Of a stretch of 64,000 bases of DNA, positions 1-64,000 are shown piece after piece. Made by a program: the position numbers and the translations under genes. This stretch comes from Cyclina sinensis. Its lineage: Eukaryota > Mollusca > Bivalvia > Venerida > Veneridae. The notes beneath the pieces were generated by a model. It made no database searches. It was given only the letters and a program-made list of their open reading frames with translations, and was not told where the DNA came from. The stretch spans positions 25,561,647-25,625,646 of the forward strand of contig JAAONU010000019.1 of NCBI GenBank assembly GCA_012932295.1, given 5' to 3'. Numbering within the stretch: position 1 is the stretch's first letter; each line of letters opens with the position of its first letter.

Positions 1-710
1 CCTAAAGATGGCCAGTGCACAGAGCACATTAGGCAATATTCAATTGAAGTCGACATGTGTCGTGCTGAAGGGATGTTGAAACGAGTTGCCAGTCATCGTG
101 AAGTTAGGAAAGTCTGCCTTACACCGTGATCACTAGAGCCTGATCCAGGTATCGACAATATGGCACACCTGTAATACGACATAATTCTTACCTACGTAAT
201 GTGAGGTAAAATAGACCTTCTGCATATTACTGCCTGAAACAGATTCCTAATTTGCATTGTTTTAGTGAACTTTTTGTTGTCACAAGACATAGTAAATGCA
301 AGGAAGGCGTACAAGAGAGAAGTTAATGATAGAATGAACAAATAGCATAATAAGATGGGTACATCATCAAATGTTATCAAAAATTGGTACAAATTGGTAC
401 GGAATACGTAAGTAAGGTGTCTTAAATAAAGGTCTTCTAGCTTTATAAAAGTCACACTGGAGTCATAAAAATACAACATTCTTACACTAAACTGCCAGCT
501 GAATTCATCTGCCTTTTTCTCATTTCAGATGTTATTTCATCTATTGTATTATTATTCTAAAATCGAAAACCTGAGACAAAATGACAGTGAATATGTCCTA
601 AGGTAGGTAAAATTTGTCTAGCAAATACTATAGAAATTTGTATTGAACTTAATGATAATAAAGAAATAATAAATATACAAGCTTATCTATAATCTATTAT
701 TATCATTAGA
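1..710 (+). pseudogene. 5' relic of death-domain gene, copy A
   Basis: This stretch aligns by eye, with many substitutions, to 38150-38660, the 5' part of the copy B death-domain gene. It keeps the leader-exon donor (exon ending at 431, then GTCTTC) and the next exon from the acceptor at 527-528 to a donor at 603. The ATG homologous to the copy B start is at 581, but its frame reads only six codons before TAA at 599-601. The match stops near 705, and sequence homologous to about 41565 follows directly. The death-domain exon and the last exon are therefore missing. The call rests on comparison with copy B; nothing here can encode the protein. Confidence 0.65.
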
Positions 711-1290
711 AAGTTACGTGAACACTAAATGTTTAGCCTAACCTTTTTATCATGTTCAGTTTGGTTGTTTGTTTGTTTTTATCACTTTTAGAATGAGTTT
801 GAAACTGAGTCTTGATTAGTCAAAAACAAGGTTAGTTCAAAACCTTTTGGGCACTCCTTTTTTAGCCTAGTTTTCATTATATAAGGTAAGATTAGATGTT
901 TCAATGATTTCCAAAAATGAGAATTAAACTTGGAACTGTCGGATCAAAATCAGAAGCTCAGATAAGTGAAAAACCTTAGGATCACTCTAGAGATCATATT
1001 TCCCCAATCATTTTAACCATGATCAGAATGTTTTCTCTATAATCTTTTTTTGTAATTTTGAAAGTATTTCAGGTTAAGAACAAGGTCACACGCTCAAACA
1101 AGAAAAATCCAGGAGAACATCCTAAAGGTCAAATATTTGACCATATTTAAGACTTAGGCGATTTTTTAGATTAGAGTTTGTAGATGCGGACTAGTTACAT
1201 AACATAAAGAACCAGGTTGACCATTATGTTTTCAATAAGGACAGTGTTACTCACAATTTAGGACCATAATGACCTTCTTGTCAGTTACTT
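711..1290 (+). repeat. Dispersed bivalve-type repeat, degenerate
   Basis: Homologous to about 41565-42190 in copy B. It contains decayed units with phrases such as TTAGCCTA and AACAAGGTCAC and ends in a form of the family's usual 3' end (GGACCATAATGACCTTCTTG, 1261-1280). No coding potential was seen. Confidence 0.55.
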
Positions 1291-2267
1291 GTAATTGTAT
1301 TGATATTCTGTATACATTTTCATTATTTCATGTCATATATAATTACCTGATTTTTGTGTTCATTTTCAATCTGAATAATTTATATAATTTACAGAAATTG
1401 TCCAATTTTCTACGTTAATTTGTCCACCTTTAAAGCAATACAATAAGCCAACAAATTACAAAATGCATGTTCTTTTCATTTTTATGGCTATTGATTACTT
1501 CTTAAACATGTGTCATTGAACGAGAATTACAATGCACTTAGGTAGCTTTATATAGCTTTATATATTTTTGTTTGTATGCCATCATAGGCTTTTTTACTTA
1601 ATTAACGAAAGTAAAATCCGGAAGCTTTTAAAGCATTAAGTGTGAAAAAAGGACCTTTTATGCATTTGATTATTGAGTGAAATGTAAAGTTGACGTAATT
1701 TTAACAACTTTGAGGACAGAAAGAGAGCAGAGGCATATGATTTTGTGTCTTTATGTGGTGCATACAAAATATATATTTAGTTCCATTTTTTAGGGTTTGG
1801 AATGTTTTATCATCTTATCCCATTATAAAAGATTTTGTTTGACCATTATGTTTTAGATAAGGACGGTGTTACTCAAGTGTTCGATTTAGGGCCATAATGA
1901 CCTTCTTGTTGTCCTTTACTTGTAATTGTATATATGTTCTGTATACTTTTCATTATTTTATGTCCAATATTATATTACTTGTATTTCTCGTGTTCATCTT
2001 TATTCCGAATGATTTATATATCTAATTTAGTGAAATTGTCCAATTTCCTACTTTAATTTGCCCACCATTAAAGCAATTCAATAAACCAACAAATTACAGA
2101 CTACTTATGCTTTTCATTTTTGTGGTTATAGATTACTTCTTTCAAATGTGTCATTGAACGAGAAATGCAATGCACAAGCTTTATATAGATTCATATATTT
2201 GTTATACCTATTTACGTATTAAATTTGGCATTTTTTAATAAACTACTTGTATGTCATTATAGGCTGG
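1207..2267 (+). repeat. Local tandem duplication, about 640 bp, two copies
   Basis: Sequence from about 1207-1795 recurs at about 1838-2267. Both contain the phrases TTGACCATTATGTTTT, CATAATGACCTTCTTGT and TGTCATTGAACGAGAA in the same order. Copy B has a single counterpart (about 42115-42840), so this step is specific to copy A or was lost from B. Confidence 0.65.
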
Positions 2268-3099
2268 TTAAGGTATAGGAATACTAAGAAACATTTTGTC
2301 AGTCCTCATTGAATTGAGCTTTTTAAAAAATATACCATCCTAGGACAAAATATAGACCATATAAGACACTTTTACCGTTGGAGTTTCAAGAAATGACTAA
2401 TATTCACTTCAAAGCTCACCCGAATTAATGGGTTTATAAGGTATAGCGAAGCACAATGTTTTTCTAAGTCTCACCCTAAAACCAACTGTTACTTTGTATG
2501 TAATCATTCACATTACAAAGACCTACTGTCTGTTGACAAAAAGCAACAAAATGAAAAGCCAAAATGGAGACGAATCAAAATGTGATTATAAACATGGCAT
2601 GAATTTATCCCAACCACTTCATTATGACGTAAATTTCATCATAAATCTTCGGGAGAAGAAACGAAATATGATCATAAACATTACACGAATTCTTTAACGC
2701 AAACTTCAACATATATCTTCGCAGTTTCAAATTAGCTACAATTATTTTTATTCGTGTATTTTTCTGGACAATTAGGCAAAATATTAAATATTTTACCCTC
2801 TAGTTTTGGAGAAATTAATAACTAAATCACAAAACCCAGTTTTTATCGAGGAACCCTGATGAAAAGCGTTGTTACAATTAAAATATATTTAAAACAAAGG
2901 AAAATGACTTTAAATTCTTTAATAGTTTCTGTTGTAAAACCCAAACAATGCAAAACAGCCAAAACTTAGAGAGAAATAAAATGGCTTGAATGGGGTTTGA
3001 ACCAATTTCATTCAGTGAAAAAGTTTCAATCCTACACAAATTAATGGAATTGAATACTCTTCAGAGTGGAGGTAGAGTTTATGGGATCTAATACCTTAA
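2268..3099. mobile_element. TTAA-flanked MITE, piggyBac-like (copy 1)
   Basis: Bounded on both sides by TTAA, with short inverted termini (GGTATAGGA at the left; AATACC at the right, i.e. GGTATT on the other strand). About 830 bp with no long ORF. A second copy lies at 10020-10769. The empty site is visible at about 1597-1620 and 42612-42635, where the same flanks (ATAGGCTT..., then GAAA-TAAAAT) are continuous through one TTAA. A TTAA target duplication is characteristic of piggyBac-type transposition; assignment to that superfamily is inference from the target site alone. Confidence 0.65.
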
Positions 3100-3880
3100 C
3101 GTGATTGACGAAAATAAAATGCGGAAGTTTTTTTTAAAGAATAAGTCTGTTAACTATATTTAATTACATAGTGGGCATCAGCGACCTTCAGATCTAGTGG
3201 GTACCAGTGGCCTCATTTATTGATATCTAATTAATTAAAATCAATCGTTCGTTTGACATTCATTCATTCAGTCAGTCAGTCATTTATTTATTCACGTTTT
3301 TACTCGTGTTTTCATTCATTCATGCATTCATTTTTATTATAAGCGTAAATTATATTTAAAACTTTATTTAACTAAGCTTTGATACGATGCTTGATGTTAT
3401 GTATGGCTTTACGCGTGATTTCTTTGGAAAAGATGCCACAATTACTTATACTTGTCACTATTTCTTGAAGAGTTTAAGTCTAATTCATATTTATATGTCT
3501 TTCTGTTGTTGTTTTTATTTTCAGTTCCAACACACTCTGTATTCCACTTAAATGTCCCCTTCAAACTTTTCATTGAGATTTATTCATAACTACAAACAGT
3601 ATCAGCATGAGATCATACATGTATTTAATATTCCTTGATATAATTGAAAAAAATACTGATCTCAATAAGATTCAGCTGTATCAAAATTTTGTATTTCTTG
3701 TGTAAATGCTGAGAAAAAAAATGAAGTTGTATATGACATTTTCTCGATAGTGATTTAAAGTGCATTTATATAATTTAACTTTAACAATAACAATAATAAT
3801 AAGACATGATTAGAAAGATAACAGTATAGTATCGTTTTCTTATATCGCACAAAGTAAAAGCACTAATCGTTTAGTTGAAA
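3100..3880 (+). other. Duplicated spacer with CATT microsatellite
   Basis: No gene seen. Two units of the 26-bp minisatellite (about 3170-3220) correspond to the large array at 43250-44420. The CATT/CAGT-rich run at about 3258-3332 matches 46030-46140. Confidence 0.5.
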
Positions 3881-3883
3881 AAG

Positions 3884-4013
3884 ATTTGTCTATTATGCGA
3901 TGTTTTGGATGGGATACGGAAAGGAATAGGATATATTTTGGTTTTGGCACGGTGCCATCGTAACAGCACATTTCTAGCATGGGTGCTGTTCTTGTCCTTC
4001 ACGGCATTGATAC
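3884..4013 (+). pseudogene. Sulfotransferase exon 1 relic, copy A
   Basis: Its translation (ICLLCDVLDGIRKGIGYIL, then STFLAWVLFLSFTALI) is closely similar to the first coding exon of the copy B sulfotransferase (46723-46858), including the hydrophobic signal-anchor. The donor GT is kept (ATAC then GTGAGG). The codon matching the copy B start is not ATG here (AAAAAG before the ATT codon), and no in-frame ATG lies close upstream. None of the other six exons is present: about 350 bp downstream the sequence matches the 3' flank of the copy B gene. This is an orphan exon left by an internal deletion of roughly 10 kb. Confidence 0.75.
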
Positions 4014-5300
4014 GTGAGGGGGCGTTTACATTTTTATTTTATTTTTATTTATTTTTTCTTCTTTTTGTGTGTGTTTGTGTAGGTGGGGGGGGTAGCTGTT
4101 TTTCCTCTTTCGTAGCTTTTAGAGACACGGAATTGGAGCTGTGATTAAATGACTATTTTATATAACAGTATAACAGAGAGTAATCTGTTATGATCTGTTC
4201 TGTCTTTTTTTTCTATAAAACGACTATAATGCTTTTTGAATGCCTCAATTCAATCGTGTTTCTTATGTTACAATTTCTTACAAAGTTTCGCATTTTTTTC
4301 CTAAACACTTTTAAAAGAAGGTTGATTTTTTTTATTTCTTCGGATAATAGTTTTACTTTTTATTATTGGTAAAAGTGTCAGCAGCACATAACGCATACAT
4401 CAAACAAATTCTGAATGATAGAATAAAGTGCTTGTAAAAACTTAGGAGGATATATAAAATTTGAATATTTTTATTTTCTTTAAAGGTAAAAAAATAACGT
4501 GCTTCTTTTTGTTGTTGAAACACCGTTAGTTTGATTGAATCACGCGACGTCATCTCTTAAAATAAAGGCAGAACATGAAAACCAATAAATCTGTAAAAAT
4601 GTGATTTTACTTGCATGTTAAAGCAGTCATTTGATAAAATCAGCTGCCTTCGTGTTCACAGACACTTGGGGTAAAGAAATAGTACTTGTTTCACACATGC
4701 GAAGACATAAGGCACTCATATACCAAGTTTGGTGCCTGTCTGAGAACGTTTCAATAATTGCTAAAATTCACTGAAATGTCTTACAAATATAAAGATATAA
4801 ATATAAAGATATAAATGTTTGTCATATGTAAACATGCAACACGCTTTGATTTACATCGCGTTTTTTTTCTTGTTCAATGTATATATCATACATACTGATG
4901 TCATGCGACGCAGAAATGATTTATCTACTTTCATGTAACTCAAAATAGCTGTTATCCTTGTTTGCCAACAAAATTCGTAACAAAACTCCAATATTTCACA
5001 ACATTTCCTGATTTTACACAATCTTTCGACAGGTGCTCTGCTGGTTTCCTAACTTACCCAGTTCTTTAATACACAGAGCGCAGTACACGTAGGAACTAGA
5101 AGTACCTATGCGGTAACAACTATGTCAATCGAGTTTTTTTCTTTCTTGCACTGCATTTCAACTTTTTAAAAAAGAAGGTTCACCAATAAACACTGACTTT
5201 GATTTGTGAATAACTAAATTATCTTTTTATTTTGCGATAGTTTTTATGATGTTTATAGTGTTTTTTAACTCTGCACACTTGACAGTTTCCTCACAGAATA
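4014..5300 (+). other. Deletion junction and 3' flank relic of sulfotransferase locus
   Basis: 4014-4365 is T-rich and G-rich low-complexity sequence. From about 4365 to 4560 it aligns with 57235-57465, downstream of the copy B sulfotransferase stop codon (shared phrases CATACATCAAAC, TTTCTTTAAAGGTAA, TTGAATCA-CGCG). The remainder to 5300 shows no gene. Confidence 0.55.
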
Positions 5301-5430
5301 CGTTCTGTTTGATCATAATTCTCCTCAAGCAGACTAATTCTCGAAAGAGTGTCTGTGTAAGTATTCTGTATCATACTGTCTGCAATGACTGAAAATTTCC
5401 CTGGAAGCAAAAAGTAACTTCATAATAAGG

Positions 5431-5433
<3 letters not shown>

Positions 5434-5463
<30 letters not shown>
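5434..5463. repeat. TG dinucleotide microsatellite
   Basis: Uninterrupted TG repeat, about 15 units. Confidence 0.9.
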
Positions 5464-5464
5464 T

Positions 5465-5640
5465 GATCTGTGATCCCATGATAACGCGAATGACTTGAAG
5501 TCCAGTGATCGCAAGAACGAGACCCCGTTGACACTGGTTTTTATCTTTCAGTTGAGAATTTAATCGAGGTCCTGTGTATCGGCGCTAAACACTGGGCTTG
5601 TAAAGAAACCTGTACTGGCCCCAGAACCTAAACCAAAAGG
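5465..5640 (+). mobile_element. tRNA-derived SINE candidate
   Basis: The head resembles a tRNA on the + strand: a D-arm-like stretch, GACTTGAAGTC as an anticodon arm, then GATCGCAAGAACGAGACCCC in the T-arm/B-box position. The B box is degenerate (GAACGAG in place of GTTCGAG). A non-tRNA body follows. It is absent from the homologous place in copy B. It could instead be another repeat with chance tRNA similarity. Confidence 0.4.
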
Positions 5641-6070
5641 GATTGTTATTTTATTATTTGATTTATTACGCTCCCCGAAAATTTTCGGGTGAACATTTTG
5701 TTTTGAATTTTTCCTTCCTTTGCTTATCAGGTTGCAACATGGCCTTTGTTTGAGGGTTTTCAGTAAAAAAGTGTGTCATGTGCATGAACCAGGTCGGAAG
5801 CTCAAAGGTCAAGATCACACATTGACTGCAATGTACTACAATCTGCTTGTCTGGAGTGTTACTTTGGTTTGGTAATTGGTATGAGGGATTTCAAAACTAC
5901 ATGGCACAAATGTTTGCCTCAATAAGGTCTGCCGCATGCATCAACCAGGTCGACTGCTTAATGGTCAAGGTCACACTTAGAGGTCAAAGGTCATGACGTA
6001 TTATAATTTCTTTAGCTAGCATGAATATCCTTCAGTTACATTTGTTTCCTCTCGCCCTTACTTTGCATGT
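5641..6070 (+). repeat. Dispersed repeat, degenerate
   Basis: Contains the phrases GAACCAGGTCG, AGCTCAAAGGTCAA and GGTCACAC of the same broad family as 7780-8760. Homologous to about 58110-58440 in copy B, so it predates the segmental duplication. Confidence 0.55.
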
Positions 6071-6128
6071 TTTCTAGCTGTGTCAGAGCGGCGTAGAGAA
6101 GCATCAATGGGTGCCAGCCACATTCTTG

Positions 6129-6252
6129 GTTTGTTTGTTTGTTATTAATTGGGGTTGAACTAATAAATTTTGCATGCCTTGATGGGAATCGAACCGGGAT
6201 CGTAAAGATTGACAATCCGATGCTACAACGAGTGAGCTAGCCGGGCCGGCTC
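6129..6252 (-). mobile_element. tRNA-derived SINE
   Basis: Read on the minus strand, about 6248 to 6181 is a tRNA-like head: GGCCCGGCTAGCTCACTCG contains an A box, followed by an anticodon-arm-like ATTGTCAAT and a B box in CGGTTCGATTCCC. A non-tRNA body and an (AACA)n-like tail end at about 6129. Copy B lacks it at the matching place (near 58470), so it inserted after the segmental duplication or was lost from B. TTCTTG and CTCTTG at the two edges may be a short imperfect target duplication. Confidence 0.7.
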
Positions 6253-7780
6253 TCTTGCTAAATGGTAAACAAACAAAAATTTCGTCCGATTTTAATGTCA
6301 AGATCATCATTCATACCCTTCTTGTACTTTAAATCAAACATTTTAGTTATTGTCTTTTTATTTTTCTTACTCAACGAAAGAAACCAGCCTTATTAAGGCG
6401 ATATACACGTAACTTTTGCACATGAAGTAACTTTTAAATATAGTTTCGAGTTTGTTTGTTTTTCAAAACATGGAAATAAATCACGAACATGCTTCAAAGA
6501 TTACGCTGAATGGGTTGTTAACACAGATCAAATTATTCCAGCCTTGACATATCGGGAAAATAGATATTGCATGAACCAATTATAATATCTGATTGGTAGT
6601 TTATGTGAATTGAATTTTTTACCTTCGATTTCTTAGGCGAAGTGGAAAAGCAAATATTAATATCTAAGTCCATGTTTAAAAGCAGAAGTCTTAAAATTGT
6701 GATAAAAAGAACGATGTTTTAATGGCTTCTAATTGCTGGCTTATTGAAAGGGAAATTTCGAGATACAAAAGCACGTAAGGAGAATTTTAGTATTTTAGTA
6801 AGGTTCTGTAACATGTATTTAAATGCAAAGACTTTGAAAACACAGAAAATCATTCGTTCATCAATGTGAGTTTATCTTTTGGCAGGCTCTTGAACAAAAA
6901 AGTACATTATTCTTTTTTATATTACGTCACTTCAATACCATTGCAATACAGACGTCGATTGTTGAATTCTAACCAGCAGAAGACCGGAAATATCTGTCGT
7001 AGCTCAACTTGTCACTCAAATAGGCGAATGAAGACATTGTCAGTAGCTACATATGTCGTTTTCTGTGATTTAAGTCAATCGGAGAGTACAAGAAACATAT
7101 GTGAGGAGTCACCCATGATCATATATATTTTAGATCTTTGTTTATATTACCTAAGATTGCGTCATACAAGTTAATGTTAATGTAAACAAAGCAGATTACG
7201 CACAGGTAACCGACACAAAAAAAACGAATGAAAGAAAAAAAAACGAGCGACAGGTCGAATTGATTGCTGTTTACTGGTTCGTTTGCATTGCAGCTAGGTA
7301 ATGCAGGCTGTCGCATTTTACGTGTAGGCCAAAGCCTATATTATAGAATTTCTAACACATAAGGTTCGAGGAAGCGTTAGCAAACGAAGCACTTTGTTTA
7401 AAATCCTAATATGTAAGACTGATCTATAGGTCACTCTGCCTCTTTCTTGCGGCTCATTCGATAAATTTTGGTCTGGTGTAAAACAGCTCTGAAATGCCGT
7501 TGAAATTTACTTGAAAAGTGCTGACGATTTATTTTACATGACAGGTAGACACTAAAACGATTTTAAGAAAGTCTTAATAGTGTTTTCTTGTAACTATATT
7601 ATGCAATTACTGTAATCGAGATTCGTAAAATAAACCGCCGTAGGTATTGAATGCAGAACACAGAAAAAAACTCTCACAGTATTTACAAATGTGAAGATAT
7701 ATCCAAAGTTTATAGTTTGAAGATATATTTTCAAATGTAGAAAAACAGATTGTGGACTATTTATTTTATCCTCCTGGTCT
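6253..7780 (+). other. Duplicated intergenic spacer
   Basis: No gene seen. From about 6410 to 7660 it matches 58600-59650 in copy B (shared phrases GCAGAAGACCGGAA / GCTGAAGACCGGAA, GTCACCCATGATCATA, GAGATTCGTAAAATAAACCG). Short ORFs here are not kept in copy B. Confidence 0.55.
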
Positions 7781-7784
7781 TATT

Positions 7785-8760
7785 AACCCACCCCATTTTT
7801 GTCATGCTCGCATGCGGGGAGCTAGACATAGTCGTCACATTTGGTATCACAGTTCGGTGTATGTACATGCGTGCGTGCGTCCGTCCAGATTGCCTTGTCT
7901 GAGTCATAACTTCTCTGTGCATGGAGGGATTTTGAAATACCTTAGCGCATTTGTTCACCTTGATGAGACGGTGTGTCGTGTGCGAGACCCATGTTCCCAG
8001 CTCAAAGGTCAAGGTCACGGTGACAGCTCAAAGGTCCAAAATGTTGATTCTAGACTTTGTACGGGCCAGACCTTCTCCCTGCATGGAAGGAGTTTGAAAT
8101 ACCTTGGCACATTTGTTCACCTTGATGAGACGGTGTGTCGCATGCAAGACCAAATTCTTACCTCAAAGGTCAAGGTCACAGTGACAGCTCAACTGTCCAA
8201 AATGATGATTCTAGACCTTGTCCGGATCATAACTTCTCTGTACATGGAAGGATTTTAAAATCCCTTGGTACATTTGTTTACCTTGATGAGACCCTGTGTC
8301 GCGTGCAAGACCCAGATTTCTAGCTCAGAGGTCAATGTCACAATGATATCTCAAAGGTCCAAAATGTGTATTCTAGACCTTGTCCCGGCAATAACTTCTC
8401 TATGCATGGAAGGATTTTGAAATACCTTGGCACATTTGTTCACCTTGATGAGACGGTGTATCGCTTGCAAGACGCAAGTTCCCAGCTCAAAGATCAAGGT
8501 CACAGTGCCAGGTCAAAGGTCCAAAATTTTGATGAGAGACCTTGTACGGGCAATAACTTGTCCCTGCATGGAAGAATTTTAAAATACCTTGGCACATTTG
8601 TTCACCTTGATAAGACGGTGTGTCGCGTGCAAGACCCTAGATTCCTAGCTCAGAGGTCAGGGTCACAGTCGACAGCTCAAATTTCCAAAATGTTGATGAT
8701 AGACCTTTTCTGGGCCATTATTCTCTATGCAGGGAAGAATTTGAAAATACCGTGATTCAT
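7785..8760 (+). repeat. Dispersed repeat with ~160-bp tandem units
   Basis: About six degenerate units sharing TAACTTCTCTGTGCATGGA, ATACCTTGGCACATTTGTTC and AGCTCAAAGGTCAAGGTCAC, preceded by a unique head with CGTGCGTCCGTCC. The overlapping ORFs of 60-170 residues here follow the repeat period in several frames and are not genes. Confidence 0.8.
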
Positions 8761-10019
8761 TTGTTATGCTTCCTGAAAGAGACATCATATAGGCCTTCCT
8801 TGTCTACATCATCATCTTCCCACAGTTTCCATTTCACTGTCGCATCCCCATAGGCGGCTTTTCATTGGCGGGCTCGACAAGTGCATTCTAGTTATTTCTA
8901 CTTTTAAACGACTCAAATCGTTCAGTATCACTGAATGTAGTAGGCTGAACTAAACTGAACTGAACATTAAATCAACAAAAAATGAAAAGCTCTTGAATCT
9001 GATTTAGTTAAGTACTCGGGGAGGGGCGGAGTGAACTATTATTTTGCAAAGCGTAATAACTAACAACAATTCACTGATGAATCTACTACGTGATTTAGTT
9101 AGAATTTTATATTTATAGTTCACTCCGCGTTACTTACCGTAACGATCGATTAAACAAGGCTTAACGTTATTCAAGCAGAACCTGTGGCTAGCAGTATAAA
9201 AAATCAGGTGTCTTCCATCTCCTTGGTCCGATATATACGCCTAAATTAGTTTGTCGACGATTTGCAAAAAATACGAAAAAATCAGCGTAATCTTTCGATG
9301 AAAAAATAGGGGCAAAACACAGAAAAATTAAGCGTCACTTTCATAGGGAGGCTCTAGCCTTCTAATTTTCATAAAATATAAACCAACGTTCTTAGCTTCG
9401 AAAAGCGTATTAGCACACACTGCACATGCCCAAAGATTGCGATGGGGCTACAAACATAGTCCAAATATAAGTGAAATGGTTACATGATGTAATCTGAAAC
9501 ATTGATATTGATAAGGAACATGGACAGACGGGTTAAATATCAGATTTTTATTTAGTACGAAAAGCATCCAAATACACTCTATACGAAAATATCACGACTA
9601 TAATACTGATAATGATGCTATGAAGGGCTTAATTTAAAAAGAAATCACTTCAAGTTTGGAAAAAAATGTAATTTGTCAATACACAGAAAAGTTGAATTAA
9701 TATAAAAAAAAATATTTTTTTTCCCTTTCTTTATTAATATCTTGAAATTGAGACAAGAGAAATAAATGAAAACATCATACTGCAGACTGAAATGATTATT
9801 TCATACTTTTTATGGACAATCAATAAGCCTCTTTTGTCTAAACCAACATGGCAGATAAAACGAACAGATAAATTATGTAAAGGAGAGGTGATTTGATATT
9901 GTGTCGGTTATGTGTTAGTAATTGTTTGCATGCACTCTAAACTTGATAAATAGAATGCATTTAGCAAATCGTAATTATTTGCAGTTTTGATCATAAATCT
10001 TCCTGGTTATACTTCCCTC
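8761..10019. other. No gene seen; small hairpin MITE at 9026-9127
   Basis: The 14-bp sequence GCGGAGTGAACTAT at 9026 recurs inverted (ATAGTTCACTCCGC) ending at about 9127, with 75 bp between. This may be a very small MITE. Nothing else recognised. Confidence 0.4.
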
Positions 10020-10769
10020 TTAAGGTATAGGAATACTAATAAACATTTTGCCAGCCCTCTTTGAATTGAGCTTTTTTTAGAAATACACTATCCTAGGACA
10101 AAATATAGATCTTATAAGACACTTTTACCATTGGAGTTTCAAGAAATAACTAATATATGCTTTAAACCTAAACCAGTTAATGGGTTTATAAGGTATAGAG
10201 AAACACAATGTTTTTTTTCTAAGACTGACCATAAAAACAACTGTTACTTGGTATGTAATCTACCTACTCTCTGCTGACAAAAAGCAGACAAAATGAAAAG
10301 CCGAAAATGAGTAGAATCGAAATATGATTATAAACATGACATGAATTTACCCCATCCACTTCATTATGAAGGGATGTTATCAACGTAAATTTTAACATAA
10401 ATCTTCAGGGCTTCAAATTAGCTACAATTATTATCATTCATGTATTTTTCTGAATAAACAGGCACATATTTTTACGGTCTAGTTTTGCATTAATAACTGA
10501 AATCATATACACCCAATTTTGATGAATTTACCATGTTGAAAGGTTTCGTTACAATTGAAATATAGTTAAAACTATACAAATTGAATTTAAATTCTTTAAA
10601 AGTTACTGTTCTAAAACCAGAACAATGTAAAACTGCCAAAAACTAGAGGAAAAATATTGACTTGAGTGGGGTTTGAACCCATGCCTTTCAGTGAATCAAT
10701 ACTACACAGATTAATGGCACTTAATACTCTTCAGAGTGGAGGTAAGGTATTTGGAATCTAATACCTTAA
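10020..10769. mobile_element. TTAA-flanked MITE, piggyBac-like (copy 2)
   Basis: Same element as 2268-3099, in the same orientation, with GGTATAGGAATACTAA at the left and TCTAATACC at the right, again between TTAA sites. It is diverged from copy 1 by many small indels and is not coding. Confidence 0.65.
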
Positions 10770-11966
10770 GCAAGTGCTCATGTTTACTTAATCTTGCTTT
10801 CAAATTATTACAGAAATGCGCTGACACATTGGAATATTTTTATCAATGAATCCGGTAACAGAAGATGATATTCTAAATACCCACATATTAAATATAAAGC
10901 ATACATAAATAAAGACATTAGTATTAAATCGCAAAAAAGGTATGTAAGTTTTATTTTTTGTCGTGCGCGTATCTCTCTCATTGATTAATTTTTAACATTT
11001 CAGTAAGATTGGTAAAAAGTACACTTTAGTACAATGTCATTCTAATCGAAATTTCTGGCTTAAATTTCGCTCTAGTGTAGTATTGCAGAGGTTCATATAA
11101 AATTTCATGTAAAATTTCAAACCAAAAAAATGTATAAAAGCAAACATTTTTTGTATGATTTTAATTTAGACCTCGGTGTAAAATAACACATTCCATTTAA
11201 AGGGACACAGAACGATATTCTGCAGATCTATTTCATTGGCGCAGTCACATGAAATAAAAACTAATTGATTATTCAAAGAAGAACATATGTTCACAAAATT
11301 TATTTAGGCTCTATGACACTTAGAAAAAGTTAAACTTGAATAAATGGCTATCTATCCAACATTGAGTCTAAATAAAGACTGATATAAATGTACTAAGTTT
11401 ACTTGTTGTAACTAGAACTTGCGCTCGTTATATTATACGTATGTGTTAGCATGGAAAGAGATTTAAATGTTTTCGTGTACTACCGTCTTATATATCACGG
11501 CTTTGCGTTCATATGAGAATTTATTTAATCACTCAGGCCTACGACCTTCTTGATTAAATTACTACGCATCTGAAGTCGACACCTTGATATATTTAACGTT
11601 ATATCACTCAAACTTAAAATGTATTTCCTAAATAAATAAACTTTCATTCATTTGCACGAATATTTATTGAGTTTTAATTTTTCTGTGAACTCAATTTTCA
11701 GTAATACATTTGTACAGTTGTGTAAGATTAGTTTCCAAAAAAGAAGAATTCCTGCCTGAGGCAGTGAGATGCTTTCAATGCCGCAATAATAGAGATAAAA
11801 TGTTGAAAATATTAAAACAACCGACGGTGTATTTACTATGTTACTAGATGTCAGTTAAGTAAGATTCCTTGAAATTCAGTTGTAACAACAATATACATGT
11901 AATTTTGTGATTATTATGGCAGTGTTGGCTGACTTAAATAAAAATCTGTTAAACTGATTTTTAAAC
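10770..11966 (+). other. 5' region of SLC17 gene copy A
   Basis: No coding exon recognised. Parts match 60330-61000 in copy B (GTCGTGCGC near 10961 and 60358; AAACTTTCATTC near 11638 and 60629; AACAACCGACGGTGT near 11816 and 60793). Any promoter and leader exon of the transporter should lie in these conserved stretches. Confidence 0.4.
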
Positions 11967-12069
11967 ATGATAATCATTAGATTTATTTTCGAAAGGGACT
12001 ATGCTGAGGAGGCAAGTGAGAAGGACACTGTTGATAAAGCAGACACTGGCCAACGAATTAACAATAAAG
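11967..12069 (+). CDS. SLC17 copy A, exon 1 (start uncertain)
   Basis: The frame that joins exon 2 reads AEEASEKDTVDKADTGQ at 12003-12053, similar to EEATEADQLDNADTDQ in copy B. Copy B starts ATG-TCT-GAG; here one T is missing (ATG-CTGAGG at 12001), so that ATG runs into another frame. An in-frame ATG exists at 11967 if the exon extends 5' past the weak acceptor at 11994-11995. Ends at donor GTAAAA, phase 1. Confidence 0.55.
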
Positions 12070-15000
12070 GTAAAAATTAGAATTTCCCTGCGCCTTGAAA
12101 TTTGTATTATACTTTTACCCCATACTTCTCGAGGTGTTGTTCTAATCAATACGCACTCGTCTTTCGTACAAGTTGGAAAACACGAGTTCGTTTTGTCATT
12201 AATAATAACGTGAACGGGTCCATTGTTTTGGCTTAAAACGCAAATACATAGTTTTGTTTGTTAACGCGGATACGACATTCTGATTGTATGTAAACAGGAA
12301 TGCATTTATTTTTGTTCGATAGTTTGTGTACATCATTTTCGTTAACACGAATATATAACTACAGTAGTTAGATAGCGCAAAACTGTTGTTATGTTCAATA
12401 AACCGAATTCGTCTTTTGATGGATGTCAACAATAACTCGTGCGCTATTGGGCTGAGTAATCAACCAACTTTACACTTTTTGTTAAAACTTACCTTAGTTG
12501 TGAACTTCCAACTAGACATGCTTCACAATAGGGGCCTTCGCGCGGGATCATTACAAGGAAGTTATGAACATGTTAGTTACCTTTCTAGAAAGCAACATGC
12601 ATAATGAAGAATGGTTTATAATTTGAGAGGGGCTTGGTTTGACTGGCCAAGAACTTGCGCTGTAAATGCGAGACAAAGAGGGGGAGGTCTTTTCACTAGA
12701 AGAGAGGCTGCAAAGAAGAGAAGATGAAAGAAGAAAGTTGGAAATCCAGTTCTAATTACAAAAAAAGAGCAAAAGCTAAAAACCAAAAGGCTTCGACTAA
12801 ATAGTGGAGATGGCGAGACTATCAGCAAGATAATGCGTCTGAAATCGTCAACGTTTTTCGAAACGCAAGACAGCATTGATACATACTTTGATAGAATCGA
12901 GAAATTGCCAAGAGCTAAAACTAGAAGGGATGATACTTGACTATAAGCCTAATTTCCGTATAAACTTGAAAAGGGTTAGAATTCCAAACAAGCATGCTTC
13001 ATCACAGGCATGTGATTACAACGCCTTGAAAATAGCGGTACTTCAACGGTATCAGCCAACCTAAGAAGCTTCGGAGCAAAGTTCCGGACCAGACAAGGGA
13101 GTTGTTAAACAGAGTTATCATTACTATTTGTGTGTGTTATTAAGTAAAAATTAATAATTGAAGAAGAAACGGGATGATGATAGCTCAAGCAATAAAAGCT
13201 TACATACCATAGAAACATGTAGATTTGTAACATTTCCATTTTTAATTTGTTTTCAAAGAAATAAGTTTATGAGTTATTTTGACCTTATACATATATACGT
13301 ACACAGATATATACACATCTACTTTAAACATTTTGTTATTAGAATTTATTTTCATTATGTTATCTTTTGCCAGAGAAAATATCGTTAATATCGGAGATGT
13401 GAAGGTGTTAACTGGCACCAGTTGTGAAATGACTGTCGTAAGAAAGACACATGGTCAGAGAAGATGGAAGCATATCATCATGATAACAATCTGACGGGCA
13501 AGCAAAATTTGTTCCTGTTGCCAAGACTGGTGTCGATACACCTTATTACACAGGTGAGGTAAAGCAATGGTCGCTTAGACACTATTCTGCCACCTTGTTG
13601 TAGGAAATTTACTAGGTGTGTTATCCAAGACCACCAAGCATAACCTGGCCAAAAGCAAATGACTCAGAGTTGCTTCAGAAGTAATGACCCGAATAATAAA
13701 TCCATTGAAGGAGGACATCTTTCGGCTAGGAACACAGAAGATGTAATACTGTCGATTTCTTTTGGCAAAGAATTACTGGAAAATGCTATGTTGTCATAGA
13801 TGAGCCTTTGCATCGGGTAGCAATAAACATAACAGGTCCAGTTGTACCAATTTCTGACAGCGGAAAGTGGTACATTCTGACCGTAGTAGGCTATCAGTGC
13901 CTTTGATGTCAATCAAATAACACTTCACAACGCCATATAATATAATATAAGTGCATTGAATTATGTGAACGCATAAACAGTGTTAAAAATATTCTGAAGA
14001 AGTTGTATTTAGAAAAATCGAGAGATTTGAAAAAATACCTTGCTACTTTTTTATTGCCTTTAGAGAAGTGCCGCAAGCCTGTACGGGATTTTCACCATTT
14101 AGATTAATTTATGGTAGACAGGCCGAGGTCAATTGTAAGTGTTAAAAGAATTTTGGACAGAAGAAAACACCATAGACGAAGAACATTTAACTTAGAACAT
14201 AAGAGAAACCTTGCAACTGACACGAGCTCGTATACTGAGATCAAAAGAGTTCAAAAAAACGTTAATTTTACAAACTATGCCTCAGAAATTGGGATCGGAG
14301 CAGCCTTTGTTGTTTCATGTTGCCTTTGGAAACAAGAAGCTACTTCCCCGAGAGAAGAACTACTTTAGAACAGAAAGAGCGATATTATTTGGCATCTAAA
14401 TATCCAAAAACAACTGTATAGAAAAAAAATCATTTATAAGACGGAGGCAGCGCCTTAACTTCTATCCTGAGAATGGGAGAGTAACGCAATGACCTTTATT
14501 CTTAAAATAAACTCACAGGAGAAAGACAATAAAAGGATCCGAAAACCTCATAGCCGTCTATCAGACCAGAGAAGGAAATGTAGAGGTACCGAAGATCTAA
14601 AAGAAATACACAATAGTCTATCAGCCAAAAACATCAGGCAGAATCATTCTTGAGTAAAAAAGCAGAAAAAAAAGAATATTTTTTCCAGAAAAAAATTTTC
14701 AAGAATAGTTTTTGAGTTATAAAAAAAATGCTGCTTTTTATTACACAGAAACGTTGTTTATAGAAACACAACTTTCGGTTGTGTATATGGCGTCGTCAAT
14801 AGTAATGAGGTCATGAAATTGATGATAAATCCAGGAAAAAATCATATTCTCCAAAACAGGAACATTTCTGATACTACTAGTGTCAAACAGTTGGCTAAAA
14901 AGCCGAATAAGTCAAAGAGATGCAGCAAAGCAAAGAAGCGCAATAGGTCATAGAAGCGCAGTAAGTCCAAAAAGCGCAGCACGCTTAAAACACAGCCGGT

Positions 15001-18000
15001 CAAAGAAGTATAGTAAGTCCAGGAGGCGCAGCAAGTCTAAAGAGCACAGAAAGTCCAGAAAGTCTAAGAAGCGCAGTAAGCATATGAAGCGCAGCAGGTC
15101 TAAGCAACGCAGCAAATCCAGAATGTCAGAAAATACAGGAAGCGTAGCAAGTCTAAAAAGCACAGCAAGTTTAAGTAGCAAATTTGGATACGCTACCGAT
15201 TATTATACCAACTATTAAAGACATGCTCATCTTGGTTAGTGAACTTCTTACCTGACAACGCTTGACAATGGAGCACGACAATAACAAAACATAAACTCGG
15301 CTTCTATTTCGTAGTGAGACAAGCTGTTATAGACAGTTGGTACAAAACTTAAGCCATACTTTATTATTTTAAAAGACCTTATGTGATTTGATAAAAATGG
15401 CGCTCAGGCACTTAATGCAACGACATGTAATTTTTCCATTCATATGTCTATATTCTATGTGGACAAAATAATACTGGATTCAAGTTGTTTCAAAATTTCC
15501 AGTCTTACTGTTCCAAGATATAAAATGGTTTTCTTTTCGTTTTTAGATCAATGCTGTTTTCTTTGTTCGACACGGTGGCGAATCTGCCTCTACATCTTCC
15601 TCAGCTTCACTCTCCTGTACCTGCACAGAGTAAACCTCAGTTTAGCCATTGTTTGTATGGTTGACACCACAGGAACATACACTACGCCGATTCATGACAA
15701 TAAAAGTGAAACAGATCGCCTGAATACAAACAGTTCTGAAAATGAATATCGTAACATCTCCAATAACTATATCTCAAATATCGTCATAAACGACGTCGGA
15801 GAAAGAACAACCATTGATACAGAGATAAATGTTCATTGTAAAAGTGGGATTTCTGAAACCGGTGGGGTAGGAAACAAGTAAACCTTTAGACGAAAATCAA
15901 CCAAAGATACAGCAGTTTAATTTAACTAGAAAAGAGTACTTTTACACTACAGAAGAAATGCGTCTGAAATTTATACTTAACGGATGACTACTCTGTCGGT
16001 AACTTCAGCCATGACATTAAATACCAGTAGCTTGTCCAAACTTTGAGTTAGTGAATATTTTCCTGTTTAAAACTTGGTCAATAATCCTCTAACGTTTAAC
16101 GAAACGGGCGAAATGATATTTTTAAAAAGTTGTAGTGTAGAAGACTTGAATAAAATTTTTATATTTTCAATCAATAACATTTATTGCCCAAACACTATCC
16201 TCTTCATCCAAGGTTTATACAAAAAATATCATTAAAATTTCATTAAAAAATATTGTTAATTAATAGGACTGGACACCGGAATTGCAATGGCAGAAGACCG
16301 AGATACCCTTCCTCCTTGATTCATATTTCTATGGATGCTTCTTTACGCAAATTCCCGCGGGAACCATTGCAGACATTTTTGGCGGGAAACACATTATCAC
16401 ATTCGCCATGTTGCTCACCGCCACTTGTAGTTTATTAACACCAATCTGTGCTCGAACCAGTATAATTCTTGTGTTTGTTCTGAGAATTACGATTGGTCTT
16501 GCCGGAGTAAGTTAGAGCGCTTTAATTTTGCTGGCCTTGTTTATTACTTAAGTGTATGATTTTGTTCCTTTAACTGTTTTAGTTTTGTAAAGAATTATGT
16601 TTGTGAAAGCTTGTAATGTCAATTCAAGCACTATACATTTGTTTATATATTGCTGGTTAAATTAATCAAAACATTAATGTGGCTCATTTTCAAAATCAAA
16701 AAAGTTTTCACAGACAAATAGGCATATTTATAATTTAATGCTTTTTGATTATTTAAAATCTATTATTATAATGTTAGATCTATGTATGGTTATTTTCAAT
16801 TTTGTATGTTTTTCCATATTATTCTCATAATTCGTGATGAAAACTGCCGTCTTTAACAGGGCATTATTATTGTTATTTTTCTTAAAATGTATTTTCATTA
16901 TCAACATCATTTTTAACATATTGACATCATCATCATTAGCAATAAAATCGTAAACAGTATCATCATTATGATTTGCACAGGGTGCGTTCATTCCAGCTGG
17001 TATGTCCATGCTGAACGTCTGGGCAACACCAAATGAACATCCGATGATGATTGCAGTCGTTTCTTCCGGTATGTTGACAAACCTTGCTTCTGTTACGGTA
17101 ATAAGGGCAATATCATAAAAATTCTCGGTATAATGGTGTGGATATAGTTTTAGGGTACAAGAAATTACAGTTTGTAGACAGAGAGAGACAGAGTGAATTA
17201 AGTCATATCGTGAACAACCTACCGATGGTTCGAAATTCCGGGAATCTTTTAGTTAATAGAGCTATTTATACCAGAAACGTCTGATGTCGTCTTTAGAAAA
17301 TTTAACATAAAATTTCCTCATATTATATTTAAACCAAAACGCTCCAAGTTTTATACTAATTAAAAACGTGTTGTCACATGACTTCAATAAGCTTTTCGTC
17401 TGCAGGTTTTTTGACAGGAACTATCATCGCTTTCTGGACATCCGGATTACTTTGTGTCTACGGGTTTGACAACGGTTGGCCTTCAATCTTCTACATACAT
17501 GGTAAGGTTGCTGCTGCTGCTGCTGCTGCTGCTAGAATTTAATAAACATATTTGAAAGCCATTGCATGCAAGTTACTTATATTTTGATCATAAAAATAGC
17601 ACACGAACATTTCAGCTTTTAATATGAACAAATTCAAAATAAGATTTAGAATTTTATACGTCAATGTGTACACATATGTCTTTACTGTTTTATTCAACAT
17701 CTTTTCTAGGTGGTGTAACGTTGCTGTTTACATGTGTGTGGATCTTTGAAGGATATAGCCATCCGTCGCAGCACCCAAGGCTCACCGCAGAGGAACTTGA
17801 ACACATACAGAGGTCAAACCCTCGAGCAACTAATGTAAAATATATTTAATGCTAATGAGTTTAATTATATGTTTTGAAATAACAATGTTTCGTTATTTTT
17901 CAAACTACTATAAAAATAAGCGAGGAAGAAAACATTAACAAAATCTATGTATTAAACTGTTTGAAAAGGATTTAGAATAATTATATGTCTGAGCAAAAAT

Positions 18001-21000
18001 TTACAGTATTTTACAGTAAAATCTTAAAGCCAGTTTCATGTCATAATTATTTCTTGTGGTAAAAGTACCTTAAAATTTCAAGAATATTTTTATTGTTCTT
18101 ATAGTCTGTTTATACGGGTCACAATTTTTAACGTTACCCAGTATTTAACGAATACAATTTATTAACGTTCAGATACCCAGTATTTAATGAATACATTTTT
18201 TTAACGTTCAGATACCCAGTATTTAACGAATACAATTTTTTTAACGTTCAGATACCCAGTATTTAACGAATTCAATTTTCGAAAAGTTCTTACGATTTAT
18301 ATTTGATAAATGTGTTTTGATTGCGGTGAAAATTTGTAACATTCAAAATCTCGTTTCAGAACAAACGTCTGAAAACTCCCTGGAAAAGATTGGTGTTTTC
18401 AAAGCCTTTGTGGGCAACAATTATCGCACATTTTTCTTTCAACTGGAGCTTCTTTACCATATTAATCAATGTGCCTTTCTTTTTTGAAGAAGTTCTCAAG
18501 TATGATATTAAATCGGTGAGAAGTTTATCTGTTTTAGAGATTTGTTAAAATGTATTCAGCATTATTGGCATAAGCATAATAACTAGAAATGTAATTTCAA
18601 TTCTCTTATAGAAAAGACGAAACCAGAATTAGAAAATAAGATTAATCTTTCACTTAATATTTCACATCTTGAAATGAGGAATTTTCAACAAACTGATATT
18701 ATATGTTTACAGAATGGGTTGTATTCGGCAGTACTGTACGTTTTTGATATGATTTTTTCACTTTTCTCTGGGAAATTGTCAACAATTGTCATTAAAAGAC
18801 AATATTTAGGACATCTAGCTACGAGAAGGGCATTTAACTCTATCTGTAAGTCAAAATATTTTTATAAAAACTTTTTAAAAGCTTACAAGGGGGCAATGCT
18901 TAAATAACCAGCTTAGATCAGCAGAAAATTCGTGCAATCGTTAGCAAGATATTGACAATGAGTCTGGCTTTGAATCTTTTACAAATATAACATTTAAGCA
19001 GTTGACGAACATCCGTTTCTTTTGTTTAGATTAGAAAAAAACGATCATAATATATTGCTATTACTTATCATTATTTTCTTTTCAGCTGTCTTTGTTTTAA
19101 ATTGACCTTTTACATTAACTGTAAAACAGGGGCCTGTTGTATGAAGTAGAATGCATAACATTTCAAATCTGCTCAAGTATGTTATCCAGAATTTTATCAT
19201 TGTTTAAAATCAGTTTGCATCTTTCAGGTCTGTTCGGCATTGCAGTTTGTTTGGTATGTGCCGGTTACGTATCGTGTGGGGTACGGCATATAGCCGTGAT
19301 ACTACTCTGTCTTTCATCCATATTTTCAGGGTTTGTATTAGGTGGATTCTATGCAAACCACCCCGAATATGCGGGCCAGTGAGTAGAAATTGAATAAGTA
19401 ATTTTTCATGATATCGAGCATAAACTAATTGCATTTAGATTTAGACCACCAAGCATTGTTATAATGTTAAATTTTGAACAGATTTTAATAATTTCAAATA
19501 TCAAAAACGGAAAACAGTTATGAAAAATTACATTTCAGTTTGGCTTTACACGTTTTAAATTGGATATATATCGGTTGGTAGCCGATTTCTCTTTGTAGGA
19601 TTCTTAATGAAACATTTAGTCTAAATTCAAGAATTAAAGATTCTTTTTTATCACACATTCATTATTCTATTATTTTCAAGTTGGTTTTATTATACAAACG
19701 TAATTTATAAAACTAATTTCATTTTTTTAAGATTTGCTGGTACTGCGTTTGGAATAACCAACACTGCTGGTGTTATTGCATCTATTGTGGCGTCCATGAT
19801 GGCAGGTTTACTAACGCCAAATGTAAGTTTTACAGTGTCTGATCCTGTTATGTTTAGGACGCAAACAAACGCCAACTAATAGGAAGTTGGCAGTAGCAGT
19901 ACGCAGAACGTGAAGTTGGCAGTAGAAATTAAATCAAATGTGAAGTTGGCAGTAGCAGTAACAGCAGTAGCAGTAAGCAAAACGTGAAGTTGGCAGTAGC
20001 AGTAACAGCAGTAGCAGTAGACAAAACGTGAAGTTGGCAGTAGCAGTAACAGCAGTAGAAGTAAGCAAAACGTAAAGTTGGCAGTAGCAGTAACAGCAGT
20101 AGCAGTAGGTAAAACGTGAAATTGGCAGTAGTAGTAACAGCAGTAGCAGTAGGAAACTCTGGAAGTCTTTAAAGTGTTTTAAACAGTCACAGACCGGTGC
20201 AATCGAATCGGGATGGTCGTAAACTTTCTAGATTGACACCAAATTCCAGAAAAATTGCAATAATGTCACAAACAGTAGCAGACCGAAACAATGGACACGG
20301 GAGGGTCTGTTGATGTTTAAACATATTTTTTTTTTCATTAGAACTTTTCCAGATTTTTAAGGGTCTAAATCTAAAATTGACATTTTCTTGATTTTGGCAC
20401 CAAAATTCCTGAAAGTCTGCGAGTGTGTTAGAAATAGTCACAGACCGGTAAAATCGACACGGGAGGGTCTCTAAACATTAAAAATGACATTTTCCCGATT
20501 GGCACCAAAATTCCTGAAAGTCTGCGAGAGGGTCAGAAACAGTCGCAGACCTGTCAAATCGACTCGGGAGGGTCCTTAGACATCAAAACTGACAGTTTCT
20601 TGATTGGCACCAAAATTCCTGAAAGTCTGCGAGAGTGTCAGAAACAGTCGCAGACCGATTAAAGCGACTTGGGAGGGTCCCTAGACCTTATAACTGATAT
20701 TTTCCCAAGTGGCACCAAAATTGCTGAAAGTCTGCGAGAGTGTCAGAAACAGTCGCAGACCGGTAAAATCGACCCGAGAGGGTCCCTAGACATTAAAACT
20801 GATATTTTCCCGATTGGCACCAAAATTCCTGAAATTCTGCGAGAGTGAAAGAAACAGTCGCAGACCGGTAAAATCGACACGGGAGGGTCCCTAGAAATTA
20901 AAAATGACAATTTTTCCTATTGGCATCAAAATTCGTGAAAATTTGTGTCAGAAACAGTCGCAGACCTACGCAATAGACTCGGGAGGGTCTACTGATGTTT

Positions 21001-22174
21001 AAACATATTTTATTTTCATTGGAACTTTTCCAGATTTTTAAGACTACTGCTGTTACTGCTACTGCCAACTTCATGTTTTCTTTACTGCTACTGCTGTAAC
21101 TGCTACTGCAAACTTCACGTTTTCTTTACTGCTACTGCTGTTACTGCTACTACCAACTTCACGTTTTGCCTACTGCTCCTGCTATAACTGCTACTGCCAA
21201 CTTCACGTTTTCTTTACTGCTACTGCTGTTACTGCTCCTGCCAGCTTCACTTTTTCTTTACTGCTACTGTTGTTACTGCTACTGCCAACTTCACGTTTTG
21301 CCTACTGCTACTGCTGTTACTGCTACTGCCAACTTCACGTTTTCTTTACTGCTACTGCTGTTACAGCTACTGCCAACTTCACGTTTTGCCTACTGCTACT
21401 GCTGTTACTACTTCTACCAACTTTACGTTTTCTTTACTGCTACTGCTGTTACTGCTACTGCCAACTTCACGTTTTGCCTACTGCTACTGCTGTTACTGCT
21501 GCTGCCAACTTTTTGCATTCTGCTACTGCTGTAACTGCTATTACCAACTTCACGTTTTCTTTACTGCTACTGGTATTACTACTACTGCCAACTTCACGTT
21601 TGCCACTGCTGTTACTGCTTCTGCCAACTTCACGTTTTGCCTACTGCTACTGCTGTTACTGCTAGTGCCAACTTCAAGTTTTGCCTACTGTTACTGCTGT
21701 TACTGCTACTGCCAACTTCACGTTTTCCTTACTGCTACTGCTGTTACTACTACTGCCAACTTCACATTATTCTACTGCTGCGTACTGCTAATGCTCACTT
21801 CCTACATTGTTGCTAAGATTGAAATATAATACGAAATGACACAAAGTATACTTAAGTCATATAAGCAGTGACTGTAAGAGATCGGGATGTAAATTTTCTA
21901 TTTAATAAGATATACACTTGTAGAATCAAAAGCCATATAATTCAAAAACATATTCCATCAGATTTTTATACTTTCAGATGAAATCATAATGATCTGTCTA
22001 TTTTAGGGATTACAAGAAGAATGGCAGCGTGTGTTTTACCTAGCTGCAGGGGTGAATGTTATCGGCGGTATAGCATATATTATGTGGTCTGACGTGAAAC
22101 TTCAGCAATGGGCAATGAACAAGGAAGAAAGTTCTGTTGAAGGCGAATTAGCGGTGGAAATAGAAATAAAATAA
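11967..22174 (+). CDS. SLC17-family anion transporter, copy A (11 exons)
   Basis: Major facilitator carrier of the SLC17 group (sialin, vesicular glutamate and Na-phosphate transporters), expected in vesicular, lysosomal or plasma membrane and moving organic anions; the substrate cannot be told from sequence. Coding exons: 11967-12069, 15547-15866, 16267-16506, 16981-17068, 17406-17501, 17710-17834, 18360-18515, 18713-18845, 19228-19378, 19732-19822, 22007-22174. Phases agree throughout and give about 556 residues. Exon 2 has the signature HRVNLSLAIVCMVD in TM1, then the long extracellular loop with several N-x-S/T sites. Exon 3 has FYGCFFTQIPAGTIADIFGG, an MFS motif. The weak point is the start: the ATG matching copy B (12001) is out of frame by one missing base, and 11967 is an upstream in-frame ATG. 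Intron 1 holds a decayed gypsy element, and intron 10 a foldback element. Confidence 0.85.
12610..14400 (+). mobile_element. Decayed Ty3/gypsy-like retrotransposon fragments
   Basis: Several frames show fragments resembling gypsy proteins: a gag-like stretch (DSIDTYFDRIEK near 12860, ALKIAVLQRYQPT near 13026), a protease-like stretch with VDTPYYTGEV near 13530, an integrase-like stretch (LHRVAINITGP near 13809, then GKWYILTVVGY), the FSPFRLIYGRQAEV segment near 14090 and an RNase H-like KKLLPREKNYF near 14333. Frameshifts and stops separate all of these, reverse transcriptase was not found, and the RNase H-like piece lies after the integrase, so the element is rearranged or composite. Only a shorter gag-like relic is seen in copy B (61640-61960). 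No LTRs were identified. Confidence 0.6.
14900..15185 (+). repeat. 18-bp AGCGCAGCAAGTC minisatellite, intron 1
   Basis: Degenerate units of about 12-21 bp built on AAGCGCAGCAAGTCTAAG. In copy A one frame is open for 112 codons (14880-15218) and would be rich in Ser, Arg and Lys. The homologous array in copy B (62260-62690) is not open in that frame, so I treat it as an intronic minisatellite and not a gene. Confidence 0.65.
15547..15866 (+). CDS. SLC17 copy A, exon 2
   Basis: Encodes the cytosolic STRWRI, TM1 and the long glycosylated loop. Acceptor TTTTAG. I place the donor at GGG then GTAGGA because only this phase-0 exit joins exon 3 in frame; a nicer-looking GTAAAC site 15 bp later would shift the frame. 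Confidence 0.8.
16267..16506 (+). CDS. SLC17 copy A, exon 3
   Basis: Encodes DWTPELQWQ, then FYGCFFTQIPAG and GGKH (TM2-TM3 and the MFS loop motif), then LVFVLRITIGLAG. 80 codons, phase 0 both ends, donor GTAAGT. Confidence 0.9.
16981..17068 (+). CDS. SLC17 copy A, exon 4
   Basis: GAFIPAGMSMLNVWATPNE matches the family region before TM5. Donor is GTATGT inside TCCGGTATG; this phase-1 exit joins exon 5, whereas reading on to GTAATA would give a stop. Confidence 0.85.
17406..17501 (+). CDS. SLC17 copy A, exon 5
   Basis: Encodes FLTGTIIAFWTSGLLCVYGF, then DNGWPSIFYIHG, a membrane segment and the family's GWP loop. Donor GTAAGG, followed by a GCT repeat at 17508-17533. Confidence 0.9.
17508..17533 (+). 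repeat. GCT trinucleotide microsatellite
   Basis: About eight uninterrupted GCT/TGC units just inside SLC17 intron 5. Confidence 0.9.
17710..17834 (+). CDS. SLC17 copy A, exon 6
   Basis: Encodes GVTLLFTCVWIFEGYSHPSQ, then HPRLTAEELEHIQ, the P-x-hydrophobic-E motif leading into the central loop. Phase 1 in, phase 0 out. Confidence 0.9.
18133..18285 (+). repeat. ~38-bp minisatellite, 4 units
   Basis: Four near-identical units containing ACCCAGTATTTAACGAATAC and TTTTTTAACGTTCAG, in SLC17 intron 6. Confidence 0.85.
18360..18515 (+). CDS. SLC17 copy A, exon 7
   Basis: Encodes TPWKRLVFSKPLWATIIAHF, then NWSFFTILINVPFFFEEVL: the P-W loop and TM7, typical of SLC17. Donor GTGAGA. Confidence 0.9.
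18713..18845 (+). CDS. SLC17 copy A, exon 8
   Basis: Encodes NGLYSAVLYVFDMIFSLFSG followed by a basic loop with TRRAFNSI, matching the family's TM8 and R-K/R-x-F-N segment. Confidence 0.9.
19228..19378 (+). CDS. SLC17 copy A, exon 9
   Basis: Two membrane segments (TM9-TM10) ending in GGFYANHPEYAGQ; the conserved N-H-x-(D/E)-x-A/G-x-(Q/P) stretch is present. Donor GTGAGT, phase 2. Confidence 0.9.
19732..19822 (+). CDS. SLC17 copy A, exon 10
   Basis: FAGTAFGITNTAGVIASIVA then GLLTPN, matching family TM11. Donor GTAAGT. The foldback element at 19880-21804 begins 57 bp into the following intron. Confidence 0.9.
19880..21804. mobile_element. Foldback element 1 with satellite arms
   Basis: The left arm (19880-20155) is a 44-bp tandem array of AAGTTGGCAGTAGCAGTAAC plus CAGCAGTAGCAGTAAGCAAAACGTG. 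The right arm (about 21040-21804) is the same satellite in reverse complement, with many more units. The outer 27 bp (TAGGAAGTTGGCAGTAGCAG...) match inverted at the right end in 24 of 27 positions. The core (20160-21040) holds seven or eight ~105-bp tandem units (CAGACCGGTAAAATCGAC, GGGAGGGTCCCTAGA, GGCACCAAAATTCCTGAAAG). It sits in the last intron of SLC17 copy A. No clear target duplication and no transposase ORF. Overlapping Leu/Thr-rich ORFs in the right arm are repeat artefacts. Confidence 0.7.
22007..22174 (+). CDS. SLC17 copy A, exon 11 and stop
   Basis: LQEEWQRVFYLAAGVNVIGG encodes the last membrane segment, followed by an acidic tail and TAA. W-x-x-V-F-x-x-x-A is the conserved family TM12 entry. 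A candidate AATAAA lies at 22319-22324. Confidence 0.9.
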   Translation, partial: GLQEEWQRVFYLAAGVNVIGGIAYIMWSDVKLQQWAMNKEESSVEGELAVEIEIK

Positions 22175-23095
22175 ACTTCTGATCAAGAAAACAGGTGATC
22201 AGATTCTAGTTTACAACTGTATATAGTAGACAATAGATAAGATCTTGCTGTAGAAACGGAAGAAACCTTTAAACAAATATGAAGTCACTTAAAATGAAAC
22301 AACTGAAATTAAGACATAAAATAAAACGAAAGTAAAACTACTTGAAGCACTTTTTTGTTTTTTAATTAATAGAAGGTTGTTAGAAAATGACAACAACATT
22401 TATGTAATATATATGTGTTTGGAAGCGTGTGAACCTCCTCAATGATGCTTCAAAAATTTTAGCATCAGCACTGTGTACAACATCTCATTGTGATATACGA
22501 ATTGATGTAAGTGGAAGTGTTAACCATACATATAAATCTTTAAACCAAGTGTATCTGATTATTTTAATTTATTATAGACGTCTTGCATCTGTGTTTAAGT
22601 GTATTTTCCGGATGATAATTTATTTATCAAAGCATCATACTGCCGTCTGCCGCTATTATTTTTATCAATGTATAAATTTTTCTATTATTCTTAGATATTA
22701 GTCAATAAATTGAATTAAATATTAAAAAACAAAGTAGATTTATTATCAACAAGAGCTATAACTGAGGAACCAAATTAGACAGCTCATGCAGAGTTTAGAT
22801 ATTTTAGGTTGTGCAAAATACAAAAAGCATCCTATTCCAGAGAAACTCCTGCTTCTTTTCCATGCTCAGTGTATAGTACTGATATATGGAACCATGGATA
22901 CATGGATTTCGCATGGTTTATTTTCATTTCTGTGTAGAAGTTAGGAATGAGGAAAGTCACTTTTAAATATAAAAATGTAGTATTATGCAACATGCTCAAG
23001 ACATAAAAAATCTAACGAACATAAAAGAAATTTGAGTTTTATAAAATATCAAACAGCTGCTGAAATGAAAACAGAATTGCTCTTTTTTATTTATT
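22175..23095. other. 3' flank of SLC17 copy A; no gene seen
   Basis: Contains a candidate polyadenylation signal AATAAA at 22319-22324 and AT-rich sequence. The ORF at 22429-22701 has no recognisable domain. Confidence 0.4.
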
Positions 23096-26000
23096 TTTAG
23101 CTCACCTATCACGTAGTGACAGAGTGAGCTTTTCTGATCACCTTTTGTCCGTCGTCCGTCCGTCCGTCCGTCCACAATTAGTTTGTTAACACTCTAGTGG
23201 TCACATTTTTGCCTTAATTGTCATGAAACTTGGTCAGGATGTTTGTCTCATTAATATCTCGGACGAGTTCGAACATGGGTTATCGGGGTTGGAAAACTAG
23301 GTCACAGAGTCCAAATATAGAAAAACCTTGTTAACACTCTAGAGGCTACTTTTTCAGTCCAGATATCTTGAAAATTTGTCAGAGAGGTTTTATCAATGAT
23401 TTCTAGCTCAAGTTCGAATATGGGTCATCTGGGGTCAAAAACTAGGTCACAGAGCCAAAATATTGAAAATCCTTGTTAACACTCTAGAGGTAACATTTTT
23501 AGTCCAAATAATTTGGAAATTTGTCAGAAAGGTTGCTTCTATGATTTCTAGCTCAAGATCGAATATGGGTCATCTGGGTTCAAAAACTAGGTCGCGGAGC
23601 CCAAAAATAGAAATATCTTGTTAACACTCTAGAGGTTACATTTTCAGTCCAAATAATCTGGAAATTTATCAGAAAAGTTGCTATGACGATTTCTAGGTCA
23701 AGTTCAAATATGGGTCATCTGGGTTCAAAAACTAGGTCACAGAGCCCAAATGTATAGAAAATCCTTGTTCAGGGTTGCCAGCGGACTTGAAAAGTCAGGG
23801 AAATTGGGTATTTTTTCAAGGTCAGGGAATTGTCAGGGAATTTTGAAATTTGGTCAGTGAAAAATGAAAATCCTGAAAAGTCAGTGAAAAGTCAGGGAAA
23901 AATTATTTCAAAGGTCGAAAAATATACGCATTGAAGGTCTTACTTGGCTATGGCAGTCTTTAGGCATTTAATATTTGACTTTATCACTCTCACAGTTAAG
24001 CATTAAATTCAAATAACAGTAAACTGTGATATTAAGAAGCATTATATGTTAACTTAGTGATTATAATACCCATTATTTACCTTAGAACATCATGCAGCCA
24101 CACTAACTTACTTCACTCATTCAAAGTCTTTAATTTTATAGTGATTATTTCATGATATGCCAAAATGAGCCCTATGTTCTTGTTTTCACAATCAGTGGAG
24201 TTTATCATGATGCCTTATACAAGTAACTGTGTTAAATGTTTATTGTTCTTATAGTTTAGAGATATTTGAATTTTAAGTTTTGTCATACAAGTATTACTCT
24301 TATAGTCTTGGTGTTTTATGTGTTTATACTACTAGGAAGGAAAGAGTGACTTATGTGATTTCTAATACAGATGCTTATATTATGATTCTTCTGATTTTCA
24401 TGTCATATGTTTCACATGTTTCACTGACCAACAGTCACACTGTGTTTGAATAGAAATAGTTAAGAATAGTAGAACACAATGTTTGAATCATTACTTTGAT
24501 GTAAATGTTTTATATTTTGGAAAATAAATACAAGTTTACATGCAAAAAATATAATGGGAGGATTGGACGGCTATAGGGGAGGTCAGGAGGCCGTTTATGT
24601 GTTTGACGATTTTGGTCAGTGAAAAACATGAATTGGTCAGTGAAAAGTCAGGGAAAAGTCAGGGAATTTTATTTCACCAAAGTGCTGGCAACCCTGTAAA
24701 TGTTAACACTCATGAGGTAACATTTTTAGCCCAAATAATCGGGAAAATTGTCAGAAAGGTTGCTTCTATGATTTCTTGCTCAAGTTTGAATATGGGTCAT
24801 CTGGGTTGAAAAACTAGGTCGCAGAGCCCAAAAATAGAAAAATCTTGTTAAAACTCTATAGGTTACATTTTCAGTCCCAAAAATATCTATAAATTTGTCA
24901 GAAAGGTTGCTTTAATGATTTCTAGGTCAAGTTCGAATATGGGTCATCTGGGGTCAAAAACTAGGTCACAGAGCCCAAATATTGAAAATCCTTGTTAACA
25001 CTCTAGAGGTAACATTTTAAGCCCAAATAATCTGGAAATTTGTCAGAAAGGTTGCTTCTATGATTCCTAGCTCAAGTTGGAATATGGGTCATCTGGGTTC
25101 AAAAACTAGGTCGCAGAGCCCAAAAATAGAAAAATCTTGTTAACACTCTAGAGGTTACATTTTCAGTCCAAGTAATCTGGAAATTTGTCAGAAAGGTTGT
25201 TTTGACGATTTCTAGGTCAAATTCCAATATGGGTCATCTGGGGTTAAAAACTAGGTAACAGAGCCCAAATATTGAAAATCCTTGTTAACACTCTAGAGGT
25301 AACACTTTAAGCCCAAATAATCTGGAAATTTGTCAGAAAGGTTGCTTCTATGATTTCTAGGTCAAGTTTAAATATGGGTCATCTGGGTTCAAAAACTAGG
25401 TTGCAGAGCCCAAAAATAGAAAAATCTTGTTAACACTCTAGAGGTTGCATTTTCAACTCAAATAATCTGGAAATTTGTCAGAAAGGTTGCCTAGAGGAAT
25501 TTTAGGTCAAGTTCAAATATGGGTCCTCTGGGTTAAAAAACTAGGTCGCGGAGCCCAAAAATAGAAAAATCTTGTTAACACTCTAGAGGTTTCATTTTCA
25601 ACTCAAATAATCTGGAAATTTGTCAGAAAGGTTGCCTTGAGGATTTCTAGGTAAAGTTCAAATATGGGTCGTCTGGAGTAAAAAACTAGGTCACAGAGCC
25701 CAAATATGGAAAAACCTTGTTAACATTTTAGAGGTAACATTTTCAGTCCAAATAATCTGGAAATTTGTCAGAAAGCTGAATTCTATGGTTTCTAGCTCAG
25801 TTTCGAATATGGGTTATCTGGAGTCGCAAACTAGGTCACAAAGCCCAAATATCGAGAAACTTTCTAAACACTCTAGAGGCTATACTTTCAGTCCAAATGT
25901 CCTGGAAATTTATCAGAAAGGTTTTTTTGATGATTTGTCGCTCAGGTTTGGATATGGGTTATCTGGGGTCAAAAACTAGGTCACAGAGCCCAAATATCGA

Positions 26001-26332
26001 AAAACCTTGTTAACACTCTAGAGGCTACTTTTTCAGTGGAAATTTGTCTGAGAGATTGTTTCAATTATTTCTAGCTCAAGTTCGAATATGGGACATCTAG
26101 GTTAAAAAAACTAGGTCATAGAGCCCAAATATGGAAAAACTTTGTTAATACTCTAGAAGTAACATTTTCAGTACAAATAACCTAGTAATTTGTCAGAGAG
26201 ATTGTTTCAATAATTTCTAGGTCAGATTCGAATATGGGTCATCTGGGGTCAATTAACCAGGTCCATAGCAACTTTGTTAAAAGCAGTCATTCTCAGGTGA
26301 GCGATACAGGGCCATCATGGCCCTCTTGTTTT
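23096..26332. repeat. Dispersed bivalve-type repeat, ~145-bp tandem units
   Basis: Starts with TTAGCTCACCTATCACG and the GTCCGTCGTCCGTCC run, ends with CAGGTGAGCGATACAGGGCC and ATCATGGCCCTCTTG; the CTCACCT/AGGTGAG ends are inverted. Inside are at least 14 units marked by TTAACACTCTAGAGGT, TGGAAATTTGTCAGAAAGG and AAAAACTAGGTCACAGAGCC. Interrupted by the element at 23770-24696. No coding potential beyond short repeat-periodic ORFs. Confidence 0.85.
23770..24696. mobile_element. hAT-like non-autonomous element, nested
   Basis: 927 bp with 13-bp perfect terminal inverted repeats CAGGGTTGCCAGC / GCTGGCAACCCTG. It interrupts one unit of the surrounding tandem repeat exactly at CTTGTT-AACACTC. Flanks TCCTTGTT and TAAATGTT match 5 of 8, compatible with a worn 8-bp hAT target duplication. 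Both subterminal regions carry repeats of GGTCAGTGAAAA and AAAAGTCAGGGAA. No transposase ORF. Confidence 0.75.
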
Positions 26333-27960
26333 TAAACGGCAAGTAAATGAAATCAGATCCGAAAAAAAACTGTGATACCGAAATTGCCTTAACCCTAGCA
26401 TCGTATAATATTTATGAAAAGATTAATTAAAAACTGTCTTCTGGCGGACATGGCTTGATATATAACACAAGTATTTATATATGCAAGAGCACCGTGATGC
26501 GGCACCAACGTTTGCCTGTTTCATTTAACGAAAACAAGCTTGCAACTACCTACTCATCCAAAAAAAGCAAAATAAGAATTCAGAAAAAATGCAAGTACGT
26601 ACTCATTCAAGAAAAAGAAAAAATGGAAACAAAAAGAGAAAAAAAATAACCAGACCAAAAAAATAAAGAAACCATTTTTTCCGGGGGGTGGGGAGGTAGC
26701 AAGTACTCTCTCATTCCTGAAAAAAAATCTTTTTTCTTTTTTTGGTGAGGGTCTGCTGAGGAGAGAGGGCCAGCAAGTACCCTATAATCCCTGAAGAAAG
26801 AAAAAAATGAAAATGATCACAAAATTGAAAGGATAGGGGGTCTGATGGAGACGGAGGGGTGGGGCAATTAACTTCGCATTATAATAATTCGGGGGTGTGG
26901 ATGATAACGGTTGGAGGGTCCCTTCCATGGGGTGGGGAGAGGGAAATACCTACCAATCCCATTTAAGTAAATAGTTATGTTCTTGGCTTTGTGCTTTTCC
27001 GTTAGAAGTTTTTTCCTATGTAAGTCGACAAAACCAAGTGACCCCTTACTGAAAAAAATAATATATGGCTACATACATTGGTCTATACCCACAAAAAGAT
27101 GCAAAAGAGAAAAAAAGCAGACTTTAAGAAATATATGTGCTTTATGCATTGTTAGATTAAACATGGTCATTTTGCTTCAATATAACCAATATAGGCTAGC
27201 CTTGTCCGAATTCAAAACACAAGTTTGCCGATTGACAATTTGTATCATTATATGCACATTTTCATATACAGAAAACACTAGTGTTTATTCATAAGTAATT
27301 TAAATCCCTAAGTATATTATTAGCACCAGTGCTACTGTTACCTTTTTACCAAATCAATCTCGTAGATCATAAGCATCATAGAGGTATTGAGCTTATCATG
27401 TTAATCTGAGTATATGGTAATAAACTTTTAAGTTTATACAGACTAGGCCAGTGAAAGTAGAATTTAGGTAGATTCTCTATGGTAAGGAATAGCTAGCAAT
27501 AAATGAAATTCATTTTCAAAATAAATCATGTTGCATTTCGTACAAAGTCTTAAGGCCTCAACGTCTATGTCTTCATTCTTTTATTCATAATTTATTTGCA
27601 AAGCACCTTAATCTCGATATTGCAACCCTGTATTTGAAATTCTTTACACACTTTAAATTATTTTCCTTTTCGAAATTAGTCTTAAACATACAATAGGTTT
27701 AAAGTTGGGACATATTACTAAGATCCGAAAATTATTGTTTCAAATACTGATTATAAATGTATATAAAATAGCCTTTATTTGTAGATAAGTCGCTGCAGTA
27801 TTCTATAGGTAAGAAAATCCTCAATCCTCAAAACTGTTAGATAATTTGTGATCAGTAAGATCATTGAACCCGACCATCTGGATATCTTGACCAGCTGAAA
27901 GTCAATCTGTGATATATACAAATATGCACAGCACGATACAAAGACAATATGTGATGTGTG
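26333..27960. other. No gene seen
   Basis: AT-rich sequence with an A-rich and G-rich low-complexity tract at about 26640-26960 that has two loose copies of AGCAAGTACTCTCTCATTCC. ORFs of 60-105 codons here have no recognisable domain. Confidence 0.4.
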
Positions 27961-27974
27961 TAAGTGTTTAACAC

Positions 27975-28920
27975 TACAAACTGTACAAGAGCCATGTTGA
28001 CATGGCCATCCCCCATCGAATGTGTTTGTTTATTATCATTCTGGTGCACAGCAACCCTCTTACATAAGGTCCATCAACTATGAAGTTTCAAGTTGATATC
28101 TCAAATACTTTTTGACTTATTGTCCGATGAAAAATCAAGCACGAACAATAACGGGTAGAGTTATATTTCTTGTGCACCGCACTCCTTCTTAATGATATAT
28201 ATCCTCCTATAAAGATTCAAGTTGATATCACAAACACCTTTCCAGTTATCTCCGGACAAAAATTAAACACAAAAAATATAAAGAACTATAACTCAAAAAT
28301 GATGAAAGATAGAGTTTTTTTGTGCAATGCATTTCTTGTCGATGAGATCTATCAATCTATGAAATTTCACGTTGATATCTCATATACTTTATGCTTTATC
28401 CGGACAAAAGTTATGAATGAAAAATAAAAAGGGCAATAGCTTAAAAAATATGAAGGGTACAGTTATCATTCTTGTGCACTGCACTCCTCCTAGATGAGAT
28501 ATATCCAACTATAAAGTTTGAAGCTGACACCTCAAATACATTTCGATTTATGCTCCAGACAAAAATTAAGCATGAAAAATAACAAAAGGTTATTACTCAA
28601 AATCTTGAAGGATATAGTTCCTTTTCTTTGCAGTGCATTTTTACTCAATGAGATCTATCCACCCATGAAGATTCAAGTTGATAGCTCAGATACTTTTTAA
28701 ATTATGCTCCGGAACAAAATTAAGCATGGAAAATAACAAAGGGCAATCACTCAAAAATTATGAAGGGAAGTACTCTGCTTTGCACTCATCCATATTGAGA
28801 ACAATCTAATTATAAAGTTTCAAGGTGATATCCTAAATACTTTTCGAGTTATGCTCCAAACAAAAATTATGCATGAAAAACAAAAGAGCAATAACTCAAT
28901 CAGTGATATGTACAAGCATT
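27975..28920. repeat. Dispersed repeat, ~120-165-bp tandem units
   Basis: Starts near AAGAGCCATGTTGACATGGC (27989) and contains about six units with CAAGTTGATATCTCAAATAC, CTCCGGACAAAAATTAAGC and TTCTTGTGCACTGCACTCC. Related repeats lie at 31330-31610 and 50140-50740. Confidence 0.8.
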
Positions 28921-30822
28921 TTATCTCGTTTTTAACTGTAAAACAATCTTGGATTTTACAGGCTTACTACACGATAAACTGTAAGAAATCTGTGATTTGG
29001 TCAAATATATAACTCAACAAACTTCAAAAGAATCCGTGATACGTAAATCATTTAAAACGCCAAATCGTTAATCAATCTGTTTCATATATCAACCTAAAAC
29101 AGGACGAACTGTTAGACACTGTTAGACACAATCTGTGATATGTACAAGCATTTAACATGACAAACTTAAGTCAGAAAAAGTTAATAAAGAATATATATAA
29201 AATGTAAAAAATAGAAAAATGAGAAAGGTATATAGATTGATAATTGTGATTGCATTACCGAAGAAGTATTGTTTTTAATAATTTTATGTATAATATCTTG
29301 AAAACGAAAATTATTACTTTTTTCATTTAAGCCCTGTGAATATGTCAGCAAGTGTTGCAACTTCAATGCCTCCAGTGATGATACATATGCTAGGCATATC
29401 TCAGTGGTTACTGAATATGTTCATTTATTTTAGAGTTGTACTTTCATTTTAAACACTCGGGGAAAAATCACAATGTAGATATAGCTAATTTCGCAAACTG
29501 TTTTTTTCTAGGACACTCAATACTTCACAAACAATATGTGTTAAAACTAGATAAACGCAAAATATGCTTAAATATTTACATTTATATCTTTATGATATTT
29601 TTTTACTGCATTTTAACTTACAGTGAGCAAAGCTGTAGACAGTGTTACCAAAATTACTACAGAAATCAATCAATAAGAAACTTAAACGGAAAAATGGGAC
29701 AACTTTCATCTCCTCATTGATTACAGTAATGAATATCGTGTCCTTGTGGAACAGTTTAAAATCAAATGGATCTTTCTCACACAAATGGGTGTATTCTGCC
29801 CCAGTACATTTATCAATCACGCAATGAGTTAAGAGTAAATATGTCCCTTTGTATATGGCCTCCATTCAAACTAACATCAAGCTAAGTAAAGACGGTTTTT
29901 CCAACTAGAGCAGAAATTAGATGACATTTGTGAGGGAGTTTTGATCCAGAAAAGGAGTGTAAGAGATATTAAGAGGGGAAACTGTTAAGGTTCATTCCAA
30001 CATGATACACAATGTTCCTTAAGGAACGTTCAGTGTACAGAGAATTCAATACCAGCACCCTCAGTAGCCCCAGTTAAATTAATTGAAAGTGGATTAGTGC
30101 TCTAGATGAACATGAAAGTGATCTGCACTCATTGGCCACATAGAGGAAGATAATACACTTTGGAATCACTTCAGCACAACAAGTCTAGTTTGCGCAACAT
30201 TTATACAATTTACATAGCTGCAACCTCTGCTTCTAGAAAGCTCCATGCTTGATTAGAACTGTTAATTAACAAAACAGACATGATATTGACTATGCCCTTT
30301 CAGTATTTAAAGAGATTTAAAGAGATAAATGCTGTAAATGGAAACATAAAAGCCAGCCTCGAATACAATATAGCTTTCTTTATAAGTTCATATAGTTATG
30401 ACACCCTTTAAAAAGCAAGATATGTTTATAATATCTTTAAAAAACAAAAGCTCCGTCTTACAATGATCTCCCTTTCACTTTTCACTGTACCGAAAGGGAA
30501 GTAATAGCTGGAGTAGATATTACTTTTAAGCATTTAAATAGGACATTAGTCAACAGGTCAAAGTCCAAGGAGTTATTGATAACTTTACCTACATCTATCA
30601 TTTTAATGGTAAAACTTTTTGTATAATATATCGCCTTTTCTCTCGTCCGTAATGTTCTTCATGTAGGCGATTGTAGGAGGCAGGTAAACATGTCACAAGA
30701 ATAAATATGTTATATGTACATTTACATTGCTTAGAAGGCAGTACAGGATTACTTCATTAGAAACTCTTTGTTATATGTACATTAACCTCACATAGAAGTC
30801 TTTACAGGAACTCGTTTGTACG
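28921..30822. other. No gene seen
   Basis: AT-rich, with overlapping ORFs of 60-95 codons on both strands near 29436-29865 but no recognisable domain or paired splice sites. Confidence 0.4.
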
Positions 30823-31706
30823 GAAGCCCTGGAGGGACTTCTAAGTTCCGGACTTCTTAGTTCCGGACTTCTAACTTTATGACTTATGACTTCTAACTTC
30901 ATTTTTCTTACTTTTAACTTCATGACTTCTAACTTCCTTACTTCTAAATGACTTTTAACTTCCTTACTTCTAACTTCCTTGCTTACAATTTCATGACTTC
31001 TATTTTTTTTAATTCTAGCACCCTTACTTCTTACTTCATAACTTCAAACTTCCTTACTTCTAACTTCTTTAACCTTACTTTCTTACTTCTAACTTCATGA
31101 CTTCTTACTTCTAACTTCCTTTCTTCAGACTGAAGTTAGAAGAAGTCATGAAGTTAAAAGTCATGAAATTACAAGTAAGAAGTCATGAAGTTGATATCAT
31201 GAAGTAAGACGTTATGAGGTTAGAAGTCCTGAAGTAAGAAATCATGAATTTAGAAGTAAGGAAGTTAGACGTCACGAAGCTAAAAGTAATAAGTCGTGAA
31301 GTTAGAAGTAATTAGAGCCATGTTACACATGATTGATTCCCCCGCCGGGAAGAAGTTACTTAAAGGTTGTACTTTCAAAAACTAAATGTAATAATGCGTG
31401 TTTGCAGTTTGAAAAAATAATATCCCTAAAAAATATGCAAGGTACAGTTACTGTTCTTGCACACTGCACTTTCTACCAATGTGCTATGTCAGTGTATTAA
31501 GTTTGAAGAAAATTGCTCGAGTAGTTTTGGAGTTATGCTCCGGACAAAACTGGGACGGACGGAGACCATTTCTAATATCCCATTCGCCTCTGGCGAAGGG
31601 ATAAATAAGTAATGAAGTAAGAAGTACTGAAATTAGAAGTCATAAGTCTTGAAGTTAGAAATCCGAAAGTTAGAAGTCAGGAACTTAGAAGTCCTTCCAG
31701 GGCTTC
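30823..31706. mobile_element. Foldback element 2 with ~10-bp repeat arms
   Basis: Ends are inverted: GAAGCCCTGGAGGGACTTCT at the left; the right end read in reverse is GAAGCCCTGGAAGGACTTCT. The left arm repeats (GACTTCTAACTTC), the right arm repeats (GAAGTTAGAAGTC), and the turn is at about 31125-31135. The right arm is split by a copy of the dispersed repeat family (about 31325-31610, ending CCTCTGGCGAAGGGATAA). No target duplication was recognised. Confidence 0.7.
31325..31610. repeat. Dispersed repeat fragment inside foldback element 2
   Basis: Begins AGAGCCATGTTACACATG and ends TTCGCCTCTGGCGAAGGGAT, a hairpin end found in this family. Its insertion postdates the foldback element. Confidence 0.65.
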
Positions 31707-31989
31707 TATACTTTTGGATTAAAAGTGTTAGGTTATCATTGTACTATAGATACAATGTTAAGACGCGATTCAAGATTAAGAGGTTATAAATTTTTCGGGA
31801 CTCGGTCGCACCACACTTACAAGCCTGTATATGTGTATTTATACTTAGAAATATTTATCTTTTTAAGAAGAAACAAATAAAAAGAGTTTATTAAATAGTT
31901 AAAACGTGTATTAACTTGCCTGATAATTGACTGTCGTATACGGTTGCATGTATAAAATATTTTACAGATAGTGCAAAGGTGCAAAGGTT

Positions 31990-32550
31990 TTTAAATCAGG
32001 GACATTTCTGATAAATTATCTCCTTTCAGTTGGAATCCTCTGACTTTATCCTGGTATCTAATGGGGGACATTAGTGGATTATCTACCCTGAATACTCTCT
32101 TATATTACACTGGTCTTTCCATTTGGATTCCTCTGCTTTTATCGCTATTTTCTCTTTTGGTATGGTGATAATTAAGCCTAATTATTTGCAACAGTGGTGG
32201 TCAGATTACATTTAAGTTTAGCAACATGTTTTGTTAACACCAATATCTTTGTTTTTTGATAATCCTAAATTTTTATTAAATATATAAGTGACAGTTTTCA
32301 CAATTAAAAGTCAAGACCATCACAATAAGAAACAAGGATAAAGTCAGAGGATTCCAACTGAAAGGACCAATGTACTATTTGGTCTACCTTTGATGTTATC
32401 TGAGTAAGGGAGATAATTTGTTATCAGGAATGTACCTCATTGTGATGGTCTTGACTTTCAGCTGTGAAAATTGTCATTGATATATTAAATAAAAAGTTAG
32501 GATTATCAAAAAACAAAGATAATGGTGTTAACCAAACATGTTTGACGACC
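31990..32550. repeat. Interleaved inverted repeats (possible compound MITE)
   Basis: Arm A (31999-32053, with TTTCAGTTGGAATCCTCTGA) is inverted at 32334-32432, with about 40 extra bases in the second arm. Arm B (32219-32327, with TTTGTTTTTTGATAATCCTA) is inverted at 32434-32548. The order A-B-A'-B' means the two stems interlock instead of nesting. No coding sequence. Confidence 0.6.
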
Positions 32551-33137
32551 AATAGAGTCACCTTCTCGTGACCTATCCACCAGCCAATCAGAGCAACGCT
32601 TCCAACTTCATGGAAGTATATGTTCAACTTGTGAAAATCTATTTATATAGCTGGGATCCCAAACAATTATCAGCCATGTATAAGCTGTCACCGAACTCAG
32701 TTAAATTTATTTGTTAAAATCTTTCAAAATAATGAGATTTATGTTTGTGATTTATATCATTTTTTCAAACAACTAAGCACTTTCAATCTCCGCTAATAAA
32801 CACTGTTATGCTAGAGAAGTTTACACGCTGTTTGAACACGCATTGTTTACAGGTAAGCTATCGAGACGCGTCATAAGCTGTTGTGTCATTGGCTAAGATA
32901 TAAATAAAATAGTGGGAATTCCCGGTTATCGAGAAAGTGTGCCGTCTTCCGTTTGAGTTAGATCGTAGGAAAAAGGGTGGTAAGATTACATTTTGTATGT
33001 TTCTGTATCTATCTGTTCGTTCTTAAGCAATACAATATTAGCACGTCTTCAGATAATATCACAATTTCTCTCTATGATTAGATAACTGAAACTAATGAAT
33101 GAAAGCAGAATAATAACTAAGTTTTGTTTAAAATCGA
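32551..33137 (+). other. No gene recognised; possible promoter at 32880-32985
   Basis: A CCAAT motif in reverse (CATTGGCTAAG, about 32887) is followed by GATATAAATAAAA and, about 80 bp on, by a potential splice donor (GGGTG then GTAAGATT at 32980). This is the order expected for a promoter and short leader exon, but no coding exon was found downstream. Confidence 0.2.
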
Positions 33138-33145
33138 AAGTAGGC

Positions 33146-34039
33146 CACAGGTGACATAATACTGAGCATACAACATCTAGAATCGAAAAAAAAAATTTTT
33201 TTTAACTTTTTACTTATATATCTACAAGGTGTATTTCATACGGAACAACCAGGAATATCACTGAGGTGACTTTTGTTTTCAAAATGTTTGCATTTATTTT
33301 TGTTAGAAAATGTTAAGAGAGTTAAAGATCAAAATCGTAACGATGTATCAACATACTAAACAATTAAATGCACTAACACAGATTGTTTTGTTAAACATAT
33401 CAGACCGTTTTCTTCCCATAACCATTGTTCTGTTTTCTTGCTGCACTTGATCGCTTTCGAAATATTTCGAATGGTTTTTGTTATTACTGTTTTCATTAGT
33501 TGATTATCTGGAGGTGTGTCCCAATAAGCCAATGAAAATACTAGACTTAAAACTGAATTTGCTGACGTCACTAACAAACATGGTGAAATGAAAGTAGGAT
33601 TACCTGAAAAAATAACAGATTTTAACGCGAAGCACAAACAAACAATATAAGTAAAGGGATTTAAGTGGGTAAAAATGATCATCTATTATTTTCATTAAAT
33701 AATGACATAAATTACTATACAGACAGTGTTAGAAACACCAATTTTCAGGAGATTTCAAGGAATTTCACCCAAATTCTTAGTCACCTCAGTGATGTTCTCA
33801 GTTAGGTAGTTTACATATTACTTCATTGCTCGCAAGGTATTGAACTGATTTTCAAAATAACTTGCATTTATTTAGAATATATATATTGCGAAAATTACAA
33901 CATTTTCAATATTGTTACTGAATTAACATGGATTGTAGTACTCAGAAACTGCATGAAATATACCTTGTAGATATATTAGCAAAACGTTAAAAAAAATTCG
34001 TTTTTAGAGGTTTTATGCTCAGTGATACTGTCACCTATG
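33146..34039. mobile_element. 894-bp element with ~100-bp TIRs and 8-bp TSD
   Basis: Termini CACAGGTGACA and TGTCACCTATG; inverted similarity extends about 100 bp with small indels and includes ACTGAGCAT and ATATATCTACAAGGT-TATTTCAT. The 8-bp AAGTAGGC is directly repeated at 33138-33145 and 34040-34047. An 8-bp duplication with CA...TG termini suggests the hAT superfamily. A minus-strand ORF of 108 codons (33356-33682) inside has no recognisable transposase motif. Confidence 0.75.
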
Positions 34040-34047
34040 AAGTAGGC

Positions 34048-34679
34048 CAGAACTTTGTCCATAAGTTGTAAATGTTTTCGATCAGAAATAAATATATGTA
34101 TAATGTTTGAGCGTATCATTATATCTTCTTATGTTGTTCTTATGTTGAAATAACTATAACTCGAAAGAATACAGATCTTAAAATTTTAATTAAGTTTTGT
34201 TTAAATCGAAAGTTGACCCGAACGAACTTTGTCCATCAACCGAATGTAATTTCATTTCAGAAATAAATATAAATTGAAAATACTAAATCACATAAAACGT
34301 ATTGGAAATGCGAGTTACGGTCATACAAAGGCAGGCTTATTACCAGTTTTGACCATAGGATTTTAAAGGAATCTGAACATAGCCATGGGCCTGACCAGTC
34401 ACTGATAGAGGAACAAAGGGAGCCAATTTTAAGAAAAGTGCCTTTGACCTAGTGTGACCCCATCTCCAGGAATGTTGATTGATTAAAATAAATTTGATTA
34501 AATTTTGATTTTGTAATAAATCAAGTTCAACGTCTTATAGGTACTTTCGGTATACATCTTGTGCCCGCATACTTTCATTTTTAATTCTCAAAGTTTTCGA
34601 CTATTCGTCGAAAGTTTTCGACAATCTTCGACAGTATATATATTTCTATCCATTGTTCTTTCTTTTATACTGCATCCTA
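34048..34679. other. No gene seen; degenerate ~150-bp repeats
   Basis: Phrases TTTGTTTAAATCGAAAGT, ACTTTGTCCAT and CAGAAATAAATAT recur near 33125, 34050, 34195 and (weaker) 36190, suggesting a degenerate repeat into which the 33146 element inserted. Confidence 0.4.
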
Positions 34680-35589
34680 TTAACTGTCCTTTCTGTTTAA
34701 TGTCATATTCTGTCGAGTGTCTTTCGACGTATTGTCGTGCACCGAGCCAATTGTATCCGATTTCAGTAAAAAATAACCTGTATGTTTAACGTTTTGATGG
34801 GTTGTGGATGTATCTTTTTCTAATAAACCCGACAACTCAAAAAATACGCCACTCAAAATTTTTGCTTTTATATTTGTATTGACATGTATAGCCATATCTG
34901 ATACTACAGAAATGAAAGTATTTTCATTACCTGATGCGGGTGTATCTTTGTTGATTTCATGTATCAACGGCGGCTCGAACCCAGCTCCAGCAAGAGGTAC
35001 TTGGCTGACTCCCTGACATTGTGACAATCCAAGTAGTGCCGGTGCTGGTCGCCCAGATACTGAAGGTGCAGCTGATACTTGATAGCCCCCTATATAAAAT
35101 GTTGTCGTGTTACGGGAGTAGAGGTCCAAATGCCATTGAAGTGGGAGTGGCTTGTAGGATTCTCTGCTGTTGCAAATTATCCGCCTGTAGAAAACATTGT
35201 GGTGGCGGGGGTGGAGGCCCAAATGATGTTCCGTAATGTTGAATGTACTGTTGAATATTTGATTCTGAAAATGTACCATAACCTGGATAAATCCAATATC
35301 ATTGATTACTAGTATTGTCCACAATTGTTGGATAGTTCCATGTACACAGGTTTGCAAAATTGTCCACGTTGTGGTGTACTGGATTAACTATTTGGCCTTG
35401 ATTCTCGTTGTCCCCGTAACTAGGTGTAACGAACGATTCATTGTCCCTTTGGGTCATTGGTGTGACCCCTGATTGTCCTGGCACATTCATAATTTGTCTT
35501 TCTCGTCTAGACTTGGTCCTTGCTGTGGTGGTGCTTTGAGCGCTGCTCCCTCGTCTTTCCTTTGTAGAAGTTCTCTGAGTCCGAGGCAT
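34680..35589 (-). pseudogene. Retroelement ORF1-like remnant
   Basis: Read leftward from an ATG at 35589, the frame starts MPRTQRTSTKERRG, basic and Ser/Thr/Arg-rich, and stops near 35299. A Pro/Gln-rich stretch (SNIQQYIQHYG and a poly-Pro run) lies in a second frame, and a third frame (34680-35357) contains AIHVNTNIKAKILSG. A basic start, then a Gln/Pro-rich low-complexity part, then a (D-x-x-x-x-V-x-x-x-I-K-x-K-I) segment resembles the first ORF of tyrosine-recombinase (DIRS-type) retroelements, but I cannot confirm this. At least two frameshifts are needed, so it is broken. No reverse transcriptase or recombinase was found nearby. Confidence 0.3.
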
Positions 35590-35699
35590 TTTTTCAAAAG
35601 AAAAAATGTTAAAGTAAACTCTCTTTCAAATCTTGCCCTTCCGAGGATGTAAAAGTTATAAATTTTCTTGAAAACAATAAACAAATTCAATAGCTTAAT

Positions 35700-36699
35700 C
35701 TAGAATTTTATTTATTTATTTATTTTTAAACGATCAGTCTTTATCTTGAAATAAAAATTTTAAAATGGAACTTGAAAATATGAAATAGCGAGACAAATTA
35801 ATCTATAGATTAAAATTCTAAAGAGAAAGCAATTTGTCGACCTTCCTGCTTGACTCCATGGGAAGGAACAAATTCACGTCAGGTTCCGGTGTCGTCCCCT
35901 TTATGACGTCACATATTTCACGCGGCCAAAGCAACAAGCCCGGTAGAGTTTTGTCCCTTAATGCAGAAGTGGGACCAGATAACTGCATTCATTTAAAGAC
36001 GTGCTGTAAATGACTGGATATCTATCAGTGTTGAAATAAGTTTAAAAAAAGGAATGAATGCAGATTGATAATAATGATTCAGTTTTGTTGAATCAAAATG
36101 CTGATCGGCTCTATGTGTTTTCGTCATAAATAAATGTGTATAATGCTTTAGAGTATCTGTCTAACTTAACATCAAATTAATAATCAATCTTATTTTGTTG
36201 GAATCAAAAGTAGACAAAAACTTTTGAGCATAGCTTCTATTGGAGATGAAAATACAAATAGCACCTTGAGACCAGTGCTGTTAGACGAGTAGAGGAGTTT
36301 TTGTAAAATCTATATTAAGACAATTTGTGTGATTATTGACCCTATTTTAAAAGTTTCAGTTTTTGTATTTAAGATACATCTGTACGAAAAAACAGTACAT
36401 AAAGTTGAAAATTAGCGGGGATTCGAATAACCAGCTACCAACTGCCAACTACCAATTAGCTTTACATTAATCAAAGAAGCGAAGGTTTCTATATAAGACT
36501 TCTGGCTAGAATGATAGCTCTTGTGCACAGTGTTTTTAGCGTATAATGATCAGTATAAACGATGTAATAAGAACTTGTAAACGTATGTCCTCATTTTAAT
36601 CACTACAGTTTCTAGAACATGGTAATTTCTCATCTCTACCAATATGCGGATACAAAACACATAGAACTGTTTTATGAAGAGATGGTAGATCTAATTAAG
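35700..36699. other. No gene seen
   Basis: AT-rich sequence without recognisable coding exons or strong repeats apart from short phrases shared with 34050-34260. Confidence 0.4.
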
Positions 36700-37310
36700 A
36701 CTTCGTTTCAGATGCAAATAGACACCGGAATGCAAAAAGGTCACATACTGAATGACTAATCAAGGACCATAACTTTGTATTGAAGTGTTAAGCCGGATCA
36801 AGCCAAGATATGAGTATCTTTCTGTTTTGTTTTGTTTTTTGTATTTTTTTTTGTATTTTTTTTTTTATTGAAAGTTCCCACTAAGATTCGTTGAAATCCT
36901 TTCATTAGTTGCAGAGAAATAGCGCGGAAACAAAATACTATTCAGGAGCCATAACTCTCTGTTAAATGGTCTGACCGAGACATGCCAATGATACGCACAT
37001 CTCCTTTTGGTTCCCCTAATGTTTCGTTAAAATCCAGTAAGAAGTTGCCGAGAAATGCGCGGAAACGAATGTTGTACTACTGCATAAATAATCAAGGGCC
37101 AAAACTCTGTGCTGAAGGGTCCAATCGTAACTTGCCGAGGATATGCGCATCTCCTTTTGGTATTGAAAGTTTCCACAAGATTTCATTGAAATCTAGTCAG
37201 TAGTTTTCAAGAAATAGCGCGGAAACGAAATTCGAACGGACGGAAAGACAGACAACGCCAAAACAATACCCCCTCCCGATTCCATCGGCGGGGGATAAGA
37301 AGCTGTTTTA
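36700..37310. repeat. Dispersed repeat, tandem ~140-bp units
   Basis: Units contain GAGAAATAGCGCGGAAAC, GGGCCAAAACTCTGT and GCGCATCTCCTTTTGG. Ends with CGGACGGAAAGACAGAC and TCCCGATTCCATCGGCGGGG, a hairpin followed by GATAA. Confidence 0.75.
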
Positions 37311-38149
37311 TTTTACCTAAATTCGAATTACTAACTTTCTTCTGGAATGCAGTATGAGATGTGAGAAGATGACATAGTCATACAATGTGGAATACATATG
37401 TAAGGCATAGATTCGTTGCTCAAAGATCCATGTCATATATTTAATTTACCAAGATGTCCTAAATTTCGAGCGTATTGAGTGTCTGCCGTCCAAACTTAAG
37501 CCCAATCAAGCACCATTGGAGTAACATGCACTTAGAGATTTCAGCACGGCAAATCCAGCCAAGAATGATACAGGAGTAGGCATGCTTATTCAAACATTGA
37601 ACAGTGACGCAAAAGACAATCCAAGACCATTCATAAATTGCTAGTATGAGAAGGCGGTGCCAATCTGTATTTGATAGCTGCAAATCACAACGCAAATAAT
37701 GAGCAAAGAATAGATTGTATTATCATCTTTTGATAACATTTAGAAAATGACCCGAGTCGATGAAATCCCTGTTGCCCATTGTCATCTTGTTCATTATGTT
37801 TAAAAACCTTAAATCAACAACAAATTGATCAGTTAATCACTAAATTCTGTGAACGCACTAATAAACTGAACAGCACATCTACACCCAAACATTCTGCTTT
37901 AAATCGTGCATTCTTTAAAGCTTTGCTGACCAAACTTTGAGTGGTATGAGATTAGAAGAGAAAACATCTATTTTTCTATCGATAAGTCAAATGTATCATA
38001 ATTAGTTATAGTACGTCCTTCTTTGGCGGAGAAGTAAACAAATGAAATAAAATTCCCTCATAACTTGGTTGAAAAGTGATAGTACACCATATGTGCTACT
38101 TTTTGGTGATAGACGGCATAGATTAATGATTGTGTTGAGAATTCTTTCT
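37311..38149. other. No gene seen
   Basis: The minus-strand ORF at 37459-37695 has no recognisable domain and no splice context. Confidence 0.4.
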
Positions 38150-38386
38150 TAGGTAACACGAGGTGATACAGTATTTCTGCTAATTAGTTCCTGAAATAGA
38201 TTCATAATTTACATCGTTATAAGGAAATCTTGTTGTCACTAGAGATATGAAATGGTAGGAAGGCGTATTAGAGAGAGCTTAATAAGACAATTATCAAATA
38301 ATATTATAAAATGGGTACATGATCAAATATTATCAAAAGAAAAATGGGTACAAACGAAATATCTAAGTAGAGTGTCTAAAATACAG
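38150..38386 (+). other. Probable 5' leader exon region of death-domain gene
   Basis: Conserved in copy A (about 200-431). A donor (ATACAG then GTAATT) ends at 38386 and a polypyrimidine-AG acceptor at 38484-38485 opens the exon that holds the start codon at 38531. An ATG at 38252 opens an upstream reading frame of about 58 codons that crosses this splice and stops before 38531. Its copy A counterpart is broken, so it is more likely a leader uORF than a protein. Confidence 0.4.
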
Positions 38387-38530
38387 GTAATTATCTTCTA
38401 CAATTATAAATGTCACTTTGAAATCATAAGAGTACATCTGTCTTATATTGAAATACCGTCTTAATTCGTTTTTTTTTCTTTTCAGATATTTCATCTATCG
38501 ATTATTCTAAAATCTAAAACTTGAGACAAA

Positions 38531-38555
38531 ATGGCGGCAGCGAATATGTCCATAG
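38531..38555 (+). CDS. Death-domain gene, exon 1 (start)
   Basis: ATG in ACAAAATGGCGGC gives MAAANMSI plus the first base of Asp. Donor GTTGGT is imperfect. The copy A counterpart stops after six codons. Confidence 0.6.
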
Positions 38556-40400
38556 GTTGGTAATATTCTTCCAACAAATACTATAGAAGTTTGTTTTTAA
38601 TAAAATGATAATAAAGGAAAAATAAATACAAAGCTTATCGATAATCTTATAGGTATGTTGAAGAATAAACTTCAATGCATTTTTGCTAAATGTTTTAGCA
38701 ACTTCTTGTAAAAAGAACAAAAGAAAAATGTTTAAAAGGGCATACACTGACTTAACAAATTATACACATCATATATTTATATTTGGTTTTTACAAAATGT
38801 TTAATATGCTTAAAACACTTTCCTTTCAACAAACTGGCACTTCAAAAGAATCAAAGGATATAAATACCTATCCATTTAAAATTGTATTTAGTTTGCCTGT
38901 TGCACTTCGAATTTTGATTGTCAGAGCTTGATACTGGGTAATGACACGTTCAATATCATTTAGATATATGATATTTATGATATGATATATATGATATATA
39001 TGAATTTACAGGAACTAGATTGCTTATGGGTATACCTTTTTAAGTAAAACAGAACTAAACTTTAAGATGTCAAGTCTCGCACTGTGTTAACGTCTTTAAG
39101 TTTTCTTTTGTAACTAGTTCTTTTGGATGATTAGGACAGTTTTGGTAATAATTCGAGTAAATTTCTGACCTAGTAATGCAAAATCTCTTTGTCTAGGACT
39201 GCAATGTTCTTTCGAAGATACGGTAATTAGAATGGTGGTATATCTACGAATTTTGTCGCGACAGTGAGGTTTCAGTACTTCTGGTGATTCGAAGATTTCC
39301 ACTTAATACTTCCGATTGACGGGGTTTGGTGTATGTGATTACAGATATTGCAAATGTATCTCATATGCTCATTCAAATTTATCTTTGCTTAATTATGATC
39401 TAATATCCAGATATTCTTACAAAAATACCAACTGAAATGGCTCTTGTCGAAATAGCTAATAACATTGGCAACAACTGGGAAATGCTTGCGCCTTACCTAT
39501 TCGGGGAATCTGAGGTATTAGTTCATCATATAAAAATGGATGATGATGGAAGCACAAAGAGAATTTACCAGCTATTACTTAATGGAGACAACGGGCTGGT
39601 AATAATGCATGTCTTGGAGAGCTGTTTTATAGAATGCAACAGGCTGGAAATGTGATGATTGAATGGGGAAAGATTGCAGAACATTTTGGCATCACACAAT
39701 CAGAAATTGATTCGTGTAAGTTATTCTGATACTCTATGAAACTTGAGTACATTTTGTTTTTCTTGAGTAACTTTATGCGTTTTATAATATTTTAATAAGA
39801 TACGCAAGCGTTATATAATGAAATGAGTTAGTGTGATAACATATCGTTTTACGGATATCGTTAGTGTAGGTTAAAGCTCATATATTAGTAATTGAACAAC
39901 TTAAGCGCTAGGAAGTTCTAGTGACCGACGCACTTTATTTGTTCATTATTCTGAAATTAAAGATTTTACCGACATAGAGTTCACACCGCCCCTTTGCTTC
40001 CACTCCCAGACTTTTAATTTGTTTAAAATTCTTATAAATGCTCTTTAACCTACACAAATTGCCCAATTTTTTTTTAACTACTTCTTGATTAGATCGAGAA
40101 CACGTAAAGAGTGTGAACTATTAATATTGTCCGTAAACATATTTCATTAGCAAAGAAAATATGCCTAATGTATTCACCCTAGTAACAAATAAATCATATA
40201 AGTAAAAGCGAACCATTGTAATTTCTAAAAGACATTTTCGAGGTGAAAGTATTTACCACGTCTGTGATTACTCTAGTTAGTTAAGGGCAAGCACTTGAAG
40301 CACACAATTTTGTAGCGGTTAGCTTATTATTTATTATTTATTTCAAAAAGATTGCTTTTTTATTTCAGGTAAAGGCGGTTACAAGCATCTAAACGAGTAG
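38531..40400 (+). CDS. Small death-domain protein, one-base frameshift
   Basis: Three coding exons: 38531-38555, 39411-39715, 40369-40400, with phase-1 introns and good splice sites (TCCAG acceptor, GTAAGT donor, TTTCAG acceptor). The product would be about 120 residues, almost entirely one death domain: MALVEIANNIGNNWEMLAPY, then VHHIKMDDDGSTKRIYQLLL, a W/RQRAGN segment, and IEWGKIAEHFGITQSEIDS. Death domains form helical assemblies in apoptosis and innate immune signalling; a single-domain protein could act as an adaptor or decoy (inference). One base is missing near 39583-39585, in the codon where family members have Trp (AAT-GG-AGA), so the frame shifts and stops at 39653. The flanking sequence is otherwise open on both sides, so this is either a recent pseudogene or a sequencing/assembly error. 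Confidence 0.75.
39411..39715 (+). CDS. Death-domain gene, exon 2 with frameshift
   Basis: The frame entering from exon 1 reads DILTKIPTEMALVEIANNIG. After codon AAT at 39581-39583 the death-domain frame continues only if read from AGA at 39586, one base short. Ends TCG-T then GTAAGT. Confidence 0.75.
40369..40400 (+). CDS. Death-domain gene, exon 3 and stop
   Basis: Completes Cys across the junction, then KGGYKHLNE and TAG. Confidence 0.6.
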
Positions 40401-40954
40401 GAGATACCTTAAGGTGACACGACATCAATACACTGTAACAAACTGTATTTTTGAATGACATTTAACTTTGATTTTACAGAAAGGCAATGAAGTTTGAATT
40501 TAATGAATAAGCATGTGTGCTGTCAAATATTCAGTAGGTAAGAAAAAATGGTGTTTGAAACGTTTGAAGCTGTGTGTTATCTGAATTTTACCTTCATAAA
40601 AACAGATGTATACTTAGATATCTGATTGGAGATATTTCTTCATTTATATCTTTTTAAAGCACTATTCGTTCATACCTATGAAGGTTTTGTTTTCTCAAAT
40701 GTGACTTGTCTTTTAATACTATATATGCAACTACTTGTGATTTGTTCATCAAATTTTTATGTCCGTTTGTCGTTAAAGAAGCTCATGTTGGATTGTTCGT
40801 CGGACAATAATTCAATACAATAAATAATGATCATTCTTGTTCCATATTTGCTGGTATAATAGGTTCTCACAAAAAATTACATGATACAAAAAAATTACTT
40901 CCTCAAATGTTATTAGTTTTGTGTTGGATCTAAATTATATTTTCCCAGACTGAT
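40401..40954. other. 3' flank of death-domain gene; no gene seen
   Basis: AT-rich. AATAAA motifs near 40819 could serve as polyadenylation signals. Confidence 0.35.
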
Positions 40955-42200
40955 TACCAGTTGTCAGAAGGGGTTATTGTTTGTTGTCTGTCATCAACAT
41001 TTTAGCTCTACTAATTTTGAGGCCACGTTTTTCTCGGCCTCCTGAAAAGTAGCGCAGAATATTTGTCCTGATGATTTTTCAAACGGATTCGAAACTTGAC
41101 TGTGAAGGTTCAAAACCTTCTTCTCAAGTCTAAATCAAAGGGAAACTTTGTGAACACCCTAGAGGTCACTTTTTAACTGTTTTTAACTGTCTATCTGAAA
41201 TTTGGTCAATATGTTTTCTTGATGATCTCTCGGACATGTTTCATACTGGGTCATTATAGGGCAAAAGCTAGGTCACCACACAAAATAAAATAAATAACAC
41301 TGTTAATACTGTAAAAACTACAAACCACTCAGAATATTTGTCTTGTTGATCACTCAGAAAAGGTCAAATTTTGACACATTGGGTCAAAATCTAGAAACAA
41401 GCCGAGATCAGTGGATAACGTTGTGAATATTCTAGAGTCAACATTTTTCACAGTTCTTGTAAAACTTGGTTAAATTGTTTAGTTTAGCCATCATTAGGGC
41501 AAGTTTGAAACTAGGTCATATAGGGTCAAAATCTCAGATCAGTGGGAAGATTTTTGAAAACTATAAATGCTTAGCCTATTTTTTGTCTTTTTCAGTTTGT
41601 TTGTTTTTTTAATGACATTTAGAATCAATTTAAAACTAAGTCGTGTTTAGCCAAAAACTAAGTCAGTTAAAAACGTTGTGGAAATTTATGCTATTAGCCC
41701 AGTCTTCATAAAATAAGCTTAGGCGTTTTTATGAACTGAGCAAGGACCTGTGAGATCAAATCAGTGAAAATCCTTAGGACCACTCTAGATATCAAATTTG
41801 GCCTAATCATCTTAATCTTGGTCAGAATGTCTTTTTGATAATCTTTATTTTAGTTTTAAAACTATATTATGTTAAGTTAAAAACAAGGTCACCAGCTCAG
41901 ACAAGTTAAAATCTAGGGGAACACATTAAAGGTCAGATGTTTTACTATATTTTAGACTTAAGCGATTTTCTTTTTATGAGAGAGACAGAGAGAGAGAGAG
42001 AGAGAGATTTAAACTTGATTTAAACTTGATTTGATGCGGGCTCAGAGTATATACATAGTCACATAATATGAAGAATTAGGTTGTTTGACTAAATATAATC
42101 TTATCCCTTTATAACAGATTTTGTTTGATCACTATGTTTTAAATAAGGACAGTGTTACTCAAGTGTTCGATTTAGGGCTATAAATACCTTCTTGTTGTCA
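40955..42200. repeat. Dispersed bivalve-type repeat, degenerate
   Basis: Begins near ACATTTTAGCTCTAC and ends ATTTAGGGCTATAAATACCTT. Internal units carry AAACTAGGTCA, TCTCGGACATG and GACCACTCTAGA. The part after about 41565 is homologous to 711-1290 and to the copies at 1207-2267. A GA repeat lies at 41982-42007. Confidence 0.65.
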
Positions 42201-42292
42201 TTCACTTGTAATTGTATTGATGTTCTGTATACCTTTTCATTATTTCATGTTCAATATTATTACTTGATATTTATAAGTTCATTTTTATTCCG

Positions 42293-42294
<2 letters not shown>

Positions 42295-42377
<83 letters not shown>
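42295..42377. repeat. TA dinucleotide microsatellite
   Basis: About 40 uninterrupted TA units; it also accounts for the Ile/Tyr-rich ORF at 42192-42392. Confidence 0.95.
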
Positions 42378-42383
<6 letters not shown>

Positions 42384-43249
42384 ACTTACTGAAATTGCCC
42401 AATATACTACATAAATTTGCCCACATTTAAAGCAATACAATAAACCAACAAATTACAGAATGCATGTTCTTTTCATGTTTATGGCTATTGATTACTTCTT
42501 AAACATGTGTCATTGAACAAGAAATGCAATGCACTTGGCTAGCTTTTTATAGCTTTATATATTATTTTATACATCTTGCATTCTTGATTATACCATTTGT
42601 ATGCAATCATAGGCTTTTTAATCTAATGATCGAAAATAAAATTTGAAAGATTTTTAATCCGTAAGTGTGGTAAACGACCTTTTATGCATTTGATTATTGA
42701 TTGAAGTGTAAAGATTACATAATTTTAACTACTTTGAGGGACAGAGAGAGCACAGTCATATAGTTTGCGCTTTTTTTTCTTTCCTGTTTTTATGTGGTGC
42801 ATGCATAATATATATTAAGTTGCATTTTTAGTGTTTGGAATGTTTAAAAAATACATCAAATAATAGAGAACATATGCTGTGACTTAAAGAAAGACGTTCT
42901 CTCACGTTTTGGATTTATTCCACTTTCTTTTCTTTCTGCCTTATAAAAAGTAATAATAAACAAATATAAATGAACTACAGTCAGTCCTATGATTAAGGAA
43001 ACGATCACCAAGTAACTTTTGTTTGCTGCACACAGTATGAATAAATAAGGTAACTCCTAATCTGTTAATAAAAAAGATGATAACGATTATTTTCCCTTTT
43101 TCCTTTAAAAAAGAAATATATGCGCATATTTTGTTTAAATTCTTAGGTAAAGATCGGGAGATAAGATATTGAAATTTAAATCATTGCTTTCTGGGTTTTA
43201 ACCAGCATTCGAACCGAAAATGTTAACTGAAAAAGTTCCTGCTGGACCT
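42378..43249 (+). other. Duplicated spacer; no gene seen
   Basis: The first half matches 1380-1800 and 2020-2267 in copy A. It includes the uninterrupted TTAA site (about 42615) that is occupied by the MITE in copy A. Confidence 0.5.
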
Positions 43250-44420
43250 CAGCAATCCCCAGATCAAGTGGGCATCAGTTACCTACAGGTTTAGTGGACA
43301 ACAGTTATCTCAAGATTTGGTGGGAATTAGCAAAATTCATAACTATTTGATATCAGCGATATTCAGATTAAATGGGCATCAGCGACCTCCAAATTGAGTG
43401 AGCCTCACGAACCTTCAGATTCAGTGGACTCAAGCGAAGACCAGATCTGGTGGGCACCAATGACCTCCAGATCTTGTGGGCATCAGCGACCTCCAGATCT
43501 AGTGGGCATCAGAAAAATTCAGATTTAGTGGGCATCAGAGACCTTCCATTTCATAAGGCACCAACGACCTCCACATATGGTGGGTACCAGAGATCTCCAG
43601 ATCTAGTAGGTACCATCGACCATCAAATCTAGTGAGCATCATCAACATCCAGATCTAGTAAGCACTAAAAACCTTCAGATCTAGTGGGTATTAGCGATTT
43701 CCAGATCTAGTGGGCATCAGCGACCTTCAGATCTAATTAGCATCAGCCATATAAGATCTAATGGTCATCGACAACCTTTAGATATAGCGGGCATCAACGA
43801 CCTCCAGGTCTAGTGGGCATCATACATATTCATATCTAGTGGACATAGAGACCTTCAGATTCATAAGGCACCATCGACATCCACATATTGTGGGTACCTG
43901 CGACCTCCAAATCTAATAAGTACCAGCGACCTCCAGATCTGGTGGGCATTAGCGACCATTAAACTAGTGGGCTTCATCGACATAAAGATAAAGTGAGCAT
44001 TAACGACCTTCAGATTTGTGGGCATTAGTGACTTCCAGATCTAGTGGGAATCAGCGATCTACAGATCTAGTGGACGTCAGAGACCTCCGGATCTAGACGG
44101 CATCAGCGACCTTAAGATCTAATTGGCATCAGCCATATAAGATCTAATTGGCATTGACAACCTTTAGATATAGTGGGCATCAGCGACCTTTAGATCAAGT
44201 GGGTACCAGCGACCTCCAAATCTAGTGGGCATAAGCGACCTTCAAATCTAGTATAGGCATTGATGACCTTCCGATCTAGTGGTCATCAGCGGCCTTTTTT
44301 ATTTTTTTAGTAATGACAAGCACATGATTGCATAAAATGGAAAAAAATAAATTCAGATCTAGTTGGCACCAGCATCCACCAGATATGATGGGCACCAGCC
44401 ACACTTAAATCTGGAGTTGC
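43250..44420 (+). repeat. 26-bp minisatellite, about 40 units
   Basis: Degenerate units of CAGATCTAGTGGGCATCAGC followed by GACCTC; many carry the AGATCT hexamer. Copy A has only about two units at the corresponding place (3170-3220). Confidence 0.85.
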
Positions 44421-46010
44421 GACCATTACCTCAACTTTTCTTTTAGGTGAATGAATATAAATGTGACTAAGTAATTTTTTATTGACAAAATGATACAATA
44501 TTGTCCTTTCATAAAACAAAAAATACACTAAATAAATCTTGCATGTTAAATAAAAGTTTATATTAAAATTTCGTATAAGATCCTATATTTACAATTAAGT
44601 CTGTTGTTCATATATCTTTTCTTTGAACAAATATCTTTTATATTATAATCGCATTAGTTATATATCTGGTGTCTTTGCTGTTAAGTTTTATTGCTGTATA
44701 ATGGCTCTGAATAATTGTTAATTCCATATTGAAAGGCCACCCTAATTTGTACGAGGAGTCCGATCTTTATTTAAATTTACTTTACTTAATTTATCTTTAT
44801 TTCATTCTGTATTTATATAATGCAAACAATGTTTGACGAGAAACTTTGTATAGTTAAAGTCAATCATTTTTTCCTCTACTCATTCTTCTCCTTTTTCTTC
44901 TTCTTAAATTACATCCTCATCTGTTCGGTGTTACTCTGCCTTATGAACTAGATGTGCGACCTTACCGCGCTGGCTCGCGTGAGCTCAAACACATCAAGTT
45001 ACCGTGCGTTCTCTAACTAATACCTGACAGATAATGTAAAGTTGGATAGACTACTCGTAGCCGTCACTGGCCACTTAATTTCATAGGCAATGGTAACGAA
45101 AGATCTATCTATCCTATTCATGATTTTATGGGTGTCGAGTTAACGCTAAACTGTGGCTTGGTAAATCCAAATAATACTTCGTGTCACAAAAAAGGAGTTG
45201 CAACATGCTGTCACCTGTTTACAAAATGGTTCGAATTTCTTCTTTTTGACATAACCTGTAAGTGTCTTATTCCAATATCATCAAGAGCAACGCTTTAATG
45301 GCTGTCTTCGTACCTGGCCGTAGGACATTTTGTATTAAAAGGTCATCAGTTTGATCAACAGTAGCATTAGAGTTAAAATTTTCTCGGTCGTTGGTGAAGA
45401 GGAGAATGTTGCTTTCTATAACCACTGGATCTTGGCTCTCGTAAATGAAAGACAACTCTTGCATATACTAGCAAATAATAAAACGTATTTCACGATAGAT
45501 AGGATCCTGTAACAAACAATTGATAACAACAGATCGTCTCTGCCAATATGATATATTATAAACTAATATGATGGCTATTTCTTGTTTATCTTTGAAGGAA
45601 TGGCGGATAACTGCGAAATTTTGTGATTTGTTATTGATTTCATAGCAAACAATTAAGAGAGTTAATCGAATGAAATAATGTATAGGAGAGATCATAAGGG
45701 AGACAAACTAATTCTTACTGAATAAAATTAAACTGACTACGACTACCTCTTTGACGGACTGACTACATTATAAAAGGTGCTCAGATTAGACTTTCATGTG
45801 ATTATTCGAAAATACAGGACCAAGAAAAGCTATTAAAACGGTCTGTTGCTCAGGTTACTTTAAATATTACCTGCAATATATAAATCAAATCAAAGTTCTG
45901 TATGATTTATGACTTATAACTTAAAATTGTTTAAAAAGCCTTATAAATTGAAATTCAGATTGTTCTCTCAAAATTTAAAAACACATCTTATATAATTGTT
46001 TAATCAAAAT
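44421..46010. other. No gene seen
   Basis: AT-rich. ORFs on the minus strand at 45267-45695 have no recognisable domain or supporting splice sites. Confidence 0.4.
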
Positions 46011-46029
46011 CAATCTTTCGTCCGATCGA

Positions 46030-46140
46030 CATTAATTGATTCATTCATTCCGTCAGTCAGTCATTCAGTCAGTCATTCATTCTTCACTCGTTATTTCGTT
46101 CTTCATTCGTTCATTCATTCATTCGCTCATTCATTCATTA
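46030..46140. repeat. CATT/CAGT tetranucleotide repeat
   Basis: Imperfect TTCATTCATTC runs, homologous to 3258-3332. Confidence 0.85.
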
Positions 46141-46271
46141 TTTTTTTTTGTTATGAGCGTAAGTTCGATTTTAAGCATGGCTTTAAACGTGTCTCCCACA
46201 ATTACTTATAACTGGTAAACATCTCTATTGTTATTGAAAATTTTGGTTGCTTTGCTGGCTTTTTGTGTGTG

Positions 46272-46273
<2 letters not shown>

Positions 46274-46313
<40 letters not shown>
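46274..46313. repeat. GT dinucleotide microsatellite
   Basis: About 20 GT units; the Cys/Val ORF across it is an artefact. Confidence 0.9.
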
Positions 46314-46315
<2 letters not shown>

Positions 46316-46722
46316 ATTGTGGGGTTATTTGTTGTTGTTGTTGCTGTGTAAGATTTTTGTTTTGTTTTACATTGGGTTTTTTTTTCAGTTCAAACATACT
46401 GATATTCGACTTTAACGCCGGCCTTCAAATTTTCATAAAATTTAATTTATAACTATACACACTACCAGCCTGCGGCTATACAAGTATATAATATTGCAGC
46501 AATTTGAAAAAAAAACAATTGAACTGATCTTATTAAGATAAAACAGATAAAAATGAAAAAGGTATTTTATCACAAAGAAATTTAGAAAAATTAAGGGTTG
46601 TGTATGATATTTTTCGAGCAGTGATGGAAAATATATTTTCATTGTTTGAACTTATAACAGTAAAGTATCGATTTTTTTAATATCGCAAAAAATAAAAGCG
46701 TTAACTGTTAAGTTGAAAAAAA

Positions 46723-46858
46723 ATGATTTGTCTTTTTTGCGGAGTTTTGGATAAAATACGGAACGGACTAGGATATATTCTGGTTGTGGCACGGTGCCGT
46801 TGGATAAACAGCACATTTCTAGCATGGGTACTGTTCTTGTCCTTCACAGCATTGATAG
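46723..46858 (+). CDS. Sulfotransferase exon 1 (start, signal-anchor)
   Basis: ATG in AAAAAAATGATTTG. Encodes MICLFCGVLDKIRNGLGYI, then the anchor. Donor ATAG then GTGAGA, phase 1. The frame stays open to 47025, but the read-through version cannot join exon 2 in frame. Confidence 0.8.
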
Positions 46859-49800
46859 GTGAGATGGCGTTTATTTATTTGAACATTATTTTAAGCCAAG
46901 CTATTTTATGTCTCACTGAGAGAGGAAATAGCGCAGTCAACTTTTTAGTAGAGGGTCAGACTCCAGAAAGATCACTGGTCAAACATCAGAATGCATCGTG
47001 CATTTATCAATCTTTCTTCTGGTAAGAACTTGTGCAAGTCCTCTTCAAGAGCAGATAACAGAAACTTTAAAACGTCAATTACAGCCGATGTTAAATAACT
47101 AACTTGAGAACAAAATGAAATTTTAAAACTAAGTGTTTTTTTTTTCCATTTAAAACATTTTATAAATTGTCTTTTGTTTTATGGAGGTAGATTTTTTTAC
47201 TTTTATCCAGGTTTTGTCACACAGATGCAACTTCAGCATGCTATAATGGTCACCGGGGATGTGTTTCAGTTTGACCAGGCCACTCCACAAGACCTTAAAA
47301 AATACGTTATCATCTCTGGTTACACCAAAGGTTTACTCTTACCTCTCTTTCTTGTACCTATGCTTTAGTGTTTTTGTTTGCACTTCGGCTTGTGCCTTAT
47401 TTGAGATTTATTCGACGCACTTCCTTTAACTGAACATTCTGGTGATGAACGTGAAGTTGGCACATAGATCGCGGCTCTACAACTAGCTCTGCGATCTTAT
47501 ATCATTGCAGAGCTGGGTCGCAGCTCTACATCCAGCTCTGCAATCTTATATCATTGCAGAGCTGGGTCGCAGCTATACATCCAGCTCTGCGATCTTATAT
47601 CATTGCACAGCTGGGTCGCAGCTCTACATCCAGCTCTGCAATCTTATATCATTGCAGAGCTGGGTCGCAGCTCTACATCCAGCTCTGCAATCTTATATCA
47701 TTGCAGAGCTGGTTAGCAGCTCTACATCCATCTCTGCAATCTTATATCATTGCAGAGCTGGTTAGCAGCTCTACATCCAGCTGTGCAATCTTATTTCATT
47801 GCAGAGCTGGGTCGCAGCTCTACATCCAGTTCTGCAATCTTATATCATTGTATAGCTTGGTCGTAGATCTACAACTAGCTCTGCAATCTTACATCATTGC
47901 AGAGCTGGGTCGCAGCTCTACATCCAGCTCTGCAATCTTATATCATTGCAGAGCTGGTAAGCAGCTCTACATCCATCTCTGCAATCTTGTATCATTGCAG
48001 AGCTGGTTAGCAGCTGTACATCCAGCTCTGCAATCTTATATCATTGCAAAGCTGATTCCCAGCTCTTAATCTAGGCTATCGACATCTAAATTTGCAATCT
48101 ATGATTAATACAGATCTGGGTATAATATCTAAATATAGCACACTAATCTTGTATCTTTGCTCTAGGAGAACTGTGTCGTAGTTCGACATCTGGTTGCAAT
48201 TTAACATAAGTGCAGAGGTTGATCGTTTATAGACATCTAGCTCTGTTATCTAACATAAGTGCAGAGCTAGGTCGTAGATCGACATCTACGTCTGCAATCT
48301 TGTTTCACTGCAGTGCTGGATCTCAGCTCTACATCTAGATCTGCAGTCTTTTTTTCATTTCAGTGCTGGGTCGTAGACAACGAGCTCTTCAAACATTTGT
48401 TTTTACTTCTTTTTACATATTCATTATTCAGTTTCAATTAGGTCTGTAAAATTTTAATGGTATTTCAGTGTATCTTCACTGTAGAGCGTTATCTTAATGA
48501 CGTTTCAGATGAGCATAGTTATTTGACCAAATAGATTTGTAATGGTTTTATTATTATACAGAAACAAAAACTGGAAGGATAGAACTTGTTTTAGTTTTGT
48601 CTACTTTTCATGTACAGTCATGTAGGTCTATTTACACTTTTGGCGGCTCTTGCAAAGAAATGTTTGATTTTCTCATATCTGCAAGGGGAACTTTGATCTT
48701 TTCCCTGCTTTCTTGCTACCTTGTCACTACGGTGGAAAAGAGGTTATACATGTTTAAAAGTAATGTATTCCGTATAAGAAAAACATAAACATTGGATTTG
48801 TTTTTTTTATCTCGATCCAAAGAAATGCGACGTAGTATATCGTAGTACATTTAACGAGCAACTGAGTCGTGTTGAAACGACATGCAAAGTCAAGTGCATT
48901 ATTTTCAAGATTACAATAAGACGAGAGACAGATGCGCTCAAGAAGGAATGCATTAAAACAAGAAGTATACACTAGCTATGGCTATGAATACAAAGTGCGT
49001 AAAAGATTAGTTTTGATGCAAGCATCAAAAGCGGCGCGCATATTTTTAAAGTATGGTTTAAATTCACCAAAAACTATTATAGTGTTTGATTTTGATGCTA
49101 TGAGCAAAATTATTTACTGCTGGGTTGTAACATTTTTGACAGAATTCATGAACTGTTTGTTTTATTGGTTGTTTATGATTTTTCCTTAAAGTTTATATCT
49201 AACCAGCAAGTATCAATTTCTCCGCAAATGAATGACTTTCTCCACTGTCTCTAACATGAGTCTGAGACAGTGGTGAGAGACGAATGACCTTAAGGCAAAA
49301 CGTTCGAGATCAATCGTCACAGAGAAATTTACACTCATTCCAGTGATCGAACCTTTGATTCTTAATACAGTACTGTACCAATTGAGCTCAGCAGGTGGGC
49401 ATCTGTCTTAAAGGAAAATGTAAGAGATCCACGAACGTTTAACTATCAAATAAAGAAGGGTCATCAAATTACACTTCTCGTTGTTTACGGGATAAAATGG
49501 AAAACGAAATTTTATCCATTTCGTAGCAAAACATAAAATAAATTAATTTTACTCAATCCAGTTGACAGATACAATGGTATAAAATACATCTGGGTGCTAG
49601 TAATTATAGAAACAGAATAAGGTTTTCAGCATCGTGCCATCGTCCCATAATAATGTGAATAACGAGTTTTCGAAATTTCTGAGGTTAAGTCTGACTAACT
49701 TCGAATTGTGATACTCAATGGCCATACAAAGACTCCGTTGAGTAAAGAACGTAAGTAATCCTTAAAAGGAGTCTGGCGGCTCAAGAAATAAAACTTGTTA

Positions 49801-52800
49801 CCACCTTTAAGTGATAGCTCTCATATAATTATAAAGGAGGTGCGTTCGAATACTTATTCTCATGACTTATCAACAGATTTGTTGGGGGTCGGGGTTAGAG
49901 CAGCAGTCATCAACATGCCAAAATAAACAAACGACGTAAATATGAAAATGCCTTTGTCCGCAATTAACATGTGTAAAAATGCTTGAACATTTAAGGCTCT
50001 TAGCCTATTCACACACCATACGTGTTGCGATAGACTTTTTGTCCATCCGTAGAATGTAGAAAGAAAAAGAAAGAAATGCAAAAAGTTTATTTACTACAAT
50101 ATGTTTGTAACAACACGGATATAGATTGTTACAAAACTCTTATCAACAAGAGCCATGTTAACATGTGTTTGCTTATTGGAAGAATGTATATGTAGCAGCA
50201 GCGCAACATAATTCAATTTCGGTAATGATAACTAATGGCTGAAGTAATTACAGATTTGAAAGTTAAAGGTCAATAACTGAAAAATCATGTATAGTAGCGT
50301 TATCATTCTTGTGCGCTGCACTCCTCCACAGTGAGATCTTTCAACCTATGAAGTTTCAAGTAGATACCTGCAATACTTTTGAGATAAGCTCGGGACAAAA
50401 AGTATTAAAAATAACAAAGGGCACTAAATCAAACATTATAAAAAGCAGAGTTATCATTCTTGCGCACAACATTCCTCCTCAATAAGATCTATCCACCTAT
50501 AAAGTTTCATGTGGACATCTCAAAGACATTTTGAGTTCTGCTCCACTCAGGTGAAAATTAAGTATGAAAAAACAAAGATTATTAAGCGTAAAGATATCAC
50601 TCTTCTACACTGCACACCTCCTGAGTGAGCTCTATCCACATATTATGATGTTTCATGTTCATAACTCAAAGTCTTTTTAAGTAATGCTTTGAAAAATAAC
50701 AAAAGGCAATAACTGAAAAAAACTATGCAGATGGAGTGATGCCATGAAAAAGATTGCAGAGCTAGATGGAGAAATGCGACCCAGCTCTGCAATGATTTAA
50801 GATTGAAGAGCTTGTTGTCGACCTTCGACCCAACTCTGCAGCTATACAACTTTTAGAGCTATATGTCGATCTATGATCCAACTCATTGTGATATATGATT
50901 GCAGAGCTAGATATTGAACTGCGACACAGCTCTGCAATGATATAAGATTGGAAAGCTGGACGTAGACCTGCGACCTAGCTCTGTAATTGTATAAGATTGC
51001 AGAGCTAGATGTAAATCTACGACAAAGCTATGCAATGATATAAGATTGCAGAGCTGGATGTAGAGCTGCGACCTATCTGTGTAATGATATTAGATTGCAG
51101 AGCTGGATGTACAGCTGCGACACAGCTCTGCAATGATATAAGATTGCAGAGCTAGATGTAGATCTACGACCTAGCTCTGCAATGATATAAGATTGCAGAG
51201 CTGGATGTAGAGCTGCGACCCAGCTCTGCAATGATATAAGATTGCATAGCTGGATGTATAGCTGCGACACAGCTCTGCAATGATATAAGATTTCAGAGCT
51301 AGATGTAGATCTACGACCCAGCTATGCAATAATGTTAGATTGCAGAGCTGGATGTAGAGCTGCGACCAAGCTCTGCAATGATATATGATTGCAGAGCTGG
51401 ATGTAGGTCTGTAATGATATAAGATTGCATAGCTGGATGTAAGTCTGCGACCCAGCTATGCAAAGATATAAGATTGCAGAGCTGGATGTAGAGCTGCGAC
51501 CCAGCTCTGCAATGATATAAGATTGCAGAGCTAGATGTAGAGCTGCGACCCAGCTCTGCAATTATAAGATTGCAGAGCTGGATGTAGAGCTGCGACCTAG
51601 CTCTGTTATTATATAAGATTGCAGAACTGGATGTTAGTTTGTGACCAAGCTTTGCAATTATATAAGATTACAGAGCTAGTTGTAGATCTAAGACCAAGCT
51701 ATACAATGATATAAGATTGCAGAGCTAGATGTAGATATACGACCCAGCTATGCAATGATTTGTAGAGCTGGATGTAGAGCTGCGACTCCAGCTCTGCAAT
51801 GATATAAGAATCCAAAGCTAGATGTAGAGCTGCGACCCAGGTCTGCAATGATATAAGATCGCAGAGCTGGATGTAGAGCTGCGACCCAGCTCTGCAATGA
51901 TATAAGATTGCAGAGCTGGAGTAGAGCTGCGACCCAGCTCTGCAATGATATAAGATTGCAGAGCTGGATGTAGAGCTGCGACCCAGCTCTGCAATGATAT
52001 AAGTTTGCAGAGCTAGATGTAGATCTACGACCCAAGCTATGCAATGATATTAGATTGCAGAGCTGGATGTAGAGCTGCGACCCAGCTCTGCAATGATATA
52101 AGATTGCAGAGCTGGATGTAGAGCTGCGCCCCAGCTATGCAATGATATAAGATTGCAGAGCTGGATGTAGAGCTGCGTCCCAGCTCTGCAATGATATAAG
52201 ACCGCAGAGCTGGATGTAGAGCTGCGACCCAGCTCTGCAATGATATAAGATTGCAGAGCTAGATGTAGAGCTGCGACCAAGCTCTGCAATTATAAGATTG
52301 CAGAGCTGGATGTAGAGCTGAGACCCAGCTATTAAATGATATAAGATCGCAGAGCTGGAGGTAGAGCTGCGACCCAGCTCTGCAATGATATACGATTGCA
52401 GAGCTGGATGTAGGTCTGTAATGATATAAGATTGCATAGCTGGATGTAAGTCTGCGACCCAGCTATACAATGATATAAGATCGCAGAGCTGGATGTAGAG
52501 CTGCGACCCAGCTATGCAATGATATAAGATTGCAGAGCTAGATGTAGAGCTGCGACCAAGCTCTGCAATTATAAGATTGCAGAGCTGGATGTAGAGCTGA
52601 GACCCAGCTATGCAATGATATAAGATCGCAGAGCTGGATGTAGAGCTACGACCCAGCTCTGCAATGATATAAGATTGCAGAGCTGGATGTAGGTCTGTAA
52701 TTATATAAGATTGCATAGCTGGATGTAAGTCTGCGACCAAGCTCTGCAATGATATAAGATTGCAGAGCTGGATGTAGACCTGCGACCCAGCTCTGCAATG

Positions 52801-55800
52801 ATATAAGATTGCAGAGCTTGATGTAGAGCTGCGACCCAGCTCTGCAATGATTTAAGATTGCAGAGCTGGATGTAGAGCTGCGACCCAGCTCTGCAATGAT
52901 ATAAGATTGCAGAGCTGGATGTAGAGCTGGGACCCAGCTCTGCAATGATATAAGATTTCAGAGCTAGATGTAGATCTACGACCCAGCTATGCAATGATAT
53001 TAGATTGCAAAGCTGGGTGTAGAGCTGCGACCCAGCTCTGCAATGATATAAGATTGCAGAGCTGGATGTAGGTCTGTAATTATATAAGATTGCATAGCTG
53101 GATGTAGGTCTGCGACCAAGCTATGCAATGATATAAGATTGCAGAGCTGGATGTAGAGCTGCGACCCAGCTCTGCAATGATATAAGATTGCAGAGCTAGA
53201 TGTGGAGCTGCGACCAAGCTCTGCAATTATAAGTTTACAGAGCTGGATGTAGAGCTGCGACCCAGCTCTGCAATGATATAAGATCGCAGAGCTGGATGTA
53301 GAGCTGCGAACCAGCTCTGCAATGATATAAGATTGCAGAGCTGGATGTAGAGCTGCGACCCAGCTCTGCAGTGATATAAGATTGCAGAGCTGGATGTAGA
53401 GCTGCGACCCAGCTCTGCATTGATATAAGATTGCAGAGCTGGATGTAGAGCTTCGATCTATGTGCCAACTTCACGTTCATATTCTGGTGACCGATTTTCC
53501 CTTTAAAGAGGCGTTTTTTTTATCAAAATCTAGTCAGAGTAGCTCTCTAATATATGTCCATGCGTCCGTTTTTCCAAGTTGATTTTCTACCGTTTTAAAC
53601 TTGTAATTTTTTTTAATATCTGACGCGTCTTCTAAAAGATTATGTCATCCTTGTCAGTCAGCTGGACGAGTTCATTTTTAATAAAAGGGTTTCTGGTATA
53701 AATTTTTAATTTTATTCTAATAAGATTAGTCAAAAAGTGCTCTTAATAAAGATCGGGGGACCTTTTTGTTCTGATTATTAAACTTTGCATCTTTAAAATT
53801 GCTGATTTTCGCGTGATTTTGAAATTATTAAAGTGGTCTTAATTACGGAACTTTACTGTATTTAGGGAAGAAAATCTTTTAAACAAACATGCATAGTGAA
53901 GCGTTTGATCCGGGTCTGCACTGTTTGTCAATATCTAGTTTTGTTAAATGGTGATCATTTTGACGATTGAAATACATACACTTCCAGCAATTCCCTTACT
54001 GAGGTATTGACTTGTTCTCTTCTGTTTTTTATTCGAATTTAAAAAAAGAAATAAGTTACTGGTTCCCTGTTCCTTAATCGAAGTGGAATAGGGAACCAAC
54101 TTTATAAACATAATTAAAACATGAAATTCCAGTTACTTTGTGATCTAATAAAAGAAACTACACCTTTTTCCTGACAGGCGGAGGTAATGTGATCGGAGAA
54201 GTTCTGGGCGCACGGCCGGACACTTTCTATGCATATGACCCGTTAGTGACACTAGCGGATTCGTACTACTTCAAAACTCCAACTACAATGTGTAAAACGT
54301 TTCGGCAAAGCTGGTAGGTGTATCTGTATGAACAAATGTTTTATTAAAGTTGGATACCCTACATTCCAATTCCACCGCTGATGCACGGCATATGTACTTT
54401 TACTGATTCAACTCCTATAAAAATGCAAAAATTAATTGCTAACTAACAGAATAAATTAAGTATGTGTGTTCAAACATCTTTTTTTTTCTTTTTGGTTTTA
54501 CGTCTACTATATTGCATATGTCAAACATGTCTATTGCAGTTTACAAAATAAAGCCACAGAAAAGGCTTTGGCTAGGATTAAAAATATACTTACATGTAGC
54601 AGTTCGAATATGGTCGGCAAGCAGTATCATTCGAAATGGGACATCGGGGGTAGGTGCAAAAATGTTTTTGCATTTCATGCTTCAACATATAATCGTAGTG
54701 TCGCGACCAGTACCATATAAATGTTTTAGATTGGTCAAATAACGTAAACTCATTTATATTTCGGTTGAGAAAAGCAAGGTGAGCCCCTGCCAATTTCAGT
54801 GTGAGCTCACACACCTGAGAATTTCAACGTACACAGTTAATACCCATTTATGATAAAGATTGATCTACACCAATCAACAAAAAAAGTGATCTCAGAATGA
54901 GGTCTGTAATTGAGGCGGTAAAAAGATCTTAAAGGTGCAGTCTGCATGATTATTTTGATTATTCGGCGCGGCTGTATTAAATCAATTTTGATCTACATTT
55001 GTAACGAACGAAATTGTTATATACAAAACCTTAAGCTGAAGAAAGAAGTTTGCCATTGGTTAAAAGTATTGATTTTACGAACATTTAGGGCAGAATTCCA
55101 AATATTAGTTTAATTGCCTCTGAAACCAACGCAGTAAATATAACATTAATACAGTCGTTAACTTAATATCAAAACGTTTTAACCATAAAAAATTATACTT
55201 AATTGAATGAATATATTATAAAAATCATTAACATTAATTCATTTTACTGAAATTGATATTGACACTTGTAGAATTAAACTCAATATTTTTTGTTTATAGC
55301 CTAAATGTTAAGGACATAGGACATACGATTGCTACAAGCTTTAACTTATTGTCAATGTTCGAAATTTTACTCTTGTGAGGCAATAATTTTGTACTTTATC
55401 TACGCCGATCATCTTTTTTTAAAGATATTTCTTGTTTTTTTTATCATCCTTTTACTTTTATGTATTTACGGTTGAAAAATCTTCTACTGATATGATTTAG
55501 GAGATGTGTGGCAGAGGTACCACGAATGTTTGACGAACAAAGAGTACGACAGAAAATTCTGTGACCAGTTTCTAAGCTACCGGTGCCTAAAAGCCAACGT
55601 CCGAATGATCAAAACAGAACAGCTGTCTGTAGAACTCATTGGAAAGCTCTTGGAAGAGCATCCGAATCTGTCCGTAAGAAATTTACTTTTTATTGAATGG
55701 TAAAGGTGATTGAAAAATAGTAAATAAACTTTTACTTTGATTGTAAGAAATCGGAATTTCACTATAAAAAAAAAATAAAAAATCTGCGAGGAGATTGGCT

Positions 55801-56921
55801 CGCGATATACTGTGGAGCGCTCATTCTATGATAATAAAGTCCTCTAGTCTATACGTGACATTGACTGTCAAAAACTTTGCAGGTTGTACACACATTCAGA
55901 GACCCAAGAGGAATCATGCACGCAAATATCAAAGATGGCGTGTCCCCAGGCTTGTCAAAGAGCGATGATATAAAACGGTACGCCAAGAACTTGTGTGACC
56001 GGATGAGTAGAGATTTAGAAACAGGAAACAAGCTGACAGCTCTGTATCCAAAGAGGTTTAAGCAGATGTTGTTTGAAGATTTTCGAGTAAGATGTAACGT
56101 TTTCATATTTTAGTTTTGGATTAACAAGCATTTTAAACTAACTTTTGTTCTCTTGATGATGCTATTCAAGTTTTCGAAAAAAAAGCGTATCTGATGTTAA
56201 AATATGGGTAAGATTCAATATTATTGTCATGCGTTACATTTTAAAAAGGATAAATGTCCATAGAAGCAGTCTATGACCATTTAGCTCATGCGAACTGGTC
56301 AAAGAAAAACATAGTGGATTATTTTCTAATTGCAATATTCATCAGGTCCTTTATAAAGATAGAAACTTTTAGGGGCAAAACAAATATTTTTTACACATTC
56401 AATATGTGACAGCAATGATCTTCTTCAACTAGGCTCTTGATCCTAAATGTTTTTAAAAAGGCAATTTCAATACTGATTTAGCCGATGACATCTTGAGCAC
56501 GGTGACCTTTAAAACAAACTTCACACTTCAGTATAAAATAGCAATTGTGTTTTTTCAGTTTGATATGGTTACGGTTGTGAGACCCTTATTCCGTTTTCTT
56601 GGGCTTCCGCTGGCCACGAGCGACAAAACTATAATAGAGTCCTTGGAATTAAAAATGTCTTTAGCTAATTATAACAAAAATTCTGGAGCCGACGCCTCCA
56701 TAGACGTTAACAAAAAGCAGCCAGAACAGGAGTCCAGTCTGCCAAAACTTCACCCATTTCTTTGGAGGCGGGAGATAAAACTACGCATTCTAGAAACAGT
56801 AGAGTCGGTTTGTCGTGACGTGAGTATTAAGTTAGGATATAACATATATCCAGACACACAGAAGCTGAAAGACTTAGACGGATGGCCAAGTTACGGCGGT
56901 GGCGGCGTTTACCCCTTGTGA
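46723..56921 (+). CDS. Carbohydrate sulfotransferase, copy B (7 exons)
   Basis: Golgi type II membrane sulfotransferase of the CHST group, transferring sulfate from PAPS to a glycan; the acceptor sugar is not deducible. Coding exons: 46723-46858, 47211-47330, 54178-54313, 54540-54649 (or to 54694), 55501-55673, 55883-56086, 56559-56921. Phases agree and give about 413 (or 428) residues, the usual family length. The N-terminus has a short cytosolic part and an anchor (STFLAWVLFLSFTALI). The 5' PAPS loop is YVIISGYTKGGGNVIGEVL; the more usual form is R-S-G-S-S. The 3' phosphate-binding motif VVHTFRDPRGIMHA is canonical. The C-terminus ends WPSYGGGGVYPL. Intron 2 cuts the PAPS loop and is 6.8 kb because it holds foldback element 3. 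Confidence 0.85.
47211..47330 (+). CDS. Sulfotransferase exon 2 (first half of PAPS loop)
   Basis: FVTQMQLQHAIMVTGDVFQF, a DQATPQDLKK linker, then YVIISGYTKG, ending inside the 5' PAPS-binding loop. The donor GTTTAC is weak. Confidence 0.8.
47475..48370 (+). repeat. 49-bp hairpin satellite, left arm
   Basis: The same satellite in the opposite orientation, with uniform units up to about 48060 and decayed ones to about 48370. Much shorter than the right arm. Confidence 0.9.
48380..49245. other. Unique part of foldback element 3 core
   Basis: No recognised gene. The plus ORF at 48932-49189 (85 codons, basic start MRSRRNALKQEVYTSYG) and a shorter one at 48597-48788 show no domain I know; they are the only candidates for element-encoded peptides. 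Confidence 0.35.
49245..49405 (-). mobile_element. tRNA-derived SINE candidate in element 3 core
   Basis: On the minus strand, from about 49400: GCTGAGCTCAATTGGTACAG holds an A box and AAAGGTTCGATCACTGG a B box about 35 bp later. A non-tRNA body follows, down to about 49245. Confidence 0.5.
50140..50745. repeat. Dispersed repeat, same family as 27975-28920
   Basis: Starts ATCAACAAGAGCCATGTTAA and has about four units with TTCTTGTGCGCTGCACTCC and ATGAAGTTTCAAGTAGATA. Confidence 0.7.
50755..53455 (-). repeat. 49-bp hairpin satellite, right arm
   Basis: Consensus GATTGCAGAGCTGGATGTAG followed by AGCTGCGACC and CAGCTCTGCAATGATATAA. TTGCAGAGCTGG and CCAGCTCTGCAA within each unit are complementary, a 12-bp stem with a 15-base loop. 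Units near the outer end are the most uniform; those near the core are the most diverged. Confidence 0.9.
53491..54177. other. Rest of sulfotransferase intron 2; nothing else seen
   Basis: AT-rich intron sequence with no repeats or exons recognised. Confidence 0.4.
54178..54313 (+). CDS. Sulfotransferase exon 3
   Basis: GGNVIGEVLGARPDTFYAYD completes the PAPS loop and gives the family's F/Y-x-x-(D/E)-P segment. Ends TMCKTFRQS plus two bases, donor GTAGGT. Confidence 0.85.
54540..54694 (+). CDS. Sulfotransferase exon 4 (3' end ambiguous)
   Basis: Phase-2 entry gives LQNKATEKALARIKNILTCS then NMVGKQYHSKWD. Two donors exit in the required phase 1: the stronger GTAGGT at 54650 or a weaker GTAGTG at 54695; the latter adds CKNVFAFHASTYN. 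I could not decide between them. Confidence 0.6.
55501..55673 (+). CDS. Sulfotransferase exon 5
   Basis: DVWQRYHECLTNKEYDRKFC, then RCLKANVRMIKTEQLSVELI: the Cys-rich middle and the K-x-x-R-(L/M)-I-K-T strand before the 3' PAPS motif. Donor GTAAGA, phase 0. Confidence 0.85.
55883..56086 (+). CDS. Sulfotransferase exon 6 (3' PAPS motif)
   Basis: VVHTFRDPRGIMHANIKDG carries the Arg-Asp-Pro-Arg signature; CDRMSRDLE and LYPKRFKQMLFEDF follow. Donor GTAAGA. Confidence 0.9.
56559..56921 (+). CDS. Sulfotransferase exon 7 and stop
   Basis: PLFRFLGLPLATSDKTIIES, then HPFLWRREIKLRILETVESV, SIKLGYNIYPDTQKL and the end GGGGVYPL, TGA at 56919. The W-R acceptor-side motif and the G-Y-x-x-Y near the end are family-typical. 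Confidence 0.9.
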   Translation, partial: FDMVTVVRPLFRFLGLPLATSDKTIIESLELKMSLANYNKNSGADASIDVNKKQPEQESSLPKLHPFLWRREIKLRILETVESVCRDVSIKLGYNIYPDTQKLKDLDGWPSYGGGGVYPL

Positions 56922-57918
56922 GTGGACACGAAAAGGACAACGATAAAGATTGACGACCAAGTTATGGCGTCGACGGCGTTTATTCTTTAAGATTGTCATT
57001 GATAAAAAAACAATATAGTGCGTTTAAACCCTTCATATCTTAAGTCATTAATCTTTTTTGACAAGTTCGAACACTGCCATGTTGCTTGTTGAATGTCGTG
57101 CAGTAATTTAAAACATTTGTTTTTCTTATGTTATAGGCATGTGTTTACACAAGGTTTTTTATTTTTTCCAAAAACACGTTTCAGTAAATGTTTTATTACT
57201 TCTTCAGGACATAGTATTACTTTTAATTTTTGTAAAAGAGGCTGCAGCACATATAGGGTTCTGTAGCTGACAAATAGCCCATTACAGTTGAGGGCATACA
57301 TCAAACTAATACTGAGAATGAACTGCTGGTATAAACAGAAGTATTTATAAAAAGAAAGAGATAAACGTCTAATTTCTTTAAAGGTAACAAACTAGCGCGT
57401 TTCTTTGTATTGTTTAGTTTGAATCAACCGCGTGACGTGACGTTATCTACTCTAGCATAAAATCGCTTGTTTTTGCCCGTTTTGCCTATGTTTTAACGAG
57501 AGCAAAAAGGTGTGTAAACAAGGAAGTTCTCGCGCTCACGCGCTGTTATAACCCGTTTTCAGTTATGCGCGTTACAGGGCCTTTGTAAATAATGGACGCT
57601 GTTCCGTCTTTTTTTGCCCCAAATCGGCAGTTTATGTAACTTCGCAGGTCGGAACGTAGACGAAACATTCATGATTATTGATAAAATCAATGGCTGGCCT
57701 TGTTCAATTGTAAATCAACATGAAATCCTTCCAAATATTTTTTAATCGACACCTTTTTAAGTTTCAAGATGGCCGCTCGACAAAGTGAAAACACGTGTCG
57801 CCCTGAAACGCATATTTGAAACAAGTATCCATAACAACCTAAATGCGACTGTACTATTATTTATTTATTTATCTATTTTTTCGTAAACATATCTTTTCTA
57901 GATCATTTTATGCTAGAA
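56922..57918. other. 3' flank of sulfotransferase; no gene seen
   Basis: 57235-57465 is the stretch conserved in copy A at 4365-4560. From about 57465 to 58070 copy B has extra sequence absent from copy A, probably an insertion that includes the hairpin at 57919-58063. Confidence 0.45.
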
Positions 57919-58063
57919 TAGCGTTTAACCACGTTTTTTTTTGTGTTATAACATCTGCAGAATCCCGAGGGATGGTAGGTGCCCGAGCCCGTAGGGCGAG
58001 GGCACCAACATATCCCGAGGGATTCTGCAGATGTTATGACACGAAAAAACGTGCGTTAACCCT
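57919..58063. repeat. Long hairpin, MITE-like
   Basis: Inverted arms: AACATCTGCAGAATCCCGAG on the left and its complement CTCGGG-ATTCTGCAGATGTT on the right, extended outward by TTAACCACGTTTTTT / AAAAAACGTGCGTTAA. The loop contains GGTGCCCGAGCCCGTAGGGC. Confidence 0.75.
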
Positions 58064-58109
58064 ATATAACAAATGAAGGAATATCATGAAAAACAGTAAA
58101 TCTAAAAAA

Positions 58110-58440
58110 AGGTGAACCAGGTCGGTAGCTCAAAGGTCAATGATAAACTGGCTGAAATTCTGCTTGTTTGGGCTGTAACTTGGACTTTGTTTGACGGTTT
58201 CATAATTATTTGGCACAATTTTTCGCTTCAAAGAGACGGTGTGTCGCGCGCATGAACAAGGTATGTATCTAAATGGCCAAGGTCACGCTTAGAGGTCAAC
58301 AGCCATGATTTATTACTATATCTTTAGCTGGCATGAATATCCCTCAGATATATATAAAAAAATATTTTTATTGGTCGAATTACCCTAATTTGTTTCCATT
58401 CACTTTACTTGGGAATGTTTTCTAGCCGTGCTAAAGCGCC
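58110..58440 (+). repeat. Dispersed repeat, degenerate
   Basis: Homologous to 5770-6070 in copy A (GAACCAGGTCGGTAGCTCAAAG). Confidence 0.55.
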
Positions 58441-58449
58441 ATAAGGGAG

Positions 58450-61007
58450 CGTTTATCGGTGTCACCGATATTCTTATTCAAATGAATAATAAACAACCAG
58501 TCATCCAATATACCCAGGTCATTATTCATGTACTTCTAGCCATCTAAATTGAAACGTTCGATTATTTTCTCTTTTTTTTCGAACCGAAACTAGCTTTTGC
58601 ACTTGTAGTAACTGTTTAATATACTACCAGTATATTATCGAGTTGCTATTCCTTCAAAAACTAAAGGATATATAGTTACGAGGTCTATGATTAAAACACT
58701 GAGGTGTTTCTGTTTTTAGCTCCAGATCATGTGATACCAAAAAAACAAATATTGCACGAACGAACAAGTTTATGTAAATGCAAATATTGCATTTAATTTG
58801 GTACGTGAAGTGGGAAAGATATATTTAAATCCATCTAAGAAATCGTGATACTTGAAATTGTGATAATAATAGTTTCTGATTACTAACTGATTGAAAGGGC
58901 AGATTCGAGATACAGACGTACGTAAGGCCTTTTTTATAGTTTTGTAATATATATTTTAATGTAAAGGCTGTGAAAACACAGAAATTCATTAGTTTATCAA
59001 TGTGAGTCTATCATTATGCATCATCGTGTGCCAGAATTTCGTGATTTTGTTATATTATGTCATTCAATACCATTGAAATAAAGACGTCTATTGTTCAGTC
59101 CTCACCAGCTGAAGACCGGAATTGCTTGTCGCAGGTCTTCCTGTCAGCCAAACAAGGTCAGTAGCTGCACCCTGTCGTTTGTCTGTGATTTTAGCCAATC
59201 GGAGGGGGCATAAAAACATATGTAAGCAGTCACCCATGATCATACTAAATATTTCAAATGAATTTAAGATCTTTGTTCATATTATCTAAGGTTGCGTGCG
59301 TCATTCAAGTTAAGGTAAATGCAAACTATTTTGAACAGATAATCGATTATTCACAGGTAACCAACAAAACAAGCGGGTGAAAGAAAAAGAAAGTGGAACG
59401 AGAGGTCGAGCTGAAAGCAGTTTATTGGTGTGTTTACTATTATTGGTGTAAGATAAGTCTGAAATGCCGTTGAAATTAACTTGGAAGTAGCTGAATACAT
59501 TTTTTGACGATTAATTTTACAAGACAGGTGGACACTGCAACTGAATTTAAGAAAGTCTTGTAGTTTTTTGTTGTAACGATATATTATGCAATAGAATTAA
59601 TCGAGATTCGTAAAATAAACCGTCGTACGCATTGAATAAAGAACACGGATAAACCTCCCAATGTATTTACTAATGTGGAGAATAAAGTATTAAAGTATTT
59701 AAAATATTATTCAATGCGATCGAAATATCATGCGTTTGACGATTAAAGGGAGCGAATTCGATATGGCTAGTCTACGACCATGCGACATACAATTCAACTG
59801 ACCTTTTAGAATATGGATACCCCTTAAATATTAAAATGGGAGGGTAATCTTAATTTGGAAAGAAAGTACAGATGGTTTAATGTCTGGTAGAAAAAAAATA
59901 AACCATTCTGTCGCGCAAGAAAAACATAATTCTTCCAACAGCACTTCATATACAACGTGATATTGACTGATATTTTGAGCGGCGTGTGCAATATACGTAT
60001 AAAAAAAACAGACAGACAATGAAACATCTCTTTTAGGAATGTAAAGATGTACAAACGTTCTGAAAAGGTATTGCAACGTTGATGAAATGCGCATTGCATG
60101 TAGACATGTACCCACTATACTTGTATCGCTGTAGGAAAAATACTGTGATCTTAAACACTCAATGTGGTTATTACGCTTACTTTTGAACCCGATTTCCTTG
60201 TTTGGAAGTACAAGAATGATGCATAATTTTCAACAGTTAAACAATCTCAGCAACATCTGAAATCTTTGTCGTATATTCAAAGAACTAATCATATGTAAAA
60301 ATCAGCATACTTAAAGACATTATTGTAAATCGCATAAAAAGTATGTTAATTTTATTTGTCGTGCGCTTATCTCGCTCAGTAATTGATTTTCGAGACCTAA
60401 ATTCCAATCGAAATCCATGGCTAAATTGCGCTTTAAAAAAGTTATGGGACGCCAAACATGCCAAAATCGCAACAAACGTTTTAGTACGTTATAAATGCGG
60501 GAAGGATATAGTTAAATCGTACCACCATGTAAATGGACAATACTATGTTTTACGTTTTATCACGCGTGTGTAATCGAAGTGTGTTATGGTGATATTACAT
60601 AAAAGCCAAATTTATTAAGTGATAAAATAAACTTTCATTCTTTTTGTATGAATATTGAATTAGATTTAGTTTTTCTGTGGGCTTAGTTTTCGGTAATACA
60701 TTTATAAAGTTGGGTAATGATAGCTTCTGACAAATAAAGGTTTCTATCTATATGAGTAATATGCGTTTTTTATGCAGCAGTGATAATATAAAAACAACCG
60801 ACGGTGTGTTCACTATATTAGTCGAAGTCAATCACATAAGATTGCCTTAAAATTCATTTGTAACAAAAATATTAATTTAAATTTGACATTATTAAGTAAT
60901 TGACATATAAAGCTACTAATAAATTTATACAGGGCAATTTTGCTTGCTTATATAAAATTCATTAAAATTGAATTTTAAGATGATAAAATTATATTTATTT
61001 TCAACAG
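58450..61007 (+). other. Duplicated spacer and 5' region of SLC17 copy B
   Basis: No coding exon recognised. It matches 6410-7660 and parts of 10940-11990 in copy A. The ~160-bp repeat (7785-8760) and the second MITE (10020-10769) have no counterpart here. Confidence 0.5.
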
Positions 61008-61012
61008 GAGGT

Positions 61013-61082
61013 ATGTCTGAGGAAGCAACTGAGGCGGACCAGCTTGATAATGCAGACACCGACCAACGTGTAAAATATAAAG
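61013..61082 (+). CDS. SLC17 copy B, exon 1
   Basis: Starts at ATG 61013, 5 bp after the acceptor; acidic N-terminus; donor GTACAA, phase 1. Provides the reference for the one-base loss in copy A. Confidence 0.75.
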
Positions 61083-64000
61083 GTACAAACACCGGTTCGA
61101 ATCAATTTCTCTGCGCACTGGCATTTGTATCATAAGCTTACCTCATACTTCTCAGTTGAAAATAATGATGTTCTGGTCAACATTCACTAGTCTTTTGTAA
61201 AAGTTGGAAAACGTGAGTTCGTCTTGTGTTTAATAGGGGGATGGGTCTTTTTTGTTCTAAACGCAAAAACATCTTTCTGTATGTTATTGCGGATACAACA
61301 ATCCCTATATATGAAAACAGGAATGCTTTTTTTTCGATAATGTGTTTCCATCAGTTTGCTCGTTAACACGAATATATCTTGTTTCATTTCGATTTCGTGA
61401 ATTTATCATTTTGTACGATAACGCGAATCCGTTGATCTACTAGTATTTAATAAGCGAATTTGTTTTTGATGGATGTCAAGAATATTTATTGGGTTATTGA
61501 TCTGAACTGCTTATTAAAACTTGTAAAGGCATAATCACCCTAGTAATCAACTTCCACTAGACACCGCTTGACAACTGGGGGCACGTCTGGGATCATTACA
61601 AGAAGGTTATGTACTTGTTACATTTCTGTGGAGCAACATGAATTACAAAGAATGGTAGAGAATTGGAGGGAGGATTAGTTTGACAGGACAAGATATTGCA
61701 CTGTAAAGATACAAGCGGCGGTCTAGCACTAGCGGAGTAGTTATATAAGCTATAGGCTATAAGCCTTAGTTCTGTATTGACTTGAAAAGAATTAGAAGTG
61801 TACAAAAGTATGCCTTCTTCGGTGGTTATAAGGATGCGCCGAAAAATGTTTCAGAAGAAAGTTCCTGACGAATAAGTCAGCCAAGGGGGTGATTCAACAG
61901 AGTCATCATTTCTAAAAGGAGAGAGCACCGAAGTCGATGGAGCAGGTCATCAGACTAGATTAGCAATACCCGGAAGCCCACGTGGGAAGAATGTCTTCGT
62001 GTAAGATGACATCATGTACAAACAAAAAACGTGAAGAAAAAGTAACGACATCTTCACTCCAGCAAGCTAATCCAAAAAAGCTGGAGATAGAAGAAGATAT
62101 ATATATATATATATACATATAACGCACCAAATCCAGAATGTTGAATAAGGAACTAAGAACCGGTTAATATACTCAGGGGGGAAAATTTTGTTCCCGAAAA
62201 AGGAACCTCTCTGATTCTAGTATTTTCAAAAAGTCGGTTTAGAAGTGGAGTAAGTCAAAGGAGATGCAGTTAAGCAAAGAAGTGCAATAAGAAGAGCTTT
62301 AAGTCCAAGAAGCGCAGTACGTTTACAGAGCACAGCAAGCCCAGGAAGCGCAACAAGTCTTAAAAACCTAGTAAGTCCAGGAAATGCAGCAAGTCTAAGT
62401 AGCGCAGTAGGTCAAAAAAAGCGCAGCATGTCTAAGCAACTCAGCAAATTCAGAAAGTGTAGTCAGTAAATACAGGAAGCGCGGCACGTTTACAAAGCAT
62501 AGCAAGTCTAGGAAGCGCAGCAAGTCTTAAAAGGTAAGTAAGTCTAGGAAGTGTAGCAAGTCTAAGAAGTGCAGTACGTCTATGAAGCGCAGCATGTCTA
62601 AGCAACGCAGCAAATTCAGAACGTGCAGTAAGTAAATACAGGAAGCGTAGCAGAAAGCACAGCAAGTTTAAGCAGCGCAGCAAATCCAGTTATGTCTGTT
62701 AGTAATTGTTAAGATATCTATATATAGTCACCTAAGTTAGAGAACTTCCCACTAGACAATAGAATAAATGAATAAAAAAACATAAATTCTGTTTTATTTG
62801 TTAGTGAGAACAACTGTTTTAACCATTTGGTACAGAAGCTTATCCTCTACGTTTATTTATTGTAAAGGACTGGTGTGATTTGAATTTTAAAAAAAATGTG
62901 TACAAGCCATGTAATTAAGCGAGATGTAAGTTTTTTCATTTATATTTCCATCCTTTGACTCCTTTTTTTAACCCAATCCTTCTATTCCAGGATATGAAAT
63001 GTTTTTGTGGTTTTGTTGTTGTTGTTTTCAGATAAGTACTGTTTTCTTTGTTCGACACGGTGGCGGATCTGCCTCTACATCTTCCTCAGTTTCACCCTCC
63101 TGTACCTCCACAAAGTAAACCTCAGTTTAGCCATTGTTTGTATGGTGGACACCACAGGAATATACACTACGCCAGTTCATGTCAATAAAAGTGAAATAGA
63201 TCGCCTGAATATAAGCAGTCTTGAAAATGGATATATATTCATTTCGAACAACTCAGTCTGGGAGGACAAAATTTATAATATTTCAAAAGATTACGTCACA
63301 TATGACGTCGGAAAGACTACAACCATTGACAAAGTAGAAACAGAGACAAATGTTCAGTGTGAAAGTGGGATTTCTGATACCAGTAGGGTAGTAAACATGT
63401 AAATCTTTATACGAAATTTACCCATAGAAACACCAGATTCACTTGACATAGAAAATAGTCTTTTTTACACGACAGACGAAATGCGTCAGAAATGTACACA
63501 TAAGAACAACTATACTTTTTGGTAAATTTAGCCATTGACATTTTAATATCAAAAGCCACTTCAAACTTAATATATTGAACTAAAAACTAGGTCATTAATC
63601 GTCTAACGTTTTTCAATAAATGGTCGATATGGTATTTTCTAAACATAATTTTTGTGTAGAAACCTGGACTAAGATTTCTACATTTTTATTCTATGTTTAA
63701 TTCCAGTCACTGTTGTTCCCATTCCAAGTTAATACATAAGTCCATTCAAATTTCTAAACAAAAAATATATTGTTGAAATTTAGGACTGGACACCGGAATT
63801 GCATTGGAAGAAGACCTACGTATCCCTCCTCCTGTCTTCATATTTCTATGGATGTTTCTTCACGCAAATTCCCGCGGGAACCATCGCAGATATTTTTGGC
63901 GGGAAACACATTTTCACAGTCGCCATGTTGCTCAGCGGCATCTGTAGTTTGTTGACACCGATCTGTGCTCGAACCAGTATAATTCTTGTGTTTGTTCTGA
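61013..64000 (+). CDS. SLC17-family transporter, copy B (5' part)
   Basis: Paralogue of the gene at 11967-22174, cut by the window end. Exons: 61013-61082 (coding part, exon from 61008), 63032-63387, 63784 onward. Exon 1 starts ATG-TCT-GAG with a clean acceptor (TTTCAACAG) and reads MSEEATEADQLDNADTDQ. Exon 2 has STRWRICLYIFLSFTLLYLH then KVNLSLAIVCMVD and a long N-glycosylatable loop, about 12 residues longer than in copy A. Exon 3 repeats DWTPEL and FYGCFFTQIPAGTIADIFGG. No lesion is visible in the part shown. Intron 1 carries a shorter gypsy relic and the 18-bp minisatellite. Confidence 0.85.
61640..61960 (+). mobile_element. Gypsy gag-like relic, copy B
   Basis: Short stretches match 12630-12680 and 13060-13110 of copy A (GGTTTGACTGGCCAAG / AGTTTGACAGGACAAG; AAAGTTCC-GAC). 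The rest of the element is missing, so the insertion predates the segmental duplication and has mostly been lost here. Confidence 0.45.
62260..62690 (+). repeat. 18-bp AGCGCAGCAAGTC minisatellite, copy B
   Basis: The same unit as at 14900-15185, longer and more degenerate, and not open in the corresponding frame. A short TA run lies at 62098-62115. Confidence 0.7.
63032..63387 (+). CDS. SLC17 copy B, exon 2
   Basis: DKYCFLCSTRWRICLYIF, TM1 and the loop. The donor at AGG then GTAGTA is the one that keeps frame with exon 3, matching copy A. Confidence 0.8.
63784..64000 (+). CDS. SLC17 copy B, exon 3 (cut by window end)
   Basis: DWTPELHWKKTYVSLLLSS, then the MFS motif region. Still open at 64000. 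Confidence 0.85.

What the first reader, a model, noticed from the sequence alone, without database searches (positions are those of the whole stretch)
19880..53479. Two foldback elements with unrelated satellites share a 16-bp motif
GAACGTGAAGTTGGCA occurs at the outer end of element 3 (47447) and near the outer end of element 1 (about 19906), with truncated forms (AACGTGAAGTTGGCA) in further units of its arm. Beyond the motif the satellites differ (49-bp GCAGAGCTGG type versus 44-bp GCAGTAGCAG type). This suggests a shared recognition end with exchangeable arms, a modular satellite-transposon system I have not seen described.
Basis: partly seen in the sequence, partly recalled or inferred. 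Interest (0 to 1): 0.85.

Follow-up and report, generated by a model that had tools for sequence, protein, structure and literature searches.

The report
Foldback transposons sharing one end sequence
Two hairpin-shaped jumping-DNA elements in this genome end in related short sequences, as does a third family found here; they look like relatives moved by one unseen enzyme, a kind of arrangement already known from flies and nematodes.

Summary
The motif is real: 308 exact copies in this 903-Mb genome, reversed control 0. In 228 it carries the family A continuation (element 3, 49-bp arms); 24 of 29 A pairs read have perfect 9-bp target duplications, control 0 of 812. Element 1 is family B (44-bp arms; 767 copies of one end). 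Its true end is at 19875 (ACTAATAGGAAGTTGGCA), not 19906: 8 of 17 copies have perfect 9-bp duplications, control 0 of 270, the window copy none. The 19906 hit is an internal satellite unit. A third family, C (73-bp arms, 100 end matches), ends alike in the same register. Arms are mostly family-specific: 64 of 67 convergent pairs among listed ends are same-family, though C ends lie inside A ends at five loci. I saw no transposase in the copies read. Best reading: related non-autonomous, probably Mutator-like foldback families sharing a recognition end; Tetris/DAIBAM, Tm1 and Muta1 are published precedents.

The parts
47436..47444 (.). Left 9-bp target-site duplication ATTCTGGTG of element 3 (family A)
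47445..53480 (+). Element 3: complete family A foldback element, 6036 bp, no transposase gene seen
   Evidence: Ends ATGAACGTGAAGTTGGCACATAGA at both sides, perfect TSD; longest window frames here are satellite; no gene seen in the cores of fetched copies
47445..47468 (+). Family A left terminal module ATGAACGTGAAGTTGGCACATAGA
47469..48066 (+). Left arm, 49-bp satellite, about 12 units (a further degenerate array at 48260-48377)
48400..50740 (.). Family A core; pieces over 150 bp are 95.9-99.5% identical to the cores of other copies
50750..53456 (-). Right arm, 49-bp satellite in inverted orientation, about 55 units
53457..53480 (-). Family A right terminal module (mirror of the left)
53481..53489 (.). 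Right 9-bp target-site duplication ATTCTGGTG
19875..21807 (+). Element 1: family B foldback element, no target-site duplication detectable in this copy
   Evidence: Ends set from other copies; in the window copy 8 of 9 TSD positions differ
19875..19892 (+). Family B end 1, ACTAATAGGAAGTTGGCA; positions 9-18 equal those of the family A end
19906..19921 (+). Exact 16-bp motif inside element 1: an internal unit with G for A at its first base, not the terminus
19936..20153 (+). Left arm, 44-bp satellite, 5 units, each carrying the motif with 1-2 changes
20372..20940 (+). Part of the core of element 1: a 105-bp tandem repeat, 5.4 copies
21044..21779 (-). Right arm, 44-bp satellite inverted, about 17 units
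21792..21807 (-). Family B end 2, here ATGTAGGAAGTGAGCA (other copies ATGTATAGGAAGTGAGCA)

Best explanation
Elements 1 and 3 belong to two of at least three related families of non-autonomous foldback DNA transposons (A: 49-bp arms; B: 44-bp arms; C: 73-bp arms) in one genome. SHOWN in the copies read: paired mirror ends, 9-bp target duplications in all three families, and a similar terminal sequence (roughly A.....CGTGAAGTTGGC, GAAGTT at positions 9-14 from the target site in A, C and B end 1) in the same register. INFERRED: one transposase or a close set of them, of the Mutator-like kind by duplication length, recognises this end and moves all three in trans. Each family's arms then grew by tandem duplication of its own subterminal DNA. 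In B the amplified unit includes the end motif itself, so each arm carries many extra copies of the recognition-like site. A and C diverged from a common element, and a C interior was later carried inside A ends and multiplied.
For: Motif 308 exact copies, reversed control 0. Family A continuation 228. Family A TSD: 24 of 29 pairs perfect at 9 bp, control 0 of 812 (2 of 812 with at most 1 mismatch). B: 767 end-1 matches (up to 2 mismatches) and 622 end-2 (up to 1), controls 0; TSD 8 of 17 perfect, control 0 of 270. C: 100 end matches with up to 3 mismatches, control 1; TSD 5 of 11 distinct pairs perfect, 8 of 11 with at most 1 mismatch, control 0 of 110. Terminal 18 bp, ungapped from the TSD: A-C 13/18 (15 of 100000 shuffles), A-B1 13/18 (12 of 100000), A-B2 12/18 (121 of 100000); against all 127964 window 18-mers 28, 28 and 65 reach these. 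Convergent pairs among listed ends on contigs 1-4: A-A 27, B1-B2 32, C-C 5, mixed 3; outward neighbours 2. A and C satellite units related (2 of 1000 shuffles), B to neither (657 and 933 of 1000). 6 of 7 exact C ends on contigs 3-8 lie 425-1250 bp inside a same-facing A end.
Against: No transposase found: no transposase-sized non-satellite frame in the fetched A copies (frames unspliced), no Pfam hit above cut-off in seven frames, and 14 MULE-domain hits on contigs 1-4 all at least 67 kb from any listed end. So the Mutator assignment rests on TSD length alone. The C-B1 terminal match is weak (9/18, 2926 of 100000 shuffles). The motif inside B units is not significantly better conserved than the spacer (0.937 vs 0.896, p = 0.14), so a binding-site role in the arms is not shown. 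The window copy of B has no TSD.
Confidence: 0.75

Rival explanations
1. The shared end is only common descent: the families split from one element and the terminus has not yet diverged, while each is now served by its own transposase.
For: A and C share sequence beyond the end (51 of 2000 shuffles) and related satellites (2 of 1000). B's own outer ends have drifted (ACTAATAGG and ATGTATAGG).
Against: B's inner end sequence and satellite show no likeness to A or C while the end stays alignable, which points to selection on the end.
Confidence: 0.17
2. True modular exchange: ends are a reusable cassette into which unrelated satellites are swapped, by recombination or gene conversion between elements.
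For: C ends inside A ends at five loci; in the two read the interior is C, 99.9% identical between them, one with a perfect 9-bp TSD and the other with none. One arm with the A satellite in flipped orientation behind the exact end (L058).
Against: 64 of 67 convergent pairs among listed ends are same-family. The exact 18-bp end is followed by a base other than C in 5 places only, none of them a new satellite. The composites can be explained by insertion of C into A.
Confidence: 0.06
3. Chance or simple-repeat similarity between two unrelated satellites.
For: B's spacer is CAG-like low-complexity sequence.
Against: 308 exact copies, 0 reversed controls; 0.02 expected in the window; same register from the TSD in three families.
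Confidence: 0.02

Closest known systems
Tetris and DAIBAM, Drosophila virilis group (PMC4079207; abstract and sections 10, 17, 18 read)
   Same: Foldback element with tandem repeats inside long inverted ends, 8-10 bp TSD, no coding capacity seen; [quoted passage not shown]
   Different: There the likeness is long (95% and 89% at the two ends, and over most of DAIBAM) and DAIBAM is thought a deletion derivative. Here three families share about 18 bp and each has its own satellite.
Tm1, root-knot nematodes (PMC3169594; passages read)
   Same: Composite inverted repeats with a repeated motif, most commonly 9-bp TSDs (45 of 53 with 8-10 bp), different short terminal motifs at the two ends as in family B.
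   Different: Tm1 has one copy with a MULE (Phantom-type) transposase; none was found here.
Muta1, Aedes aegypti (PMC5225508; passages read)
   Same: Short terminal motif plus subterminal tandem repeats; many non-autonomous copies share the ends but differ inside; its authors say it can be classed as a type 2 foldback element.
   Different: 8 or 9 bp TSD, 12-bp repeats in 145-bp ends, active transposase; here arms reach kilobases.
Rehavkus (PMC6446971 passages; PMC10218199 passages)
   Same: 9-bp TSD; Rehavkus-1_TC has arrays of a 164-bp satellite in its inverted termini.
   Different: Rehavkus has a transposase with a PHD finger; none seen here.
Galileo, Drosophila (PMC3573991 abstract and section 8; PMC3688188 abstract)
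   Same: Long internally repetitive ends, chimeric copies with the same centre under different ends; extra transposase-binding sites in the arm repeats.
   Different: P superfamily, 7-bp target duplication.

Membership tests
Foldback-type DNA transposon (descriptive class) | Long inverted ends built of tandem repeats | tested here: met
   A and B in the window, C in L028 and L065
Foldback-type DNA transposon (descriptive class) | Target-site duplication showing transposition | tested here: met
   A 24 of 29, B 8 of 17, C 5 of 11 perfect; perfect in controls 0 of 812, 0 of 270, 0 of 110; the window copy of B lacks one
Mutator-like (MULE) superfamily | 8-11 bp target-site duplication | tested here: met
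   9 bp in A, B and C; range from PMC6446971
Mutator-like (MULE) superfamily | MULE transposase encoded by an element with these ends | tested here: inconclusive
   66 PF10551 hits in the genome. The 14 on contigs 1-4 are all at least 67 kb from a listed end; the rest were not compared by script. In 8 hit loci with about 1.5 kb of flank the best likeness to the A end had 4 of 18 mismatches
Rehavkus | 9-bp TSD and minisatellite in the ends | tested here: met
Rehavkus | Transposase with PHD finger | not tested
   No transposase found to test
Galileo / P superfamily | 7-bp target-site duplication | tested here: not met
   9 bp in all three families; 7 bp from PMC3573991
Merlin (IS1016-type) | Transposase (PF12762) with these ends | tested here: inconclusive
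   18 hits; 0.7 kb on either side of one copy held no likeness to the A end under 6 mismatches, but no inverted ends of that copy were found there either
Helitron / Helentron (the usual satellite carrier in oysters, PMC8268682 passages) | No target-site duplication (recalled) | tested here: not met
   9-bp duplications present

The most novel reading that the evidence does not exclude
Family B has turned its own recognition end into a satellite. Its units (44 bp, with a 61-bp variant) carry an end-like motif, so arms of up to dozens of units are arrays of transposase-binding sites or alternative ends. These would compete for, or cooperatively recruit, a transposase shared with families A and C, and let element length and end choice change at each move.
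Probability: 0.25. Interest if true: 0.6.

Novelty: new member of a known kind. Interest (0 to 1): 0.4.

Why it matters
It gives a clear natural case in one genome of three satellite-armed foldback families, over a thousand matched ends in all, tied together by an 18-bp end in fixed register to a 9-bp target duplication. That makes it possible to ask which bases a foldback transposase reads, how satellite arms arise next to a recognition end, and whether arm repeats act as extra binding sites. It also supports the view that some dispersed satellites are parts of transposons.

Tried and rejected
Transposase hunt: in the 33 loci of 28 family A elements (L009-L041) stop-to-stop frames were either satellite or short (longest non-satellite frame inside an A element 139 aa). 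Spliced genes are not excluded. Pfam on seven frames gave nothing over cut-off. PF10551 and PF12762 searches gave hits, none tied to these ends where checked. Frames in the B cores were listed but not searched against Pfam.

Selection on the motif inside B units: motif columns (5-16) 0.937 identity against 0.896 for spacer columns 17-40, p = 0.14, over about 162 units from 12 arms of 6 loci. A first version of that script timed out.

More satellite types behind the exact end: 5 sites with a base other than C after the 18-bp end; A variants or internal B units. 285 sites of the 15-mer AACGTGAAGTTGGCA followed by A or T (control 2). I looked at two short pieces only: one is an ordinary B array, the other a 61-bp B-like variant. 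The count for the 15-mer followed by G did not complete.

The B interior (window 20156-20400) as a DNA query did not complete, so B copy numbers rest on end patterns. Rfam: no match in the window. tRNA: none. Literature: eight searches; the motif string was found in none of the 5.39 million papers searched. Repbase is not held, so a named entry there cannot be excluded.
Full report
OBSERVATION. The exact 16-mer is in the window at 19906 (+), 47447 (+) and 53463 (-). With two mismatches allowed there are 22 hits where shuffles give 0.02. Tandem Repeats Finder gives a 44-bp array on both sides of element 1 and a 49-bp array on both sides of element 3; the arms face each other.

GENOME-WIDE. The window is part of a 903-Mb genome in 154 contigs. 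It is unnamed; that it is a bivalve is my guess from recalled repeat style. The exact motif occurs 308 times (149 +, 159 -), its reversed form 0 times; 238 are preceded by T. Of the 308, 228 read GAACGTGAAGTTGGCACATAGA, the family A continuation.

FAMILY A (element 3). From the first 100 places listed I took convergent pairs with the exact motif at both ends: with the window copy, 29 pairs. So the mirror motif is how they were chosen; what is not chosen is the rest. The motif is preceded by AT at every end used but one (AA in L022). Outside AT there is a perfect 9-bp duplication in 24 of 29. Counted the same way, lengths 7 and 8 give 1 each, 10 and 11 none. Of 812 mismatched pairings 0 are perfect and 2 have one mismatch or fewer. 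Of the other five, L013 has one mismatch, L017 looks shifted by one base, L018 has an inner end that pairs perfectly with the right end (both read), and L022 and L030 show none. Same-locus elements run from 257 bp to 9.3 kb, split ones to about 17 kb. Core pieces over 150 bp are 95.9-99.5% identical to the window core. No transposase-sized frame was seen.

FAMILY B (element 1). Comparing copies shows the ends: end 1 ACTAATAGGAAGTTGGCAGTAGCAG, end 2 ATGTATAGGAAGTGAGCAGTAGCAG. Genome counts are 767 (up to 2 mismatches) and 622 (up to 1), reversed controls 0. Outside these ends 8 of 17 copies have a perfect 9-bp duplication and 9 of 17 at most one mismatch; 0 of 270 mismatched pairings. Two of the 8 (L043, L047) were used to set the end points. 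Of the 13 pairs fetched afterwards by position (13 of the 32 listed), 6 are perfect. The 17 include two near-duplicates without a duplication (L099, L100), L044 and the window copy, which has none. The 16-bp motif is part of the B satellite unit (AAACGTGAAGTTGGCA + CAG-like spacer), so the exact hit at 19906 is an internal unit.

FAMILY C. Two A copies (L028, L030) hold a different interior, in L028 with 73-bp arrays. At its right edge is AAGTCCGTGAAGTTAGCTCGGAGATC, a relative of the A end; no C end was seen at its left junction. The genome has 100 such ends with up to 3 mismatches, control 1. I picked 14 convergent pairs by eye, 11 of them distinct: 5 of 11 have a perfect 9-bp duplication, 8 of 11 at most one mismatch, control 0 of 110. 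The end point was set by eye on these same pairs. A 2-kb piece of a long C element holds 73-bp units and no frame over 122 aa.

REGISTER. Written from the base next to the target duplication: A ATGAACGTGAAGTTGGCA; C AAGTCCGTGAAGTTAGCT; B1 ACTAATAGGAAGTTGGCA; B2 ATGTATAGGAAGTGAGCA. Without gaps: A-C 13/18, A-B1 13/18, A-B2 12/18, B1-B2 13/18, C-B2 11/18, C-B1 9/18. Shuffles reaching these: 15, 12, 121, 23, 239 and 2926 of 100000. Of 127964 window 18-mers 28, 28, 65, 11, 174 and 2761 reach them. Inside the end, A and C show weak likeness (51 of 2000 shuffles) and related satellite units (2 of 1000); B shows none to either. The end is therefore the one part common to all.

EXCHANGE OR DESCENT. 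On contigs 1-4, using the listed ends (62 A, 98 B1, 100 B2, 33 C), the nearest convergent partner within 20 kb is same-family in 64 of 67 cases (27 A-A, 32 B1-B2, 5 C-C). Two are A-C (the L028 and L030 loci) and one is B2-C at 16 kb. Outward neighbours: 2. The A and B lists show exact matches only and are cut at 100 places, so mismatched ends and later contigs are not in this count. On contigs 3-8, 6 of 7 exact C ends lie 425-1250 bp inside a same-facing A end, at five loci; 0 of 20 diverged C ends on contigs 5-8 do. The interior was read at two of the five. L028 has a perfect A-type duplication; L030, with a 99.9% identical interior, has none. So an A-ended composite with a C interior appears to have multiplied. 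I read this as nesting followed by transposition; exchange is not excluded.

MECHANISM. Shown: mobility (duplications), mirror ends, similar terminus. Inferred: a transposase acting in trans, Mutator-like by the 9-bp duplication. Galileo's arm repeats hold extra binding sites for its transposase (PMC3688188, abstract only), which makes the many motif copies in B arms suggestive, but the motif columns are not significantly more conserved than the spacer.

KNOWN KINDS. Tetris and DAIBAM share the final parts of their ends and are thought to be moved by one unseen element (PMC4079207). Tm1 has mostly 9-bp duplications and unequal terminal motifs like B (PMC3169594, passages). Muta1 is classed as a type 2 foldback MULE whose derivatives share ends and differ inside (PMC5225508, passages). 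Rehavkus-1_TC has satellite in its inverted termini (PMC10218199, passages; PMC6446971, passages). The set found here is new to me in its details but ordinary in kind.

Noticed in passing
window 30818-31711: A third hairpin element with arms of a 15-bp minisatellite (ACTTCTAACTTCCTT), outer arms 87% complementary, no clear target duplication by eye and no hit of the 16-bp motif at 2 mismatches.
   Followed up: partly
window 19733-19822 and 22010-22171: Element 1 sits between two apparent exons. The downstream one matches sialin (SLC17-type transporter) chains in the PDB, E = 1.3e-05, though its only Pfam hit is an unrelated one below cut-off. The upstream one was read by eye and gave no Pfam hit.
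   Followed up: partly
window 28279-28710 and about 50264-50584: Part of a tandem repeat of about 154 bp outside the elements is 72-74% identical to the end of the family A core.
   Followed up: no
L029 and L037: Family A copies with two extra internal ends about 1 kb apart in one arm, as if a nested end had been duplicated with the arm.
   Followed up: no
L105: A 61-bp variant of the B satellite that keeps the motif but has a different spacer.
   Followed up: partly
G000 contigs 5, 9, 10, 17: Several Merlin-type (PF12762) transposase hits with identical or nearly identical scores and open frames of 332-343 aa, possibly a recently active family.
   Followed up: no
window 23266-26252, 43260-44296, 7893-8765, 62301-62613: Further tandem arrays (periods 145, 26/77, 162 and 18 bp); whether they have mirror partners was not checked.
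   Followed up: no
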